DNA from: Clavelina lepadiformis
Lineage: Eukaryota; Chordata; Ascidiacea; Aplousobranchia; Clavelinidae
Length of the DNA stretch: 64,000 nt
Reading direction: 5' to 3'
Assembly: GCF_947623445.1 (NCBI RefSeq)
Contig: NC_135243.1
Location: forward strand, 19,290,479-19,354,478
The notes under the pieces are model-generated. The model did not search any database. It saw nothing but the letters and a program-made list of their open reading frames with translations, and was not told where the DNA came from. This document shows, piece by piece, positions 1 to 64,000 of this stretch. The position numbers and the translations under genes were made by a program. The first letter of the stretch is position 1. The number at the start of each line of letters is the position of its first letter.

Positions 1-2334
1 TGACTTGAATGCGATAGGAATAAATCTTACTGTTTTTTCAAAGTTTGGCTTGTTATCGTTTTCGTCGATCAGGTGAATTAAAAGAGGCACAAAACTCGAT
101 TGTGACGAAGTTCCCATGTCACTGGCAAGCAACAGCATTCTGTGAACCTTGGTTTGCTCATAATCTAACGTAAGATATGATATGAAGAGTTACTGGTTAA
201 TTATAGCTGGTAATATTGTTAATGTTAGGCAATTTCTTGGTTCTAACGCAAGCAAAAAGCTTATTTCGATGCTGTGGGGAAAATCATAACTTTCCAAAAA
301 CTTACCCAAGATGTGACTGACCACGAGGCTCAAATGTTCATGGCCGACCGGATCGCGATACTGCCTCACTTTGAAAAACACATCATGGTGTAGTAGAGTG
401 TACTGGATCATCGAATTATTCCCTTTTGCAGAAAAAGTAACAAAAATCAATCAAAACATCAAAATTACTTTACAAGACAAGTCATGAAACTGCACAAATA
501 AATGAATTACAAAAAAGCCCGATCAGAATTTGATTGAACTATACGGACATAGCATAAACAGACCCAAATCGACATCTGTGGCTTTGTAGCGATCCAATCT
601 GATCTCGTGGTTAACCTCCAGGTCTTCAGAAACGTTTATTTCTATCGATGGAGACGGAAAACAAGGTGAGTTGTCGTTAAGGTCTTTGATATAGACATCT
701 AAATGCATCACACTCATGTACAGACCCGGCAGGAAGATAATCTGTGAAAAAAAGCCATTGATTTTAACAGTTACTGTAATTACTTAGGCCTACGAAAATA
801 AATGATTGTAAAGTAACTGTGCACACGAAGGCAAACCATACAAGGCAACTACACATTTAACTTTGTATGTGTTACAGTTCAAATCGTACATTTGCCAGTT
901 GGGTACACGCGTCCATTACACTTTCACCAGCTCAAAGTAGCCAAAGAAATTACAACAGAGCTAATCTAGTGCAAACTCATAAGCAAAAAATACATGAAAA
1001 ACAATCTCTGACAAGTACAGCCAAGCTAGTCTTAATTTACTTCAACCTGGATAAAACAGAGTTCGACTTTCCCGCACAAAAGGTCCCGATCAATGCGCTT
1101 TGTCTGGGAGAGTATTCCGGTAGATTTCTCGATTTTGAACCATCCTGTTTGGTCAGTTACGCGGCTGCTTGGTGCCAGCCCGGAAGACCGATCAACATGC
1201 AGAGTTTGCTCCAGGATTTTGAATTCGGTTTTCTTCGTGGGGTTTGTACTCAGGTTTAGCACTTTACGCAAATCAATGATCGGTACTCCTGAAAAATCAC
1301 GTTTTGTGTTTTCAATATTTCAACGTTAGTTTTATCGTAGTAAATTCTTATCACGTAATCACTTTCCACACACTTCAACTTAAACATACTCTATCTTAAA
1401 GTGCCCATACTGACTTATGCTAGTGGCAGAGCTTTTACATACTTGAAGTAAATCTTAATTTTTATTCGTTGTTTAATTCCTGCCAGTGCAGTTGTTTGAG
1501 TTTTGGATAAAATTTGTTTACAACGTTTCTTATAAAAAAATCGTTCGTTCAAAAAGGGCTTGGAGAAAATTTTTTATTTTCCAGATCGTCTTTTTGATAC
1601 AATTTTTAGCGATGCCGCGAAGGGTAAGCAATTAGTCCTTACAAATAATCCCTAACAATTCAATTTAGCCAATTGTTCAAGTAGGATCAGAGAAAAACAA
1701 ATTGGTTAAAAACAAATTATGAAAAAAAGTCAGAAAATTATATGCACACGTCGCTTCCGCAATTAACATGGAAGATAAATGGAGGAAGAAAACGATTCCC
1801 AATGAAAGCCACACGGTTCAAGAAATAAAAATTTAACTTTGGGTAGAAATTGAGAAAACTGTGCCTATATGATATTAGTACATTTAACCAATAAAAGTTA
1901 TTTACTGGTTACAGAACTTATACTCAAGCTGAGATCACATTCTATTACAATGCATGTTGTTTATTTAGCGAAATGAAAAATTAATCTTTCTTTACCATTT
2001 TGGTCTTGTTCTCATTCGTTCAACTTTTGGCCGAAGTAAAACCCGCTTTTTTATGACGTCAATGTGTTCAATATAATATGTTACTGCAAATTTATGTTTG
2101 TGTGAACGTGAAAACTTTTGAGAATAATAAGGAAGAAATACAATACAAAACATTGGCAACCACTGAGCCAAGATCTTCATGCGAACCTTACAGCCTTTTA
2201 TGGTATAAATATAAAAACAAATCTAAACGCTTACCAATTTGTTGTTCTTCTTCTAGAGAGATATTGACGTGCGCCGCCACAGCCGAAGATACAATAATCA
2301 CTACAAATAGTGACAAATTCCAAAACAATTGCAT
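1..2334 (-). CDS. Protocadherin-like adhesion protein, 5' part (partial at left edge)
   Basis: Calcium-dependent cell-adhesion receptor of the protocadherin group; the product should be a surface type I membrane protein. Five exons read leftward: 2235-2334, 1041-1288, 564-741, 306-422 and 1-164, with GT-AG borders and consistent phases (269 residues so far). Exon 1 encodes a signal peptide (MQLFWNLSLFVVIIVSSAVA) ending just before the first cadherin repeat. EC1 carries FKIEKSTGILSQTKRIDRD and a cysteine in the VELCFIQVE stretch, as in protocadherins, and ends with the calcium motif DLNDNSP. EC2 carries DVDLGNNS, LDYE and ASD and ends in DENDNKPNF. The third repeat begins at the window edge. 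The donor at 563/562 (GTCTGT) is weak, but the join restores the DxDxGxNS motif. Vertebrate clustered protocadherins encode the whole ectodomain in one exon; here EC1 and EC2 are split by four introns. Which protocadherin subfamily this is cannot be decided from this piece. Confidence 0.88.
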
Positions 2335-5179
2335 AATATTATATCTTCTTGTTGCCTTCAATCTTTAATCGATGTAAAAGTTTAAAACGTTAGCTGTGAC
2401 AACTATTGACTGCAGGTAATAAACCCTGCCTGTGCTGTTCATCATATTCCTTTGATTAAGGTAGGTTCACTGTCATGTGGTATCATGACACGAAATGTTG
2501 ACGTAATCGCAATATAAGTAAATACTCATTCATAGCAAAGTGTTGTATCCGAATTCAACCATGCAAACGAACGTTGCTGGATACACAATTACCTACGTGC
2601 TCTTAAGTTTAGAAGTCTACTTTTTACCCTTCAACCAGTGTAAAGCCGATTGGCGTTTTTGCATAGAATTTTCGTTGATCATTCACAGCTAGGCCTGCTA
2701 AGCGTTTTATTGCTACAAACAAAAGTTTTTGAACCAAAACGGTAATTGCTAGATGCAACATTCTATAGTATTGAAACGTAACTTAACCGGTCCACGCGTT
2801 TTATTTGACCATAACGAGAAATGTATATGGCCTTATGCCAATAACTTGCGGGTTTGTGCGAGGCACGTGTTGGAGTCAGCCATTGTTTCCCAACATTCGA
2901 TGTCATCGACATCTTTATGTCGGTACAGTGTTCCATTAAGTTTAGCGCCTAACTCCAACCAGGCAGTGTAGCCTGCTTAGCTACTTTCATTGTATGAATA
3001 AGTAAAGTAATGATTGACATTCGTAGGAACCCACCGATTTGTTGATTTCGATAAACTCGGAATTGTGTTTAGATAGTATTCTGCGAGCACCCTTGTTTGT
3101 GTAACAACTATAACCAGCTATTTCGAAAACTTTCGGAGACTAGACTATTTACAAGTGTTGGTGAACTTTTGTAACCGAAAATCGTTTTCAAAATCTGATT
3201 TTACAATTTGCCCAACTAGAGAGAAACCACTTTTGTTTACATTTAGCTCACATCTTAATCTTCCAGAACTAGAGATTTTAACTTGCTTCAGACAGTTATA
3301 GAAGTACCAAAGTTCTGACTATTGATGTAAGATGGTCCCGCTACGCAACGTCCCGCTACCAAAAAGTTGTATAACCTGCTGACCAGTTGTCGTTTTGAAG
3401 CAGCAGCTTTTCCTGAATTAGACAAGCAGTTTTTCTGCATGGTGATGGCACAAACGATGGGTGTTAGGCTGCCGTTACATAGATTGAAAAATACTAACGC
3501 GAATAGCCACTTTAAGCCAAACTTAGTTTATAAATACAGTATACCTCCTAAAGTCTTAAACTAAACTTATCACAAATCTGCTCTAAATCTATTTTGACTC
3601 TAAACAACTAATTCATTGCACTGTGCATATCCTTTCTTTTTAACTAGCCGTTTATTTAATAGAAATATGTTGCGAGTCGTATTCCGTGAAATAGCCACTT
3701 TCATGACCAAAACTTGTTTTCCAACGACATGCACAGGCTACCCTCCTACAAAATATCTCCATTATTAGAACTGTAACCTGCACTTGTTATGTGTCAGCCA
3801 AACTTACCTAACAAGACTCTCACACGCCAAAATTGACCTTTTTACACTTTCACACGCCATCTTGAAGTTTGTGCACTCGTTTTGGTCTCGCCCTTTTTAA
3901 CGATTGAGAGTTGCAAAACTTTTCAATATTTTTGTTATTTGCATAAGGTTCTAGAATCGAATCATAAAATAGTTTTTAACTTGGTCTGTAGCATAGGCCT
4001 ATCGGATCAAACTTGACGAAAAATTAATCGTGTACATTTTCTACTTCTCTTTACGTAGCGCTTCAAGTACACCTTAACCGAGGTTGCATGGCGCCAAGTA
4101 GCCTACTGCCAAACGCTTTACGCATTTTGCGTAACTTGCTTATGTCCGGCAAACGAGAGAAAGAAAAAAAAACTCCAACATTGAGTGTCATAAAGGACAA
4201 TAATGGTTTTTGAACAAATAATGGCTAATTAGAAACGCTGATCATTTTGACGTCTCTTGTTGGACTTTTTCTTCTGGAATTTCTGACGCATCGCATATAA
4301 AACGCTATGAAAACATTGCTGTAAACTTCTTCCTTTACAGTGTAAAGGATGAAAAACATGGTTTTCGAGTGTCTCTCGCAAGCCCAACGGTATTCACCAA
4401 GTAAAAATGTCTAATTCGACACTTGAATATTTCATTTTCAATAGGTAAAAACTAAAAAAAATATATATACTTGTTGAAGATATTAGCCAGGGCCAGAATA
4501 GTGCATTCATTTAATGTGACAGTGTAAAACTGTAAACAGTGCTGAATCTGCAGAAAAATTAAAACATGCTATGATCCCCGCCTCCGCCGAAGGGCTTCAC
4601 GCTGAAAACGTCTTCTTGCAAAAGGCGAATGGAAAATATTCAAAATTATAAAAACAAAGCATATGAAAGCAAGATCATCTGGTGACATTCACTAAGAGGT
4701 CAATTGTATATAACGCAATAGTTCTGAGCCTGAGGTTCGTGGAAAAGGTTTTGGTTTTGGATCCGTGAACATCGTAATGATGATAAGTGCCGTGTTGTGA
4801 TAATTCACGTTACTGTAAACAAACGAGCAAGTAATCGTTACTTTGTTGCAATTAAATCTTTCATATTTTGTAAAAGTAGTTCGTACTATGTACCACATGG
4901 TGAAAGTAATTCTGGGAAAATACGTCATCCTATCCGACTGTTTATTACGTTACAATAGAACTTTCGTAACACTCAAAACACTTTTTAGCATATGAAATGC
5001 GTGCTACAAAAAGACAAACGCAGCTCGTCTAAACTTGGATGCTGCTTTTGCATGGTGTGGTTTTTGACTGCTTACAGCAGTAGACCTGTGCTAAACAGTA
5101 GAGCTAGTTTTTACGCAAGTTCCGATTACCACACATTTCGGTTGTTTGTTTTTTTATGAGTTAGGCCTATTCCCCGAAT

Positions 5180-5335
5180 TTAGAACTGTTCAGCAGGACC
5201 ACTGAATAGGAAGAAGTATCGTTAATGCCTTGCCCTTGGACATTACAACTGTATGTCGCCACTAGGTATCGAGCACGGAACACAATCCACATTTGTTGCG
5301 AGGCCAGCGCTCCAACCACTCGGCTACTAATCACA
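5180..5335 (-). mobile_element. tRNA-derived SINE copy
   Basis: Read on the minus strand, the head resembles a class II (Leu/Ser-like) tRNA: TAGCCGAGTGGTTGGAGCG is a good A box. About 40 nt later GCTCGATACC is a recognisable B box. A tRNA-unrelated tail of about 90 nt follows. A second, damaged copy sharing the tail and B box lies at about 25,455-25,760, which supports a dispersed family. No poly-A tail or clear target duplication is visible. Confidence 0.6.
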
Positions 5336-5525
5336 GATATGTACGTCCTTAAAGCAATCATAAAATAGGTTTCCTTACGGTTTCGACTTAAAAATAGTAG
5401 GCTTATATTGTTATAATATTATATAATAGTTTTACTCTTCTACATTGCTTTTCAGCAGTCCTGATGTAGTGCCAAAACCTGTTTCCCTGTTGTATTGTAG
5501 CGTCTCGCTTGTCGCTGCCACTTTG

Positions 5526-6954
5526 AGAAGGTACCACAAACGCAAAGTCTACATAGTTTATTAGTTTATATACTCAACCACTTGCAATAACTATAGTGAC
5601 CGCGTCTTTGTGATATTATCAAGTGGCAGGCGATCCCAATCGCTGCAATAATATCATATGTTAAAACTTATTTATGGTCTTGAAAAAAAGAAGGACCACT
5701 ATGACTAGCCTGACTACTGACTGTTGGCAAGCAAAGTTGGCCGAATTAATTGGAGCAATGAACACTTCATTCTCCGTTTCTTCTAAGAGCTGAGTTCTCG
5801 ACCGAACTTTTTCACAATAGGCCTACAAGAGTTGTAATGGGCATAAATACGATTAACTGCTTACTATAGTATAGCTGTTTGTTGGTTGTATATTTTGTGT
5901 GTTTATAATTTTTAGTTTATTTGTTTGACTGGTGAATGCAAGCTCGATCGCTTACGCAGTTATTATGAAGACACTATCCAAACTTTCAATTTCAACTTGA
6001 CTCAATATTCAATTTACCAGTGTTTACTATTCAATATTCCTACTACTCTGGTAGCCTCTTTGATAAAATACCTCAAACTACAATCAAAATAAAATTTTTG
6101 ACGTAACAATGAGGAGTACAGGTTTTGGAAGCACACTGGAACTGCGTTCCGGATTATTTTCACCACCTGTGGTTCCCTTTTGGTGTTTCGTAGTTTGTCT
6201 TACGCTGAAATCTAAAGTTTGCTTACCATTTCTTAAAACTTAAGTGGAAACATAAGTCGTTCTTCACCCTGATTGGCTAATACCCTTGGTTGCTGAAATC
6301 GGTTAGAAAACATAAACATACCCGAAGTTACCCGCATATGAGTAGCCTAGCCTACTTTGTATAGACCGGCTTTGTTTCTGGGAAGTGTTTTTAAGCGTAA
6401 GTCTCTGAGGCTATAATTAGGCAAAATGTTAATTGATGCTTGGGGCTTTATAGTGGGGTTTTTTCAATTTTCGTATGTAAAAACGTTAGTAAAGTGTTGT
6501 GTAGCGTATTGTCTGATTGTAAGCTAAATTATTATTACGGTATTACCGGTAGTCACAGGTAGTCTTGGTTTGTGTTTTTTCCATTTTAAGAGAGAATTGG
6601 CTCTTTAATGGACATTGTAGCAGACTTATGCAGAGTGTATGTCAGATGCACTACCAAAAATTTTTTCAATGAGGTACTTTGATTGTACTTTATAGGCCTA
6701 TAGTAGCCTAGGCCCTAGGCAGTATAGGCTATATAGGTCTGGTCTAAAGCGACCTGCCGGTATTAAGCCTATCCAGATTGGAGAGTTTTCTAGGCTTAAG
6801 TGCACGGAGGATTAAAATTAATTCATAATAAAGCCACAGTAAACAGAGAGTTTTATCTGCCAGAACTCGGGGTCACAATAAAATGGTCATAATAAGCGGA
6901 CTCTATTGTATATACTTCTAAGCAGCCTAGACTTTGCGTTTGTGGTCCTTTCTT
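5526..6954. mobile_element. Possible inverted-repeat DNA element, no coding capacity
   Basis: The sequence ACCACAAACGCAAAGTCTA at about 5532-5551 recurs as its reverse complement at about 6929-6947, with similar bases just outside (GAGAAGGT and AAGAAAGG). Such ends, 1.4 kb apart, would fit a non-autonomous DNA transposon. No transposase frame is present between them and no clear target duplication was found, so chance or rearranged copies remain possible. Confidence 0.3.
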
Positions 6955-7377
6955 AAAATGGTAGTTGTAAGTAAGTCGCTATAGCGTTACGGGTTTGTCT
7001 TGCTTTGGTAGGTACTACAAATGCAAATTCACAGTGTAAAACAATATACCATTCAAACGAATTTTTATGTGAAGGTAAAATTAGAGTTACGCAGCTTTTC
7101 ATTTGGAACCGAAATCACGGCTTATGCAAAGCCCGGTGTGCAGAAAGTTTTCTCAAGTTTGCAGCTGCCACGAAGTACAAACCGGCTCACGATTCAGACC
7201 AGCTGCATCGGGTCTTTAGAAATTTGCTTCTGCTCACAAAGCACACCTGAGAACCTACTGAGAAATCCGGCACAGGAAGGTGGCATATATGCCGATTTAT
7301 TTGCACAAAATTTTCATTGTGCTCAATATGCTATATTATAAGTATTATATACATTCAATACGCGTGGTGCAATTTTT

Positions 7378-7480
7378 GGGTCAAGTAAACAAGTGCACCA
7401 CCAGATGACGTTACAATTTGAGTAGCTGGGGACTAGTATGCAACTGGGCATTCTGTGGTTGTGCACTTGTACAGTAGACC
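7378..7480. mobile_element. Palindromic MITE, copy 1
   Basis: About 100 bp with terminal inverted repeats of the type GGGTCTAGTGTACAAGTGCA followed by CAACCA. The centre contains GATGACGTTACAATTTGAGTA. Related copies lie at 24,078-24,185 (opposite orientation) and 38,105-38,206. Confidence 0.65.
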
Positions 7481-8406
7481 TAAATTTTTTGCATTAGGCT
7501 ACACTTACTGGTAAATTTGTTCGGTGCTCTGTAAACAAACTTTTGCATCGGGAGTTGAGATCTCGTCAAAAAAATATCTTACTCTATAGTGCAAACAACG
7601 TGAACTTTGAATTATTTCATCTTTAGGCTATGTTTTAATAAACAAACATAACAAAGTAAAATTACATGTTTGAAACGCAATAAATCCTTTTCGAGTTACG
7701 GTCTGAGTGGCAAGAGTTTGCGTGGTACAGTATCTGTAACGCATGTAATTATAGTAATTCAGTTTATGTTTACTGCTAGTCTGTTATTTGAAAATTTTCT
7801 TGAAATGCAAGGCAAAATTACTGCAGATACCCTGAATACTTTTTATGCCTTTCATGACATATGCTACTCTGACCCTGTAATGTGACCGCAAGTAAAACAG
7901 AACCAATGCGTAGGATCCAAAGTGCTATAAATAAAAACCAGGCAACCTTTTTACATTATTTTTTCTTTAATGGCTAAAGAAGCCCTTATGCTACTCACCT
8001 GAGCGAAATCTTTACAGTCCAAAGCCAAAACGTTTTTTAAAATATCAAAGTGAGTCAACTTTTTCCATTGTTTAAGTATGTGTGATTGAAAAAATCTTGC
8101 CACCCATAACAAGATGGCTGTAACTTGGAAAGGGCCTATTAACATAGTCTTTTATACTTAAGTACAAAAACTTAAATTAAAATTTTGGTGTGTGCTGTTA
8201 GATCGAAATTTGTGTCCTTAACGTTAACATTTTTCATTGAAAACTGTGGTAGTTTTTAAGTCTGGTAACTAACTTTGTTTGCATGTGCAGGGTGGTGACA
8301 TGTTTAGTGAAATTGGCATTATTTGTAAATGCTTGTATATATACCTCATATTTAAGTTTTTCAAGAAAGCATACATAAATACTTGTTCAAACTTCATGAA
8401 TGCAGC

Positions 8407-9996
8407 ATGATGTTGTTCAAAGAGATTCTGGATCAACCTACTAGAGGTCCATCCAGTCGTGCAAGTAAAGTAGGAATACGGAGATCAGCAAAGCCAACCA
8501 GCACAAAAGATGTATTGAAACCAGTCACAAAAAGAAAAGTAAATGCACCGAGAAAAAGACTTGTTCTTCGAAATAAGCCTGGTGCTATAAATCAGGAAAC
8601 AGCAAAAGGTTTGCAGTTAACAGAAAAAGTTACACGAAAGCTGAATGAAGGCAAAACTACCTCCTATAATGCTGATATCCCATCATCCACTCCGATTTTT
8701 ACTCCCGTAAAAAAGGAAAAGCTTCCCTCTTGTAATCACAACAAATCCAACATCCCTCCAGTATCCATTTCATCATCGCAGTGTAGTTTAATTGAGTTGC
8801 TACAGCAATACAACATCACAAACTCCAATAGACCTCCAACTGAGAAAAGCATTGATCTGCTGGAAGACACTTTAACTCCTGAGGATGAAGAAGTTAATCC
8901 AAAGTTGCATACTTTTCAAGAGGTTTTGGCAAAGTTACAACGAACGGTACAACCCACGTCAAAAGCTGACGATATCTCAGCCAAACAGGCTTTTACAGAT
9001 GTAAAAGTTGCTTTTGAGTCACTGTTTGGTCCTAGTAGTTCAAATGAAAAAGACAAAGAACGAAATACACCCTTTGATAAATCAACCAATTCCAATCAGA
9101 ACTCAAGGCTAGCAATGCTGGAAAACGAGAACATTTCTTTGCAGCGACAGTTAAGACTTGTCCGAAGAGAACTACAAAATAAAGAAAACAAAACTAACTG
9201 TGAAGGTTTTAACCTGGAAATGGCTGCCCTTCAGTGCCAGAATGCTACTCTTGAAAAGAAGGTCACTGAGATCAGCGAAGCCTTGGAAAATACCTTGTCG
9301 ATGCAGCAAACTTTAAACCTAGCAAACGAAAAGCTGTCCATGGAAAATTCCAAGCTACTGGATGAATTGACAATGAAAGATGATGAACTTAGGAAGAGTG
9401 GACATCTCTTTTCTACAGAGACTCAGCTTATTAAGCAAGATGTAAGTGAAGCATTGGAAAAAGTGGGCTCATTAAGGGAAAATCTGGACAGAGCAACTAG
9501 TGAAAATGATAATTTGCTGCAAGAAATTAGGAACAAAGATGATGAGATTTTTAGGCTGTCTGAACTAAACAAAGGCCTGCAGAGTAGTGTCTCGCGGCTT
9601 TTGCAAGATTTAAATAAAGTTCCTAAACCGACAAGCGATGTTAACTTAACTTCACTTGTTTTGAAAAAATTTGACAGTGTCTTATCATCTCCACCCATTC
9701 ACAAACCAAATCCACAAAGAAATCTATATACTGCGATTACTGAGTCACCTGGACTAGCAACTGTACACTTGGCCCCAGAGATTATTCCAGAAACAAAGTT
9801 TCCCAGTGAAGTGATCTCAGGATCTGACCTCACTGTGGCCGGATCATCTTGCTCTCCATCGATGCCAACGTCTGTTTCTTCGTCGATGTTTTCTGTTACA
9901 TCAAGAGACGAAAGGGACTTCAGTGCTGGTCTGGCATGCCTTGATGCTGATATTAGAAAGTTGCAAGACAGCCTAAAAGGTTTAAACAATGTGTGA
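8407..9996 (+). CDS. CCDC14: CCDC14-like centrosomal coiled-coil protein
   Basis: Orthologue of coiled-coil domain-containing protein 14, a centriolar-satellite/centrosome protein in vertebrates. The 529-residue frame has a basic, disordered N-terminal third and a long coiled coil over roughly residues 235-400 starting LENENISLQRQLRLVRREL. It ends in a very characteristic tail, TSRDERDFSAGLACLDADI. That tail, and the RLSELNKGLQSSVSRLLQDL segment, match what I recall of human CCDC14 (TSRDEQDFRNGLAALDANI; RLRELTRTLQTSMAKLLSDL). Human CCDC14 is much longer (about 950 aa) and multi-exon; here almost everything sits in one exon. I place the start at the first ATG of the frame (8407), which follows directly after a possible splice acceptor (TGCAG, 8401-8405). 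The frame is open upstream to 8356, so an extra 5' coding exon is possible. A poly-A signal-like AATAAA lies near 10,454. Confidence 0.85.
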   Translation: MMLFKEILDQPTRGPSSRASKVGIRRSAKPTSTKDVLKPVTKRKVNAPRKRLVLRNKPGAINQETAKGLQLTEKVTRKLNEGKTTSYNADIPSSTPIFTPVKKEKLPSCNHNKSNIPPVSISSSQCSLIELLQQYNITNSNRPPTEKSIDLLEDTLTPEDEEVNPKLHTFQEVLAKLQRTVQPTSKADDISAKQAFTDVKVAFESLFGPSSSNEKDKERNTPFDKSTNSNQNSRLAMLENENISLQRQLRLVRRELQNKENKTNCEGFNLEMAALQCQNATLEKKVTEISEALENTLSMQQTLNLANEKLSMENSKLLDELTMKDDELRKSGHLFSTETQLIKQDVSEALEKVGSLRENLDRATSENDNLLQEIRNKDDEIFRLSELNKGLQSSVSRLLQDLNKVPKPTSDVNLTSLVLKKFDSVLSSPPIHKPNPQRNLYTAITESPGLATVHLAPEIIPETKFPSEVISGSDLTVAGSSCSPSMPTSVSSSMFSVTSRDERDFSAGLACLDADIRKLQDSLKGLNNV

Positions 9997-10518
9997 TAAA
10001 ATGTACGTTTGTTGTTATTGGTGCTCACTGACTTACTAGCTATGCATTATGTGAGTTGGCTGTTAATGTGGCTTACATGTGTACAATGTTTTGGGTATGA
10101 TATATATACACATACTGTTCTACATCATACTAATTAACACCAGCTGTCAGCGTATGCAGTATGCTTTTCCAAACTGTTTCTTTAATTTCAACTTCATTGT
10201 AAATACCATCTTGCAATATTTATAAAATCTAGACTGTGTATTAGAAAATGTTCTGGTTTGTATTATACCGGTATTAGAAACTTTAATTTAGATTCATGTA
10301 CTTGTATACAATTTATAGTATGTTGCTGTCATGAACATTTTTAAAATTTATTTTTGTTCACTGTTAGTTTACACTGTTAATGTACAGTTCACTGTTAGTA
10401 TACATTTTAGACTTACATGTTTGTTTAATAATTTCATTATGTAGGTGTGTTATAAATAAACATCAATCAACTTAAATACTTTTGTAAAAATTTAGGAGTT
10501 TTCGGCATTTACATCAAC
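9997..10518. other. Gap between CCDC14 and GCAT
   Basis: AT-rich 522-bp gap holding the CCDC14 3' UTR (AATAAA near 10,454) and the presumed GCAT promoter. No other feature is seen. Confidence 0.6.
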
Positions 10519-13500
10519 ATGAGTAGGTTTAGTTTGATGAACTGTAATAGGATCTTATACAACTTGCAAAGGAGACCTGTAGCACTAGTACAGCGACGTT
10601 TCATACATCTGTCAAGTTCTAGGACTGGTGCTGCCTCACAGCAAGTATTACGGCACCTTGATCAGGAACTGGATGGCATTCGGGAGTCTGGTTTATGGAA
10701 ACATGAACGAGTTATTACCACGAAACAAGGTTTAGTTGACTCCATCTTTGTAAACAGAACTATATACATATCATTTTTAAATTCTGTTAATTTCTACGTC
10801 AAGATTACCTCATATTGTGAAAAATTTTAATAAGCAGCTTTTGAGTGGATCATTGATACTTTCATTTAGTTTAAATTTAATTCGAACTTATTTAGAAATA
10901 AATAATTCATAAATTGCACTTGTCAGTAATCTTTAAATATTTTCTAGATTCTCGAATTGGTGTTGCACAACAAGATTCTTCTATTTTAAACTTCTGTGCA
11001 AACAATTACTTGGGTTTGTCTAGTGATCCAGCCGTGATAGAGGCAGGAAAAAAGGCACTTGATGAATATGGAGCAGGATTAAGTTCAGTTCGGTATGCAT
11101 TTGTTTTAAGAAATAGAACTTTCAAGTGGATTTATGAAGTTGACATGCTATGTATATTATATATACAATTTTTGTATATATATTTGTGTGTGCTTAGCAA
11201 TTGGAACTACTCTATGAGCTCATCATTTAAAGTATCACAAATTCATAACGTTTGAATTTCTGGAAGTGTAATAACTTTAATGTTGTCATTGACTTTATGA
11301 TGTTATTTTGCTGTAACATGCAGGCATAATCTACGTATATAGATATGTTAAGTAGCCAATATATATATATTGTTTTTACAGTGTCACTATTAAAAAATAT
11401 AGTAAGTCTGAAAATATTGCATGAGCTATGTACTGTTGGTTTACTGAGCATTTGAACTATTTACCAGTGACAAATGGTTGAACACTTTGATCCCCTTTTA
11501 TTTAATGTCATTCTTATAAAGTTTTGGCATATTTCAAAAGTGTATTACCGTACATTACTTGTGTGCAAGTTTACTACTTAGATCATTCAGCCAGCTTTGA
11601 ATTAAGCAGTTGTGACAATAGTGCTTTGAATAAATAAACCAATCACATATCATTGTATACCTACCCAGATTTATTTGTGGAACTCAAACCATCCACAAGC
11701 ACCTTGAGCAACAAATTGCAGCATTTCACGGCAAAGAAGATGCGATTCTCTACGCAAGCTGTTTTGATGCAAATGCTGGGTTATTCGAAACTTTGCTTAC
11801 AAAAGTACATGAGTGTTGATTTTTATATTGCCTATGTGGCACAAATATATAAAAACACAAAATATATGCTGTAAACGGCCTTAAACAATGTATTTTGCTT
11901 AAAAATGTTCTGTTTGTGTTTTTTAGGATGATGCAGTCTTATCTGATGAATTAAATCATGCCTCTATTATTGATGGTATAAGACTATGCAGGGCAAGCAA
12001 GTATCGCTACCACCACCTTGATATGGCTGATCTTGAAGAGAAATTGAAAGATGCCCAAGTACATTTGAACAAAATAATCATTTGCCCATTAAATTGTTGT
12101 ATTGATATTTGCTTGTAAATTACTCAGAATTATTATTGGGATCATTGCTTTTTGTGTCCTGTTCTGTTCCAGAAATTCCGTCATCGATTGATAGCAACTG
12201 ATGGCGTCTTTTCCATGGATGGTGATGTTACCCCACTCAAAGAAATTTGCAACTTGGCTGATAAATATAACGCTTTAGTATTTATTGACGAATGCCATGC
12301 TACTGGCTTTCTGGGGAAAACTGGCAGGTAAGAGAAAAAATACTTGATTGCATAGTTTGTGTACTTTTGATTGCTATCGTTTTGTTACTAACAGTGATGA
12401 CTTGTACTGTGTATTTATTGGAAATAAAACTTTAATTAGTTGCATGATGTTTATGTTAAAATCTTTATGGTTTGTTATAAGTATGAGTATTACTTTGCTG
12501 GAGTCACATGGTAAATTAAGCTTATATAAATAAATGTCATTTATAGTCTCTTAAATTGACTAAGGATATGAATTTATGTGTTGTTTATATGACTTATCAA
12601 TACTTTCAGATTAATTGTTTGACAGCTGATATATACAGTATTAACCGTAGTGTCTAAGATAAACTTATTACGTACATACAGAGGAACAGATGAGCTGCTT
12701 GGTGTGCAAGACAAAGTGGATTTAATCAACTCCACGTTGGGAAAAGCATTGGGTGGCGCTGCTGGTATATTCTGTTTTTTTTGTATTCAGTATTGTAAAT
12801 TTATATTTATACAAATGTGGTACTGTGTACAGAATGTACTATGATTTGCGCTTGAAAGTGCAAAAAGGTTAAGTTATTATTTCAGTACAAGATTTTGCTG
12901 AAAACGATTTTGATGTGAGTTTAGGAATTGGAAGAATACGGATATATGTCAGTTCATGTGATTACAGTCAACTCTCGATTTAACGGACTTCGATTTAACG
13001 GACTTCGGATTTAACGGACTCAATATGCGCAGATCTATGAGTAAAAGAATGTACCAAAAGAACGGTTTTTATTGTTTTGGAATTCGCCAGGCTACTTGCG
13101 TGAATGCGTGAAACGATTAGAAAGCTGTCTCTCACAACGTCACAATACCAGCGTATTGTGATCTATCAGCGTACTCTGTCAGCGTACTCTGTTAGCAAGA
13201 GCCTTCATTCGGTGCACCTTAGAATCAGTTAGAACCTGCCTGTGTTTAGTACGGTGCATTATGTCTAAGCCAAATGAAAAACGTAAACGTGTGAACTTGT
13301 CGGTGATGCAGAAACTAGAACTGATCAAAAAGCTTGAAAAAGGGGCCAGCGTTGCGAGTGTCTTATTGTGTTGATGCGGCGTCTTCCAAGGGTGGTAAAG
13401 TGAGCAACAGAAAACATATGAAGATGGGTAAGGAACAATCTTTGGACGCAGCAATTATGAAGTGGTACGTTCAACAACGGTCCAGTGGAGTGAATGTGCG

Positions 13501-16500
13501 TGGGACAGAGTTAATCGCAGCTGCTGCTAAACTTGCTACCAGTCTTGGCTTAACCGATTTTAAGGGCAGTGATGGGTGGCTTTGGCGATTCCGGAATCGC
13601 CACGGATTATTTAACGAGGTTCTGCATGGCGAGGCTGGTGATGCAGATACGGCAAGTGTGGCCCCCTTTCGCGAAAAATTAACAAAGCTGATTAGTGACG
13701 CAGGCCTCACCCTATCTCAAGTATATAACGCAGACGAGACGGGAATTTTTTGGCGTTCTCTCCCGAAGAATTCTCAAGTCCGTCAGGGTGAGGAGAAGAC
13801 CAAGGGGAAGAAGACAAGCAAGGAAAGGCTGTCGGTCCTGGTCGGGTCCAATGCCACCGGTACTCACCGACTGAAGCTAGCCGTGGTGGGCAAATCGAAG
13901 AAACCACGGGCATTTAAGGGATTAAACGTCGAGCGTGACCTGCCAGTAGTTTACTACAACTCTAAGAAAGCTTGGTTTAACTCTGCAATATTCACTGATT
14001 GGTTTTTCTCGCATTTTATGCCTGCGACTCGGAAATATCAAGAAGAAGTGCTGAAGATTTCTCCTGATGATGTACGAGCGATTCTAATACTCGACAATGC
14101 CCCAGCGCACCCTAGTGAAGAGAAGCTTGTAAGCGCTGACGGCAAGATAAGGGTCCTTTATCTGCCCCCTAATACAACATCGGTTATACAGCCAATGGAC
14201 CAGGGGGTTATTAGCGCCTTGAAGAGGCGCTACATCCGACGTTACTTGGATGAGGTCCTGGTCATTGTAGAGGACGAAACAGATGCTGAGGTCGACACCA
14301 GGGGCCAGCGGACCTTAAGCAACATAAAAAATTACAATATTCGTTCAGCCATTTATAACTTTGCAGCAGCGTGGCAAGACATTAAGGTGTCTGTCCTCGC
14401 AAATTCATGGAAGAAAATCTTAGAGGACAAAGATTCAGAGGCCAACTTTGAAGGAATAGAGGCAGGAGATTTTCTCCAAATGTTGCAGCGTGGTGGGGAG
14501 GTATCCACCTCCATCGATGATATAACAGACTGGCTGGACGAATTAGATCTGGACCCAGGGTATCAGTTCATGTCTGAGGCCGACATAGTGGCATCTGTGG
14601 TGGATGGTGGAGAAGAGGAAAGCAGTGACGAGGAAGAGGCGATTGAAGTCCCCAAGGTGAAGTTGTCAACTCTACGGAGTTATATCGATGCCCTCATTGA
14701 TTACTCCGCCTACAGCCAACTACCTGAGATGGCGCACCAATATGGGAAGCTCAGGATGATCAGGGAGCATGTCATCAAAGAACAGCATATGGGGGGTCGC
14801 CAGACAAAAATCAACAGCTTCTTTGCCCCTAGCCGCCCTGTTCAACATGGTGCTCCAGCCAACCCATCTGTGTCGTCTCCATCTCTCTTACGCATCCCAC
14901 CTGCCCCTGAAAATCTGAACAATGATGATAACAATAATTTAAACTTTGAACAATGAACAACAATGATTTAAGTTGTGTACTGTAAATGTACCTGTGTACT
15001 GTAGTCGCGCAGGCTATACAAAATACAAACAAGGAACGCATTTCATGTGTCTTTGAACTGCTACTGTGTTGTACTGTACAGTATTTGGTTTATTAAGCGT
15101 GAGCATCTGCGCAGTATAAACATGTTTGGTACGCGTAATACATCTCTCCATCAAAGTACTGTAGTGTTTTATCGTAGGCGTGTTTTCCAAGCAAAAGCTA
15201 GAATTTGCGGTGACAGATGGTCTACGCTATAGCAGAGTACTTGACTGTACACTGTACAGTAGTGGGAGTACGGTATTTTCGATTAACGGACTTTTTCCAG
15301 CAACGGACTGCTGCTGGTCCGCATTTGTCCGTTAAATCGAGGGTTGACTGTATTATTTTGGTATTGTTAATGCCAAAATATTATTAATTTGTGCCAATTA
15401 ATTGTTCATCTTAAATTTTAGAGTTTCTCGCCAAAAATTACATAATTCTTAAATGATCCTCTCTTATTGTTTCACTTCTGAAATTACTATTCTTACCTAC
15501 AAAATGCTAGTATCAAACTTCAATGTTTACTTATTTTTGTTGCAGGGGGATATACTGCCGGCCCAAAACAGGTCATTGATCTGCTACGAAATCGTTCTCG
15601 TCCCTATTTATTTTCTAACAGCCTTCCACCACCTGTCGTTGCTTGCGCTAGTAAAGTATTTGACTTGCTTATGGATGGAAGTCCACTTGTTGAAGACATA
15701 CAATCTAAAACTAAACGGTTGGTAATAAACATGTATTGTGTTTACTTAAATATTAACACAACATAGGCTATAGCTGGTATCCAGGTAAACGTGAGAAAAC
15801 TTTTTTGTTTTTTATTGTTTTTTCCCAAAAAACTCAAATTTTATCGGACTCTACCATTTTTGCTCCTTCGTCTGATATCCCATGAGTAGTATAGCTAAGC
15901 ATAATTGAAAATTACGGTTATGAATATATATAATTGACAAACAAACACGTTACTCATGTCATATGTGAAAAATTTCTAGAAAATACTTTTACACTCTTAC
16001 AGTACGGTGACAGTGCATGCTGTCAACATGTACTTACATAATGAAACTGGTTTGTAATTGTAAATCCATTCGCTCGCAGTTATATGTATATATTTAAAAA
16101 GTTGTTGAAACAACTTCCAATTCTGCTTTGTAGCTATATGAATGTTCAATTTCTAACTCTACACTTGTATGATAAGTTTTGGCCTTCATTTAGTAGTTTA
16201 ACTTTCATTCATACAGTGAAGGCTGATTTTGAGTATCGGTTTAGCTTGTTTTTCATTCTACTTAAGCCTTGTTTTTATACTTGCCAATTTTATTCGTGAT
16301 TGATCTCCAATGTACAGTAATATGTTTTGGCTTGGAGATTCTGCAAGGACTCTTAGAACAATTGCAATTTTATCTAATGCATATCGGCATTAGCCTTCTT
16401 TTAATCCAGCAGTCAATATCAGATTACTTTAAACCTGGTTGAATTGGCTCGCTCCTGAAATGGTACTTCACTGTCTCCAACATCGTCCTGGTTATACAGT

Positions 16501-17920
16501 GCCATAGACAGCCAGCCAGCAGCAGTGAAAGTTTTGCATGCGCAGCTGTTTAACTTCCAAATTATATTCCTTTACTGTTATATGTTGATAGTGTAAGATT
16601 TTGGATGCACCGTTACACCACATGCTTTTCAAACACTAGCTGTTTGATAAGTACCCGTATATAAAGAAGTATTTCAAAAAAGTTAAGTGTCAGTTAGGGG
16701 GTTTCTATTGTTAAAAATTTTCACGTCGATATTTTCTGTTTTACTAAAAATTAATACAGGCTTCAGATATCGGTTATCGGCTTCTTTACCTAACCGAACG
16801 ATCGGTATCTGCGAAATTTGCCATTTTAGTACCATTTCTGTTGCAAGTTCATTCATTCTTGAATTGCTCAAATGATATTTGTGTTAAACATTCAGTTTCC
16901 GAAGCAAAATGACTGCAGCTGGATTTACAATATCTGGAAGTGAGCACCCGATATGTCCTGTGATGCTCGGTGATGCAAATTTGGCAGCCAGCATGTCTGA
17001 AGATCTTCTGAAGAAAGGTATTGAAATTCACTTTTTAAGACATGGATTGCAATCTTTTATTAATACATGACATAATGCAGGCCTCACTGGTGTGTGATGA
17101 ATTCCTATGAATCATTTTTGACCATTTGGTGATTTTATTGTCCAATGCAAAACACTTGCTAATTAAAGACACTTAGCTGCTTAACCTAACTTTTTTGTGC
17201 TATAGAATATTTATTAATTATTCCCTTGTAATCCAATACGTTCTATTGTGAGATACATTTCATAGGACTTCCTGAAAGCTAATGATATTGTCAGTCAATT
17301 TATAAAATGACAAACAATTAAGTTTGAAAAATAGAGAATTTCTACATTCTGGTAAGTGCAACTATAAGCCTATAGTGAGGACACGGTCTTCAAAACAACT
17401 GCTGCTTACTGGGGCTAACTTCAATTAATTAAATTATTCATCTTCATGTATAGCATTTATATTTTATGGAATATTATCTTTGCGATAATTTTCAAAAACG
17501 AGCTGGTTCAAACATTTTGCATGGTAAAATAATCACAGCAGGTACAATTGAAATGGTTGAGCTATTTCTAATAACCTCAAAAACTCAAAGCGAACAATTT
17601 TTATTTTTTTAAATTTCCTGTTGGGTATTTATCTCAAGATATCATGCGAAGCAAGATATTGGAAATAGTTACATTGAGTAATATGTGCATTGCATATTAT
17701 TTGGTGGCCTATGCACATACATACAAAGTGTTACATGTGCATTAACAAGCTAAAAAATTGCATGACAGGTATATTTGTGATCGGATTCAGTTACCCAGTT
17801 GTGCCAATGGGTAAGTCTCGAATTCGAGTCCAAATTTCTGCATCCCACTCAGTGGAGGATATTGACAGAGTTGTGGATGCATTCATCGATGTAGGAAGAG
17901 CTCACAAAGTGATTCCATAA
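10519..17920 (+). CDS. GCAT: Glycine C-acetyltransferase (2-amino-3-ketobutyrate CoA ligase), mitochondrial
   Basis: PLP enzyme that cleaves 2-amino-3-oxobutyrate with CoA to glycine and acetyl-CoA, the second step of threonine breakdown in mitochondria. Nine exons: 10519-10729, 10948-11092, 11669-11804, 11927-12058, 12173-12327, 12682-12764, 15546-15717, 16896-17017 and 17769-17920. All phases agree and give 435 residues (human about 419). The first 45 or so residues are rich in Arg/Ser and lack acids, fitting a mitochondrial targeting peptide. Family landmarks in order: [61 protein letters not shown] (PLP-pyridine Asp and following His), [16 protein letters not shown] with the Schiff-base lysine, [10 protein letters not shown], and the C-terminal [13 protein letters not shown] and [10 protein letters not shown]. 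Intron 6 (12765-15545) contains a Tigger transposon. The donors of exons 1 (GTTTAG) and 7 (GTTGGT) are weak, but only they give the family sequence. Confidence 0.96.
12965..15350 (+). mobile_element. Tigger/pogo-type DNA transposon in GCAT intron 6
   Basis: A 2,386-bp element flanked by TA on both sides (12963-12964 and 15351-15352), the usual pogo/Tc1 target duplication. The ends are inverted repeats of about 24 bp beginning CAGTCAAC(T/C)CTCGATTTAA; the left end repeats the GATTTAACGGACTTC motif three times. It encodes one Tigger-type transposase on the same strand as GCAT. Because it lies inside an intron and leaves the splice sites untouched, GCAT should be spliced around it. Confidence 0.93.
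13261..14956 (+). pseudogene. Tigger transposase (CENP-B/jerky-like), N-terminal domain damaged
   Basis: The protein opens at 13261 with [20 protein letters not shown] and a stretch ending EKGASVASV, the start of a CENP-B-type helix-turn-helix. That frame stops at about 13,374. The reading continues in another frame from about 13,346 at [16 protein letters not shown], apparently after loss of about 20-25 codons of the first helix-turn-helix, so DNA binding is probably impaired. The rest is open to 14,956: second helix-turn-helix ([10 protein letters not shown] to [10 protein letters not shown]), then a DDE_1 catalytic domain with [20 protein letters not shown] and [15 protein letters not shown] carrying the three expected acidic positions. 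An acidic segment ([10 protein letters not shown]) and a QTKINSFF motif lie near the C-terminus. The catalytic part looks whole; the element is probably fairly young but not autonomous. Confidence 0.88.
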
Positions 17921-19795
17921 AAGTAATTAAAAGTTTGGTCAAGCTCGGTGTCTTTTGCGACAGAAGTAAAATATATTCATCTTTGTACATAACCCAGAAC
18001 ACGATATTGCCTTATATTATCTCCACGTACAAATTGCAACGTACTTGATATGCATTTTTATTAGTGTACTAGCAGTTTTTTGGTCTTGCCTACGCATATT
18101 CCAGTGTTTTTTAATTCTTGGTCTCTTAATACTTTCCAAAATGTTACCCTACTATTTATAATAGCCATGGTATTTCAGTGTTTTTTGCTTTATGAGATAG
18201 TCTTTTTGATAGTATTCGATATGTTTTGTGCAAATGAAGCATAGAATAGATTGTGATGTTGTACTTGCTTTGAAATTTACTCTGCGGACCGGTTTTTACT
18301 ATTGCGTGTCTACTGTCTATAGATAATGGTGTTTTACTAATATTCAGTGTTTTACTAATCCAAACTTTTATAACTGATGATTTCTTGATCTTGAAAAGAT
18401 TTCGTTTACACAAACTGCATTAGCATTTTACCCTGTTAATCATTGTGATATTGGAAGCGTATTGTCCTAATGTTTTGCACTTAACGAAGCACTTCGACCG
18501 AGATTATGCTTACCTAAACGTCAACAACCTTTCCACTTTATGCAATTTGCAACGTACTGGTTTGTCAATAAAACTAACACTTTTACTACTTGCAATCAGT
18601 TCTTTTATTTTACTTCTTTCAATCAGTGATCAGTTCGATTTTAGCGGCTCCCAGCAATCTTATAATGTGCGAAATCAGTTCTCGCTTTGCTGGTGTGTTT
18701 ATCCTACAACTGTAACGGAAGTTAGATGCTCATACAAGATACTTCCAACGCCTGCAATTCAATTAAACCAATATAAGTTCTAAGATACTGTAAAATGCGT
18801 TTATCTGTTCAACTGACTGGGTAAGTTGAATCAACAGGTTTTTGGCTGATTGAGTATGTAATAAATTGATCGGCCCCAAGTGTATGTATGTATGTGCGAA
18901 ACTGGTTGAAAACTAGTCAGCAGATGGCGATAGAGTGTGAATTAGTGGCACACGGCAAGTTGGCGATAATTATTTGTTGCATTAGAATTCAGCAAAGTTT
19001 AGTCATCGGAACAACCAGACACTTGTTGTTTAAGAAATATATCTTTTACCCTACAGAACATTTTCGATTTCTATAAAAGACAAGTAGTAAAACGCAACGT
19101 AACGTAGACGATTTAAAGCCATAACAGTTTCCAGTAATTTAAAACTTATCTTTAGCCAAATATTGTCAGGAAATAACTAAAATAAAGCATCTGCAGTGAA
19201 GGAGATCGATAAAATCTAATGCTGTACCATAAATCTAAAGCTCTCGCGAATCAAAACCGGTAAAACTGTAACAAATCTCAACCTGTCTGTGAGTGATTAG
19301 GCTACAGTAAACTCAAAACAACCAAAAGATAAAATAGTAGCCTAAGTAATTGCACAGGATTTATCTATAAGCTAAGGTGTGACTGTAGCGTGGAAACTGC
19401 AGCTTCCTTGTAAACTGATAAGTATTGCTGAGAAAATCATCAAATTTTTAGTGGCACCTTGTTTTTGATGTTGATACTCGGGTGTAAGGAAAAAAATAAT
19501 CCATGATGGAACATTGCCCCGATCGGTTATATTTATTCTCACCACTCGATCGGAGTTTTTAGGAGATTAACCTAAATGACGAGGCAGTCAGACCTCTTAG
19601 ACTTAATAAAAATCACGACGATTTTACAAAAGCTCTATTGAGTCTAGAGTAGATAACCTCAACGCAATGTGCCTCGCACCAATTTTTCCATAAAAGCTGA
19701 AGTCAAAAGTAATCCAAGACACTAGAGTGACTGGTCAAAAAGATTTAGCACGTCAAGCGATGCACAAACCATGGATAACAACGAGTAATCACGAG

Positions 19796-20079
19796 CAGGG
19801 CCGGCCTTAGGCCAATGCGAACTATGCGACTACTTAGCTTCAAAACCAAAATAACAATTTAACTTTTATTTAGCGCAAATCACAGAAGCGTTATTTCTCA
19901 ATTTGTTTTCGAAAGAGAATACTTTAGTGAAAATATATCACAAAGCAAAGCTTTGATGGAAGCTGTTTTGCAAAGAGCTGATGTTTGATTTATTTTTATT
20001 ACTGTTGTTATTAAAAATCAGCAAGGGGCTCCGCAGTCATTTCTAGCATTGAGCCCCGCGCTTGCTTAGGTCGGCTTTG
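19796..20079. mobile_element. Non-autonomous hAT-like element nested in the foldback element
   Basis: The ends are CAGGGCCGGCCTTAGGCCAA on the left and, read inward from the right, CAAAGCCGACCTAAGCAAGC. These CAgGGCCGgCCT-type termini are typical of hAT elements. The interior is AT-rich with a short GGGGCTC/GAGCCCC pair near the right end. An 8-bp target duplication is not clean (ATCACGAG against GTTACAAC), so the copy is old or the ends are misplaced. Confidence 0.5.
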
Positions 20080-20113
20080 GTTACAACTTACCAGAACAAC
20101 AAGTTTTTTTCAG

Positions 20114-20238
20114 CTTATTTAAATCAACAGAAAAAGAAAATGCAAGAACAACTTATAAACGAGTTCGTTCATAACAACAACGTTGACAACATCTTAACAA
20201 ACTTCCGCCAATGGCACAATGAAGGTCAAAACCATGAG
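20114..20238 (+). other. Candidate internal exon of unknown gene
   Basis: A pyrimidine-rich acceptor (GTTTTTTTCAG, ending 20,113) and a donor (GAG|GTAAATG at 20,239) bound 125 bp open in one frame. It encodes 41 residues including KMQEQLINEFVHNNNVDNIL and FRQWHNEGQNHE. I recognise no family and find no partner exons. It sits inside the foldback element, so it may be a relic of a transposon gene or chance. Confidence 0.25.
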
Positions 20239-21282
20239 GTAAATGTGCTATGTATGGACATTATAGCGGCCATGCTAACTTGTATAGCATGTAAAGTAAA
20301 CATGTTAAGTAGCCTATAGCGTTGTAAGTTTCCAGAGCAGCTCATTCAATTTGATGCAAGTCCTTACACGCCAACAAATACCATACAATGTTGTCGAAAA
20401 AAGACCAGATGTTGCAGTTTGCTATACACTGTAACCTTCACACAACATCAACAATTTGACATAGCGGAATCCAACAGATAACCAAACTACACACGAGTAG
20501 CTTAAAAACGTCAATAACATGTTCTCCTAAAAATTCGATGATTTTCTGCGCAGTCCATGTCAGTTTACAAGGAACCTGCAGTTTCCACGCCACAGTCATA
20601 CCTTTGCTTATAGACAAACCCTGTGCAATTACTTAGGCTACTGTTTTATCATTTGGTTATTTGTAGTGTGTCGATGGTTTACGTTTGAATCGTAACAAAA
20701 TGGAAAGGGATATGACAAAAACTGTTTCGCATGCTTTGCTTAGTTTTGTGATACATTTACGTAGGTCCTTATACGCATGTTACGCAACAAAAACCGCCCA
20801 TTCAACGTCACAATGCACTCATAAAATTTCTAAAACGAGCTTTTCAGCTATTTAATTCGTTACTTGTACTTTAAATAAGGTATAAATAATTAGACTCGTA
20901 TAAGTTTTATAACAAAAATCTTGAGAAGCTGAAATGAAAGGAACTTTAATAGAAAGTAAGTAGGTCTACGTTTTGTTATTGCTGAAATTTTGTGGACCTA
21001 AAGAATATGCCCTCATGTATTGTCCCAACAAGTTGATGGCAAAATCGCAAAGGGTATCGCCAGGCCAACATTTTAACAGTTAAACTTAGAAATGATTTAG
21101 AAAGACACGCATTTTCAATCGTAAAACTCTCTCGTGCTTTTTAACTGACTGGCAGTACTACTATCTAATGTAGCTGCTGTGGTTTAAACTAATCAAACCA
21201 TATTTTCAAATTTCCAGCAAAGTCAAGTTTTCAATGTTTCTGAAAGCAGGGTCTGCTACTAAATAAATAAAATATAAAAAAA

Positions 21283-21355
21283 ATGAAGAGAGGTCCAACT
21301 GAAGACGCAGACAGCAAACCAAGAAAACGTTCGCGAGAAAGTGTAGCTGTGGAAG
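21283..21355 (+). other. Candidate alternative first exon of the ZFAND-type gene
   Basis: ATG at 21,283 opens MKRGPTEDADSKPRKRSRES followed by VAVE, then a donor G|GTGAGA. The exon ends in phase 1. The acceptor at 28,317 of the ZFAND-type gene would continue in frame (GAC ATG GAA), adding a basic, nuclear-signal-like leader of 25 residues. Another acceptor at about 21,938 would give a stop after seven more codons. Phase agreement alone has a one-in-three chance. Confidence 0.3.
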
Positions 21356-24077
21356 GTGAGAAATAATTAACTTGACTGGAATCATATGTGAACGCCTAAG
21401 GCTGTTTTTGCGAAAACTATTGTACTGTCAAGTGATTTTTAAGACGAAAATTATCAAGCTGTGTACATGTAACAGTATTTCGGGACTGTTACTTTCTTAC
21501 CTGCTGAGGTTACACTTTATTGTTTTCGTTTGCTTCATGTAGTCTCAAACGCAAGACTTTTACATGAGACCCGAGGGTAATTAGAGTGTAGGTATCGTTC
21601 TCGTACTTCGAAAGCGTGTATACAGTATTTGATTTTTTTGAGACGCCGGATGCGATCTTTTGTGGCTTTGGTTTTCGCTTGAAGCTTTTCTAAACGAACG
21701 TACAAAACTGTATTCATATTGTCTTAGAATTTTAACGGTAGTATGTCTTTTCGTATAATTTTGTTAATATTAATTCGACCGAGTAATAAAACGCCTCTAC
21801 TACACCTTTTCTTCTGAGCACTGTTTAGATTGGAACGTAAGTCTGTACACTTGTACAGAACTTTAAATGATATTATTGCCGTTAACGACTTATTATTTTG
21901 AAATACACTACTCGGGCTAATTTTTTGTTTCTTTCAGTTAAGGCAAGAAAAACTGGCTAGACTCTGGTAAGATACGAACACAGTCTGCCTTAATTAAAAA
22001 CAGCTTATTTAAAACGTAATTTTCAAAATTGTACAGCTTGGAAGCACGGCACGACATCTTTAGCCTAAACCGGTAATCACGCGCTAAATGACGTGAGTAC
22101 ACGGTAAACTCGTGACGAACTAAATATATGGATGGTCTACGTTATGTGACGCAGTTATTACAACACTGATGCAACGCTATGAAGCAATTGTAGCAGGAAG
22201 TGAGGCTTGACATAACGAAATACTAAGAGGAAGTTAAATTTCACCAAACGATTTCCACTACTTCAGTCTGACGTCTTTCACTCAAAACTGCACCACTAAG
22301 CATTTATAACAACTTCGGCCAACTTTTCATATCCTTCCACCATTTTCTGTATATTAGACTACATAAACCTGAACCCGCATCTGATTCTAATTTGTTAATC
22401 AGGTTTGATGGTTCGTGGATTTTTTTCAAAGTTCGCAATTATTTTATGAACAAGATCGGTTAAATGTATAATTAATTCATCACAAAAGTAATGTGATCAT
22501 TGTGATGTAACCGTCTTACTCTCATAGTATAATTAGCTGAATAAATATTTGGAAATAAAATTTGTCTAATATAACTTGGTGAGAATTGAAATGGCTTTAA
22601 TTTTCAAAATTGGTGCAATAGCCACAAGTACAGGAATACTCATATTGTATTGAGAAAACTTATTTGTTTCAGACTTTGCAACAGTCAATTGTCTAATAGA
22701 AATTGTGGAAAACTTGTGTATCACCAAACAACCTGGTTTAGTGAAGAAATGGTGAATAGGTAACGGTAAGGAATACCAAAGATCCAACCAAAAGCGGACG
22801 AAATAGACGTACATTTCCTAATTCTAACAACAGTCTGAATTGTCAGTTTTTTCAGGCAGTAGTCTCATGTAGCTGTCGCCCAAACATTGTCTTCATACTC
22901 CTACTAAGCTAACGCATTCTGGTCAACTGTAAAATTAATGCCTTGCTAGCTAACTGACGGTGATTATGATATAAAAGGTACACTCAATTAGTTTTGAGAA
23001 GGTTTAATACAATTTTATGATTCATCGTAAGATTTATTATTTAAACTTGACGTCATAAGACTTAAGTCACTTTTTCGCTGAATAGTTTATTCGTGAGATA
23101 GACGAAGCATTTTCTAGTTCCTACGCAAAGGTAAAGTCCGTTTGCCTCTGTTCCAGCTTAGGGAGAAACTACTTTTCAACAAGTGACGGTTCTGCGTAAT
23201 AACGCAACGTCGTAACTGAGAAACAGGGAAAATTCTCGTTGTTTGTCGCCCAGACATCAGTACATTTATCATCGATTTAGCTTTAACAGTATTTGACAAC
23301 TTGTATCAACGTTTAGTGTATCATTCTGATATAAATTAACTTTTATAGCTTATTAATGATTTATTACGAATTTTAAAGTTCTTGTAATGGCAAAACTTAG
23401 AAGAAATTAACTTGTTTTCTCTATTAGTTACGGCTGCGATGACTCCTACAAAATGACGCTAAGTGACGTTTTCTGTATTGTGACGTCACCTGATAACGGA
23501 CTGAAGGTTGGGCCATTCAACAAAGAACTAGCCTAGCTGTTAAGTAAAAGGTTGTTTGGCCCTTTGGGGTGGTGCTTGCTGTATGTGCAAGGAAAGGCAG
23601 AAAAGTTTTTTTCAGTGCCTCTTGTTGTGCTCGATTTTTGTGCTTGTATGTAGCCTAGTCAAATGTCCGAAATAGGCCTACCGCTAGCCTGCTGTATGCT
23701 GAAGTTAAAACCGGTATCCAACATTCTGATTTCTGTTTTGCCACTAAGCTAGGCTTTGTTTTAGCCAGTAGAAGTAGAATATTTGGCAGGTTAGAAATAC
23801 TACCCTAAAGTGTTACTCCTAAGGTAAAGTAAGTTAGATCACCACAACGTCTTAGAAGTACCACAGGTCTACGTTCCTAAGACTGTTAGGTTAAGTCCAG
23901 GTTATAAGCCTAATTATAGACAGGTGTATTGGATCTGTTGCTCAACGTTTAAAATTTAAAAAAATGAGTTAAATTAAGTTATTTTTCAACTAAAGTTAAC
24001 AGTAAGCATAGTAATAAGTTCAGTCTTGACGTCTAAATTTTGAAAATACGGTTCCAGCTTACTCAGAATGAATAACT

Positions 24078-24185
24078 GGGTCTAGGCCTAGCGCAGAAAT
24101 ACACAACCACAAGATGCCTTTGCATACTAGACCCCAGCTACTCAAATTGTGACATCATCTGGTTGTGCACTTCGGCACTAGACCC
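24078..24185. mobile_element. Palindromic MITE, copy 2
   Basis: Same family as the copies at 7.4 kb and 38.1 kb, in inverse orientation relative to them. The inverted ends GGGTCTAG(T/G) are well preserved on both sides and the centre (AGTAGCTGGGGTCTAGTATG on the minus strand) matches copy 1. Confidence 0.65.
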
Positions 24186-25454
24186 GATTACCCTTACAAC
24201 ATATATAATTTAAGAAGTGGCAGTGCTGCCACTTACCTGTAAGACTTAAGATTTTATGGGTGGCCTGTAAAGGTTTCTTTAAGTTATGTTCATCTCTTAC
24301 ACCTACAGAAGCTTGTATTGTGGGTTAAAAAGAGTTATACCAAAAAAAATCTGACCAGCATCAGTTTTTTTACCATGGGATCAAAGCTAAAAAATAAGAC
24401 TAACAAAAAATCCTGTAACCAATAAACACCCAAACGCATTAAACTATAATTTACAGAGTTATAATGTACATTTTGTGCATATAGCTTTTTGCCACGGAAC
24501 TGCAACGTAATTGGCTATTCGTGTTTTAAAGAATATACACTTTCAGAATAAGTTACACCCTATAGTGGAAACAAGAAAGTGTGACACCAGCTTGCATGGC
24601 GTTTATCAACATGCACACTGAGTGTTTTACTCATCACGCCAATAAATAAAGAGAAGTTAGTTGTTTGGATGCCACTTTATAATAAACAACCAAAGAATTA
24701 AGACTCTATTGTATGCCATCATGCAAGACTTTTCATATTTGCTTGCACGATTTCTTGTCCAAACCTGTCATACTCTTCATGTGGAGTTACCCCGGTGTTG
24801 CCCAATATTCATTACCCCTATGCCTGTGATCTCTAGCTTCTAGGTATATTATACAAACTTTTCGTATAACAACTTTTATATTAGGTCACCACTTCTTAAG
24901 CTAATTAAATGGAATTCTTCAGCAACTCAGTTTAATGACCATAATGGCACATTGTGTTTATAGTTGGATTGTCCCTGCACTTATCAGTTTCTTGTTAAGT
25001 TGTTCAGGCTTCTTATGTGTCTTGTATATTATAATAACATAATGATACTTGTTGATTATTGAATATGATTAATTCAGAGCTAACTCTATCTCACAGTTCA
25101 TCAATTTTGCCTTAGTTATTTTCTAATCCAAACTTCTATTAACAACAACTCTTCACTAAAGCCTGGCTGAAAGGCTGTATGTTAAAGTGCAAGTGCTGTC
25201 AGTATTGTTGGAAAAGTTATAACTGGTATATGTATATATAGGTCATTTTTACTCCAGGAAAGGTTAAGATCTTGACATGGAAAGAGTACAATAACTCAAT
25301 TCATTTCAATTTTTGGTATCTAAATCTACATCCTCAGAGTAAGAGCAGTATTTACATAGCTTCAGCAATGATTCTGGAATGAAAGGAATCAAGGCTTGAT
25401 TTCTGGTTAGCAAGCTTGTCTATATGTATTTTTGATTGTTGTTTTTTATAGTGT

Positions 25455-25760
25455 TGAATGTTCACTAGAACCACTAAATGGGAGCAAGCAATTTTAATAC
25501 CCTTGCCAAGGATATTATATACTGTATTTTCTTGAATAGAAACCGCCCTTGATTAGAAGCCGCCCTCGAATAGAATCCGCACAAAACGTTCAAAAATAAA
25601 AGATAGTAGCCGCGGTTTCTATTCAAGAAAATATGGTATACAACAGTAGCCAGGCTGGTGAATAAACATGGCTTAGTAGCATCATTTCTAACTAAAAATT
25701 TTGGTATCGAACTGACTATTTGTGAAAGCAGCATACAAATGATGATCATTTGATTTATCC
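25455..25760. mobile_element. Second SINE copy, split by a palindromic MITE
   Basis: 25,455-25,517 matches the tail of the 5.2-kb SINE (GTTCACTAGAACCACTAAAT against GTTCAGCAGGACCACTGAAT). After the interruption, GGTATCGAAC near 25,703 is the B box in reverse, followed by a loosely matching A-box region. Divergence from copy 1 is large. Confidence 0.45.
25518..25640. mobile_element. 123-bp palindromic MITE inside the SINE
   Basis: Near-perfect terminal inverted repeats of about 28 bp: TATACTGTATTTTCTTGAAT on the left and TATACCATATTTTCTTGAAT read from the right, both running on into AGAAACCGC. Interior AGAAGCCGCC repeats resemble the ends. TA at both margins fits a Tc1/mariner-type target. 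It carries no coding sequence. Confidence 0.75.
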
Positions 25761-28153
25761 ATAATATGTACTATTACGCAAATGGCTACTTCACTGCTAA
25801 ATACTTAACTTGGCCTATAGTTAAAGCTACATGGCTGAGTTAGTAGCTCTAAAAGTTTGTGTTTAGATATGATGGTTATTTCAGAGTTAGATTTAGATTA
25901 GGACATGATTTACGGTAGTTAAATTGATGTTCAAGTGCCAAAACAAGTTGACCTTAAAATTAAAGAAGAGTTGTTAGTATCTTTACTAGGTCAAAGAATT
26001 TTATATTGTCAAAAGCATTACCAGGGTCCAGGGGTTATTGTTGGTGAATGTCTTTCTCTGGAAGTTGTTTGTCTTGTGATGAAGTATCAGCTATGGTTTT
26101 GTTAACTAGTGGACGTTGGTATATATTAACATTGTGACACAAATAGATGAGTGTGTCAAATTTTTTGGTATTTGTGTTGGTTTGTATGAACCCAAGTAAC
26201 TTTGTCTCGGCTTTCTGGTGTTTATCACGTGCAGTTAAGTTAACTGATTATTATCTTTTGTGAGATTTGAATAGATCAGTTTTGCGGTTGAAGCAATACC
26301 AAAATGCATCAGAATGCGCCTTCCTATCAGTGTATCGTATATATAGGTTTGATGTATTTAATAGTTGTAGTTTACTCTAGTATGTATATACAGTATGTTA
26401 GGGTTTGGAATTGTTTTCAATTAGATCAAAACGCTTTCTTGTTAATATTCTTTAACTATTTTTTGATGGTTTTTAATGATTGTTTGTGAAGCAGAACTTT
26501 TACTTTCTGAAACATAAATTGCTAGAGAGGTTTATTTTCACAAAAATATGTTTGTCATACTGTGAAATAAATATATATAATTTATATACAGCTTTTTAAT
26601 TAATGGGAGTGGCTTACTGAGTCAACTTGCTGACAAGATGCTTTGTTTTTATTTTGACCATCAATGCTAAAGCATAGCAACATGTAAACATGTTTATCAT
26701 TATGCATCTTCCTCTGTCAGCAAAACATTTTAAACTAATTGTTCCAAGCATCTGTTACAGGTTGTATTTAAGAAGTATATATATACCAGTAACTGTCAGT
26801 TGTTCTCCGTTAGCTCAATGCACTCGCTCACAATAATAGTCTTTGTGCTTGCGCTCATTGGACAACTTTTAAAGATAAGAACAGAGGTCAAATATACTAA
26901 TGGTGGCAGTATCTAGCAAACTATCAGTACATGTTTAGTGCAAGTCCTCTTCAGTATAAATAGATTGTTGATCATTTTATTTATTGCAAAAAGAAAATAA
27001 CCTATAACGAATCGTAGATTGGCCTGTTTTTATTTCAGTGTTAACAATATATTGTTCATTAGTTTAGCTAGGTTTGCTCAATTGTATATACTATACAGCG
27101 ACAAATCTATATATATAATATATACGCTTAAAAGAAACTTTGTCTGGGAACTTGTGTTCATTGTTTTATTTTCTGGGAGTTTCTGCATTTCTACAGTGTT
27201 TTAATTACATTACCTACCAAGGTAAGTTTTATTCAGCATTTTTTGCCATCTTAGCCTAGATGTTTTTTGTGCCTAATTTGAAATCTTCATAACAAATAAC
27301 TTACCTGTATAATGTTATGGTATGTGCAGTATATATGTATATTAGCTAGTTAACTTTACCTCACAAACTTAACTATATATAAGTTCAGTAAATGGATATG
27401 TATATAATTAAGTTTGTAAATTTTGAGGTAGAGGACATGAATCACAGCTAGCGTAACCAAGAAAAACACAAACTTCTCTTGTTTTGAAATCCTTATTTCA
27501 ATTGCATTAGTTGTATTTACAATTTATACATATAAATGTATAGATATATTTGTTTTTATTGTAGCCATAAGGAGGAAGAGGTAAACATAATAGACCCAAC
27601 TTTTTTGTAGCCTGGTTATTGAAATGTCAATATGTCATTCCATTATGATTTTTAACTCTGCATAATTTTTCCTGTACCTTGCAATTTTTTGGTTTGGTGT
27701 GAATGTATTTGATTTGGATGAACTCGATAGTCCAAACTGTATTATGTCATTTTTCAATGGTAAATAAAAAAGCATACATATTGCCAAGCAGCTCACCTTG
27801 CATTGAATGAGTTAACTTGTTGTATTTGACTTCATATTTTTTCTTGGTGTTATCATGTATGAAAGAAAAGATATTGCAGAACAAATAACTACATAACAAA
27901 CAACTTGACTTAAATTAATTGTGTTGCAATGCAATGTTTTCTCAACCATTGTGAGACAGCTAGAGAACTGCTGTAGTTGATATTGTACATACTGATAGGC
28001 CAGCCAAACAAGATTTCACCATCAAGTGTTTAAGTTTACTCTGCTTGTGTTTAGCATATTTACAAGCTGCCTATTTTGGCTGGGGTGATATAACTATGGA
28101 ATTGCATGTTTGTTGATTCATGTTTTAACAACTTCTGAGTTACCTTGTCTGGG

Positions 28154-28157
<4 letters not shown>

Positions 28158-28199
<42 letters not shown>
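28158..28199. repeat. (TA)n microsatellite
   Basis: 42 bp of pure TA repeats, about 120 bp upstream of the ZFAND-type coding exon 1. Confidence 0.98.
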
Positions 28200-28203
<4 letters not shown>

Positions 28204-28319
28204 CTGGAGCTGTTCTTTTAATCTTGTCTAGGCCTATCTATATAATTAGATCTATCTAGCAACTCACTTCTCTTGTTGTAAAGCTTGATGTTGATTTCAA
28301 GAACTCTGTTTTCATAGAC

Positions 28320-31300
28320 ATGGAAGGGACTAGTCAGTCTAGCCAAGCCCAACGTTGCCGTAATGGCGGCTGTGGCTTTTATGGAAGTTCAAAAAATGAT
28401 GGCATGTGTTCAAGGTGTTACAAGGAGGTACTACAAAAGAAAAATAATCCAGATCGAATTTCACCAGGTAGGCTGTAGTTCGTTTTTCCTTTGACCTTGT
28501 TTGGAATGCTGAGCTTTGGCTGTTGATTCTTCTGTCCAAGGATGTATGGCAGTATTAATTTCCTGTTATCGCAAAAGGAAGCAAATGCGGGTTAAAGTGT
28601 TTGTTTTGGGGACTTGCCAACAACTTAGACCAGATCTAAACCTCTGTTTAGTTTAACTATCTCTCTTTCTACAACATACTTTGTTTGAAATGGTTTGGAA
28701 ATGTTTGACTGAAAATCCTTGACGTTGATATGTGTTGATACTTTAAATAACATTATGAAGTTTCATATAAGTTGTAGTTTTATTGCATTGCCTTTTATGT
28801 CTCATATCTGGTTACTTGTTAATCTTACCAGTACTCACAGCTTAAATCAGGTCATTAGTTGTTGCTTCAACCTCTGGTGACCTGTCTGTACTCTCTAACA
28901 AGAAATGCTGTATTTCCCTATCTCAGTTATGATGCTTTATAAAGTAACAATAAGAAACACTTCTCAATTAGGACTTTACCTCAATCTAACAGTGCTATTT
29001 TTTTATCTAATTTTATTTTATTTCCAGTGAACCACGTGAACACGACGAAGCCAATGGAATTAACTAGGTAAATGATTGCTAACTTTTGAGATATTCAGTG
29101 CTATGCAATTATAGCAAGCGAATAGTACAGTTGTATACTTTAATCACACAGCACACGGGAAAAATGTAGTGATTCTTATGTAACAAAATTAATTACTTCC
29201 CCTATAACTATTGCCACTCCAAAATTTTTTTTCTCATTTTTTTGGTGGTTTGGAAATTGGATATGAGTGCACTTTATAGAATAATAAACTATTAAGAGCT
29301 GAACCACAGTAGTTCTGAATCCAATTTTTGCATTTTTCTAAATCCTGTGGATCAGTTTTTTGCAACTGGCGCAAGCAGTCAATTTCTCACTTCTTACTAA
29401 GAACATGTTAATCTGAGGACTTTACACCAAAGAACCAAACTCTGTCAATATCATACATACATTAATTGGACGTTATGCATTGAAACGTATTCATCTAGTT
29501 TAGTCCAAGTAAAAATTTAGCAGTAAGCACTTTAATGACTTATGGCATAATCGAACATTTGATGTAAAGTTGGAATACTTCGATGTGATAACAATTTTAA
29601 AATAGAAGAAAAAGCGTTGCTAGTTAAGCTTAAAATGAAAATAACTGAATCATTATTGTATGATATATATTACGAGGGATGCCTGTGCATTACATTTAGT
29701 GTTAATTAATTGTATAATTTTTATTTTCAGTAGCAGCAGCACCCAACCTATTGCTATTCCTTCTGCTACTAACCCATCTACTGCATTGACATCTCCTTCT
29801 CCGCAGGTTGGTAACTTAACTAATTGAGTATTGTACGAGCTGGCAAAGAAAGTTAACATAGAAAAATCTAGATCATTAAGAATTGTACAATCAGCAAGGA
29901 ATGTAGTAGTTGTAGTAATAATAATATTGTAACCTGTAGTTGTAATAATCAGCGGAGGTTTTTTGAAACTGCAACCAAACAACACCCTAGGGCTAAAAAT
30001 GCAATCAATATATTGCACAATGGCTATTCAATTCATAAAGATCTGCGCACTGAAGTTTGTTAGGTAGAAATGTTTTTCCAAGATGGGTTTTGCAATGGCT
30101 AATGTTCTAAAACACACTGTTTGATTAGATATTTGTTTTTAAGCAGCTAATGTTTCAATACAGTGAATTGCCATTACCCGCGCAGCTTGTTCGATAAGAT
30201 TTTTGTTCATAATAGACCATTATTTGAACACAATAAAGAACAATTTGCCTGCACAGGAACTCAAATTTGATCTACTAAAGTTAACTAAATGGTGGCTGGA
30301 TTTATTATCCAGGTATTCTAATGCAATTTTTACTGCACAGGATTAATTGAAGATTTTTCTGCTTGCTTATTATTAGAACTTGAGCTCAGATGAAGCAAGT
30401 ACCTCAATGGATGACAGTACTGTCTCACCCTCCAAGCCTAAAAAGAATCGTTGCGCATCTTGTAGGAAACGTCTGGGACTCACCGGTATTTGAGTGTTTT
30501 ATTAAGTTATCTGTAGAAAATTATATACTGGCTTGGTGCAATCTATACCTTTTGGGCTAATTTATTACTATGAAGCCGTTTACAAATGGGGTATAGCATC
30601 CGTGTAACAATTCCGTTTATGCAATTCACCACACTGACACTGTTTGCTCTGTTGGGTTGAGACTAGGCATGGGGTGAATACAGCAAGAAAGTATTCAAAT
30701 GCGAATATGAATACTTCTATTTTTTATACAAATACATTGCTTTAAAATGTTATCGAATACAAATATTTCATCAATACATTCACGCATACATTGGGTATAA
30801 ATCAGTCTTAGAATTTCACAGTAATGTATGTTGCTCACAGTGAAATAGTCACTTGCAATACCGTTTTTTTTTTTCGAGTATTACGGGCCCATTACTTTTA
30901 CAAATATATCGATTGTTGACACTTAACACAAGTGACGGGATTCTGGGCTCCCGGCACAAAGCCCGCAATTGTTGTGTTTCCATTACACAATGTATTCAAG
31001 TTTGAATACTTTTCAAACTGTGTTCATTGGAATACAAATACAGTATTCCAATGTCCCAAGCCTGATTAAACTTCACAACTATGTCAGCACTCATAACTGG
31101 TTATCTTTGAAGTGAGGTCTATATCAGTGAAAGTGTGTTATGATAATACCTTCGACAGGTCATATGACTTTAATCAGAAAGAAATAACTCTAATTTAATG
31201 TTGTTATAAGGTTTCTACTGTCGTTGCGGGAAGATTTTCTGCAGCCTCCATCGCTACTCTGACCAACATGCCTGCGAATTTGATTACAAAGCGGATGCCC

Positions 31301-31359
31301 AAGCCAAGATCAGAAAAGAAAATCCGGTCGTTGTTGGCGAGAAAATAAACAAAATTTAA
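28320..31359 (+). CDS. A20/AN1-type zinc finger protein (ZFAND5/6 family)
   Basis: Ubiquitin-binding zinc finger protein of the ZFAND5/ZFAND6 family, linked in vertebrates to proteasome activity, protein turnover and stress or NF-kB signalling. Five exons: 28320-28467, 29028-29067, 29731-29806, 30377-30485 and 31211-31359, all with GT-AG borders and matching phase, giving 173 residues (vertebrate members a little over 200). An A20 finger lies at residues 12-42 ([20 protein letters not shown] then CYKE). A Ser/Thr/Pro-rich linker follows. The AN1 finger is at about 110-150 ([20 protein letters not shown], then [16 protein letters not shown]) with the full Cys/His set. Exon 1 starts 2 nt after a splice acceptor, so a 5' exon lies upstream. 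A poly-A signal AATAAA is at about 31,417. I cannot choose between ZFAND5 and ZFAND6; one pre-duplication gene is likely. Confidence 0.95.
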
Positions 31360-33134
31360 TTCACTCAAGATACTTTCTTTGTTTTCAATTAACCACTTGA
31401 CATGCCTAACCGCTGTAATAAAACCTGGACAGACTTTTGCCTGGAAATGTGTTAATTACTTTATTTTGCTCCAATTGCTTCAGGCAAATGTGTTCTTTGC
31501 CCATCCTGCTTCTTTTTTTGCTTGAAATCAAAGTTTAGTTATTAGTCAGTTATTTACCCCTTCCCAAAGTTAACTTTATTTATTTGTCTTTCCAATTTGT
31601 CATGAACATGCATATGTCGCTGTTGCAATACTGGGAACTAGTTAAAGTACAAGATTTTTTCCTTTTCGCTACATCACTGAATGCATCTGGGTTACTTTTA
31701 GTGCATGTGTGATTTTAGGGGGTGTCTGTCTCTTTTATTTTTATTCGCCAACTGAGCTTGGTGTGTATTGCCTGTATAAAGCTTCACACTCAAATTCGTA
31801 AGTTTTTGCTTTGTTTTTATTATTATTCTGTCCTGTATCCTCTACAATTTTGATCTGTGGGAACATGTACGTTGTTTGTTTGATGATTCTTTATTCCAGT
31901 AATTACCATGGCAGCTAATCGTATTTTATCCTTGGTATCGATGGGTTATGGAAGACGTGCCGCACTCTCAAGTTTGTTGTTCTTTTTAGTGTTAGGCAAT
32001 CTTTTTAGCTGTTTTTTTCATTTCATGTGCTTGTTTGACCTTCGTTTGGGTTTTGGGCCTCCTCCAAAGCCCACCTCTCCCTTCGGTTCCAAAAAGTACA
32101 AGCCTATGGTGTTCACAAGGTTCTTAAACTGCGGGACCTTGCCTTCTATCTCAAATGCTTTCTTACTAGATTTACCATACAATGTGTCAAATACCCAGAC
32201 ACAGGTTTCAGTATTACAGTGACATGATGCGGCACTGTATCCCACTTGCAGGCCATTTATTACCTGAATGTTGACTTGGACTTCACAAGGCCATTGTGAC
32301 ATCAAAATGCATGTACAGTATGTACTGATATGTGTGTACGTTTACAAGATTATGATGAATACAATTTACTGTAGTACAATGTATTAGAGACGCAGCTCTA
32401 ACTAGCGACAAAACGCGAATATTGCAAAACAAAGCATTGCATTAACAGGCACACCACTGGTGGGCAACGTGTTGTGCCACTACAGGTGTTTTTGAAGATT
32501 TTCAATCTCTTCAAGGGCAAAGGTTATATTTATCAACACAACCTTTATACTGTAGTTCTGTAGTGAATGCTGTTTCTGTGTAGAAACACTTTCGGCTAAA
32601 ATACAGCTCATCTGCATCATAACCTCGCTCCACTGTCATTCCATTTACTATAACTAAGACAAGTCATTCACCAGTGCATTATATTTTCAACTTTTCGTGC
32701 TTTGATAAATCAGAATTTACATAACAGACAGTGAAGTGCTAAAAGTATTCGGATGATACGGAGTAAACACAAACATGATTACGCCCATGACCGTATAGTA
32801 ATTTGCCACTAAAAGGTACTAGCTGAACACAGACAAACAAGGCAAGTCTAAAGACATTACAGGTGTCCACACTAAAACGTAGGACGGACGGACCAAGCTG
32901 AAACCCTACAAAATGCATTCTGTTCTAGCATTGCATTGAACATAATAAAAATATTTTCTAAACAACTAAATCTCATGTTAAGGATTTCGCCTACATGGTA
33001 GCTACAAAAAGCAAATAGTATGAACATATTTTAATCTCTTGCATCATCTAGCGACTAGCAAATATTACTGCAAAAAGCTTGCAAGACGGCAGTAACTTGA
33101 TAATTCCTTTGGTATTTTTGGTTGCTCACAAACA
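31360..33134. other. Gap between the ZFAND-type and WDR38-type genes (convergent 3' ends)
   Basis: Contains both 3' UTRs. At 31,908-32,222 (plus) there is an open frame of 104 codons behind a possible acceptor and a good start context (ACCATGG). It encodes a hydrophobic stretch (LSSLLFFLVLGNLFSCFF), and a 95-codon frame lies antisense to it. I recognise neither; either may be chance. Confidence 0.4.
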
Positions 33135-36100
33135 TTACTGTGGTGCTGATCCTGATGCAATAAGGCTTCCAGATGACGAAAAAAGACAAGTTTGTGATAT
33201 GTCGGTCAGTGCCTGCAAAAGAAAAACGTGCTTTTTGATTTAATATTTTAATAAAATGAATTACATGACGCTTTCTTCAATTACATAACTCAATTTTTCT
33301 CCAGACACCCAATAACCAAAATCACAGCAAACTCACAGGATAGATTTTCGTACATTCCCCTGATATAACATTCCACACTCGAACCTGTACGTAGTTGATG
33401 ATGGTTAATTCTGTAACCCTCTTAATATCCATGCTAATTTCTAAAATGGTTTTAATTAAAACACATCGGCGTCTACTGCTTACGCGATAGTTCACTCACA
33501 GTGTCATCATCAGCAGTGGATGCCAATTCAATCGAATTTATGGAAAAATTTACGGCTTTAATCCAACCACTGTGTCCCGTTAATTTCTTTAACAAGTTCC
33601 CACGAAAAGGATCCCACAGACAAACCGTACGATCCCAGGAACCCGACGCCTGAAAAAAAGGCAATACGTTTGACATAATTATGTATCATATTGTCTGCTT
33701 TAATACACTATTTTGTATAATCGATAAAAAATTTATGTAATATCTTAAAGTTATCTCCTGTTTTACACCTGTTATCTGGTCTTTGGCTGTTCAATAAGAC
33801 TGCTGTCATTGTTCGAGACTGCAATTCTAAGCTCTCCAGTATGAAGCTTCTAATATCATTCGCTGCAAAATGCTACTGTTTCTAAAACTATCTGCTCAAT
33901 TTAAAGAGAGCTAATTCAAGTTTCATATCCAGGACCTGGAAGTATTTTGAATTACTGTATATATAATGCTTATGTTTACAAACGGAATGAAAAGAAAGTT
34001 TGAAAAATTTCAGGATGCTATAATATTGCTTTTATAAACAGTTTTACTAAAACTACAGCAGATATATTTACTAAATTTTTCAAGAACCAAGTATGGTAAT
34101 GTTTTCATATATTCTCCAATAAAGAAACTACAGCGACTTAACTTCATTATATGCATATTATTTCTGACGATAATTTATAATAGTTCTGCTTACCAACAAT
34201 CCGGCAATTGAGAAAGCAACAGTGCTCACATTCCCTGTATGCCCTTTCATGGAAATTACATAAACATCACATCCTGGTGCCTTCTCGTATCGACGTAACA
34301 TCCATTTGGATTTCTCACTGGTATCTTGAAGAAGGCAAGTTCACAGTTACTGATCAATCAAGACCAATTTTCAGTATATGACATAACAAGCCAATATGTA
34401 AAATATCTTTAGACTGAGGTATTCCAACATTCATTCAACATTATTAGTTTATGAAAAGCATGTCAAAAAGCTTTCTTTTAAGTATAGATGCATTAAGGTA
34501 TCGTTTAAACACCAATGCAAGATAAACAGTAATCTAAATCTATATGACTTGATCAATATTGTGAGAAGAGCATGAAAATAGGTGGCTCATAATCCATTCA
34601 TACAGTTATTAATGCAACTGTGTAACACAAAATTATTGCATAGTTATTGAGTTGCAGACATTGTTTCAAACTGTTTTTCAAACGATTTGGGTTTCTAACC
34701 AAAATATAGTTCTAAAGACAATTGTTGTGTTTGCTAAAGTAACAGTTGAGCGTAGTAAGTATTTCACATAAAGGTGCATGCACATTTTTGGCATACAGTG
34801 ATACTTTTAAAATAACCAGGTTGAAATACTGTGCTGCTCATAAAGGCTCTAATATATAGTATACATGCTAGCAAGTAGCAAAAAATGTATTAAATTTTCT
34901 AGTACATTCTACATACATACGGTAAAATATACTGCATATATGTAGAAATAAGATACTACATTGTATACTAAGAAATATGTACATATACTGAGTATGATAT
35001 ATGTACATTTTTCTTTGATTTTGAATATATAATATTAATCAGCAGTAGGGCCGATTCTATCCACATCATTTGCGCAAAATAAAAGACTCGAATTAGAAAT
35101 TCAGTTAAAGGTACAATGATAGTTGAATCAACTTGGGATCCTGTGTGTGTGGCGGTGTCTTCATCAGCAAAATCGCAATCAGCTCACATTTTATACTTAA
35201 AATAAGATCTGTACTACCTTTTAGAGTAGGCTTTAATTTCCACACCTTCACAAGAAAATCCCAGCCACCACTTGCTATAAACGTTCCACAGGAAGAAAAT
35301 ACACAGGACTTCACACAATCACTGTGTCCCACCAAGCAATGGAGAATAACACCACTCTAAGAAATAATTGCTCATGGTAGTTTTGTATTGAGATATCCGT
35401 ACTGTACCATTACTATACAATGTACTGGAAGAATAGATATTAATGTATTATACCTTAACATCCCAAATGTTTAAAGTTTTGTCCCACGATGCAGAACACA
35501 GAGTGGCATCATCCGGTGAAAAACAAACTTTTTCTACGCTTCTACTGTGCCCTGGGTCAAAAATTTTCGATTGAAGTACCTTTAGCCTACCTTACAGTAT
35601 ATGTATTTTTTATGTGTTAGCTTTTATAAAACACAGCAAATGAGATAATATCATATACTTCGCTTTGGCACTAAAATGCACTATCTTATTATAAGTTATT
35701 AACAAACTTGTCACTTGCTAATCAAACTTAATCTCAAGTTTTGCTACATAAAATAGAAGATCAAACAAAAAATATGTATGACTGGTATAACTGGAGAATT
35801 TTTACATATATAGTAAATATTTCAGTTGGTATTATTTCCTAATATGGTAATTAAAGATAGAATTATAATATAGTTGTTGGATCTCACCACTTAATACTTT
35901 TAAACACTCTGAAGTCGAAGTCTCCCAAAGTCTACAAAATGTGAAAATAAATTAAATGCAAAATACAGTAGTCGTACCATAACTACCCTATGCAAAAGTT
36001 AGCATGTCATTTTGAAAGAAAACGTTGAGTGGACTAGTACTATATACGATAATATTTCAAACCAATTTAAGACACTATTTAAACTTTAAATCGATTTTTT

Positions 36101-37401
36101 ATTTCCTTTGAAACAATGGGTTCAATTAACATCTCATAAATCTTACCTTACAGTAGAGTCATGCGATCCACTGGCAACTAGCTTATTATTGGAAGAAAAA
36201 ACACATGAATTTACTGGGCCCTGGTGACCAATTAATTCACACAACTTGCTTCTCTTTAAAACGTTCCATATGATTAATCTTGAGTCGTCAGCAGCAGTGA
36301 CTAACAATTGATAATCTGGTGATAACGTGCAAGAATTAACCTAGAGAGTTAAAAGAAATATTTTATTTTTATTTATCTTACAAATACAAGAGTAGAGCAT
36401 TTTCGAAGGTTATTTAAACTATCAAAATATTGTTTGAAAAGACGTTTAAGTTTTGCCTGCACAATCTTCATTTTCGAAACAGGATGAAATAAAACAATGG
36501 TACTGTAGCAGCACCAGGGTAGAAACAAAATGTTGCATAGGGCTCAAATCATTTCTACGAAGTGTTAATATCAAATGTTTTGACAGAAGGCTTAGTAGTA
36601 GCATATATATATATATATAGTTTGAATACGATTAAAAATTTAATAAGATGAGTACTGATTAAGGTGATATTTTAACTTGTCTTTGTTTCGGTTAGGTAGT
36701 TGGCTAGAAAAATTGGCACTTTGATTTTTAAATGAATACAAAATGTGTTTGGCTTTAAAAAATACTTAAACGGACTAGGTTTAAAATTTTTCTAGTTAAC
36801 ACGTATATTAATTTTCATCGTTTTAGTGTAAATAGTCCACCAAATGCAGTTATAATTAACCTTCTTTTTCGCATGTTGAAGTTTTTGCACGCCATTTGGA
36901 ATGCCAATAATAAATCAATTTTATTTTGTTTTAACAGCGTTAGCTTTTTACTAGTTATTCCCAGAAGTATGAATTTCTGAGGAGGCTGCAATTGCAGCAT
37001 TGTAACTAATATCTCAATTCAGCTAGAAATACAAAATTTTGCAATCAGGAGGCACGTTGTTTGGGCACTATCCAACTTTGTTTTTACAGTTTGAATCGAT
37101 TCAAAAAAAAAGTTTCGGTTAAATGCACAGTTTCCATATAGAGTGGGGCTATATGTCCATAATTGGGCCAATAAAATCTATTGATATATAAAATAAGATA
37201 TTTAAAAAGCTGGTCACCAAAACTGACATGCAACCAAGAATCAGTTAGCAGAAACATCATCTAAAAATAAAAGTTATAGCCTTTAAAGTGAATTAAACAT
37301 ATTTTAACCATCATCACCTCTCCTTTATGGCCCCGAAAAATGGCTAGAGATATATCAATTGTGTTTTCATCATCATTTGAATGTCCATCGTAAACATCCA
37401 T
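33135..37401 (-). CDS. WDR38: WDR38-type WD40 repeat protein
   Basis: Seven-bladed WD40 propeller, most similar to human WDR38 as I recall it (little-studied; human 314 aa). Nine exons read leftward: 37318-37401, 36147-36340, 35888-35931, 35454-35551, 35218-35356, 34194-34324, 33500-33649, 33337-33384 and 33135-33212. All splice sites are GT-AG and all phases agree, giving 321 residues. Blade signatures in order: AADDSRLIIWNV, SGSHDSTVRLWE, SASWDKTLNIWDV, SGGWDFLVKVWKL, SGSWDRTVCLWDP, STADDDTVRVWNV, then a short closing strand SSSGSLIASGSAPQ before the stop. GH dipeptides precede most blades (FRGHKGE, LIGHQGP, LSGHSRS, LVGHSDC, MKGHTGN, LTGHSGW). Blade 4 to 5 carries a longer loop (about 35 residues), as in the human protein. 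The chosen ATG is the first in frame after an upstream stop. Confidence 0.93.
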
Positions 37402-38873
37402 TTCATTTCATCTCAAATTAAGCTACCAAGGGTTTCTTTAACATTCAAACTGAACTAAATATTAAGTAGACAGGATTTAAAACATAGCAGGTATACATCA
37501 TGTGTCACCAATTGCAAAACTGATATAAACTTAAAGTGTCTTTAGAACGGACTGCTTATTATCGGGCATAATATATTGTAGCTCATTTGTTCTTTAGAGT
37601 TTACAAAGCTATCGAATTATCGAAAATTAGCCTTAAAATTCTGTTTTCATATTGTATGAGAATTTCCGTACAACCCAATACCAGTCAGTGCCTGGCACTT
37701 TGCTAGCTTTCATAAGGTTTTACAGGCGGGTGTTTTTAAGATTAAATGATATGATATCCCAATCATTATCCTCGGACTGAAGAAAGTCTTAGCATGATTC
37801 AAACTCGGTATCTTGATTCCTCATCACTCGAGCTCCGGTTATACGAAGCTGGTCTGTGTGCAAATTCCGACATATAATTAAATTTAAAGTTTGTTTTAAT
37901 TTGTTTTATTTTAATTAGGCTGTAGGTTAGGTCTACATTTTTATGCTATATTCTAACTACCCGAGTCCAAAATTGAAAACATGTTAATCTCAAATATAGA
38001 ACAGGAGCATGGTTTTCGCCTTGCTCAAGAGAATTACAAAGTTAGTGCCGCTGGGTAAGGAACATGGTGTGTCCTTACGGTAAGAGTTAAGTAGCAGAAA
38101 GCTGGGGCCTAATATACACGTGCACAACCAGACGACGTCATAATTTAAGTAACTGGTGTCTATTTTACCAAACCATCCTGTGGTTGTGCACTTGTACACT
38201 AGACCCGAAACTGCAAGTAGCCTACTGGCCCCCTGACAATCCTACGACCCCAAAATAGGACTGTAGCAACAAGTACCGTCAACCGGCTAGTAGGAGATCA
38301 TATTTTAAAGCCTATAAACAGGGACAGGGTAACGAATATGGTAGCCTACCATCCTGGTGCCCAATCCACTACCATACAGGTACAAAAAAGAGAGGCCTAC
38401 GCTACAGTTACAACAAAAAGTTGTATCAATGGAACAGTATGATTAAAATTCAATTACTGTACCAATTTTACCAAATATTAATTCAGACTAGGCTTACTAA
38501 ACTTCCGGGAAATAAAGTTAATTGAGCAGAAAAGGCGAAAAGCAGCCGCAAATCTGACAGGCATATCTAGTAGCTGTACTTGATGTCATGACAATGCGTT
38601 TTGCCGCCACCTAGAGTAAATAAGAAACATGTCAGAAGACTACAGAAACTTGTCCCGGATGGTGCAAACTTGATCAGGGCAATATGACGAAGGGATTTGG
38701 CATGACTAGGCGTAAGTTTGTCGACGAAAAGACTTGGAGATTACCATCGGGTTCAATAAAAACTTACAAAGAGGAAAATTAAACTAAAAAATTTTGTTTC
38801 TACAGTCTGCCTGAGAAAGTCACGTATTTCTCCCGATTATTCAATAATAATTCTTATTAAAAAAAATCAGGAT
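37402..38873. other. Flank between the WDR38-type gene and the tRNA region
   Basis: Promoter side of the WDR38-type gene, then about 1.4 kb with no gene seen. It contains MITE copy 3 at 38.1 kb. Confidence 0.5.
38105..38206. mobile_element. Palindromic MITE, copy 3
   Basis: Same orientation as copy 1. The right inverted end GGGTCTAGTGTACAAGTGCA (read on the minus strand) is the best preserved of the family; the left end has drifted (GGGGCCTAATATACACGTGC). Confidence 0.65.
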
Positions 38874-39043
38874 AGGTCCCTGAAAAGGAAATTTTTGCTT
38901 TTCAGACAAAACGTTTTAAAGAAATAAGCGTTTCTGTTCATTTCCAAAGAGGAATGTGTCACTATACTTTACAAAAAGAAGGCACTTAAAACAAGAATTT
39001 CCAAGTTGCTGGAAAAAGTTCCAAAACGGTAAAAATTTCAAAC
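38874..39043 (-). repeat. Inverted, diverged piece of the array spacer
   Basis: Aligns by eye to the reverse complement of the array spacer. GTCCCTGAAAAGGAA corresponds to GTCCCCAAAAGAGAA, AGAGGAATGTGTC to GGAGGAATACGTC, and ACAAGAATTTCCAAGTTGCT to ACAAGAATTCCCAAGTTGCT. It is the oldest-looking spacer copy and the only one in this orientation. No tRNA is recognisable beside it in that orientation. Confidence 0.6.
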
Positions 39044-39079
39044 CCGGTACCGTATTGAAATTTGCTACAATCGTTGCTT

Positions 39080-39153
39080 AACCTGTACCCAGAAATGCAA
39101 TTGAGACATTTAGATCTTCAGTCTGATGATTTCCAAACTGAGCTATCGAAACA
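39080..39153 (-). pseudogene. tRNA-Phe (GAA) relic
   Basis: The anticodon arm AGACTGAAGATCTAAA is identical to eukaryotic tRNA-Phe, and the D arm ATAGCTCAGTTTGGAA is close. The T arm and 3' acceptor side are unrecognisable, so this is decayed. Confidence 0.7.
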
Positions 39154-39161
39154 AGACTTGG

Positions 39162-39236
39162 TCAAATCCTACAAAGCTCTCAACTGCGATATTCACGTTA
39201 TTAGTTTGACGCACTAAACAACTGAACTAATCAGCC
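39162..39236 (-). pseudogene. tRNA-Ile (AAT) relic
   Basis: GATTAGTTCAGTTGTTTAGTG and ACTAATAACG follow the tRNA-Ile pattern (TTAGCTCAGTTGGTTAGAG and GCTAATAACG), with an AAT anticodon in the loop CTAATAA. The T arm is lost. Confidence 0.6.
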
Positions 39237-39518
39237 TCGTTAATTAAGTGTCCAAAATAATGATTGTCAGAAATTTCACCATTTTAAAATGGTTGAAATG
39301 TTTGCCATTTTGAAGCATTTCCCAGCGACTTGAGCGTTCTTGTTGCAAAAGTTTATTTGTGTAAGTTCATGAATCTATTTGTGTGAGTTATCACGACGTA
39401 CACCTCCCTGTTAATGAACAACAACCCTTAGATCTTAAAAAGGTTATTGGTCAAGAAAAGAAAAATTTATATGTTAGACCCAAATCATGAAATGTTTTTC
39501 AAGCTTATTTAAAATGCA

Positions 39519-39589
39519 TGCATTAACCGAGAATCGAATTCGGGCTTGACGCGTGGAAGGCGAAAAATCAACCTCTGAAACATCAATGC
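39519..39589 (-). pseudogene. tRNA-Gly relic (GCC-type body, TCC in loop)
   Basis: 71 nt. The acceptor GCATTGA pairs with TTAATGC (one G-T). TTCGCCTTCCACGCG follows TCTCGCCTGCCACGCG of tRNA-Gly-GCC, and the T loop TTCGATT is intact. The anticodon loop CTTCCAC reads TCC. Anticodon-stem mismatches make it doubtful as a gene, but it proves the Gly origin of the degenerate partner in every array unit. Confidence 0.75.
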
Positions 39590-39596
39590 ATGCACT

Positions 39597-39667
39597 TTCC
39601 CAGAGTGCAAAAAAATCCGAGACGCCTGGGAGAGAGCCAGAAATCCTAACCACTACACCATCTGAAA
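39597..39667 (-). pseudogene. tRNA-Glu relic beside the tRNA-Gly relic
   Basis: Retains the D arm, the anticodon loop CTCTC and the CCAGGCGTC stem region of tRNA-Glu-CTC, but the T arm is replaced by an A-rich run on the plus strand. Confidence 0.7.
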
Positions 39668-39783
39668 GCGGCGAACGTCATATCTTTGGTACAAGTTGTC
39701 ATGATTAATATAAAGTGAATGATTTATTTTCATCTACCCGCAAACATTAGACCTTCATTCAAATGAATTATAGATGCAAGCTT

Positions 39784-39857
39784 TGATCAAAGCCGAGCTT
39801 TAAACAGAAACATTGGCGTTATCAGCACAAGGATGTAACCAACTGAGTTAATCGATT
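39784..39857 (-). pseudogene. tRNA-Ile relic (loop reads GAT)
   Basis: TTAACTCAGTTGGTTAC followed by GTGCTGATAACGCCAA matches tRNA-Ile over the D and anticodon arms; the loop CTGATAA reads GAT. The T arm is decayed. A 15-nt tRNA-Glu head (CAGATGGTCTAATGG on the minus strand, 39,875-39,889) abuts it upstream. Confidence 0.6.
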
Positions 39858-40165
39858 TTGTTTGTTAAATGTCGCCATTAGACCATCTGTGAGCGGTAAA
39901 CGCCCTATCTTTGGACCAGTGAATAAAAGGCAATATTTTCACAATATTTAAACGTTGGAAATTTTTGACATTTTGAAGCATTTTCTAGCAACTTGGGAAT
40001 TCTTGTTTCAAAAATCTATTTGTGTAAGTTTTTCACGACGCATTTCTCCCTGTAAATAAAAAACAACCCTTAGTCCTTCCAAAACTTGTTTTTTAAGAAA
40101 TCGAAAATTTCTATTTCAGGGACTAATAATAATGAAAGCACTTATTCCAGGGAATTTAAAATTAA

Positions 40166-40236
40166 TGCATTGACAGGTAAGCGAATTCGGGCTTGCCGCG
40201 AGTCCGGCGTTAATTCTACCACTGAACCATCATTGC
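40166..40236 (-). pseudogene. tRNA-Gly-like partner, first array unit
   Basis: 71 nt starting GCAATGATGGTTCAGTGGTA. The 5' half including the A box matches tRNA-Gly; the B box has changed to AATTCGCTTACC and the anticodon stem no longer pairs. It is the least decayed Gly copy within the array proper. Confidence 0.7.
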
Positions 40237-40243
40237 ATGTACT

Positions 40244-40316
40244 TTCCCAGACCGGGAATCGAACCCGGGCCGCCTGGGTGAGAGGCCAGGAATCCTGACC
40301 ACTAGACCATCTGGAG
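40244..40316 (-). pseudogene. tRNA-Glu copy 1, extra base
   Basis: One extra base next to the anticodon loop and a changed 5' acceptor end (CCTCCAG for TCCCAGA). It sits at the array's left edge, where homogenisation is usually weakest. Confidence 0.7.
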
Positions 40317-40439
40317 GCTACGAAAGTCGTGTCTTTGGTCCAGTGAATAAAATGCGAAAACTTCACCATTCTTGAACGTTGAACATTTTACCATTTTGAA
40401 GTATTTTCTAGCAACTTGGGAATTCTTGTTTTAAGAGTC

Positions 40440-40659
40440 TATTTGTGTGAGTTTATCACGACGTATTCCTCCCTGTAAAATAACAACAACCCTTAGTCCT
40501 TCCAAAACTTGTTTTTTAGGAAATCAAAAATTTCTCATTTGGGGACTAACTTAATCATGAAAATATTTTTTCCAGCTAAATCAAAATTTATGCGTTGACA
40601 TGTTAGCGAATTCGGGCTGGCTGCGAGGCCGGCGTTAATTCTACCACTGAACTGTAAGA
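40440..40659 (-). repeat. Truncated unit without tRNA-Glu
   Basis: The unit breaks inside the Gly-like part (CCACTGAAC) and joins directly to the spacer (TGTAAGAGTCTATTTG), losing about 200 bp with the tRNA-Glu. The same junction recurs at about 42,975. Confidence 0.85.
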
Positions 40660-40886
40660 GTCTATTTGTGTGAGTTTATCACGACGTATTCCTCCCTGTA
40701 AAATAACAACAACCCTTAGTCCTTCCAAAACTTGTTTTTTAGGAAATCGAAAATTTCTCTTTTGGGGACTAATCATGAAAATATTTTTTCCAGCTAATTC
40801 AAAAGTAATGCATTGACAGGTAAGCGATTTCGAGCTGGCTGCGAGGCCGGCGTTAATTCTACCACTGAAGCAACATTGCATGCACT

Positions 40887-40958
40887 TTCCCAGACCGGGA
40901 ATCGGACCCGGGCCGCCTGGGTGAGAGCCAGGAATCCTGACCACTAGACCATCTGGGA
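40887..40958 (-). pseudogene. tRNA-Glu copy 2, T55C
   Basis: Clean CTC body except T55C, which alters the B box (GGTCCGATTCC). Residual activity is possible. Confidence 0.6.
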
Positions 40959-41220
40959 GCTACGACAGTCGTGTCTTTGGTCCATTCAATAAAATGCGAA
41001 AACTTCACCATTCTTAAACTTTGAAAATTTTACCATTTTGAAGTATTTTCTAGCAACTTGGGAATTCTTGTTTCAAGAGTCTATTTGTGTGAGTTTATCA
41101 CGACGTATTCCTCCCTGTAAGATAACAACAACCCTTAATCCTTCCAAAACTTGTTTATTAGGAAATCGAAAATTTCTCTTTTTTAGGACTAACAATGAAA
41201 ATATTTTTTCCAGCTAATTC

Positions 41221-41224
41221 AAAA
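41221..41224 (-). terminator. Pol III T4 terminator (representative)
   Basis: First TTTT on the minus strand after the Glu-Gly pair of the 41.3-kb unit. Every unit I checked has a T4 at this place although bases around it vary, and none lies between the two tRNA parts. Confidence 0.6.
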
Positions 41225-41228
41225 TCAA

Positions 41229-41299
41229 TGCATTGATAGGTAAGCGAATTCGGGCTGGCTTCGAGGCCGGCGTTAATTCTACCACTGAACCAACATTGC
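41229..41299 (-). pseudogene. tRNA-Gly-like partner (representative array copy)
   Basis: The A box TGGTTCAGTGG is intact. The anticodon arm, T arm and B box are degenerate and the acceptor stem pairs 5 of 7. Listed once as the model for all units. Confidence 0.65.
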
Positions 41300-41306
41300 A
41301 TGCACT

Positions 41307-41378
41307 TTCCCAGACCGGGAATCGAACCCGGGCCGCCTGGGTGAGAGCCAGGAATCCTGACCACTAGACCATCTGGGA
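41307..41378 (-). tRNA. tRNA-Glu (CTC), clean copy 3
   Basis: 72 nt. Acceptor TCCCAGA/TCTGGGA with discriminator A, A box TGGTCTAGTGG, anticodon stem CCTGG/CCAGG, loop CTCTCAC, T stem CCGGG/CCCGG, B box GGTTCGATTCC. All stems pair. The body closely follows animal tRNA-Glu-CTC. Confidence 0.93.
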
Positions 41379-41725
41379 GCTACGAAAGTCGTATCTTTGG
41401 TCCATTCAATAAAATGCGAAAACTTCACCATTCTTAAACGTTGAAAATTTTACCATTTTGAAGCATTTTCTAGCAACTTGGGAATTCTTGTTTCAAAAGT
41501 CTATTTGTGTGAGTTTATCACGACGTATTCCTCCCTGTAAAATAACAACAACCCTTAGTCCTTCCAAAACTTGTTTTTTAGGAAATCGAAAATTTCTCTT
41601 TTGGGGACTAATCATGAAAATATATTTTCCAGCTAATTTAAAATTAATGCATTGACATGTAAGCGAATTCGGGCTGGCTTCGAGGCCGGCGTTAATTCTA
41701 CCACTGAACCAACATTGCATGCACT

Positions 41726-41797
41726 TTCCCAGACCGGGAATCGAACCCGGGCCGCCTGGGTGAGAGCCAGTAATCTTGACCACTAGACCATCTGGGA
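41726..41797 (-). pseudogene. tRNA-Glu copy 4
   Basis: C27A breaks the top anticodon-stem pair and one D-stem base is changed; boxes A and B remain. Confidence 0.6.
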
Positions 41798-42144
41798 ACT
41801 ACGAAAGTCGTATCTTTGGTCCAGTCAATAATATGCGAAAACTTCACCGTTCTTAAACGTTGAAAATTTTACCATTTTGAAGCATTTTCTAGCAACTTGG
41901 GCATTCTTGTTTCAAGAGTCTATTTGTGTGAGTTTATCACGACATATTCCTCCCTGTAAAATAACAACAACCCTTAGTCCTTCCAAAACTTGTTTTTTAG
42001 GAAATCGAAAATTTCTCTTTTGGGGACTAATCATAAAAATATTTTTTCCAGCTAATTTAAAATTAATGCATTGACAGGTAAGCGAATTCGGGCTGGCTGC
42101 GAGGCCGGCGTTAATTCTACCACTGAACCAACATTGCATGCACT

Positions 42145-42216
42145 TTCCCAGACCGGAAAGCGAACCCGGGCCGCCTGGGTGAGAACCACTAATCCTGACC
42201 ACTAGACCATCTGGGA
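42145..42216 (-). pseudogene. tRNA-Glu copy 5, A58C
   Basis: A58C plus a T-stem change and two anticodon-stem mismatches (27 and 28). Confidence 0.7.
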
Positions 42217-42563
42217 ACTACGAAAGTCGTATCTTTGGTCCAGTGAATAAAATCCGAAAACTTCACCAATCTTAAACGTTGAAAATTTTACCAGTTTCAA
42301 GTATTTTCTAGCAACTTGGGAATTCTTGTTTCAACAGTCTATTTGTGTGAGTTTATCACGACATATTCCTCCCTGTAAAATAACAACAACCCTTAGTCCT
42401 TCCAAAACTTGTTTTTTAGGAAATCGAAAATTTCTCTTTTGGGGACTAATCATAAAAATATTTTTTCCAGCTAATTTAAAATTAATGCATTGACAGGTAA
42501 GCGAATTCGGGCTGGCTGCGAGGCCGGCGTTAATTCTACCACTGAACCAACATTGCATGCACT

Positions 42564-42635
42564 TTCCCAGACCGGAAAGCGAACCCGGGCCGCCTGGGTG
42601 AGAACCACTAATCCTGACCACTAGACCATCTGGGA
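42564..42635 (-). pseudogene. tRNA-Glu copy 6, A58C
   Basis: Same set of changes as copy 5, its direct neighbour, so the two units are a recent tandem duplicate. Confidence 0.7.
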
Positions 42636-42759
42636 ACTACGAAAGTCGTATCTTTGGTCCAGTGAATAAAATCCGAAAACTTCACCAATCTTAAACGTTG
42701 AAAATTTTACCATTTTGAAGTATTTTCTAGCAACTTGGGAATTCTTGTTTTAACAGTCT

Positions 42760-42978
42760 ATTTGTGTGAGTTTATCACGACGTATTCCTCCCTGTAAAAT
42801 AACAACAACCCTTAGTCCTTCCAAAACTTGTTTTTTAGGAAATCAAAAATTTCTCATTTGGGGACTAACTTAATCATGAAAATATTTTTTCCAGCTAAAT
42901 CAAAATTTATGCGTTGACATGTTAGCGAATTCGGGCTGGCTGCGAGGCCGGCGTTAATTCTACCACTGAACTGTAAGA
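42760..42978 (-). repeat. Second truncated unit without tRNA-Glu
   Basis: Same deletion junction as the truncated unit at 40.44-40.66 kb, 2,319 bp away. The following unit also matches, so a block was copied. Confidence 0.85.
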
Positions 42979-43205
42979 GTCTATTTGTGTGAGTTTATCA
43001 CGACGTATTCCTCCCTGTAAAATAACAACAACCCTTAGTCCTTCCAAAACTTGTTTTTTAGGAAATCGAAAATTTCTCTTTTGGGGACTAATCATGAAAA
43101 TATTTTTTCCAGCTAATTCAAAAGTAATGCATTGACAGGTAAGCGATTTCGAGCTGGCTGCGAAGCCGGCGTTAATTCTACCACTGAACCAACATTGCAT
43201 GCACT

Positions 43206-43277
43206 TTCCCAGACCGGGAATCGGACCCGGGCCGCCTGGGTGAGAGCCAGGAATCCTGACCACTAGACCATCTGGGA
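43206..43277 (-). pseudogene. tRNA-Glu copy 7, T55C
   Basis: T55C only; otherwise clean CTC. Confidence 0.6.
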
Positions 43278-43625
43278 GCTACGAAAGTCGTGTCTTTGGT
43301 CAATTCAATAAAATGCGAAAACTTCACCATTCTTAAACGTTGAAAATTTTACCATTTTGAAGTATTTTCTAGCAACTTGGGAATTCTTGTTTCAAGAGTC
43401 TATTTGTGTGAGTCTATCACGACATATTCCTCCCTGTAAAATAACAACAACCCTTAGTCCTTCCAAAACTTGTTTTTTAAGTAATCGAAAATTTCTCTTT
43501 TTTAGGACTAACAATGAAAATATTTTTTCCAGCTAATTCAAAATTAATGCATTGTTAGGTAAGCGAATTCGGGCTGGCTGCGAAGCCGGCGTTAATTCTA
43601 ACACTGAACCAACATTGCATGCACT

Positions 43626-43697
43626 TTTCCAGACTGGGAAGCGAACCCGGGCCGCCTGGGTGAGAACCAGTAATCCTGACCACTAGACCATCTGGGA
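43626..43697 (-). pseudogene. tRNA-Glu copy 8, A58C
   Basis: A58C, C27A, and acceptor and T-stem mismatches. Confidence 0.7.
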
Positions 43698-44043
43698 ACT
43701 ACGAAAGTCGTATCTTTGGTCCAGTCAATAATGTGCGAAAACTTCACCAATCTTAAACGTTGAAAATTTTACCATTTTGAAGTATTTTCTAGCAACTTGG
43801 GAATTCTTGTTTCAACAGTCTATTTGTGTGAGTTTATCACGACGTATTCCTCCCTGTAAAATAACAACAACCCTTAGTCCTTCCAAAACTTGTTTTTTAG
43901 AAATCGAAAATTTCTCTTTTGGGGACTAATCATGAAAATATTTTTTCCAGCTAATTCAAAAGTAATGCATTGACAGGTAAGCGATTTCGAGCTGGCTGCG
44001 AGGCCGGCGTTAATTCTACCACTGATGCAACATTGCATGCACT

Positions 44044-44115
44044 TTCCCAGACCGGGAATCGGATCCGGGCCGCCTGGGTGAGAGCCAGGAATCCTGCCCA
44101 CTAGACCATCTGGGA
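44044..44115 (-). pseudogene. tRNA-Glu copy 9
   Basis: T55C with further T-stem and D-loop changes. Confidence 0.7.
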
Positions 44116-44462
44116 GCTACGACAGTCGTGTCTTTGGTCCAGTGAATAATATGACAAAACTTCACCATTCTTAAACGTTGAAAATTTTACCATTTTGAAG
44201 CATTTTCTAGCAACTTGGGAATTCTTGTTTCAAGAGTCTATTTGTGTGAGTTTATCACGACATATTCCTCCCTGTAAAATAACAACAACCCTTAGTCCTT
44301 CCAAAACTTGTTTTTTAGGAAATCGAAAATTTCTCTTTTGGGGACTAATCATGAAAATATTTTTTCCAGCTAATTTAAAATTAATGCATTGACAGGTAAG
44401 CGAATTCGGGCTGGCTGCGAGGCCGGCGTTAACTCTAACACTGAACCAACATTGCATGCACT

Positions 44463-44534
44463 TTCCCAGACCGGGAATCGAACCCGGGCCGCCTGGGTGA
44501 GAGCCAGGAATCCTGACCACTAGACCATCTGGGA
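44463..44534 (-). tRNA. tRNA-Glu (CTC), clean copy 10
   Basis: Identical over 72 nt to the clean copy at 41,307. Confidence 0.93.
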
Positions 44535-44881
44535 GCTACGACAGTCGTGTCTTTGGTCCAGTGAATAATATGCGAAAACTTCACCATTCTTAAACGTTGA
44601 AAATTTTACCATTTTGAAGCATTTTCTAGCAACTTGGGAATTCTTGTTTCAAGAGTCTATTTGTGTGAGTTTATCACGACGTATTCCTCCCTGTGAAATA
44701 ACAACAACCTTTAGTCCTTCCAAAACTTGTTTTTTAGGAAATCGAAAATTTCTCTTTTGGGGACTAATCATGAAAATATATTTTCCAGCTAATTTAAAAT
44801 TAATGCATTGACATGTTAGCGAATTCGGGCTGGCTGCGAAGCCGGCGTTAATTCTACCACTGAACCAACATTGCATGCACT

Positions 44882-44953
44882 TTCCCAGACCGGGAAGCGA
44901 ACCCGGGCCGCCTGGGTGAGAACCAGTAATCCTGACCACTAGACCATCTGGGA
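44882..44953 (-). pseudogene. tRNA-Glu copy 11, A58C
   Basis: A58C and C27A; acceptor intact. Confidence 0.65.
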
Positions 44954-45300
44954 ACTACGAAAGTCGTATCTTTGGTCCAGTCAATAATGTGCGAAAACTT
45001 CACCAATCTTAAACGTTGAAAATTTTACCATTTTGAAGTATTTTCTAGCAACTTGGGAATTCTTGTTTCAAGAGTCTATTTGTGTGAGTTTATCACGACG
45101 TATTCCTCCCTGTAAAATAACAACAACCCTTAGTCCTTCCAAAACTTGTTTTTTAGGAAATCGAAAATTTCTCTTTTGGGGACTAATCATGAAAATATTT
45201 TTTCCAGCTAATTTAAAATTAATGCATTGACAGGTAAGCGAATTCGAGCTGGCTGCGAAGCCGGCGTTAATTCTACCACTGAACCAACATTGCATGCACT

Positions 45301-45372
45301 TTCCCAGACCGGGAATCGGACCCGGGCCGCCTGGGTGAGAGCCAGGAATCCTGACCACTAGACCATCTGGGA
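45301..45372 (-). pseudogene. tRNA-Glu copy 12, T55C
   Basis: T55C only. Confidence 0.6.
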
Positions 45373-45720
45373 GCTACGAAAGTCGTATCTTTGGTCCATT
45401 CAATAAAATGCGAAAACTTCACCATTCTTAAACGTTGAAAATTTACCATTTTGAAGTATTTTCTAGCAACTTGGGAATTCTTGTTTCAAGAGTCTATTTG
45501 TGTGAGTTTATCACGACATATTCCTCCCTGTAAAATAACAACAACCCTTAGTCCTTCCAAAACTTGTTTTTTAGGAAATCGAAAATATCTCTTTTTTAGT
45601 ACTAACAATGAAAATATTTTTTCCACCTAATTCAAAATTAATGCATTGATAGGTAAGCGATTTCGAGCTGGCTGCGAAGCCGGCGTTAATTCTAACACTG
45701 AACCAACATTGCATGCACTT

Positions 45721-45792
45721 TCCCCAGACCGGGAATCGAACCCGGGCCGCCTGGGTGAGAGCCAGGAATCCTGACCACTAGACCATCTGGGA
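45721..45792 (-). tRNA. tRNA-Glu (CTC), near-clean copy 13
   Basis: Clean body and both boxes; the 3' strand ends TCTGGGG, giving a T1-G wobble. Confidence 0.8.
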
Positions 45793-46139
45793 ACTACGAA
45801 AGTCGTGTCTTTGGTCCAGTGAATAATATGCGAAAACTTCACCATTCTTAAACGTTGAAAATTTTACCATTTTGAAGCATTTTCTAGCAACTTGGGAATT
45901 CTTGTTTCAAAAGTCTATTTGTGTGAGTTTATCACGACGTATTCCTCCCTGTAAAATAACAACAACCCTTAGTCCTTCCAAAACTTTTTTTTTAGGAAAT
46001 CGAAAATTTCTCTTTTGGGGACTAATAATGAAAATATTTTTTCCAGCTAATTTAAAATTAATGCATTGACAGGTAAGCGAATTCGGGCAGGCTGCGAGGC
46101 CGGCGTTAATTCTAACACTGAACCAACATTGCATGCACT

Positions 46140-46211
46140 TTCCCAGACTGGGAATCGAACCCGGGACGCCTGGGTGAGAGCCAGGAATCCTGACCACTAG
46201 ACCATCTGGGA
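46140..46211 (-). tRNA. tRNA-Glu (CTC), copy 14, one T-stem mismatch
   Basis: Changed variable loop (CGTC) and one T-stem mismatch; both boxes, anticodon arm and acceptor intact. May function. Confidence 0.6.
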
Positions 46212-46558
46212 ACTACGAAAGTCGTATCTTTGGTCCAGTGAATAAAATGCGAAAACTTCACCATTCTTAAACGTTGAAAATTTTACTATTTTGAAGCATT
46301 TTCAAGCAACTTGGGCATTCTTGTTTCAAAAGTCTATTTGTGTGAGTTTATCACAACGTATTCCTCCCTGTAAAATAACAACAACCCTTAGTCCTTCCAA
46401 AACTTGTTTTTTAGGAAATCGAAAATTTCTCTTTTGGGGACTAATAATGAAAATATTTTTTCCAGCTAATTTAAAATTAATGCATTGACATGTAAGCGAA
46501 TTCGGGCTGGCTGCGAGGCCGGCGTTAATTCTACCACTGAACCAACATTGCATGCACT

Positions 46559-46630
46559 TTTCCAGACCGGGAAGCGAACCCGGGCCGCCTGGGTGAGAAC
46601 CAGTAATCCTGACCACTAGACCATCTGGGA
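46559..46630 (-). pseudogene. tRNA-Glu copy 15, A58C
   Basis: A58C, C27A and an acceptor mismatch. Confidence 0.7.
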
Positions 46631-46979
46631 ACTACGAAAGTCGTATCTTTGGTCCAGTCAATAATGTGCGAAAACTTCACCAATCTTAAACGTTGAAAAT
46701 TTTACCATTTTGAAGTATTTTCTAGCAACTTGGGAATTCTTGTTTCAACAGTCTATTTGTGTGAGTTTATCACGACATATTCCTCCCTGTAAAATAACAA
46801 CAACCCTTAGTCCTCCCAAAACTTGTTTATTAGGAAATCGAAAATTTCTCTTTTTTAGGACTAACAATGAAAATATTTTTTCCAGCTAATTCAAAAGTAA
46901 TGCATTGACAGGTAAGCGATTTCGAGCTGGCTGCGAAGCCGGCGTTAATTCTAACACTGAACCAACATTGCATGCACTT

Positions 46980-47051
46980 TCCCCAGACCGGGAATCGAAC
47001 CCGGGCCGCCTGGGTGAGAGCCAGGAATCCTGACCACCAGACCATCTGGGA
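46980..47051 (-). pseudogene. tRNA-Glu copy 16, A14G
   Basis: A14G changes the invariant D-loop adenine and the A box; T1-G wobble. Confidence 0.6.
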
Positions 47052-47399
47052 ACTACGAAAGTCGTGTCTTTGGTCCAGTGAATAATATGCGAAAACTTCA
47101 CCATTCTTAAACGTTGAAAATTTTACCATTTTGAAACATTTTCTAGCAACTTGGGCATTCTTGTTTCAACAGTCTATTTGTGTGAGTCTATCACGACATA
47201 TTCCTCCCTGTAAAATAACAACAACCCTTAGTCCTTCCAAAACTTGTTTTTTAGGAAATCGAAAATTTCTCTTTTTTAGGACTAACAATGAAAATATTTT
47301 TTCCAGCTAATTCAAAATTAATGCATTGATAGGTAAGCGAATTCGGGCTGGCTGCGAGGCCGGCGTTAATTCTAACACTGAACCAACATTGCATGCACT

Positions 47400-47471
47400 T
47401 TCCCAGACCGGGAATCGAACCCGGGCCGCCTGGGTGAGAGCCAGTAATCCTGACCACTAGACCATATGGGA
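47400..47471 (-). pseudogene. tRNA-Glu copy 17
   Basis: C27A and an acceptor mismatch at position 6. Confidence 0.6.
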
Positions 47472-47818
47472 ACTACGAAAGTCGTGTCTTTGGTCCAGTG
47501 AATAAAATGCGAAAACTTCACCATTCTTAAACGTTGAAAATTTTACCATTTTGAAGCATTTTCTAGCAATTTGGGAATTCTTGTTTCAAAAGTCTATTTG
47601 TGTGAGTTTATCACGACGTATTCCTCCCTGTAAAATAACAACAACCCTTAGTCCTTCCAAAACTTGTTTTTTAGGAAATCGAAAATTTCTCTTTTGGGGA
47701 CTAATAATGAAAATATTTTTTCCAGCTAATTTAAAATTAATGCATTGACAGGTAAGCGAATTCGGGCTGGCTGCGAGGCCGGCGTTAATTCTAACACTGA
47801 ACCAACATTGCATGTACT

Positions 47819-47890
47819 TTCCCAGACTGGGAATCGAACACGGGACGCCTGGGTGAGAGCCAGGAATCCAGACCACTAGACCATCTGGGA
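47819..47890 (-). pseudogene. tRNA-Glu copy 18
   Basis: D-stem change and two T-stem mismatches. Confidence 0.7.
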
Positions 47891-48237
47891 ACTACGAAAG
47901 TCGTATCTTTGGTCCAGTGAATAAAATGCGAAAACTTCACCATTCTTAAACGTTGAAAATTTTACCATTTTGAAGCATTTTCTAGCAATTTGGGAATTCT
48001 TGTTTCAAAAGTCTATTTGTGTGAGTTTATCACGACGTATTCCTCCCTGTAAAATAACAACAACCCTTAGTCCTTCCAAAACTTGTTTTTTAGGAAATCG
48101 AAAATTTCTCTTTTGGGGACTAATCATAAAAATATTTTTTCCAGCTAATTTAAAATTAATGCATTGACAGGTAAGCGAATTCGGGCTGGCTGCGAGGCCG
48201 GCGTTAATTCTACCACTGAACCAACATTGCATGCACT

Positions 48238-48309
48238 TTCCCAGACCGGGAAGCGAACCCGGGCCGCCTGGGTGAGAACCACTAATCCTGACCACTAGAC
48301 CATCTGGGA
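48238..48309 (-). pseudogene. tRNA-Glu copy 19, A58C
   Basis: A58C with mismatches at 27 and 28. Confidence 0.7.
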
Positions 48310-48656
48310 ACTACGAAAGTCGTATCTTTGGTCCAGTGAATAAAATCCGAAAACTTCACCAATCTTAAACGTTGAAAATTTTACCAGTTTCAAGTATTTT
48401 CTAGCAACTTGGGAATTCTTGTTTCAACAGTCTATTTGTGTTAGTTTATCACGACGTATTCCTCCCTGTAAAATAACAACAACCCTTAGTCCTTCCAAAA
48501 CTTGTTTATTAGGAAATCGAAAATTTCTCTTTTGGGGACTAATCATGAAAATATTTTTTCCAGCTAATTCAAAAGTAATGCATTGACAGGTAAGCGATTT
48601 CGAGCTGGCTGCGAGGCCGGCGTTAATTCTACCACTGAACCAACATTGCATGCACT

Positions 48657-48728
48657 TTCCCAGACCGGGAATCGGACCCGGGCCGCCTGGGTGAGAGCCA
48701 GGAATCCTGACCACTAGACCATCTGGGA
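48657..48728 (-). pseudogene. tRNA-Glu copy 20, T55C
   Basis: T55C only. Confidence 0.6.
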
Positions 48729-49076
48729 GCTACGAAAGTCGTGTCTTTGGTCAATTCAATAAAATGCGAAAACTTCACCATTCTTAAACGTTGAAAATTT
48801 TACCATTTTGAAGTATTTTCTAGCAACTTGGGAATTCTTGTTTCAAGAGTCTATTTGTGTGAGTCTATCACGACATATTCCTCCCTGTAAAATAACAACA
48901 ACCCTTAGTCCTTCCAAAACTTGTTTTTTAAGAAATCGAAAATTTCTCTTTTTTAGGACTAACAATGAAAATATTTTTTCCAGCTAATTCAAAAGTAATG
49001 CATTGACAGGTAAGCGATTTCGAGCTGGCTGCGAGGCCGGCGTTAATTCTACCACTGATGCAACATTGCATGCACT

Positions 49077-49148
49077 TTCCCAGACCGGGAATCGGACCCG
49101 GGCCGCCTGGGTGAGAGCCAGGAATCCTGCCCACTAGACCATCTGGGA
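49077..49148 (-). pseudogene. tRNA-Glu copy 21, T55C
   Basis: T55C plus a D-loop change. This unit is the one missing from the otherwise matching block 3.8 kb to the right. Confidence 0.65.
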
Positions 49149-49496
49149 GCTACGACAGTCGTGTCTTTGGTCCAGTGAATAATATGACAAAACTTCACCA
49201 TTCTTAAACGTTGAAAATTTTACCATTTTGAAGCATTTTCTAGCAACTTGGGAATTCTTGTTTCAAGAGTCTATTTGTGTGAGTTTATCACGACATATTC
49301 CTCCCTGTAAAATAACAACAACCCTTAGTCCTTCCAAAACTTGTTTATTAGGAAATCGAAAATTTCTCTTTTTTAGGACTAACAATGAAAATATTTTTTC
49401 CAGCTAATTCAAAATTAATGCATTGATAGGTAAGCGAATTCGGGCTGGCTGCGAAGCCGGCGTTAATTCTAACACTGAACCAACATTTCATGCACT

Positions 49497-49568
49497 TTCC
49501 CAGACCGGGAATCGAACCCGGGCCGCCTGGGTGAGAGCCAGGAATCCTGACCACTAGACCATCTGGGA
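49497..49568 (-). tRNA. tRNA-Glu (CTC), clean copy 22
   Basis: Identical to the clean copy at 41,307; the unit carries a TTTCATGC marker just downstream. Confidence 0.93.
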
Positions 49569-49915
49569 ACTACGAAAGTCGTGTCTTTGGTCCAGTGAAT
49601 AATATGCGAAAACTTCACCATTCTTAAACGTTGAAAATTTTACCATTTTGAAGCATTTTCTAGCAATTTGGGAATTCTTGTTTCAAAAGTCTATTTGTGT
49701 GAGTTTATCACGACGTATTCCTCTCTGTAAAATAACAACAACCCTTAGTCCTTCCAAAACTTGTTTTTTAGGAAATCGAAAATTTCTCTTTTGGGGACTA
49801 ATAATGAAAATATTTTTTCCAGCTAATTTAAAATTAATGCATTGACATGTAAGCGAATTCGGGCTGGCTGCGAGGCCGGCGTTAATTCTACCACTGAACC
49901 AACATTGCATGCACT

Positions 49916-49987
49916 TTTCCAGACCGGGAAGCGAACCCGGGCCGCCTGGGTGAGAACCAGTAATCCTGACCACTAGACCATCTGGGA
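49916..49987 (-). pseudogene. tRNA-Glu copy 23, A58C
   Basis: A58C, C27A and an acceptor mismatch, as copy 15. Confidence 0.7.
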
Positions 49988-50335
49988 ACTACGAAAGTCG
50001 TATCTTTGGTCCAGTCAATAATGTGCGAAAACTTCACCAATCTTAAACGTTGAAAATTTTACCATTTTGAAGTATTTTCTAGCAACTTGGGAATTCTTGT
50101 TTCAACAGTCTATTTGTGTGAGTTTATCACGACGTATTCCTCCCTGTAAAATAACAACAACCCTTAGTCCTTCCAAAACTTGTTTATTAGGAAATCGAAA
50201 ATTTCTCTTTCTTAGGACTAACAATGAAAATATTTTTTCCAGCTAATTCAAAAGTAATGCATTGACAGGTAAGCGATTTCGAGCTGGCTGCGAAGCCGGC
50301 GTTAATTCTAACACTGAACCAACATTGCATGCACT

Positions 50336-50407
50336 TTCCCAGACCGGGAATCGAACCCGGGCCGCTTGGGTGAGAGCCAGGAATCCTGACCACTAGACCA
50401 TCTGGGA
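50336..50407 (-). tRNA. tRNA-Glu (CTC), copy 24, one stem mismatch
   Basis: One anticodon-stem mismatch (28-42, C-A); both boxes intact. Confidence 0.6.
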
Positions 50408-50756
50408 GCTACGAAAGTCGTGTCTTTGGTCCATTCAATAAAATGCGAAAACTTCACCATTCTTAAACGTTGAAAATTTTACCATTTTGAAGTATTTTCT
50501 AGCAACTTGGGAATTCTTGTTTCAAGAGTCTATTTGTGTGAGTTTATCACGACATATTCCTCCCTGTAAAATAACAACAACCCTTAGTCCTCCCAAAACT
50601 TGTTTATTAGGAAATCGAAAATTTCTCTTTTTTAGGACTAACAATGAAAATATTTTTTCCAGCTAATTCAAAAGTAATGCATTGACAGGTAAGCGATTTC
50701 GAGCTGGCTGCGAAGCCGGCGTTAATTCTAACACTGAACCAACATTGCATGCACTT

Positions 50757-50828
50757 TCCCCAGACCGGGAATCGAACCCGGGCCGCCTGGGTGAGAGCCA
50801 GGAATCCTGACCACCAGACCATCTGGGA
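50757..50828 (-). pseudogene. tRNA-Glu copy 25, A14G
   Basis: A14G and T1-G wobble, as copy 16. Confidence 0.6.
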
Positions 50829-51176
50829 ACTACGAAAGTCGTGTCTTTGGTCCAGTGAATAATATGCGAAAACTTCACCATTCTTAAACGTTGAAAATTT
50901 TACCATTTTGAAACATTTTCTAGCAACTTGGGCATTCTTGTTTCAACAGTCTATTTGTGTGAGTCTATCACGACATATTCCTCCCTGTAAAATAACAACA
51001 ACCCTTAGTCCTTCCAAAACTTGTTTTTTAGGAAATCGAAAATTTCTCTTTTTTAGGACTAACAATGAAAATATTTTTTCCAGCTAATTCAAAATTAATG
51101 CATTGATAGGTAAGCGAATTCGGGCTGGCTGCGAGGCCGGCGTTAATTCTAACACTGAACCAACATTGCATGCACT

Positions 51177-51248
51177 TTCCCAGACCGGGAATCGAACCCG
51201 GGCCGCCTGGGTGAGAGCCAGTAATCCTGACCACTAGACCATATGGGA
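51177..51248 (-). pseudogene. tRNA-Glu copy 26
   Basis: As copy 17: C27A and an acceptor mismatch. Confidence 0.6.
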
Positions 51249-51595
51249 ACTACGAAAGTCGTGTCTTTGGTCCAGTGAATAAAATGCGAAAACTTCACCA
51301 TTCTTAAACGTTGAAAATTTTACCATTTTGAAGCATTTTCTAGCAATTTGGGAATTCTTGTTTCAAAAGTCTATTTGTGTGAGTTTATCACGACGTATTC
51401 CTCCCTGTAAAATAACAACAACCCTTAGTCCTTCCAAAACTTGTTTTTTAGGAAATCGAAAATTTCTCTTTTGGGGACTAATAATGAAAATATTTTTTCC
51501 AGCTAATTTAAAATTAATGCATTGACAGGTAAGCGAATTCGGGCTGGCTGCGAGGCCGGCGTTAATTCTAACACTGAACCAACATTGCATGTACT

Positions 51596-51667
51596 TTCCC
51601 AGACTGGGAATCGAACACGGGACGCCTGGGTGAGAGCCAGGAATCCAGACCACTAGACCATCTGGGA
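51596..51667 (-). pseudogene. tRNA-Glu copy 27
   Basis: As copy 18: D- and T-stem changes. Confidence 0.7.
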
Positions 51668-52014
51668 ACTACGAAAGTCGTATCTTTGGTCCAGTGAATA
51701 AAATGCGAAAACTTCACCATTCTTAAACGTTGAAAATTTTACCATTTTGAAGCATTTTCTAGCAATTTGGGAATTCTTGTTTCAAAAGTCTATTTGTGTG
51801 AGTTTATCACGACGTATTCCTCCCTGTAAAATAACAACAACCCTTAGTCCTTCCAAAACTTGTTTTTTAGGAAATCGAAAATTTCTCTTTTGGGGACTAA
51901 TCATAAAAATATTTTTTCCAGCTAATTTAAAATTAATGCATTGACAGGTAAGCGAATTCGGGCTGGCTGCGAGGCCGGCGTTAATTCTACCACTGAACCA
52001 ACATTGCATGCACT

Positions 52015-52086
52015 TTCCCAGACCGGGAAGCGAACCCGGGCCGCCTGGGTGAGAACCACTAATCCTGACCACTAGACCATCTGGGA
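52015..52086 (-). pseudogene. tRNA-Glu copy 28, A58C
   Basis: As copy 19. Confidence 0.7.
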
Positions 52087-52433
52087 ACTACGAAAGTCGT
52101 ATCTTTGGTCCAGTGAATAAAATCCGAAAACTTCACCAATCTTAAACGTTGAAAATTTTACCAGTTTCAAGTATTTTCTAGCAACTTGGGAATTCTTGTT
52201 TCAACAGTCTATTTGTGTTAGTTTATCACGACGTATTCCTCCCTGTAAAATAACAACAACCCTTAGTCCTTCCAAAACTTGTTTATTAGGAAATCGAAAA
52301 TTTCTCTTTTGGGGACTAATCATGAAAATATTTTTTCCAGCTAATTCAAAAGTAATGCATTGACAGGTAAGCGATTTCGAGCTGGCTGCGAGGCCGGCGT
52401 TAATTCTACCACTGAACCAACATTGCATGCACT

Positions 52434-52505
52434 TTCCCAGACCGGGAATCGGACCCGGGCCGCCTGGGTGAGAGCCAGGAATCCTGACCACTAGACCATC
52501 TGGGA
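52434..52505 (-). pseudogene. tRNA-Glu copy 29, T55C
   Basis: T55C only. Confidence 0.6.
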
Positions 52506-52853
52506 GCTACGAAAGTCGTGTCTTTGGTCAATTCAATAAAATGCGAAAACTTCACCATTCTTAAACGTTGAAAATTTTACCATTTTGAAGTATTTTCTAG
52601 CAACTTGGGAATTCTTGTTTCAAGAGTCTATTTGTGTGAGTCTATCACGACATATTCCTCCCTGTAAAATAACAACAACCCTTAGTCCTTCCAAAACTTG
52701 TTTTTTAAGAAATCGAAAATTTCTCTTTTTTAGGACTAACAATGAAAATATTTTTTCCAGCTAATTCAAAATTAATGCATTGATAGGTAAGCGAATTCGG
52801 GCTGGCTGCGAAGCCGGCGTTAATTCTAACACTGAACCAACATTTCATGCACT

Positions 52854-52925
52854 TTCCCAGACCGGGAATCGAACCCGGGCCGCCTGGGTGAGAGCCAGGA
52901 ATCCTGACCACTAGACCATCTGGGA
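52854..52925 (-). tRNA. tRNA-Glu (CTC), clean copy 30
   Basis: Identical to the clean copy at 41,307; shares the TTTCATGC marker with copy 22. Confidence 0.93.
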
Positions 52926-53272
52926 ACTACGAAAGTCGTGTCTTTGGTCCAGTGAATAATATGCGAAAACTTCACCATTCTTAAACGTTGAAAATTTTAC
53001 CATTTTGAAGCATTTTCTAGCAATTTGGGAATTCTTGTTTCAAAAGTCTATTTGTGTGAGTTTATCACGACGTATTCCTCTCTGTAAAATAACAACAACC
53101 CTTAGTCCTTCCAAAACTTGTTTTTTAGGAAATCGAAAATTTCTCTTTTGGGGACTAATAATGAAAATATTTTTTCCAGCTAATTTAAAATTAATGCATT
53201 GACAGGTAAGCGAATTCGGGCAGGCTGCGAGGCCGGCGTTAATTCTAACACTGAACCAACATTGCATGCACT

Positions 53273-53344
53273 TTCCCAGATTGGGAATCGAACCCGGGAC
53301 GCCTGCGTGAGAGCCAGGAATCCTGACCACTAGACCATCTGGGA
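53273..53344 (-). pseudogene. tRNA-Glu copy 31
   Basis: The pair closing the anticodon loop is broken (39G) and the T stem is altered. Confidence 0.65.
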
Positions 53345-53691
53345 ACTACGAAAGTCGTATCTTTGGTCCAGTGAATAAAATGCGAAAACTTCACCATTCT
53401 TAAACGTTGAAAATTTTACCATTTTGAAGCATTTTCAAGCAACTTGGGCATTCTTGTTTCAAAAGTCTATTTGTGTGAGTTTATCACAACGTATTCCTCC
53501 CTGTAAAATAACAACAACCCTTAGTCCTTCCAAAACTTGTTTTTTAGGAAATCGAAAATTTCTCTTTTGGGGACTAATCATGAAAATATTTTTTCCAGCT
53601 AATTTAAAATTAATGCATTGACAGGTAAGCGAATTCGGGCTGGCTGCGAGGCCGGCGTTAACTCTAACACTGAACCAACATTGCATGCACT

Positions 53692-53763
53692 TTCCCAGAC
53701 CGGGAATCGAACCCGGGCCGCCTGGGTGAGAGCCAGGAATCCTGACCACTAGACCATCTGGGA
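53692..53763 (-). tRNA. tRNA-Glu (CTC), clean copy 32
   Basis: Identical to the clean copy at 41,307; the unit matches that of copy 10. Confidence 0.93.
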
Positions 53764-54110
53764 GCTACGACAGTCGTGTCTTTGGTCCAGTGAATAATAT
53801 GCGAAAACTTCACCATTCTTAAACGTTGAAAATTTTACCATTTTGAAGCATTTTCTAGCAACTTGGGAATTCTTGTTTCAAGAGTCTATTTGTGTGAGTT
53901 TATCACGACGTATTCCTCCCTGTGAAATAACAACAACCTTTAGTCCTTCCAAAACTTGTTTTTTAGGAAATCGAAAATTTCTCTTTTGGGGACTAATCAT
54001 GAAAATATATTTTCCAGCTAATTTAAAATTAATGCATTGACATGTTAGCGAATTCGGGCTGGCTGCGAAGCCGGCGTTAATTCTACCACTGAACCAACAT
54101 TGCATGCACT

Positions 54111-54182
54111 TTCCCAGACCGGGAAGCGAACCCGGGCCGCCTGGGTGAGAACCAGTAATCCTGACCACTAGACCATCTGGGA
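54111..54182 (-). pseudogene. tRNA-Glu copy 33, A58C
   Basis: A58C and C27A, as copy 11. Confidence 0.65.
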
Positions 54183-54530
54183 ACTACGAAAGTCGTATCT
54201 TTGGTCCAGTCAATAATGTGCGAAAACTTCACCAATCTTAAACGTTGAAAATTTTACCATTTTGAAGTATTTTCTAGCAACTTGGGAATTCTTGTTTCAA
54301 GAGTCTATTTGTGTGAGTTTATCACGACGTATTCCTCCCTGTAAAATAACAACAACCCTTAGTCCTTCCAAAACTTGTTTTTTAGGAAATCGAAAATATC
54401 TCTTTTTTAGTACTAACAATGAAAATATTTTTTCCACCTAATTCAAAATTAATGCATTGATAGGTAAGCGAATTCGGGCTGGCTGCGAAGCCGCCGTTAA
54501 TTCTAACACTGAACCAACATTTCATGCACT

Positions 54531-54602
54531 TTCCCAGACCGGGAATCGAACCCGGGCCGCCTGGGTGAGAGCCAGGAATCCTGACCACTAGACCATCTGG
54601 GA
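54531..54602 (-). tRNA. tRNA-Glu (CTC), clean copy 34
   Basis: Clean over 72 nt; its unit straddles the boundary between the two 5,034-bp blocks. Confidence 0.93.
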
Positions 54603-54949
54603 ACTACGAAAGTCGTGTCTTTGGTCCAGTGAATAATATGCGAAAACTTCACCATTCTTAAACGTTGAAAATTTTACCATTTTGAAGCATTTTCTAGCAA
54701 TTTGGGAATTCTTGTTTCAAAAGTCTATTTGTGTGAGTTTATCACGACGTATTCCTCTCTGTAAAATAACAACAACCCTTAGTCCTTCCAAAACTTGTTT
54801 TTTAGGAAATCGAAAATTTCTCTTTTGGGGACTAATAATGAAAATATTTTTTCCAGCTAATTTAAAATTAATGCATTGACATGTAAGCGAATTCGGGCTG
54901 GCTGCGAGGCCGGCGTTAATTCTACCACTGAACCAACATTGCATGCACT

Positions 54950-55021
54950 TTTCCAGACCGGGAAGCGAACCCGGGCCGCCTGGGTGAGAACCAGTAATCC
55001 TGACCACTAGACCATCTGGGA
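54950..55021 (-). pseudogene. tRNA-Glu copy 35, A58C
   Basis: As copy 23, one 5,034-bp period away. Confidence 0.7.
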
Positions 55022-55369
55022 ACTACGAAAGTCGTATCTTTGGTCCAGTCAATAATGTGCGAAAACTTCACCAATCTTAAACGTTGAAAATTTTACCATT
55101 TTGAAGTATTTTCTAGCAACTTGGGAATTCTTGTTTCAACAGTCTATTTGTGTGAGTTTATCACGACGTATTCCTCCCTGTAAAATAACAACAACCCTTA
55201 GTCCTTCCAAAACTTGTTTATTAGGAAATCGAAAATTTCTCTTTCTTAGGACTAACAATGAAAATATTTTTTCCAGCTAATTCAAAAGTAATGCATTGAC
55301 AGGTAAGCGATTTCGAGCTGGCTGCGAAGCCGGCGTTAATTCTAACACTGAACCAACATTGCATGCACT

Positions 55370-55441
55370 TTCCCAGACCGGGAATCGAACCCGGGCCGCT
55401 TGGGTGAGAGCCAGGAATCCTGACCACTAGACCATCTGGGA
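55370..55441 (-). tRNA. tRNA-Glu (CTC), copy 36, one stem mismatch
   Basis: As copy 24: C-A mismatch at 28-42. Confidence 0.6.
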
Positions 55442-55790
55442 GCTACGAAAGTCGTGTCTTTGGTCCATTCAATAAAATGCGAAAACTTCACCATTCTTAA
55501 ACGTTGAAAATTTTACCATTTTGAAGTATTTTCTAGCAACTTGGGAATTCTTGTTTCAAGAGTCTATTTGTGTGAGTTTATCACGACATATTCCTCCCTG
55601 TAAAATAACAACAACCCTTAGTCCTCCCAAAACTTGTTTATTAGGAAATCGAAAATTTCTCTTTTTTAGGACTAACAATGAAAATATTTTTTCCAGCTAA
55701 TTCAAAAGTAATGCATTGACAGGTAAGCGATTTCGAGCTGGCTGCGAAGCCGGCGATAATTCTAACACTGAACCAACATTGCATGCACTT

Positions 55791-55862
55791 TCCCCAGACC
55801 GGGAATCGAACCCGGGCCGCCTGGGTGAGAGCCAGGAATCCTGACCACCAGACCATCTGGGA
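55791..55862 (-). pseudogene. tRNA-Glu copy 37, A14G
   Basis: As copy 25. Confidence 0.6.
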
Positions 55863-56210
55863 ACTACGAAAGTCGTGTCTTTGGTCCAGTGAATAATATG
55901 CGAAAACTTCACCATTCTTAAACGTTGAAAATTTTACCATTTTGAAACATTTTCTAGCAACTTGGGCATTCTTGTTTCAACAGTCTATTTGTGTGAGTCT
56001 ATCACGACATATTCCTCCCTGTAAAATAACAACAACCCTTAGTCCTTCCAAAACTTGTTTTTTAGGAAATCGAAAATTTCTCTTTTTTAGGACTAACAAT
56101 GAAAATATTTTTTCCAGCTAATTCAAAATTAATGCATTGATAGGTAAGCGAATTCGGGCTGGCTGCGAGGCCGGCGTTAATTCTAACACTGAACCAACAT
56201 TGCATGCACT

Positions 56211-56282
56211 TTCCCAGACCGGGAATCGAACCCGGGCCGCCTGGGTGAGAGCCAGTAATCCTGACCACTAGACCATATGGGA
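56211..56282 (-). pseudogene. tRNA-Glu copy 38
   Basis: As copy 26. Confidence 0.6.
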
Positions 56283-56629
56283 ACTACGAAAGTCGTGTCT
56301 TTGGTCCAGTGAATAAAATGCGAAAACTTCACCATTCTTAAACGTTGAAAATTTTACCATTTTGAAGCATTTTCTAGCAATTTGGGAATTCTTGTTTCAA
56401 AAGTCTATTTGTGTGAGTTTATCACGACGTATTCCTCCCTGTAAAATAACAACAACCCTTAGTCCTTCCAAAACTTGTTTTTTAGGAAATCGAAAATTTC
56501 TCTTTTGGGGACTAATAATGAAAATATTTTTTCCAGCTAATTTAAAATTAATGCATTGACAGGTAAGCGAATTCGGGCTGGCTGCGAGGCCGGCGTTAAT
56601 TCTAACACTGAACCAACATTGCATGTACT

Positions 56630-56701
56630 TTCCCAGACTGGGAATCGAACACGGGACGCCTGGGTGAGAGCCAGGAATCCAGACAACTAGACCATCTGGG
56701 A
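56630..56701 (-). pseudogene. tRNA-Glu copy 39
   Basis: As copy 27 with one further D-loop change at 56,685. Confidence 0.7.
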
Positions 56702-57048
56702 ACTACGAAAGTCGTATCTTTGGTCCAGTGAATAAAATGCGAAAACTTCACCATTCTTAAACGTTGAAAATTTTACCATTTTGAAGCATTTTCTAGCAAT
56801 TTGGGAATTCTTGTTTCAAAAGTCTATTTGTGTGAGTTTATCACGACGTATTCCTCCCTGTAAAATAACAACAACCCTTAGTCCTTCCAAAACTTGTTTT
56901 TTAGGAAATCGAAAATTTCTCTTTTGGGGACTAATCATAAAAATATTTTTTCCAGCTAATTTAAAATTAATGCATTGACAGGTAAGCGAATTCGGGCTGG
57001 CTGCGAGGCCGGCGTTAATTCTACCACTGAACCAACATTGCATGCACT

Positions 57049-57120
57049 TTCCCAGACCGGGAAGCGAACCCGGGCCGCCTGGGTGAGAACCACTAATCCT
57101 GACCACTAGACCATCTGGGA
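57049..57120 (-). pseudogene. tRNA-Glu copy 40, A58C
   Basis: As copy 28. Confidence 0.7.
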
Positions 57121-57467
57121 ACTACGAAAGTCGTATCTTTGGTCCAGTGAATAAAATCCGAAAACTTCACCAATCTTAAACGTTGAAAATTTTACCAGTT
57201 TCAAGTATTTTCTAGCAACTTGGGAATTCTTGTTTCAACAGTCTATTTGTGTTAGTTTATCACGACGTATTCCTCCCTGTAAAATAACAACAACCCTTAG
57301 TCCTTCCAAAACTTGTTTATTAGGAAATCGAAAATTTCTCTTTTGGGGACTAATCATGAAAATATTTTTTCCAGCTAATTCAAAAGTAATGCATTGACAG
57401 GTAAGCGATTTCGAGCTGGCTGCGAGGCCGGCGTTAATTCTACCACTGAACCAACATTGCATGCACT

Positions 57468-57539
57468 TTCCCAGACCGGGAATCGGACCCGGGCCGCCTG
57501 GGTGAGAGCCAGGAATCCTGACCACTAGACCATCTGGGA
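57468..57539 (-). pseudogene. tRNA-Glu copy 41, T55C
   Basis: As copy 29. Confidence 0.6.
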
Positions 57540-57887
57540 GCTACGAAAGTCGTGTCTTTGGTCAATTCAATAAAATGCGAAAACTTCACCATTCTTAAAC
57601 GTTGAAAATTTTACCATTTTGAAGTATTTTCTAGCAACTTGGGAATTCTTGTTTCAAGAGTCTATTTGTGTGAGTCTATCACGACATATTCCTCCCTGTA
57701 AAATAACAACAACCCTTAGTCCTTCCAAAACTTGTTTTTTAAGAAATCGAAAATTTCTCTTTTTTAGGACTAACAATGAAAATATTTTTTCCAGCTAATT
57801 CAAAATTAATGCATTGATAGGTAAGCGAATTCGGGCTGGCTGCGAAGCCGGCGTTAATTCTAACACTGAACCAACATTTCATGCACT

Positions 57888-57959
57888 TTCCCAGACCGGG
57901 AATCGAACCCGGGCCGCCTGGGTGAGAGCCAGGAATCCTGACCACTAGACCATCTGGGA
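57888..57959 (-). tRNA. tRNA-Glu (CTC), clean copy 42
   Basis: Identical to copy 30, one 5,034-bp period away. Confidence 0.93.
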
Positions 57960-58306
57960 ACTACGAAAGTCGTGTCTTTGGTCCAGTGAATAATATGCGA
58001 AAACTTCACCATTCTTAAACGTTGAAAATTTTACCATTTTGAAGCAATTTCTAGCAATTTGGGAATTCTTGTTTCAAAAGTCTATTTGTGTGAGTTTATC
58101 ACGACGTATTCCTCTCTGTAAAATAACAACAACCCTTAGTCCTTCCAAAACTTGTTTTTTAGGAAATCGAAAATTTCTCTTTTGGGGACTAATAATGAAA
58201 ATATTTTTTCCAGCTAATTTAAAATTAATGCATTGACAGGTAAGCGAATTCGGGCAGGCTGCGAGGCCGGCGTTAATTCTAACACTGAACCAACATTGCA
58301 TGCACT

Positions 58307-58378
58307 TTCCCAGATTGGGAATCGAACCCGGGACGCCTGCGTGAGAGCCAGGAATCCTGACCACTAGACCATCTGGGA
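58307..58378 (-). pseudogene. tRNA-Glu copy 43
   Basis: As copy 31. Confidence 0.65.
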
Positions 58379-58725
58379 ACTACGAAAGTCGTATCTTTGG
58401 TCCAGTGAATAAAATGCGAAAACTTCACCATTCTTAAACGTTGAAAATTTTACCATTTTGAAGCATTTTCAAGCAACTTGGGCATTCTTGTTTCAAAAGT
58501 CTATTTGTGTGAGTTTATCACAACGTATTCCTCCCTGTAAAATAACAACAACCCTTAGTCCTTCCAAAACTTGTTTTTTAGGAAATCGAAAATTTCTCTT
58601 TTGGGGACTAATCATGAAAATATTTTTTCCAGCTAATTTAAAATTAATGCATTGACAGGTAAGCGAATTCGGGCTGGCTGCGAGGCCGGCGTTAACTCTA
58701 ACACTGAACCAACATTGCATGCACT

Positions 58726-58797
58726 TTCCCAGACCGGGAATCGAACCCGGGCCGCCTGGGTGAGAGCCAGGAATCCTGACCACTAGACCATCTGGGA
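58726..58797 (-). tRNA. tRNA-Glu (CTC), clean copy 44
   Basis: Identical to copy 32, one 5,034-bp period away. Confidence 0.93.
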
Positions 58798-59144
58798 GCT
58801 ACGACAGTCGTGTCTTTGGTCCAGTGAATAATATGCGAAAACTTCACCATTCTTAAACGTTGAAAATTTTACCATTTTGAAGCATTTTCTAGCAACTTGG
58901 GAATTCTTGTTTCAAGAGTCTATTTGTGTGAGTTTATCACGACGTATTCCTCCCTGTGAAATAACAACAACCTTTAGTCCTTCCAAAACTTGTTTTTTAG
59001 GAAATCGAAAATTTCTCTTTTGGGGACTAATCATGAAAATATATTTTCCAGCTAATTTAAAATTAATGCATTGACATGTTAGCGAATTCGGGCTGGCTGC
59101 GAAGCCGGCGTTAATTCTACCACTGAACCAACATTGCATGCACT

Positions 59145-59216
59145 TTCCCAGACCGGGAAGCGAACCCGGGCCGCCTGGGTGAGAACCAGTAATCCTGACC
59201 ACTAGACCATCTGGGA
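59145..59216 (-). pseudogene. tRNA-Glu copy 45, A58C
   Basis: As copy 33. Confidence 0.65.
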
Positions 59217-59565
59217 ACTACGAAAGTCGTATCTTTGGTCCAGTCAATAATGTGCGAAAACTTCACCAATCTTAAACGTTGAAAATTTTACCATTTTGAA
59301 GTATTTTCTAGCAACTTGGGAATTCTTGTTTCAAGAGTCTATTTGTGTGAGTTTATCACGACGTATTCCTCCCTGTAAAATAACAACAACCCTTAGTCCT
59401 TCCAAAACTTGTTTTTTAGGAAATCGAAAATATCTCTTTTTTAGTACTAACAATGAAAATATTTTTTCCACCTAATTCAAAATTAATGCATTGATAGGTA
59501 AGCGATTTCGAGCTGGCTGCGAAGCCGGCGTTAATTCTAACACTGAACCAACATTGCATGCACTT

Positions 59566-59637
59566 TCCCCAGACCGGGAATCGAACCCGGGCCGCCTGGG
59601 TGAGAGCCAGGAATCCTGACCACTAGACCATCTGGGA
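59566..59637 (-). tRNA. tRNA-Glu (CTC), near-clean copy 46
   Basis: Clean except for the T1-G wobble, as copy 13. Confidence 0.8.
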
Positions 59638-59984
59638 ACTACGAAAGTCGTGTCTTTGGTCCAGTGAATAATATGCGAAAACTTCACCATTCTTAAACGT
59701 TGAAAATTTTACCATTTTGAAGCATTTTCTAGCAACTTGGGAATTCTTGTTTCAAAAGTCTATTTGTGTGAGTTTATCACGACGTATTCCTCCCTGTAAA
59801 ATAACAACAACCCTTAGTCCTTTCAAAACTTTTTTTTTAGGAAATCGAAAATTTCTCTTTTGGGGACTAATAATGAAAATATTTTTTCCAGCTAATTTAA
59901 AATTAATGCATTGACAGGTAAGCGAATTCGGGCAGGCTGCGAGGCCGGCGTTAATTCTAACACTGAACCAACATTGCATGCACT

Positions 59985-60056
59985 TTCCCAGACTGGGAAT
60001 CGAACCCGGGACGCCTGGGTGAGAGCCAGGAATCCTGACCACTAGACCATCTGGGA
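59985..60056 (-). tRNA. tRNA-Glu (CTC), copy 47, one T-stem mismatch
   Basis: As copy 14. Confidence 0.6.
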
Positions 60057-60403
60057 ACTACGAAAGTCGTATCTTTGGTCCAGTGAATAAAATGCGAAAA
60101 CTTCACCATTCTTAAACGTTGAAAATTTTACTATTTTGAAGCATTTTCAAGCAACTTGGGCATTCTTGTTTCAAAAGTCTATTTGTGTGAGTTTATCACA
60201 ACGTATTCCTCCCTGTAAAATAACAACAACCCTTAGTCCTTCCAAAACTTGTTTTTTAGGAAATCGAAAATTTCTCTTTTGGGGACTAATAATGAAAATA
60301 TTTTTTCCAGCTAATTTAAAATTAATGCATTGACATGTAAGCGAATTCGGGCTGGCTGCGAGGCCGGCGTTAATTCTACCACTGAACCAACATTGCATGC
60401 ACT

Positions 60404-60475
60404 TTTCCAGACCGGGAAGCGAACCCGGGCCGCCTGGGTGAGAACCAGTAATCCTGACCACTAGACCATCTGGGA
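60404..60475 (-). pseudogene. tRNA-Glu copy 48, A58C
   Basis: As copy 15; upstream hairpin altered (GTCGAATC on the plus strand). Confidence 0.7.
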
Positions 60476-60823
60476 ACTACGAAAGTCGAATCTTTGGTCC
60501 AGTCAATAATGTGCGAAAACTTCACCAATCTTAAACGTTGAAAATTTTACCATTTTGAAGTATTTTCTAGCAACTTGGGAATTCTTGTTTCAAGAGTCTA
60601 TTTGTGTGAGTTTATCACGACGTATTCCTCCCTGTAAAATAACAACAACCCTTAGTCCTTCCAAAACTTGTTTATTAGGAAATCGAAAATTTCTCTTTCT
60701 TAGGACTAACAATGAAAATATTTTTTCCAGCTAATTCAAAAGTAATGCATTGACAGGTAAGCGATTTCGAGCTGGCTGCGAAGCCGGCGTTAATTCTAAC
60801 ACTGAACCAACATTGCATGCACT

Positions 60824-60895
60824 TTCCCAGACCGGGAATCGAACCCGGGCCGCCTGGGTGAAAGCCAGGAATCCTGACCACTAGACCATCTGGGA
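60824..60895 (-). tRNA. tRNA-Glu (TTC), anticodon switched, copy 49
   Basis: The loop reads CTTTCAC, so the anticodon is TTC, decoding GAA. Every other base matches the clean CTC copy, with all stems and both boxes intact. Confidence 0.9.
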
Positions 60896-61244
60896 GCTAC
60901 GAAAGTCGTGTCTTTGGTCCATTCAATAAAATGCGAAAACTTCACCATTCTTAAACGTTGAAAATTTTACCATTTTGAAGTATTTTCTAGCAACTTGGGA
61001 ATTCTTGTTTCAAGAGTCTATTTGTGTGAGTTTATCACGACATATTCCTCCCTGTAAAATAACAACAACCCTTAGTCCTCCCAAAACTTGTTTATTAGGA
61101 AATCGAAAATTTCTCTTTTTTAGGACTAACAATGAAAATATTTTTTCCAGCTAATTCAAAAGTAATGCATTGACAGGTAAGCGATTTCGAGCTGGCTGCG
61201 AAGCCGGCGTTAATTCTAACACTGAACCAACATTGCATGCACTT

Positions 61245-61316
61245 TCCCCAGACCGGGAATCGAACCCGGGCCGCCTGGGTGAGAGCCAGGAATCCTGACC
61301 ACCAGACCATCTGGGA
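61245..61316 (-). pseudogene. tRNA-Glu copy 50, A14G
   Basis: As copy 25. Confidence 0.6.
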
Positions 61317-61664
61317 ACTACGAAAGTCGTGTCTTTGGTCCAGTGAATAATATGCGAAAACTTCACCATTCTTAAACGTTGAAAAGTTTACCATTTTGAA
61401 ACATTTTCTAGCAACTTGGGCATTCTTGTTTCAACAGTCTATTTGTGTGAGTCTATCACGACATATTCCTCCCTGTAAAATAACAACAACCCTTAGTCCT
61501 TCCAAAACTTGTTTTTTAGGAAATCGAAAATTTCTCTTTTTTAGGACTAACAATGAAAATATTTTTTCCAGCTAATTCAAAATTAATGCATTGATAGGTA
61601 AGCGAATTCGGGCTGGCTGCGAGGCCGGCGTTAATTCTAACACTGAACCAACATTGCATGCACT

Positions 61665-61736
61665 TTCCCAGACCGGGAATCGAACCCGGGCCGCCTGGGT
61701 GAGAGCCAGGAATCCTGACCACTAGACCATATGGGA
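61665..61736 (-). tRNA. tRNA-Glu (CTC), copy 51, acceptor mismatch
   Basis: A single acceptor mismatch at position 6; the anticodon stem is repaired relative to copy 26, suggesting partial conversion. Confidence 0.6.
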
Positions 61737-62083
61737 ACTACGAAAGTCGTGTCTTTGGTCCATTCAATAAAATGCGAAAACTTCACCATTCTTAAACGTT
61801 GAAAATTTTACCATTTTGAAGTATTTTCTAGCAACTTGGGCATTCTTGTTTCAAAAGTCTATTTGTGTGAGTTTATCACGACGTATTCCTCCCTGTAAAA
61901 TAACAACAACCCTTAGTCCTTTCAAAACTTTTTTTTTAGGAAATCGAAAATTTCTCTTTTGGGGACTAATAATGAAAATATTTTTTCCAGCTAATTTAAA
62001 ATTAATGCATTGACAGGTAAGCGAATTCGGGCAGGCTGCGAGGCCGGCGTTAATTCTAACACTGAACCAACATTGCATGCACT

Positions 62084-62155
62084 TTCCCAGACTGGGAATC
62101 GAACCCGGGACGCCTGGGTGAGAGCCAGGAATCCTGACCACTAGACCATCTGGGA
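62084..62155 (-). tRNA. tRNA-Glu (CTC), copy 52, one T-stem mismatch
   Basis: As copy 47, one 2,099-bp period away. Confidence 0.6.
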
Positions 62156-62502
62156 ACTACGAAAGTCGTATCTTTGGTCCAGTGAATAAAATGCGAAAAC
62201 TTCACCATTCTTAAACGTTGAAAATTTTACTATTTTGAAGCATTTTCAAGCAACTTGGGCATTCTTGTTTCAAAAGTCTATTTGTGTGAGTTTATCACAA
62301 CGTATTCCTCCCTGTAAAATAACAACAACCCTTAGTCCTTCCAAAACTTGTTTTTTAGGAAATCGAAAATTTCTCTTTTGGGGACTAATAATGAAAATAT
62401 TTTTTCCAGCTAATTTAAAATTAATGCATTGACATGTAAGCGAATTCGGGCTGGCTGCGAGGCCGGCGTTAATTCTACCACTGAACCAACATTGCATGCA
62501 CT

Positions 62503-62574
62503 TTTCCAGACCGGGAAGCGAACCCGGGCCGCCTGGGTGAGAACCAGTAATCCTGACCACTAGACCATCTGGGA
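62503..62574 (-). pseudogene. tRNA-Glu copy 53, A58C
   Basis: As copy 48, including the altered upstream hairpin. Confidence 0.7.
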
Positions 62575-62922
62575 ACTACGAAAGTCGAATCTTTGGTCCA
62601 GTCAATAATGTGCGAAAACTTCACCAATCTTAAACGTTGAAAATTTTACCATTTTGAAGTATTTTCTAGCAACTTGGGAATTCTTGTTTCAAGAGTCTAT
62701 TTGTGTGAGTTTATCACGACGTATTCCTCCCTGTAAAATAACAACAACCCTTAGTCCTTCCAAAACTTGTTTATTAGGAAATCGAAAATTTCTCTTTCTT
62801 AGGACTAACAATGAAAATATTTTTTCCAGCTAATTCAAAAGTAATGCATTGACAGGTAAGCGATTTCGAGCTGGCTGCGAAGCCGGCGTTAATTCTAACA
62901 CTGAACCAACATTGCATGCACT

Positions 62923-62994
62923 TTCCCAGACCGGGAATCGAACCCGGGCCGCCTGGGTGAAAGCCAGGAATCCTGACCACTAGACCATCTGGGA
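62923..62994 (-). tRNA. tRNA-Glu (TTC), anticodon switched, copy 54
   Basis: Second TTC copy, identical to copy 49 and one 2,099-bp period away. Confidence 0.9.
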
Positions 62995-63343
62995 GCTACG
63001 AAAGTCGTGTCTTTGGTCCATTCAATAAAATGCGAAAACTTCACCATTCTTAAACGTTGAAAATTTTACCATTTTGAAGTATTTTCTAGCAACTTGGGAA
63101 TTCTTGTTTCAAGAGTCTATTTGTGTGAGTTTATCACGACATATTCCTCCCTGTAAAATAACAACAACCCTTAGTCCTCCCAAAACTTGTTTATTAGGAA
63201 ATCGAAAATTTCTCTTTTTTAGGACTAACAATGAAAATATTTTTTCCAGCTAATTCAAAAGTAATGCATTGACAGGTAAGCGATTTCGAGCTGGCTGCGA
63301 AGCCGGCGTTAATTCTAACACTGAACCAACATTGCATGCACTT

Positions 63344-63415
63344 TCCCCAGACCGGGAATCGAACCCGGGCCGCCTGGGTGAGAGCCAGGAATCCTGACCA
63401 CCAGACCATCTGGGA
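63344..63415 (-). pseudogene. tRNA-Glu copy 55, A14G
   Basis: As copy 50. Confidence 0.6.
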
Positions 63416-63763
63416 ACTACGAAAGTCGTGTCTTTGGTCCAGTGAATAATATGCGAAAACTTCACCATTCTTAAACGTTGAAAAGTTTACCATTTTGAAA
63501 CATTTTCTAGCAACTTGGGCATTCTTGTTTCAACAGTCTATTTGTGTGAGTCTATCACGACATATTCCTCCCTGTAAAATAACAACAACCCTTAGTCCTT
63601 CCAAAACTTGTTTTTTAGGAAATCGAAAATTTCTCTTTTTTAGGACTAACAATGAAAATATTTTTTCCAGCTAATTCAAAATTAATGCATTGATAGGTAA
63701 GCGAATTCGGGCTGGCTGCGAGGCCGGCGTTAATTCTAACACTGAACCAACATTGCATGCACT

Positions 63764-63835
63764 TTCCCAGATTGGGAATCGAACCCGGGACGCCTGCGTG
63801 AGAGCCAGGAATCCTGACCACTAGACCATCTGGGA
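63764..63835 (-). pseudogene. tRNA-Glu copy 56
   Basis: As copy 31; here the 2,099-bp periodicity breaks and the unit switches to the 53.3/58.3-kb type. Confidence 0.65.
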
Positions 63836-64000
63836 ACTACGAAAGTCGTATCTTTGGTCCAGTGAATAAAATGCGAAAACTTCACCATTCTTAAACGTTG
63901 AAAATTTTACTATTTTGAAGCATTTTCAAGCAACTTGGGCATTCTTGTTTCAAAAGTCTATTTGTGTGAGTTTATCACAACGTATTCCTCCCTGTAAAAT

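What the first reader, a model, noticed from the sequence alone, without database searches (positions are those of the whole stretch)
39880..64000. Mega-array of tRNA-Glu genes: at least 56 copies in 24 kb, one strand, open at the right edge
A 419-420-bp unit carrying tRNA-Glu is repeated head to tail to the end of the window, so the true array is longer. About 12 of the 56 in-array copies look clean or nearly clean (8 CTC, 2 near-clean CTC, 2 TTC) and a few more have a single mismatch. Tandem tDNA arrays are known in a few animals (for example zebrafish and Xenopus), but one dominated by a single Glu isoacceptor with this unit is notable. It might supply tRNA-Glu in bulk at some stage, be a source of tRNA fragments, or be satellite-like DNA that happens to contain a tRNA.
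Basis: partly seen in the sequence, partly recalled or inferred. Interest (0 to 1): 0.85.

Follow-up and report, generated by a model that had tools for sequence, protein, structure and literature searches.

The report
Tandem tRNA-Glu gene array, partly decayed
An animal-like genome carries an 87-kilobase row of about 207 copies of one glutamate tRNA gene, apparently descended from a glutamate-glycine tRNA gene pair by a one-letter change in the anticodon; it is a striking but not unprecedented kind of tRNA gene array, and many of its copies look damaged.

Summary
The window holds 56 tRNA loci (53 Glu-CTC, 2 Glu-TTC, 1 unassigned) on the minus strand in 419-421-bp units. The array continues about 64 kb beyond the window and ends: 207 in-register copies over about 87 kb (C4:19330722-19418039). 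The unit is more than a Glu gene: 7 nt downstream lies a decayed tRNA-Gly(GCC), then TTTT. The same genome has intact Glu(TTC)-Gly(GCC) pairs, singly (C1, C5) and in another array (C7). The C4 Glu differs from the commonest C7 Glu(TTC) at one base, in the anticodon (TTC to CTC), while the relic Gly and the spacer differ by 22% and 26%. So the array most likely came from a Glu(TTC)-Gly pair by an isoacceptor anticodon shift, loss of Gly and block-wise amplification. 50 of 205 copies are perfect; 82 of 205 carry changes at core T-loop positions; within the array the Glu gene is no less variable than its spacer. It is a tRNA array evolving like a satellite, with a minority of perfect genes. Tandem tRNA arrays are known (Entamoeba, human 1q23.3, Arabidopsis, Hydractinia, Nematostella). 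Bulk tRNA supply is possible but untested.

The parts
40656..64000 (-). Regular part of the tRNA-Glu(CTC) array inside the window, 419-421-bp units with one irregular spacing of 642; continues to C4:19418039
38914..40655 (.). Degraded left edge: diverged, partly inverted unit fragments, a relic Glu at 39597 and a weak tRNA at 40244-40316
41307..41378 (-). Representative perfect-consensus tRNA-Glu(CTC) gene
   Evidence: 63.7 bits Rfam; sequence shown
41228..41299 (-). Relic tRNA-Gly(GCC) of the same unit, 7 nt downstream of Glu (consensus unit positions 80-151)
   Evidence: Consensus 56 of 72 identical to the intact Gly of a C7 unit; coordinates derived from the unit positions, so good to a base or two
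41221..41224 (-). First TTTT after Glu (unit position 155), presumed Pol III stop
   Evidence: First TTTT at position 155 in 190 of 205 units, at 156 in 11, elsewhere in 4
60824..60895 (-). tRNA-Glu(TTC) copy, in a unit identical to that at 62923
62923..62994 (-). tRNA-Glu(TTC) copy

Best explanation
The feature is a tandem tRNA gene array that arose from a closely linked tRNA-Glu(TTC)-tRNA-Gly(GCC) pair like those elsewhere in this genome. One copy underwent a one-base anticodon shift TTC to CTC (difference shown; direction inferred), its Gly partner decayed about as fast as the spacer (shown against one C7 unit), and the unit was amplified to about 207 copies by duplication of units and of blocks up to 12 units (near-identical blocks shown; unequal exchange inferred). 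A minority of copies remain perfect genes with internal Pol III promoter boxes and a T-stretch, so the array probably still adds to the tRNA-Glu(CTC) pool that decodes GAG (inferred), but selection does not visibly hold individual copies, and most of the array evolves as a satellite.
For: Extent and unit. Relic Gly 7 nt after Glu and first TTTT at 155-156 in 201 of 205 units. Intact Glu(TTC)-Gly(GCC) pairs, 5-6 nt apart by ARAGORN's ends, in the C7 array and on C1 and C5. The C4 consensus Glu differs at 1 of 72 bases, anticodon base 34, from the Glu(TTC) form seen in 5 of the 8 C7 copies read; the one C6 Glu(CTC) gene read differs at 4 and the C1/C5 Glu(TTC) at 6. Against one C7 unit (gap columns left out) Glu is 70 of 72, the relic Gly 56 of 72 and the rest 188 of 254 identical; with the common C7 Glu (71 of 72) Glu against spacer p 2.4e-7, Gly against spacer p 0.64. 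Within the array Glu pi 0.043, spacer 0.041; 42 of 72 Glu sites and 87 of 262 spacer sites vary (p 0.0002 raw); 50 of 205 perfect; 100 of 205 keep all 17 stem pairs scored (D stem not scored), with no double (compensating) change seen; 82 of 205 changed at T54/U55/C56/A58. Near-identical blocks: 12 units at lag 41, 11 at lag 12, 9 at lag 10.
Against: No expression data. The control is weak: in 24 units of the C9 Lys/Leu/Leu array tRNA sites are somewhat less variable than spacer (23 of 238 against 123 of 942), but not significantly (p 0.19; G/C sites p 0.59; only A/T sites p 0.004), and by pi Lys (0.008) is low while Leu(AAG) (0.034) is near spacer (0.036). The Glu identity between C4 and C7 could come from gene conversion rather than long selection. 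The spacer comparison used one C7 unit. The direction of the anticodon change is inferred from TTC in the other Glu-Gly pairs read. Copy number could not be checked by read depth.
Confidence: 0.75

Rival explanations
1. Selected bulk-supply array: copy number is kept high because tRNA-Glu(CTC) is needed in quantity at some stage, as with the Arabidopsis Ser/Tyr/Tyr cluster active in root-cap cells. (This and the next rival concern present function, not origin.)
For: 50 of 205 perfect copies; an exact anticodon-arm pattern of the C6 Glu(CTC) gene finds only 4 such genes, all on C6 (other Glu(CTC) forms would be missed). Low-copy variants are enriched in Glu and in the stretch to the terminator against base-matched spacer (28 seen, 17.9 expected, p 0.0012; 25 seen, 15.9 expected, p 0.0033), which transcription-linked mutation could cause. 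Arabidopsis precedent PMC12308677 (abstract and outline).
Against: Glu is no better conserved than spacer; perfect Glu copies (53 by aligned columns, 50 raw) are no more common than perfect 72-nt spacer windows (median 63, range 3-129). In local blocks of 24 units the excess of variants at G/C sites is seen in only 4 of 16 blocks, though at A/T sites in 16 of 16.
Confidence: 0.3
2. Silent satellite: the array is heterochromatic and not transcribed; the tRNA is a passenger.
For: Gene no less variable than spacer, decayed edge, block duplications.
Against: 96 of 205 copies keep both A and B boxes, and the Glu consensus is 71 of 72 identical to the Glu of a diverged array.
Confidence: 0.25
3. tRNA-derived SINE or other dispersed transposon that became tandem.
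For: Contains a Pol III promoter.
Against: A whole-genome search with a 495-base piece (48 matches, 25 of 27 candidates scored) found the spacer only in C4 and C7, including one 108-base piece at C7:4013771; the other places match only the tRNA or Glu-Gly part. That tool skips very common words, so this is not proof of rarity.
Confidence: 0.03
4. Assembly expansion of a short array.
For: 93 identical unit pairs and near-identical blocks.
Against: 147 distinct units of 205, no N in the 264 kb, diverged edge.
Confidence: 0.07

Closest known systems
tRNA tandem arrays of Hydractinia and Nematostella (PMC11067881, passages)
   Different: The passages read mention no anticodon-shifted single-isoacceptor array with a relic partner gene; its supplements were not read
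Entamoeba tRNA arrays (PMC2652664, start of abstract in listing)
   Same: tRNA genes in tandem units
   Different: There almost all tRNA genes are in arrays, and units hold up to 5 genes with short repeats between them
Human 1q23.3 tRNA VNTR (PMC4041453, abstract and outline)
   Same: Tandem repeat that contains tRNA genes
   Different: 7.3-kb GC-rich unit, 9-43 copies per allele, CTCF site
Arabidopsis Ser/Tyr/Tyr cluster (PMC12308677, abstract and outline)
   Same: Tandem tRNA cluster expanded by duplication
   Different: Two amino acids; silenced in most tissues but shown active in root-cap cells; no such data here
Isoacceptor anticodon shifts (PMC3923123, abstract and passages)
   Same: Change at the first anticodon base, the usual place for such shifts (39 of 44 there); Glu is among those with a shift lacking strongly covarying changes
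   Different: That study mapped shifts among syntenic genes; here the shifted gene was amplified about 200-fold

Membership tests
Tandem tRNA gene array | Head-to-tail repeats each holding tRNA gene(s) | tested here: met
Tandem tRNA gene array | tRNA loci score as tRNAs | tested here: met
   56 Rfam hits in the window and 151 in L009-L016 at or above the gathering score
Tandem tRNA gene array | Transcribed by Pol III | not testable with these tools
   no expression data
Isoacceptor anticodon shift | Gene closest to one isoacceptor but bearing another anticodon | tested here: met
   1 of 72 from the common C7 Glu(TTC), 4 of 72 from the C6 Glu(CTC) read; direction of change not tested
Closely linked (dicistronic) Glu-Gly gene pair | Both tRNAs intact, a few bases apart | tested here: not met
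   Gly is a relic in the C4 consensus; intact pairs elsewhere support ancestry only
tRNA-derived SINE | Dispersed copies | tested here: not met
   within the limits of that search
Satellite-like evolution | Gene not less variable than spacer; block duplication | tested here: met

The most novel reading that the evidence does not exclude
A one-base anticodon shift created a second kind of tRNA-Glu(CTC) that was then amplified to about 200 genes, against 4 found of the C6 kind, so that the array now sets the GAG-decoding tRNA supply (or a tRNA-fragment supply) at some life stage, and its heavy transcription raises mutation across the transcribed stretch.
Probability: 0.2. Interest if true: 0.6.

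Novelty: new member of a known kind. Interest (0 to 1): 0.38.

Why it matters
It shows, inside one genome, steps of tRNA gene birth and decay: an intact two-gene pair, an array of such pairs, and a derived array with a switched anticodon and a dead partner. About 200 copies with internal spacers as control make the array usable to test whether transcription raises mutation in tRNA genes.

Tried and rejected
Species not identified: the SSU rRNA family search failed three times; COX1 gave no match and GFP none (whose own note says that this does not show absence); an 18S pattern (recalled, not from a call) hit 7 places but no letters could be cut out. A count of 53 perfect copies was corrected to 50, because the alignment columns hid insertions. 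The excess of variants in Glu was first read as transcription-linked mutation; the block test weakened it, so it is only suggestive. The C9 array, which I had meant as a clear control, turned out to be a weak one. The variants are mostly not conversion from other Glu genes: of 53 minor alleles 2 match C6, 3 match C1 and 1 matches C7. Thornlow et al. 2018 was not held; I know it here only from a passage and reference in PMC8113476.

Full report
Observation. ARAGORN and Rfam each find 56 tRNA loci in the window, all on the minus strand; TRF gives a 419-bp period. The window is C4:19290479-19354478 of a 209-Mb genome in 95 contigs. I fetched the next 200 kb and joined it to the window. The array continues for about 64 kb and ends at about C4:19418039: 207 ungapped Glu matches from 40888 to 127490 in joined coordinates, spacing 418-421 except one of 642, plus a relic at 39597. 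ARAGORN lists 207 loci in the 264 kb: 203 Glu-CTC, 2 Glu-TTC, 1 Lys-CTT and 1 unassigned. Rfam reports 151 beyond the window. The left edge fades through diverged and inverted pieces back to about 38.9 kb.

Anatomy. From 205 full units (the one spacing of abnormal length inside the array dropped, and the first copy, which has no regular neighbour to its left) the consensus is 419 bases: tRNA-Glu(CTC) of 72 nt, 7 nt, a sequence aligning without gaps to tRNA-Gly(GCC) over 72 bases, first TTTT at position 155 in 190 of 205 units, at 156 in 11 and elsewhere in 4, then about 260 bases of AT-rich spacer. A transcript started on Glu would be expected to run through the relic Gly (inference).

Origin. 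A whole-genome search with a 495-base piece gave 48 matches, 25 of 27 candidates scored: the C4 array, a C7 array at 75% identity, and places matching only the tRNA or Glu-Gly part. Of the regions I then read (9 stretches), the C7 units (about 1408 bp) hold Glu(TTC), 6 nt, Gly(GCC) and Ile(AAT), in places Phe; C1 and C5 hold Glu(TTC), 5 nt, Gly(GCC) pairs, though in two of the three C5 pieces ARAGORN called only the Gly; the one C6 gene read is a lone Glu(CTC). The C4 consensus Glu differs at 1 of 72 bases, anticodon base 34, from the form in 5 of 8 C7 copies; from the C6 Glu(CTC) at 4 and from the C1/C5 Glu at 6. Against one C7 unit the relic Gly matches at 56 of 72 and the remainder at 188 of 254, gap columns left out: Gly diverged like spacer (p 0.64), Glu did not (p 2.4e-7). 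An exact anticodon-arm pattern finds 4 genes of the C6 kind; other Glu(CTC) forms were not counted.

Present state. Perfect Glu: 50 of 205. A and B boxes both intact: 96 of 205; B box 104 of 205; all 17 scored stem pairs intact: 100 of 205 (66 lack one, 30 two, 9 three); no double stem change. T54/U55/C56/A58 changed: 82 of 205 (position names recalled). Diversity: Glu pi 0.043, spacer 0.041; variable sites 42 of 72 against 87 of 262. With bases matched, 42 compares with 33.9 expected (p 0.011), and low-copy variants are 28 against 17.9 expected (p 0.0012); but in 16 local blocks the G/C-site excess is seen in only 4, the A/T-site excess in all 16. So there is no sign that individual copies are protected, and only a hint of a raised mutation rate. 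The C9 array is a weak contrast: tRNA 23 of 238 sites variable against spacer 123 of 942 in 24 units, p 0.19 overall, 0.59 at G/C sites and 0.004 at A/T sites. Block structure: pairs of units differ by 18.1 columns on average, and by 16.1 to 19.4 at lags 1 to 40, with near-identical blocks up to 12 units.

Setting. The genome has 3,289 exact matches to a B-box pattern against 134 for the reversed control, a Lys/Leu/Leu array on C9 (62 of the 63 scored tRNA hits lie on C9), the C7 array, and regularly spaced B boxes on C1 near 25.0 Mb (not read). Arrays thus recur in this genome. The species was not identified; an animal is likely from CCDC14, a Tc5-type transposase and a NACHT gene nearby, which is inference.

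Known kinds. Tandem tRNA arrays are in print for Entamoeba, human, Arabidopsis and two cnidarian genera, and more than 17,000 tRNA genes and pseudogenes for Nematostella (PMC2888827, passages). Isoacceptor shifts are in print (PMC3923123). I did not see this combination in the listings of searches, which cover one open-licence library only and were not all aimed at it. Verdict: a new member of a known kind, with an unusually legible history.

Noticed in passing
G000 C9, hits at about 4.937-4.951 Mb and 5.054-5.170 Mb (L001-L008, L042-L044): tRNA array with a 1180-bp unit of Lys(TTT), Leu(AAG) and Leu(TAG), minus strand; pi of Lys 0.008, of spacer 0.036 in 24 units
   Followed up: partly
L033, L034 (C7:10276000-10292999), L035: Array of about 1408-bp units with Glu(TTC)-Gly(GCC), Ile(AAT) and in places Phe(GAA); Glu-Gly 6 nt apart, Ile-Phe 5 nt apart, suggesting shared transcripts
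   Followed up: partly
G000 C1:24981666-25008497 and perhaps beyond (listing cut): Regularly spaced B boxes (differences such as 665 and 1328 bp), probably another tRNA array; sequence not read
   Followed up: no
window 13325-14956 +: Open 543-codon frame of a Tc5/pogo-like transposase (HTH_Tnp_Tc5 and DDE_1)
   Followed up: partly
window 8356-9993 +: CCDC14-like coiled-coil frame (Pfam CCDC14)
   Followed up: partly
L015:8749-9387 + and L016:5274-6617 -: Fructosamine-kinase-like and NACHT-domain frames to the right of the array
   Followed up: partly
window 40244-40887 and 42563-43206: Both irregular spacings are exactly 643 bp by ARAGORN's starts (one unit plus about 224 bp), as if the same partial unit was inserted or duplicated twice
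   Followed up: no
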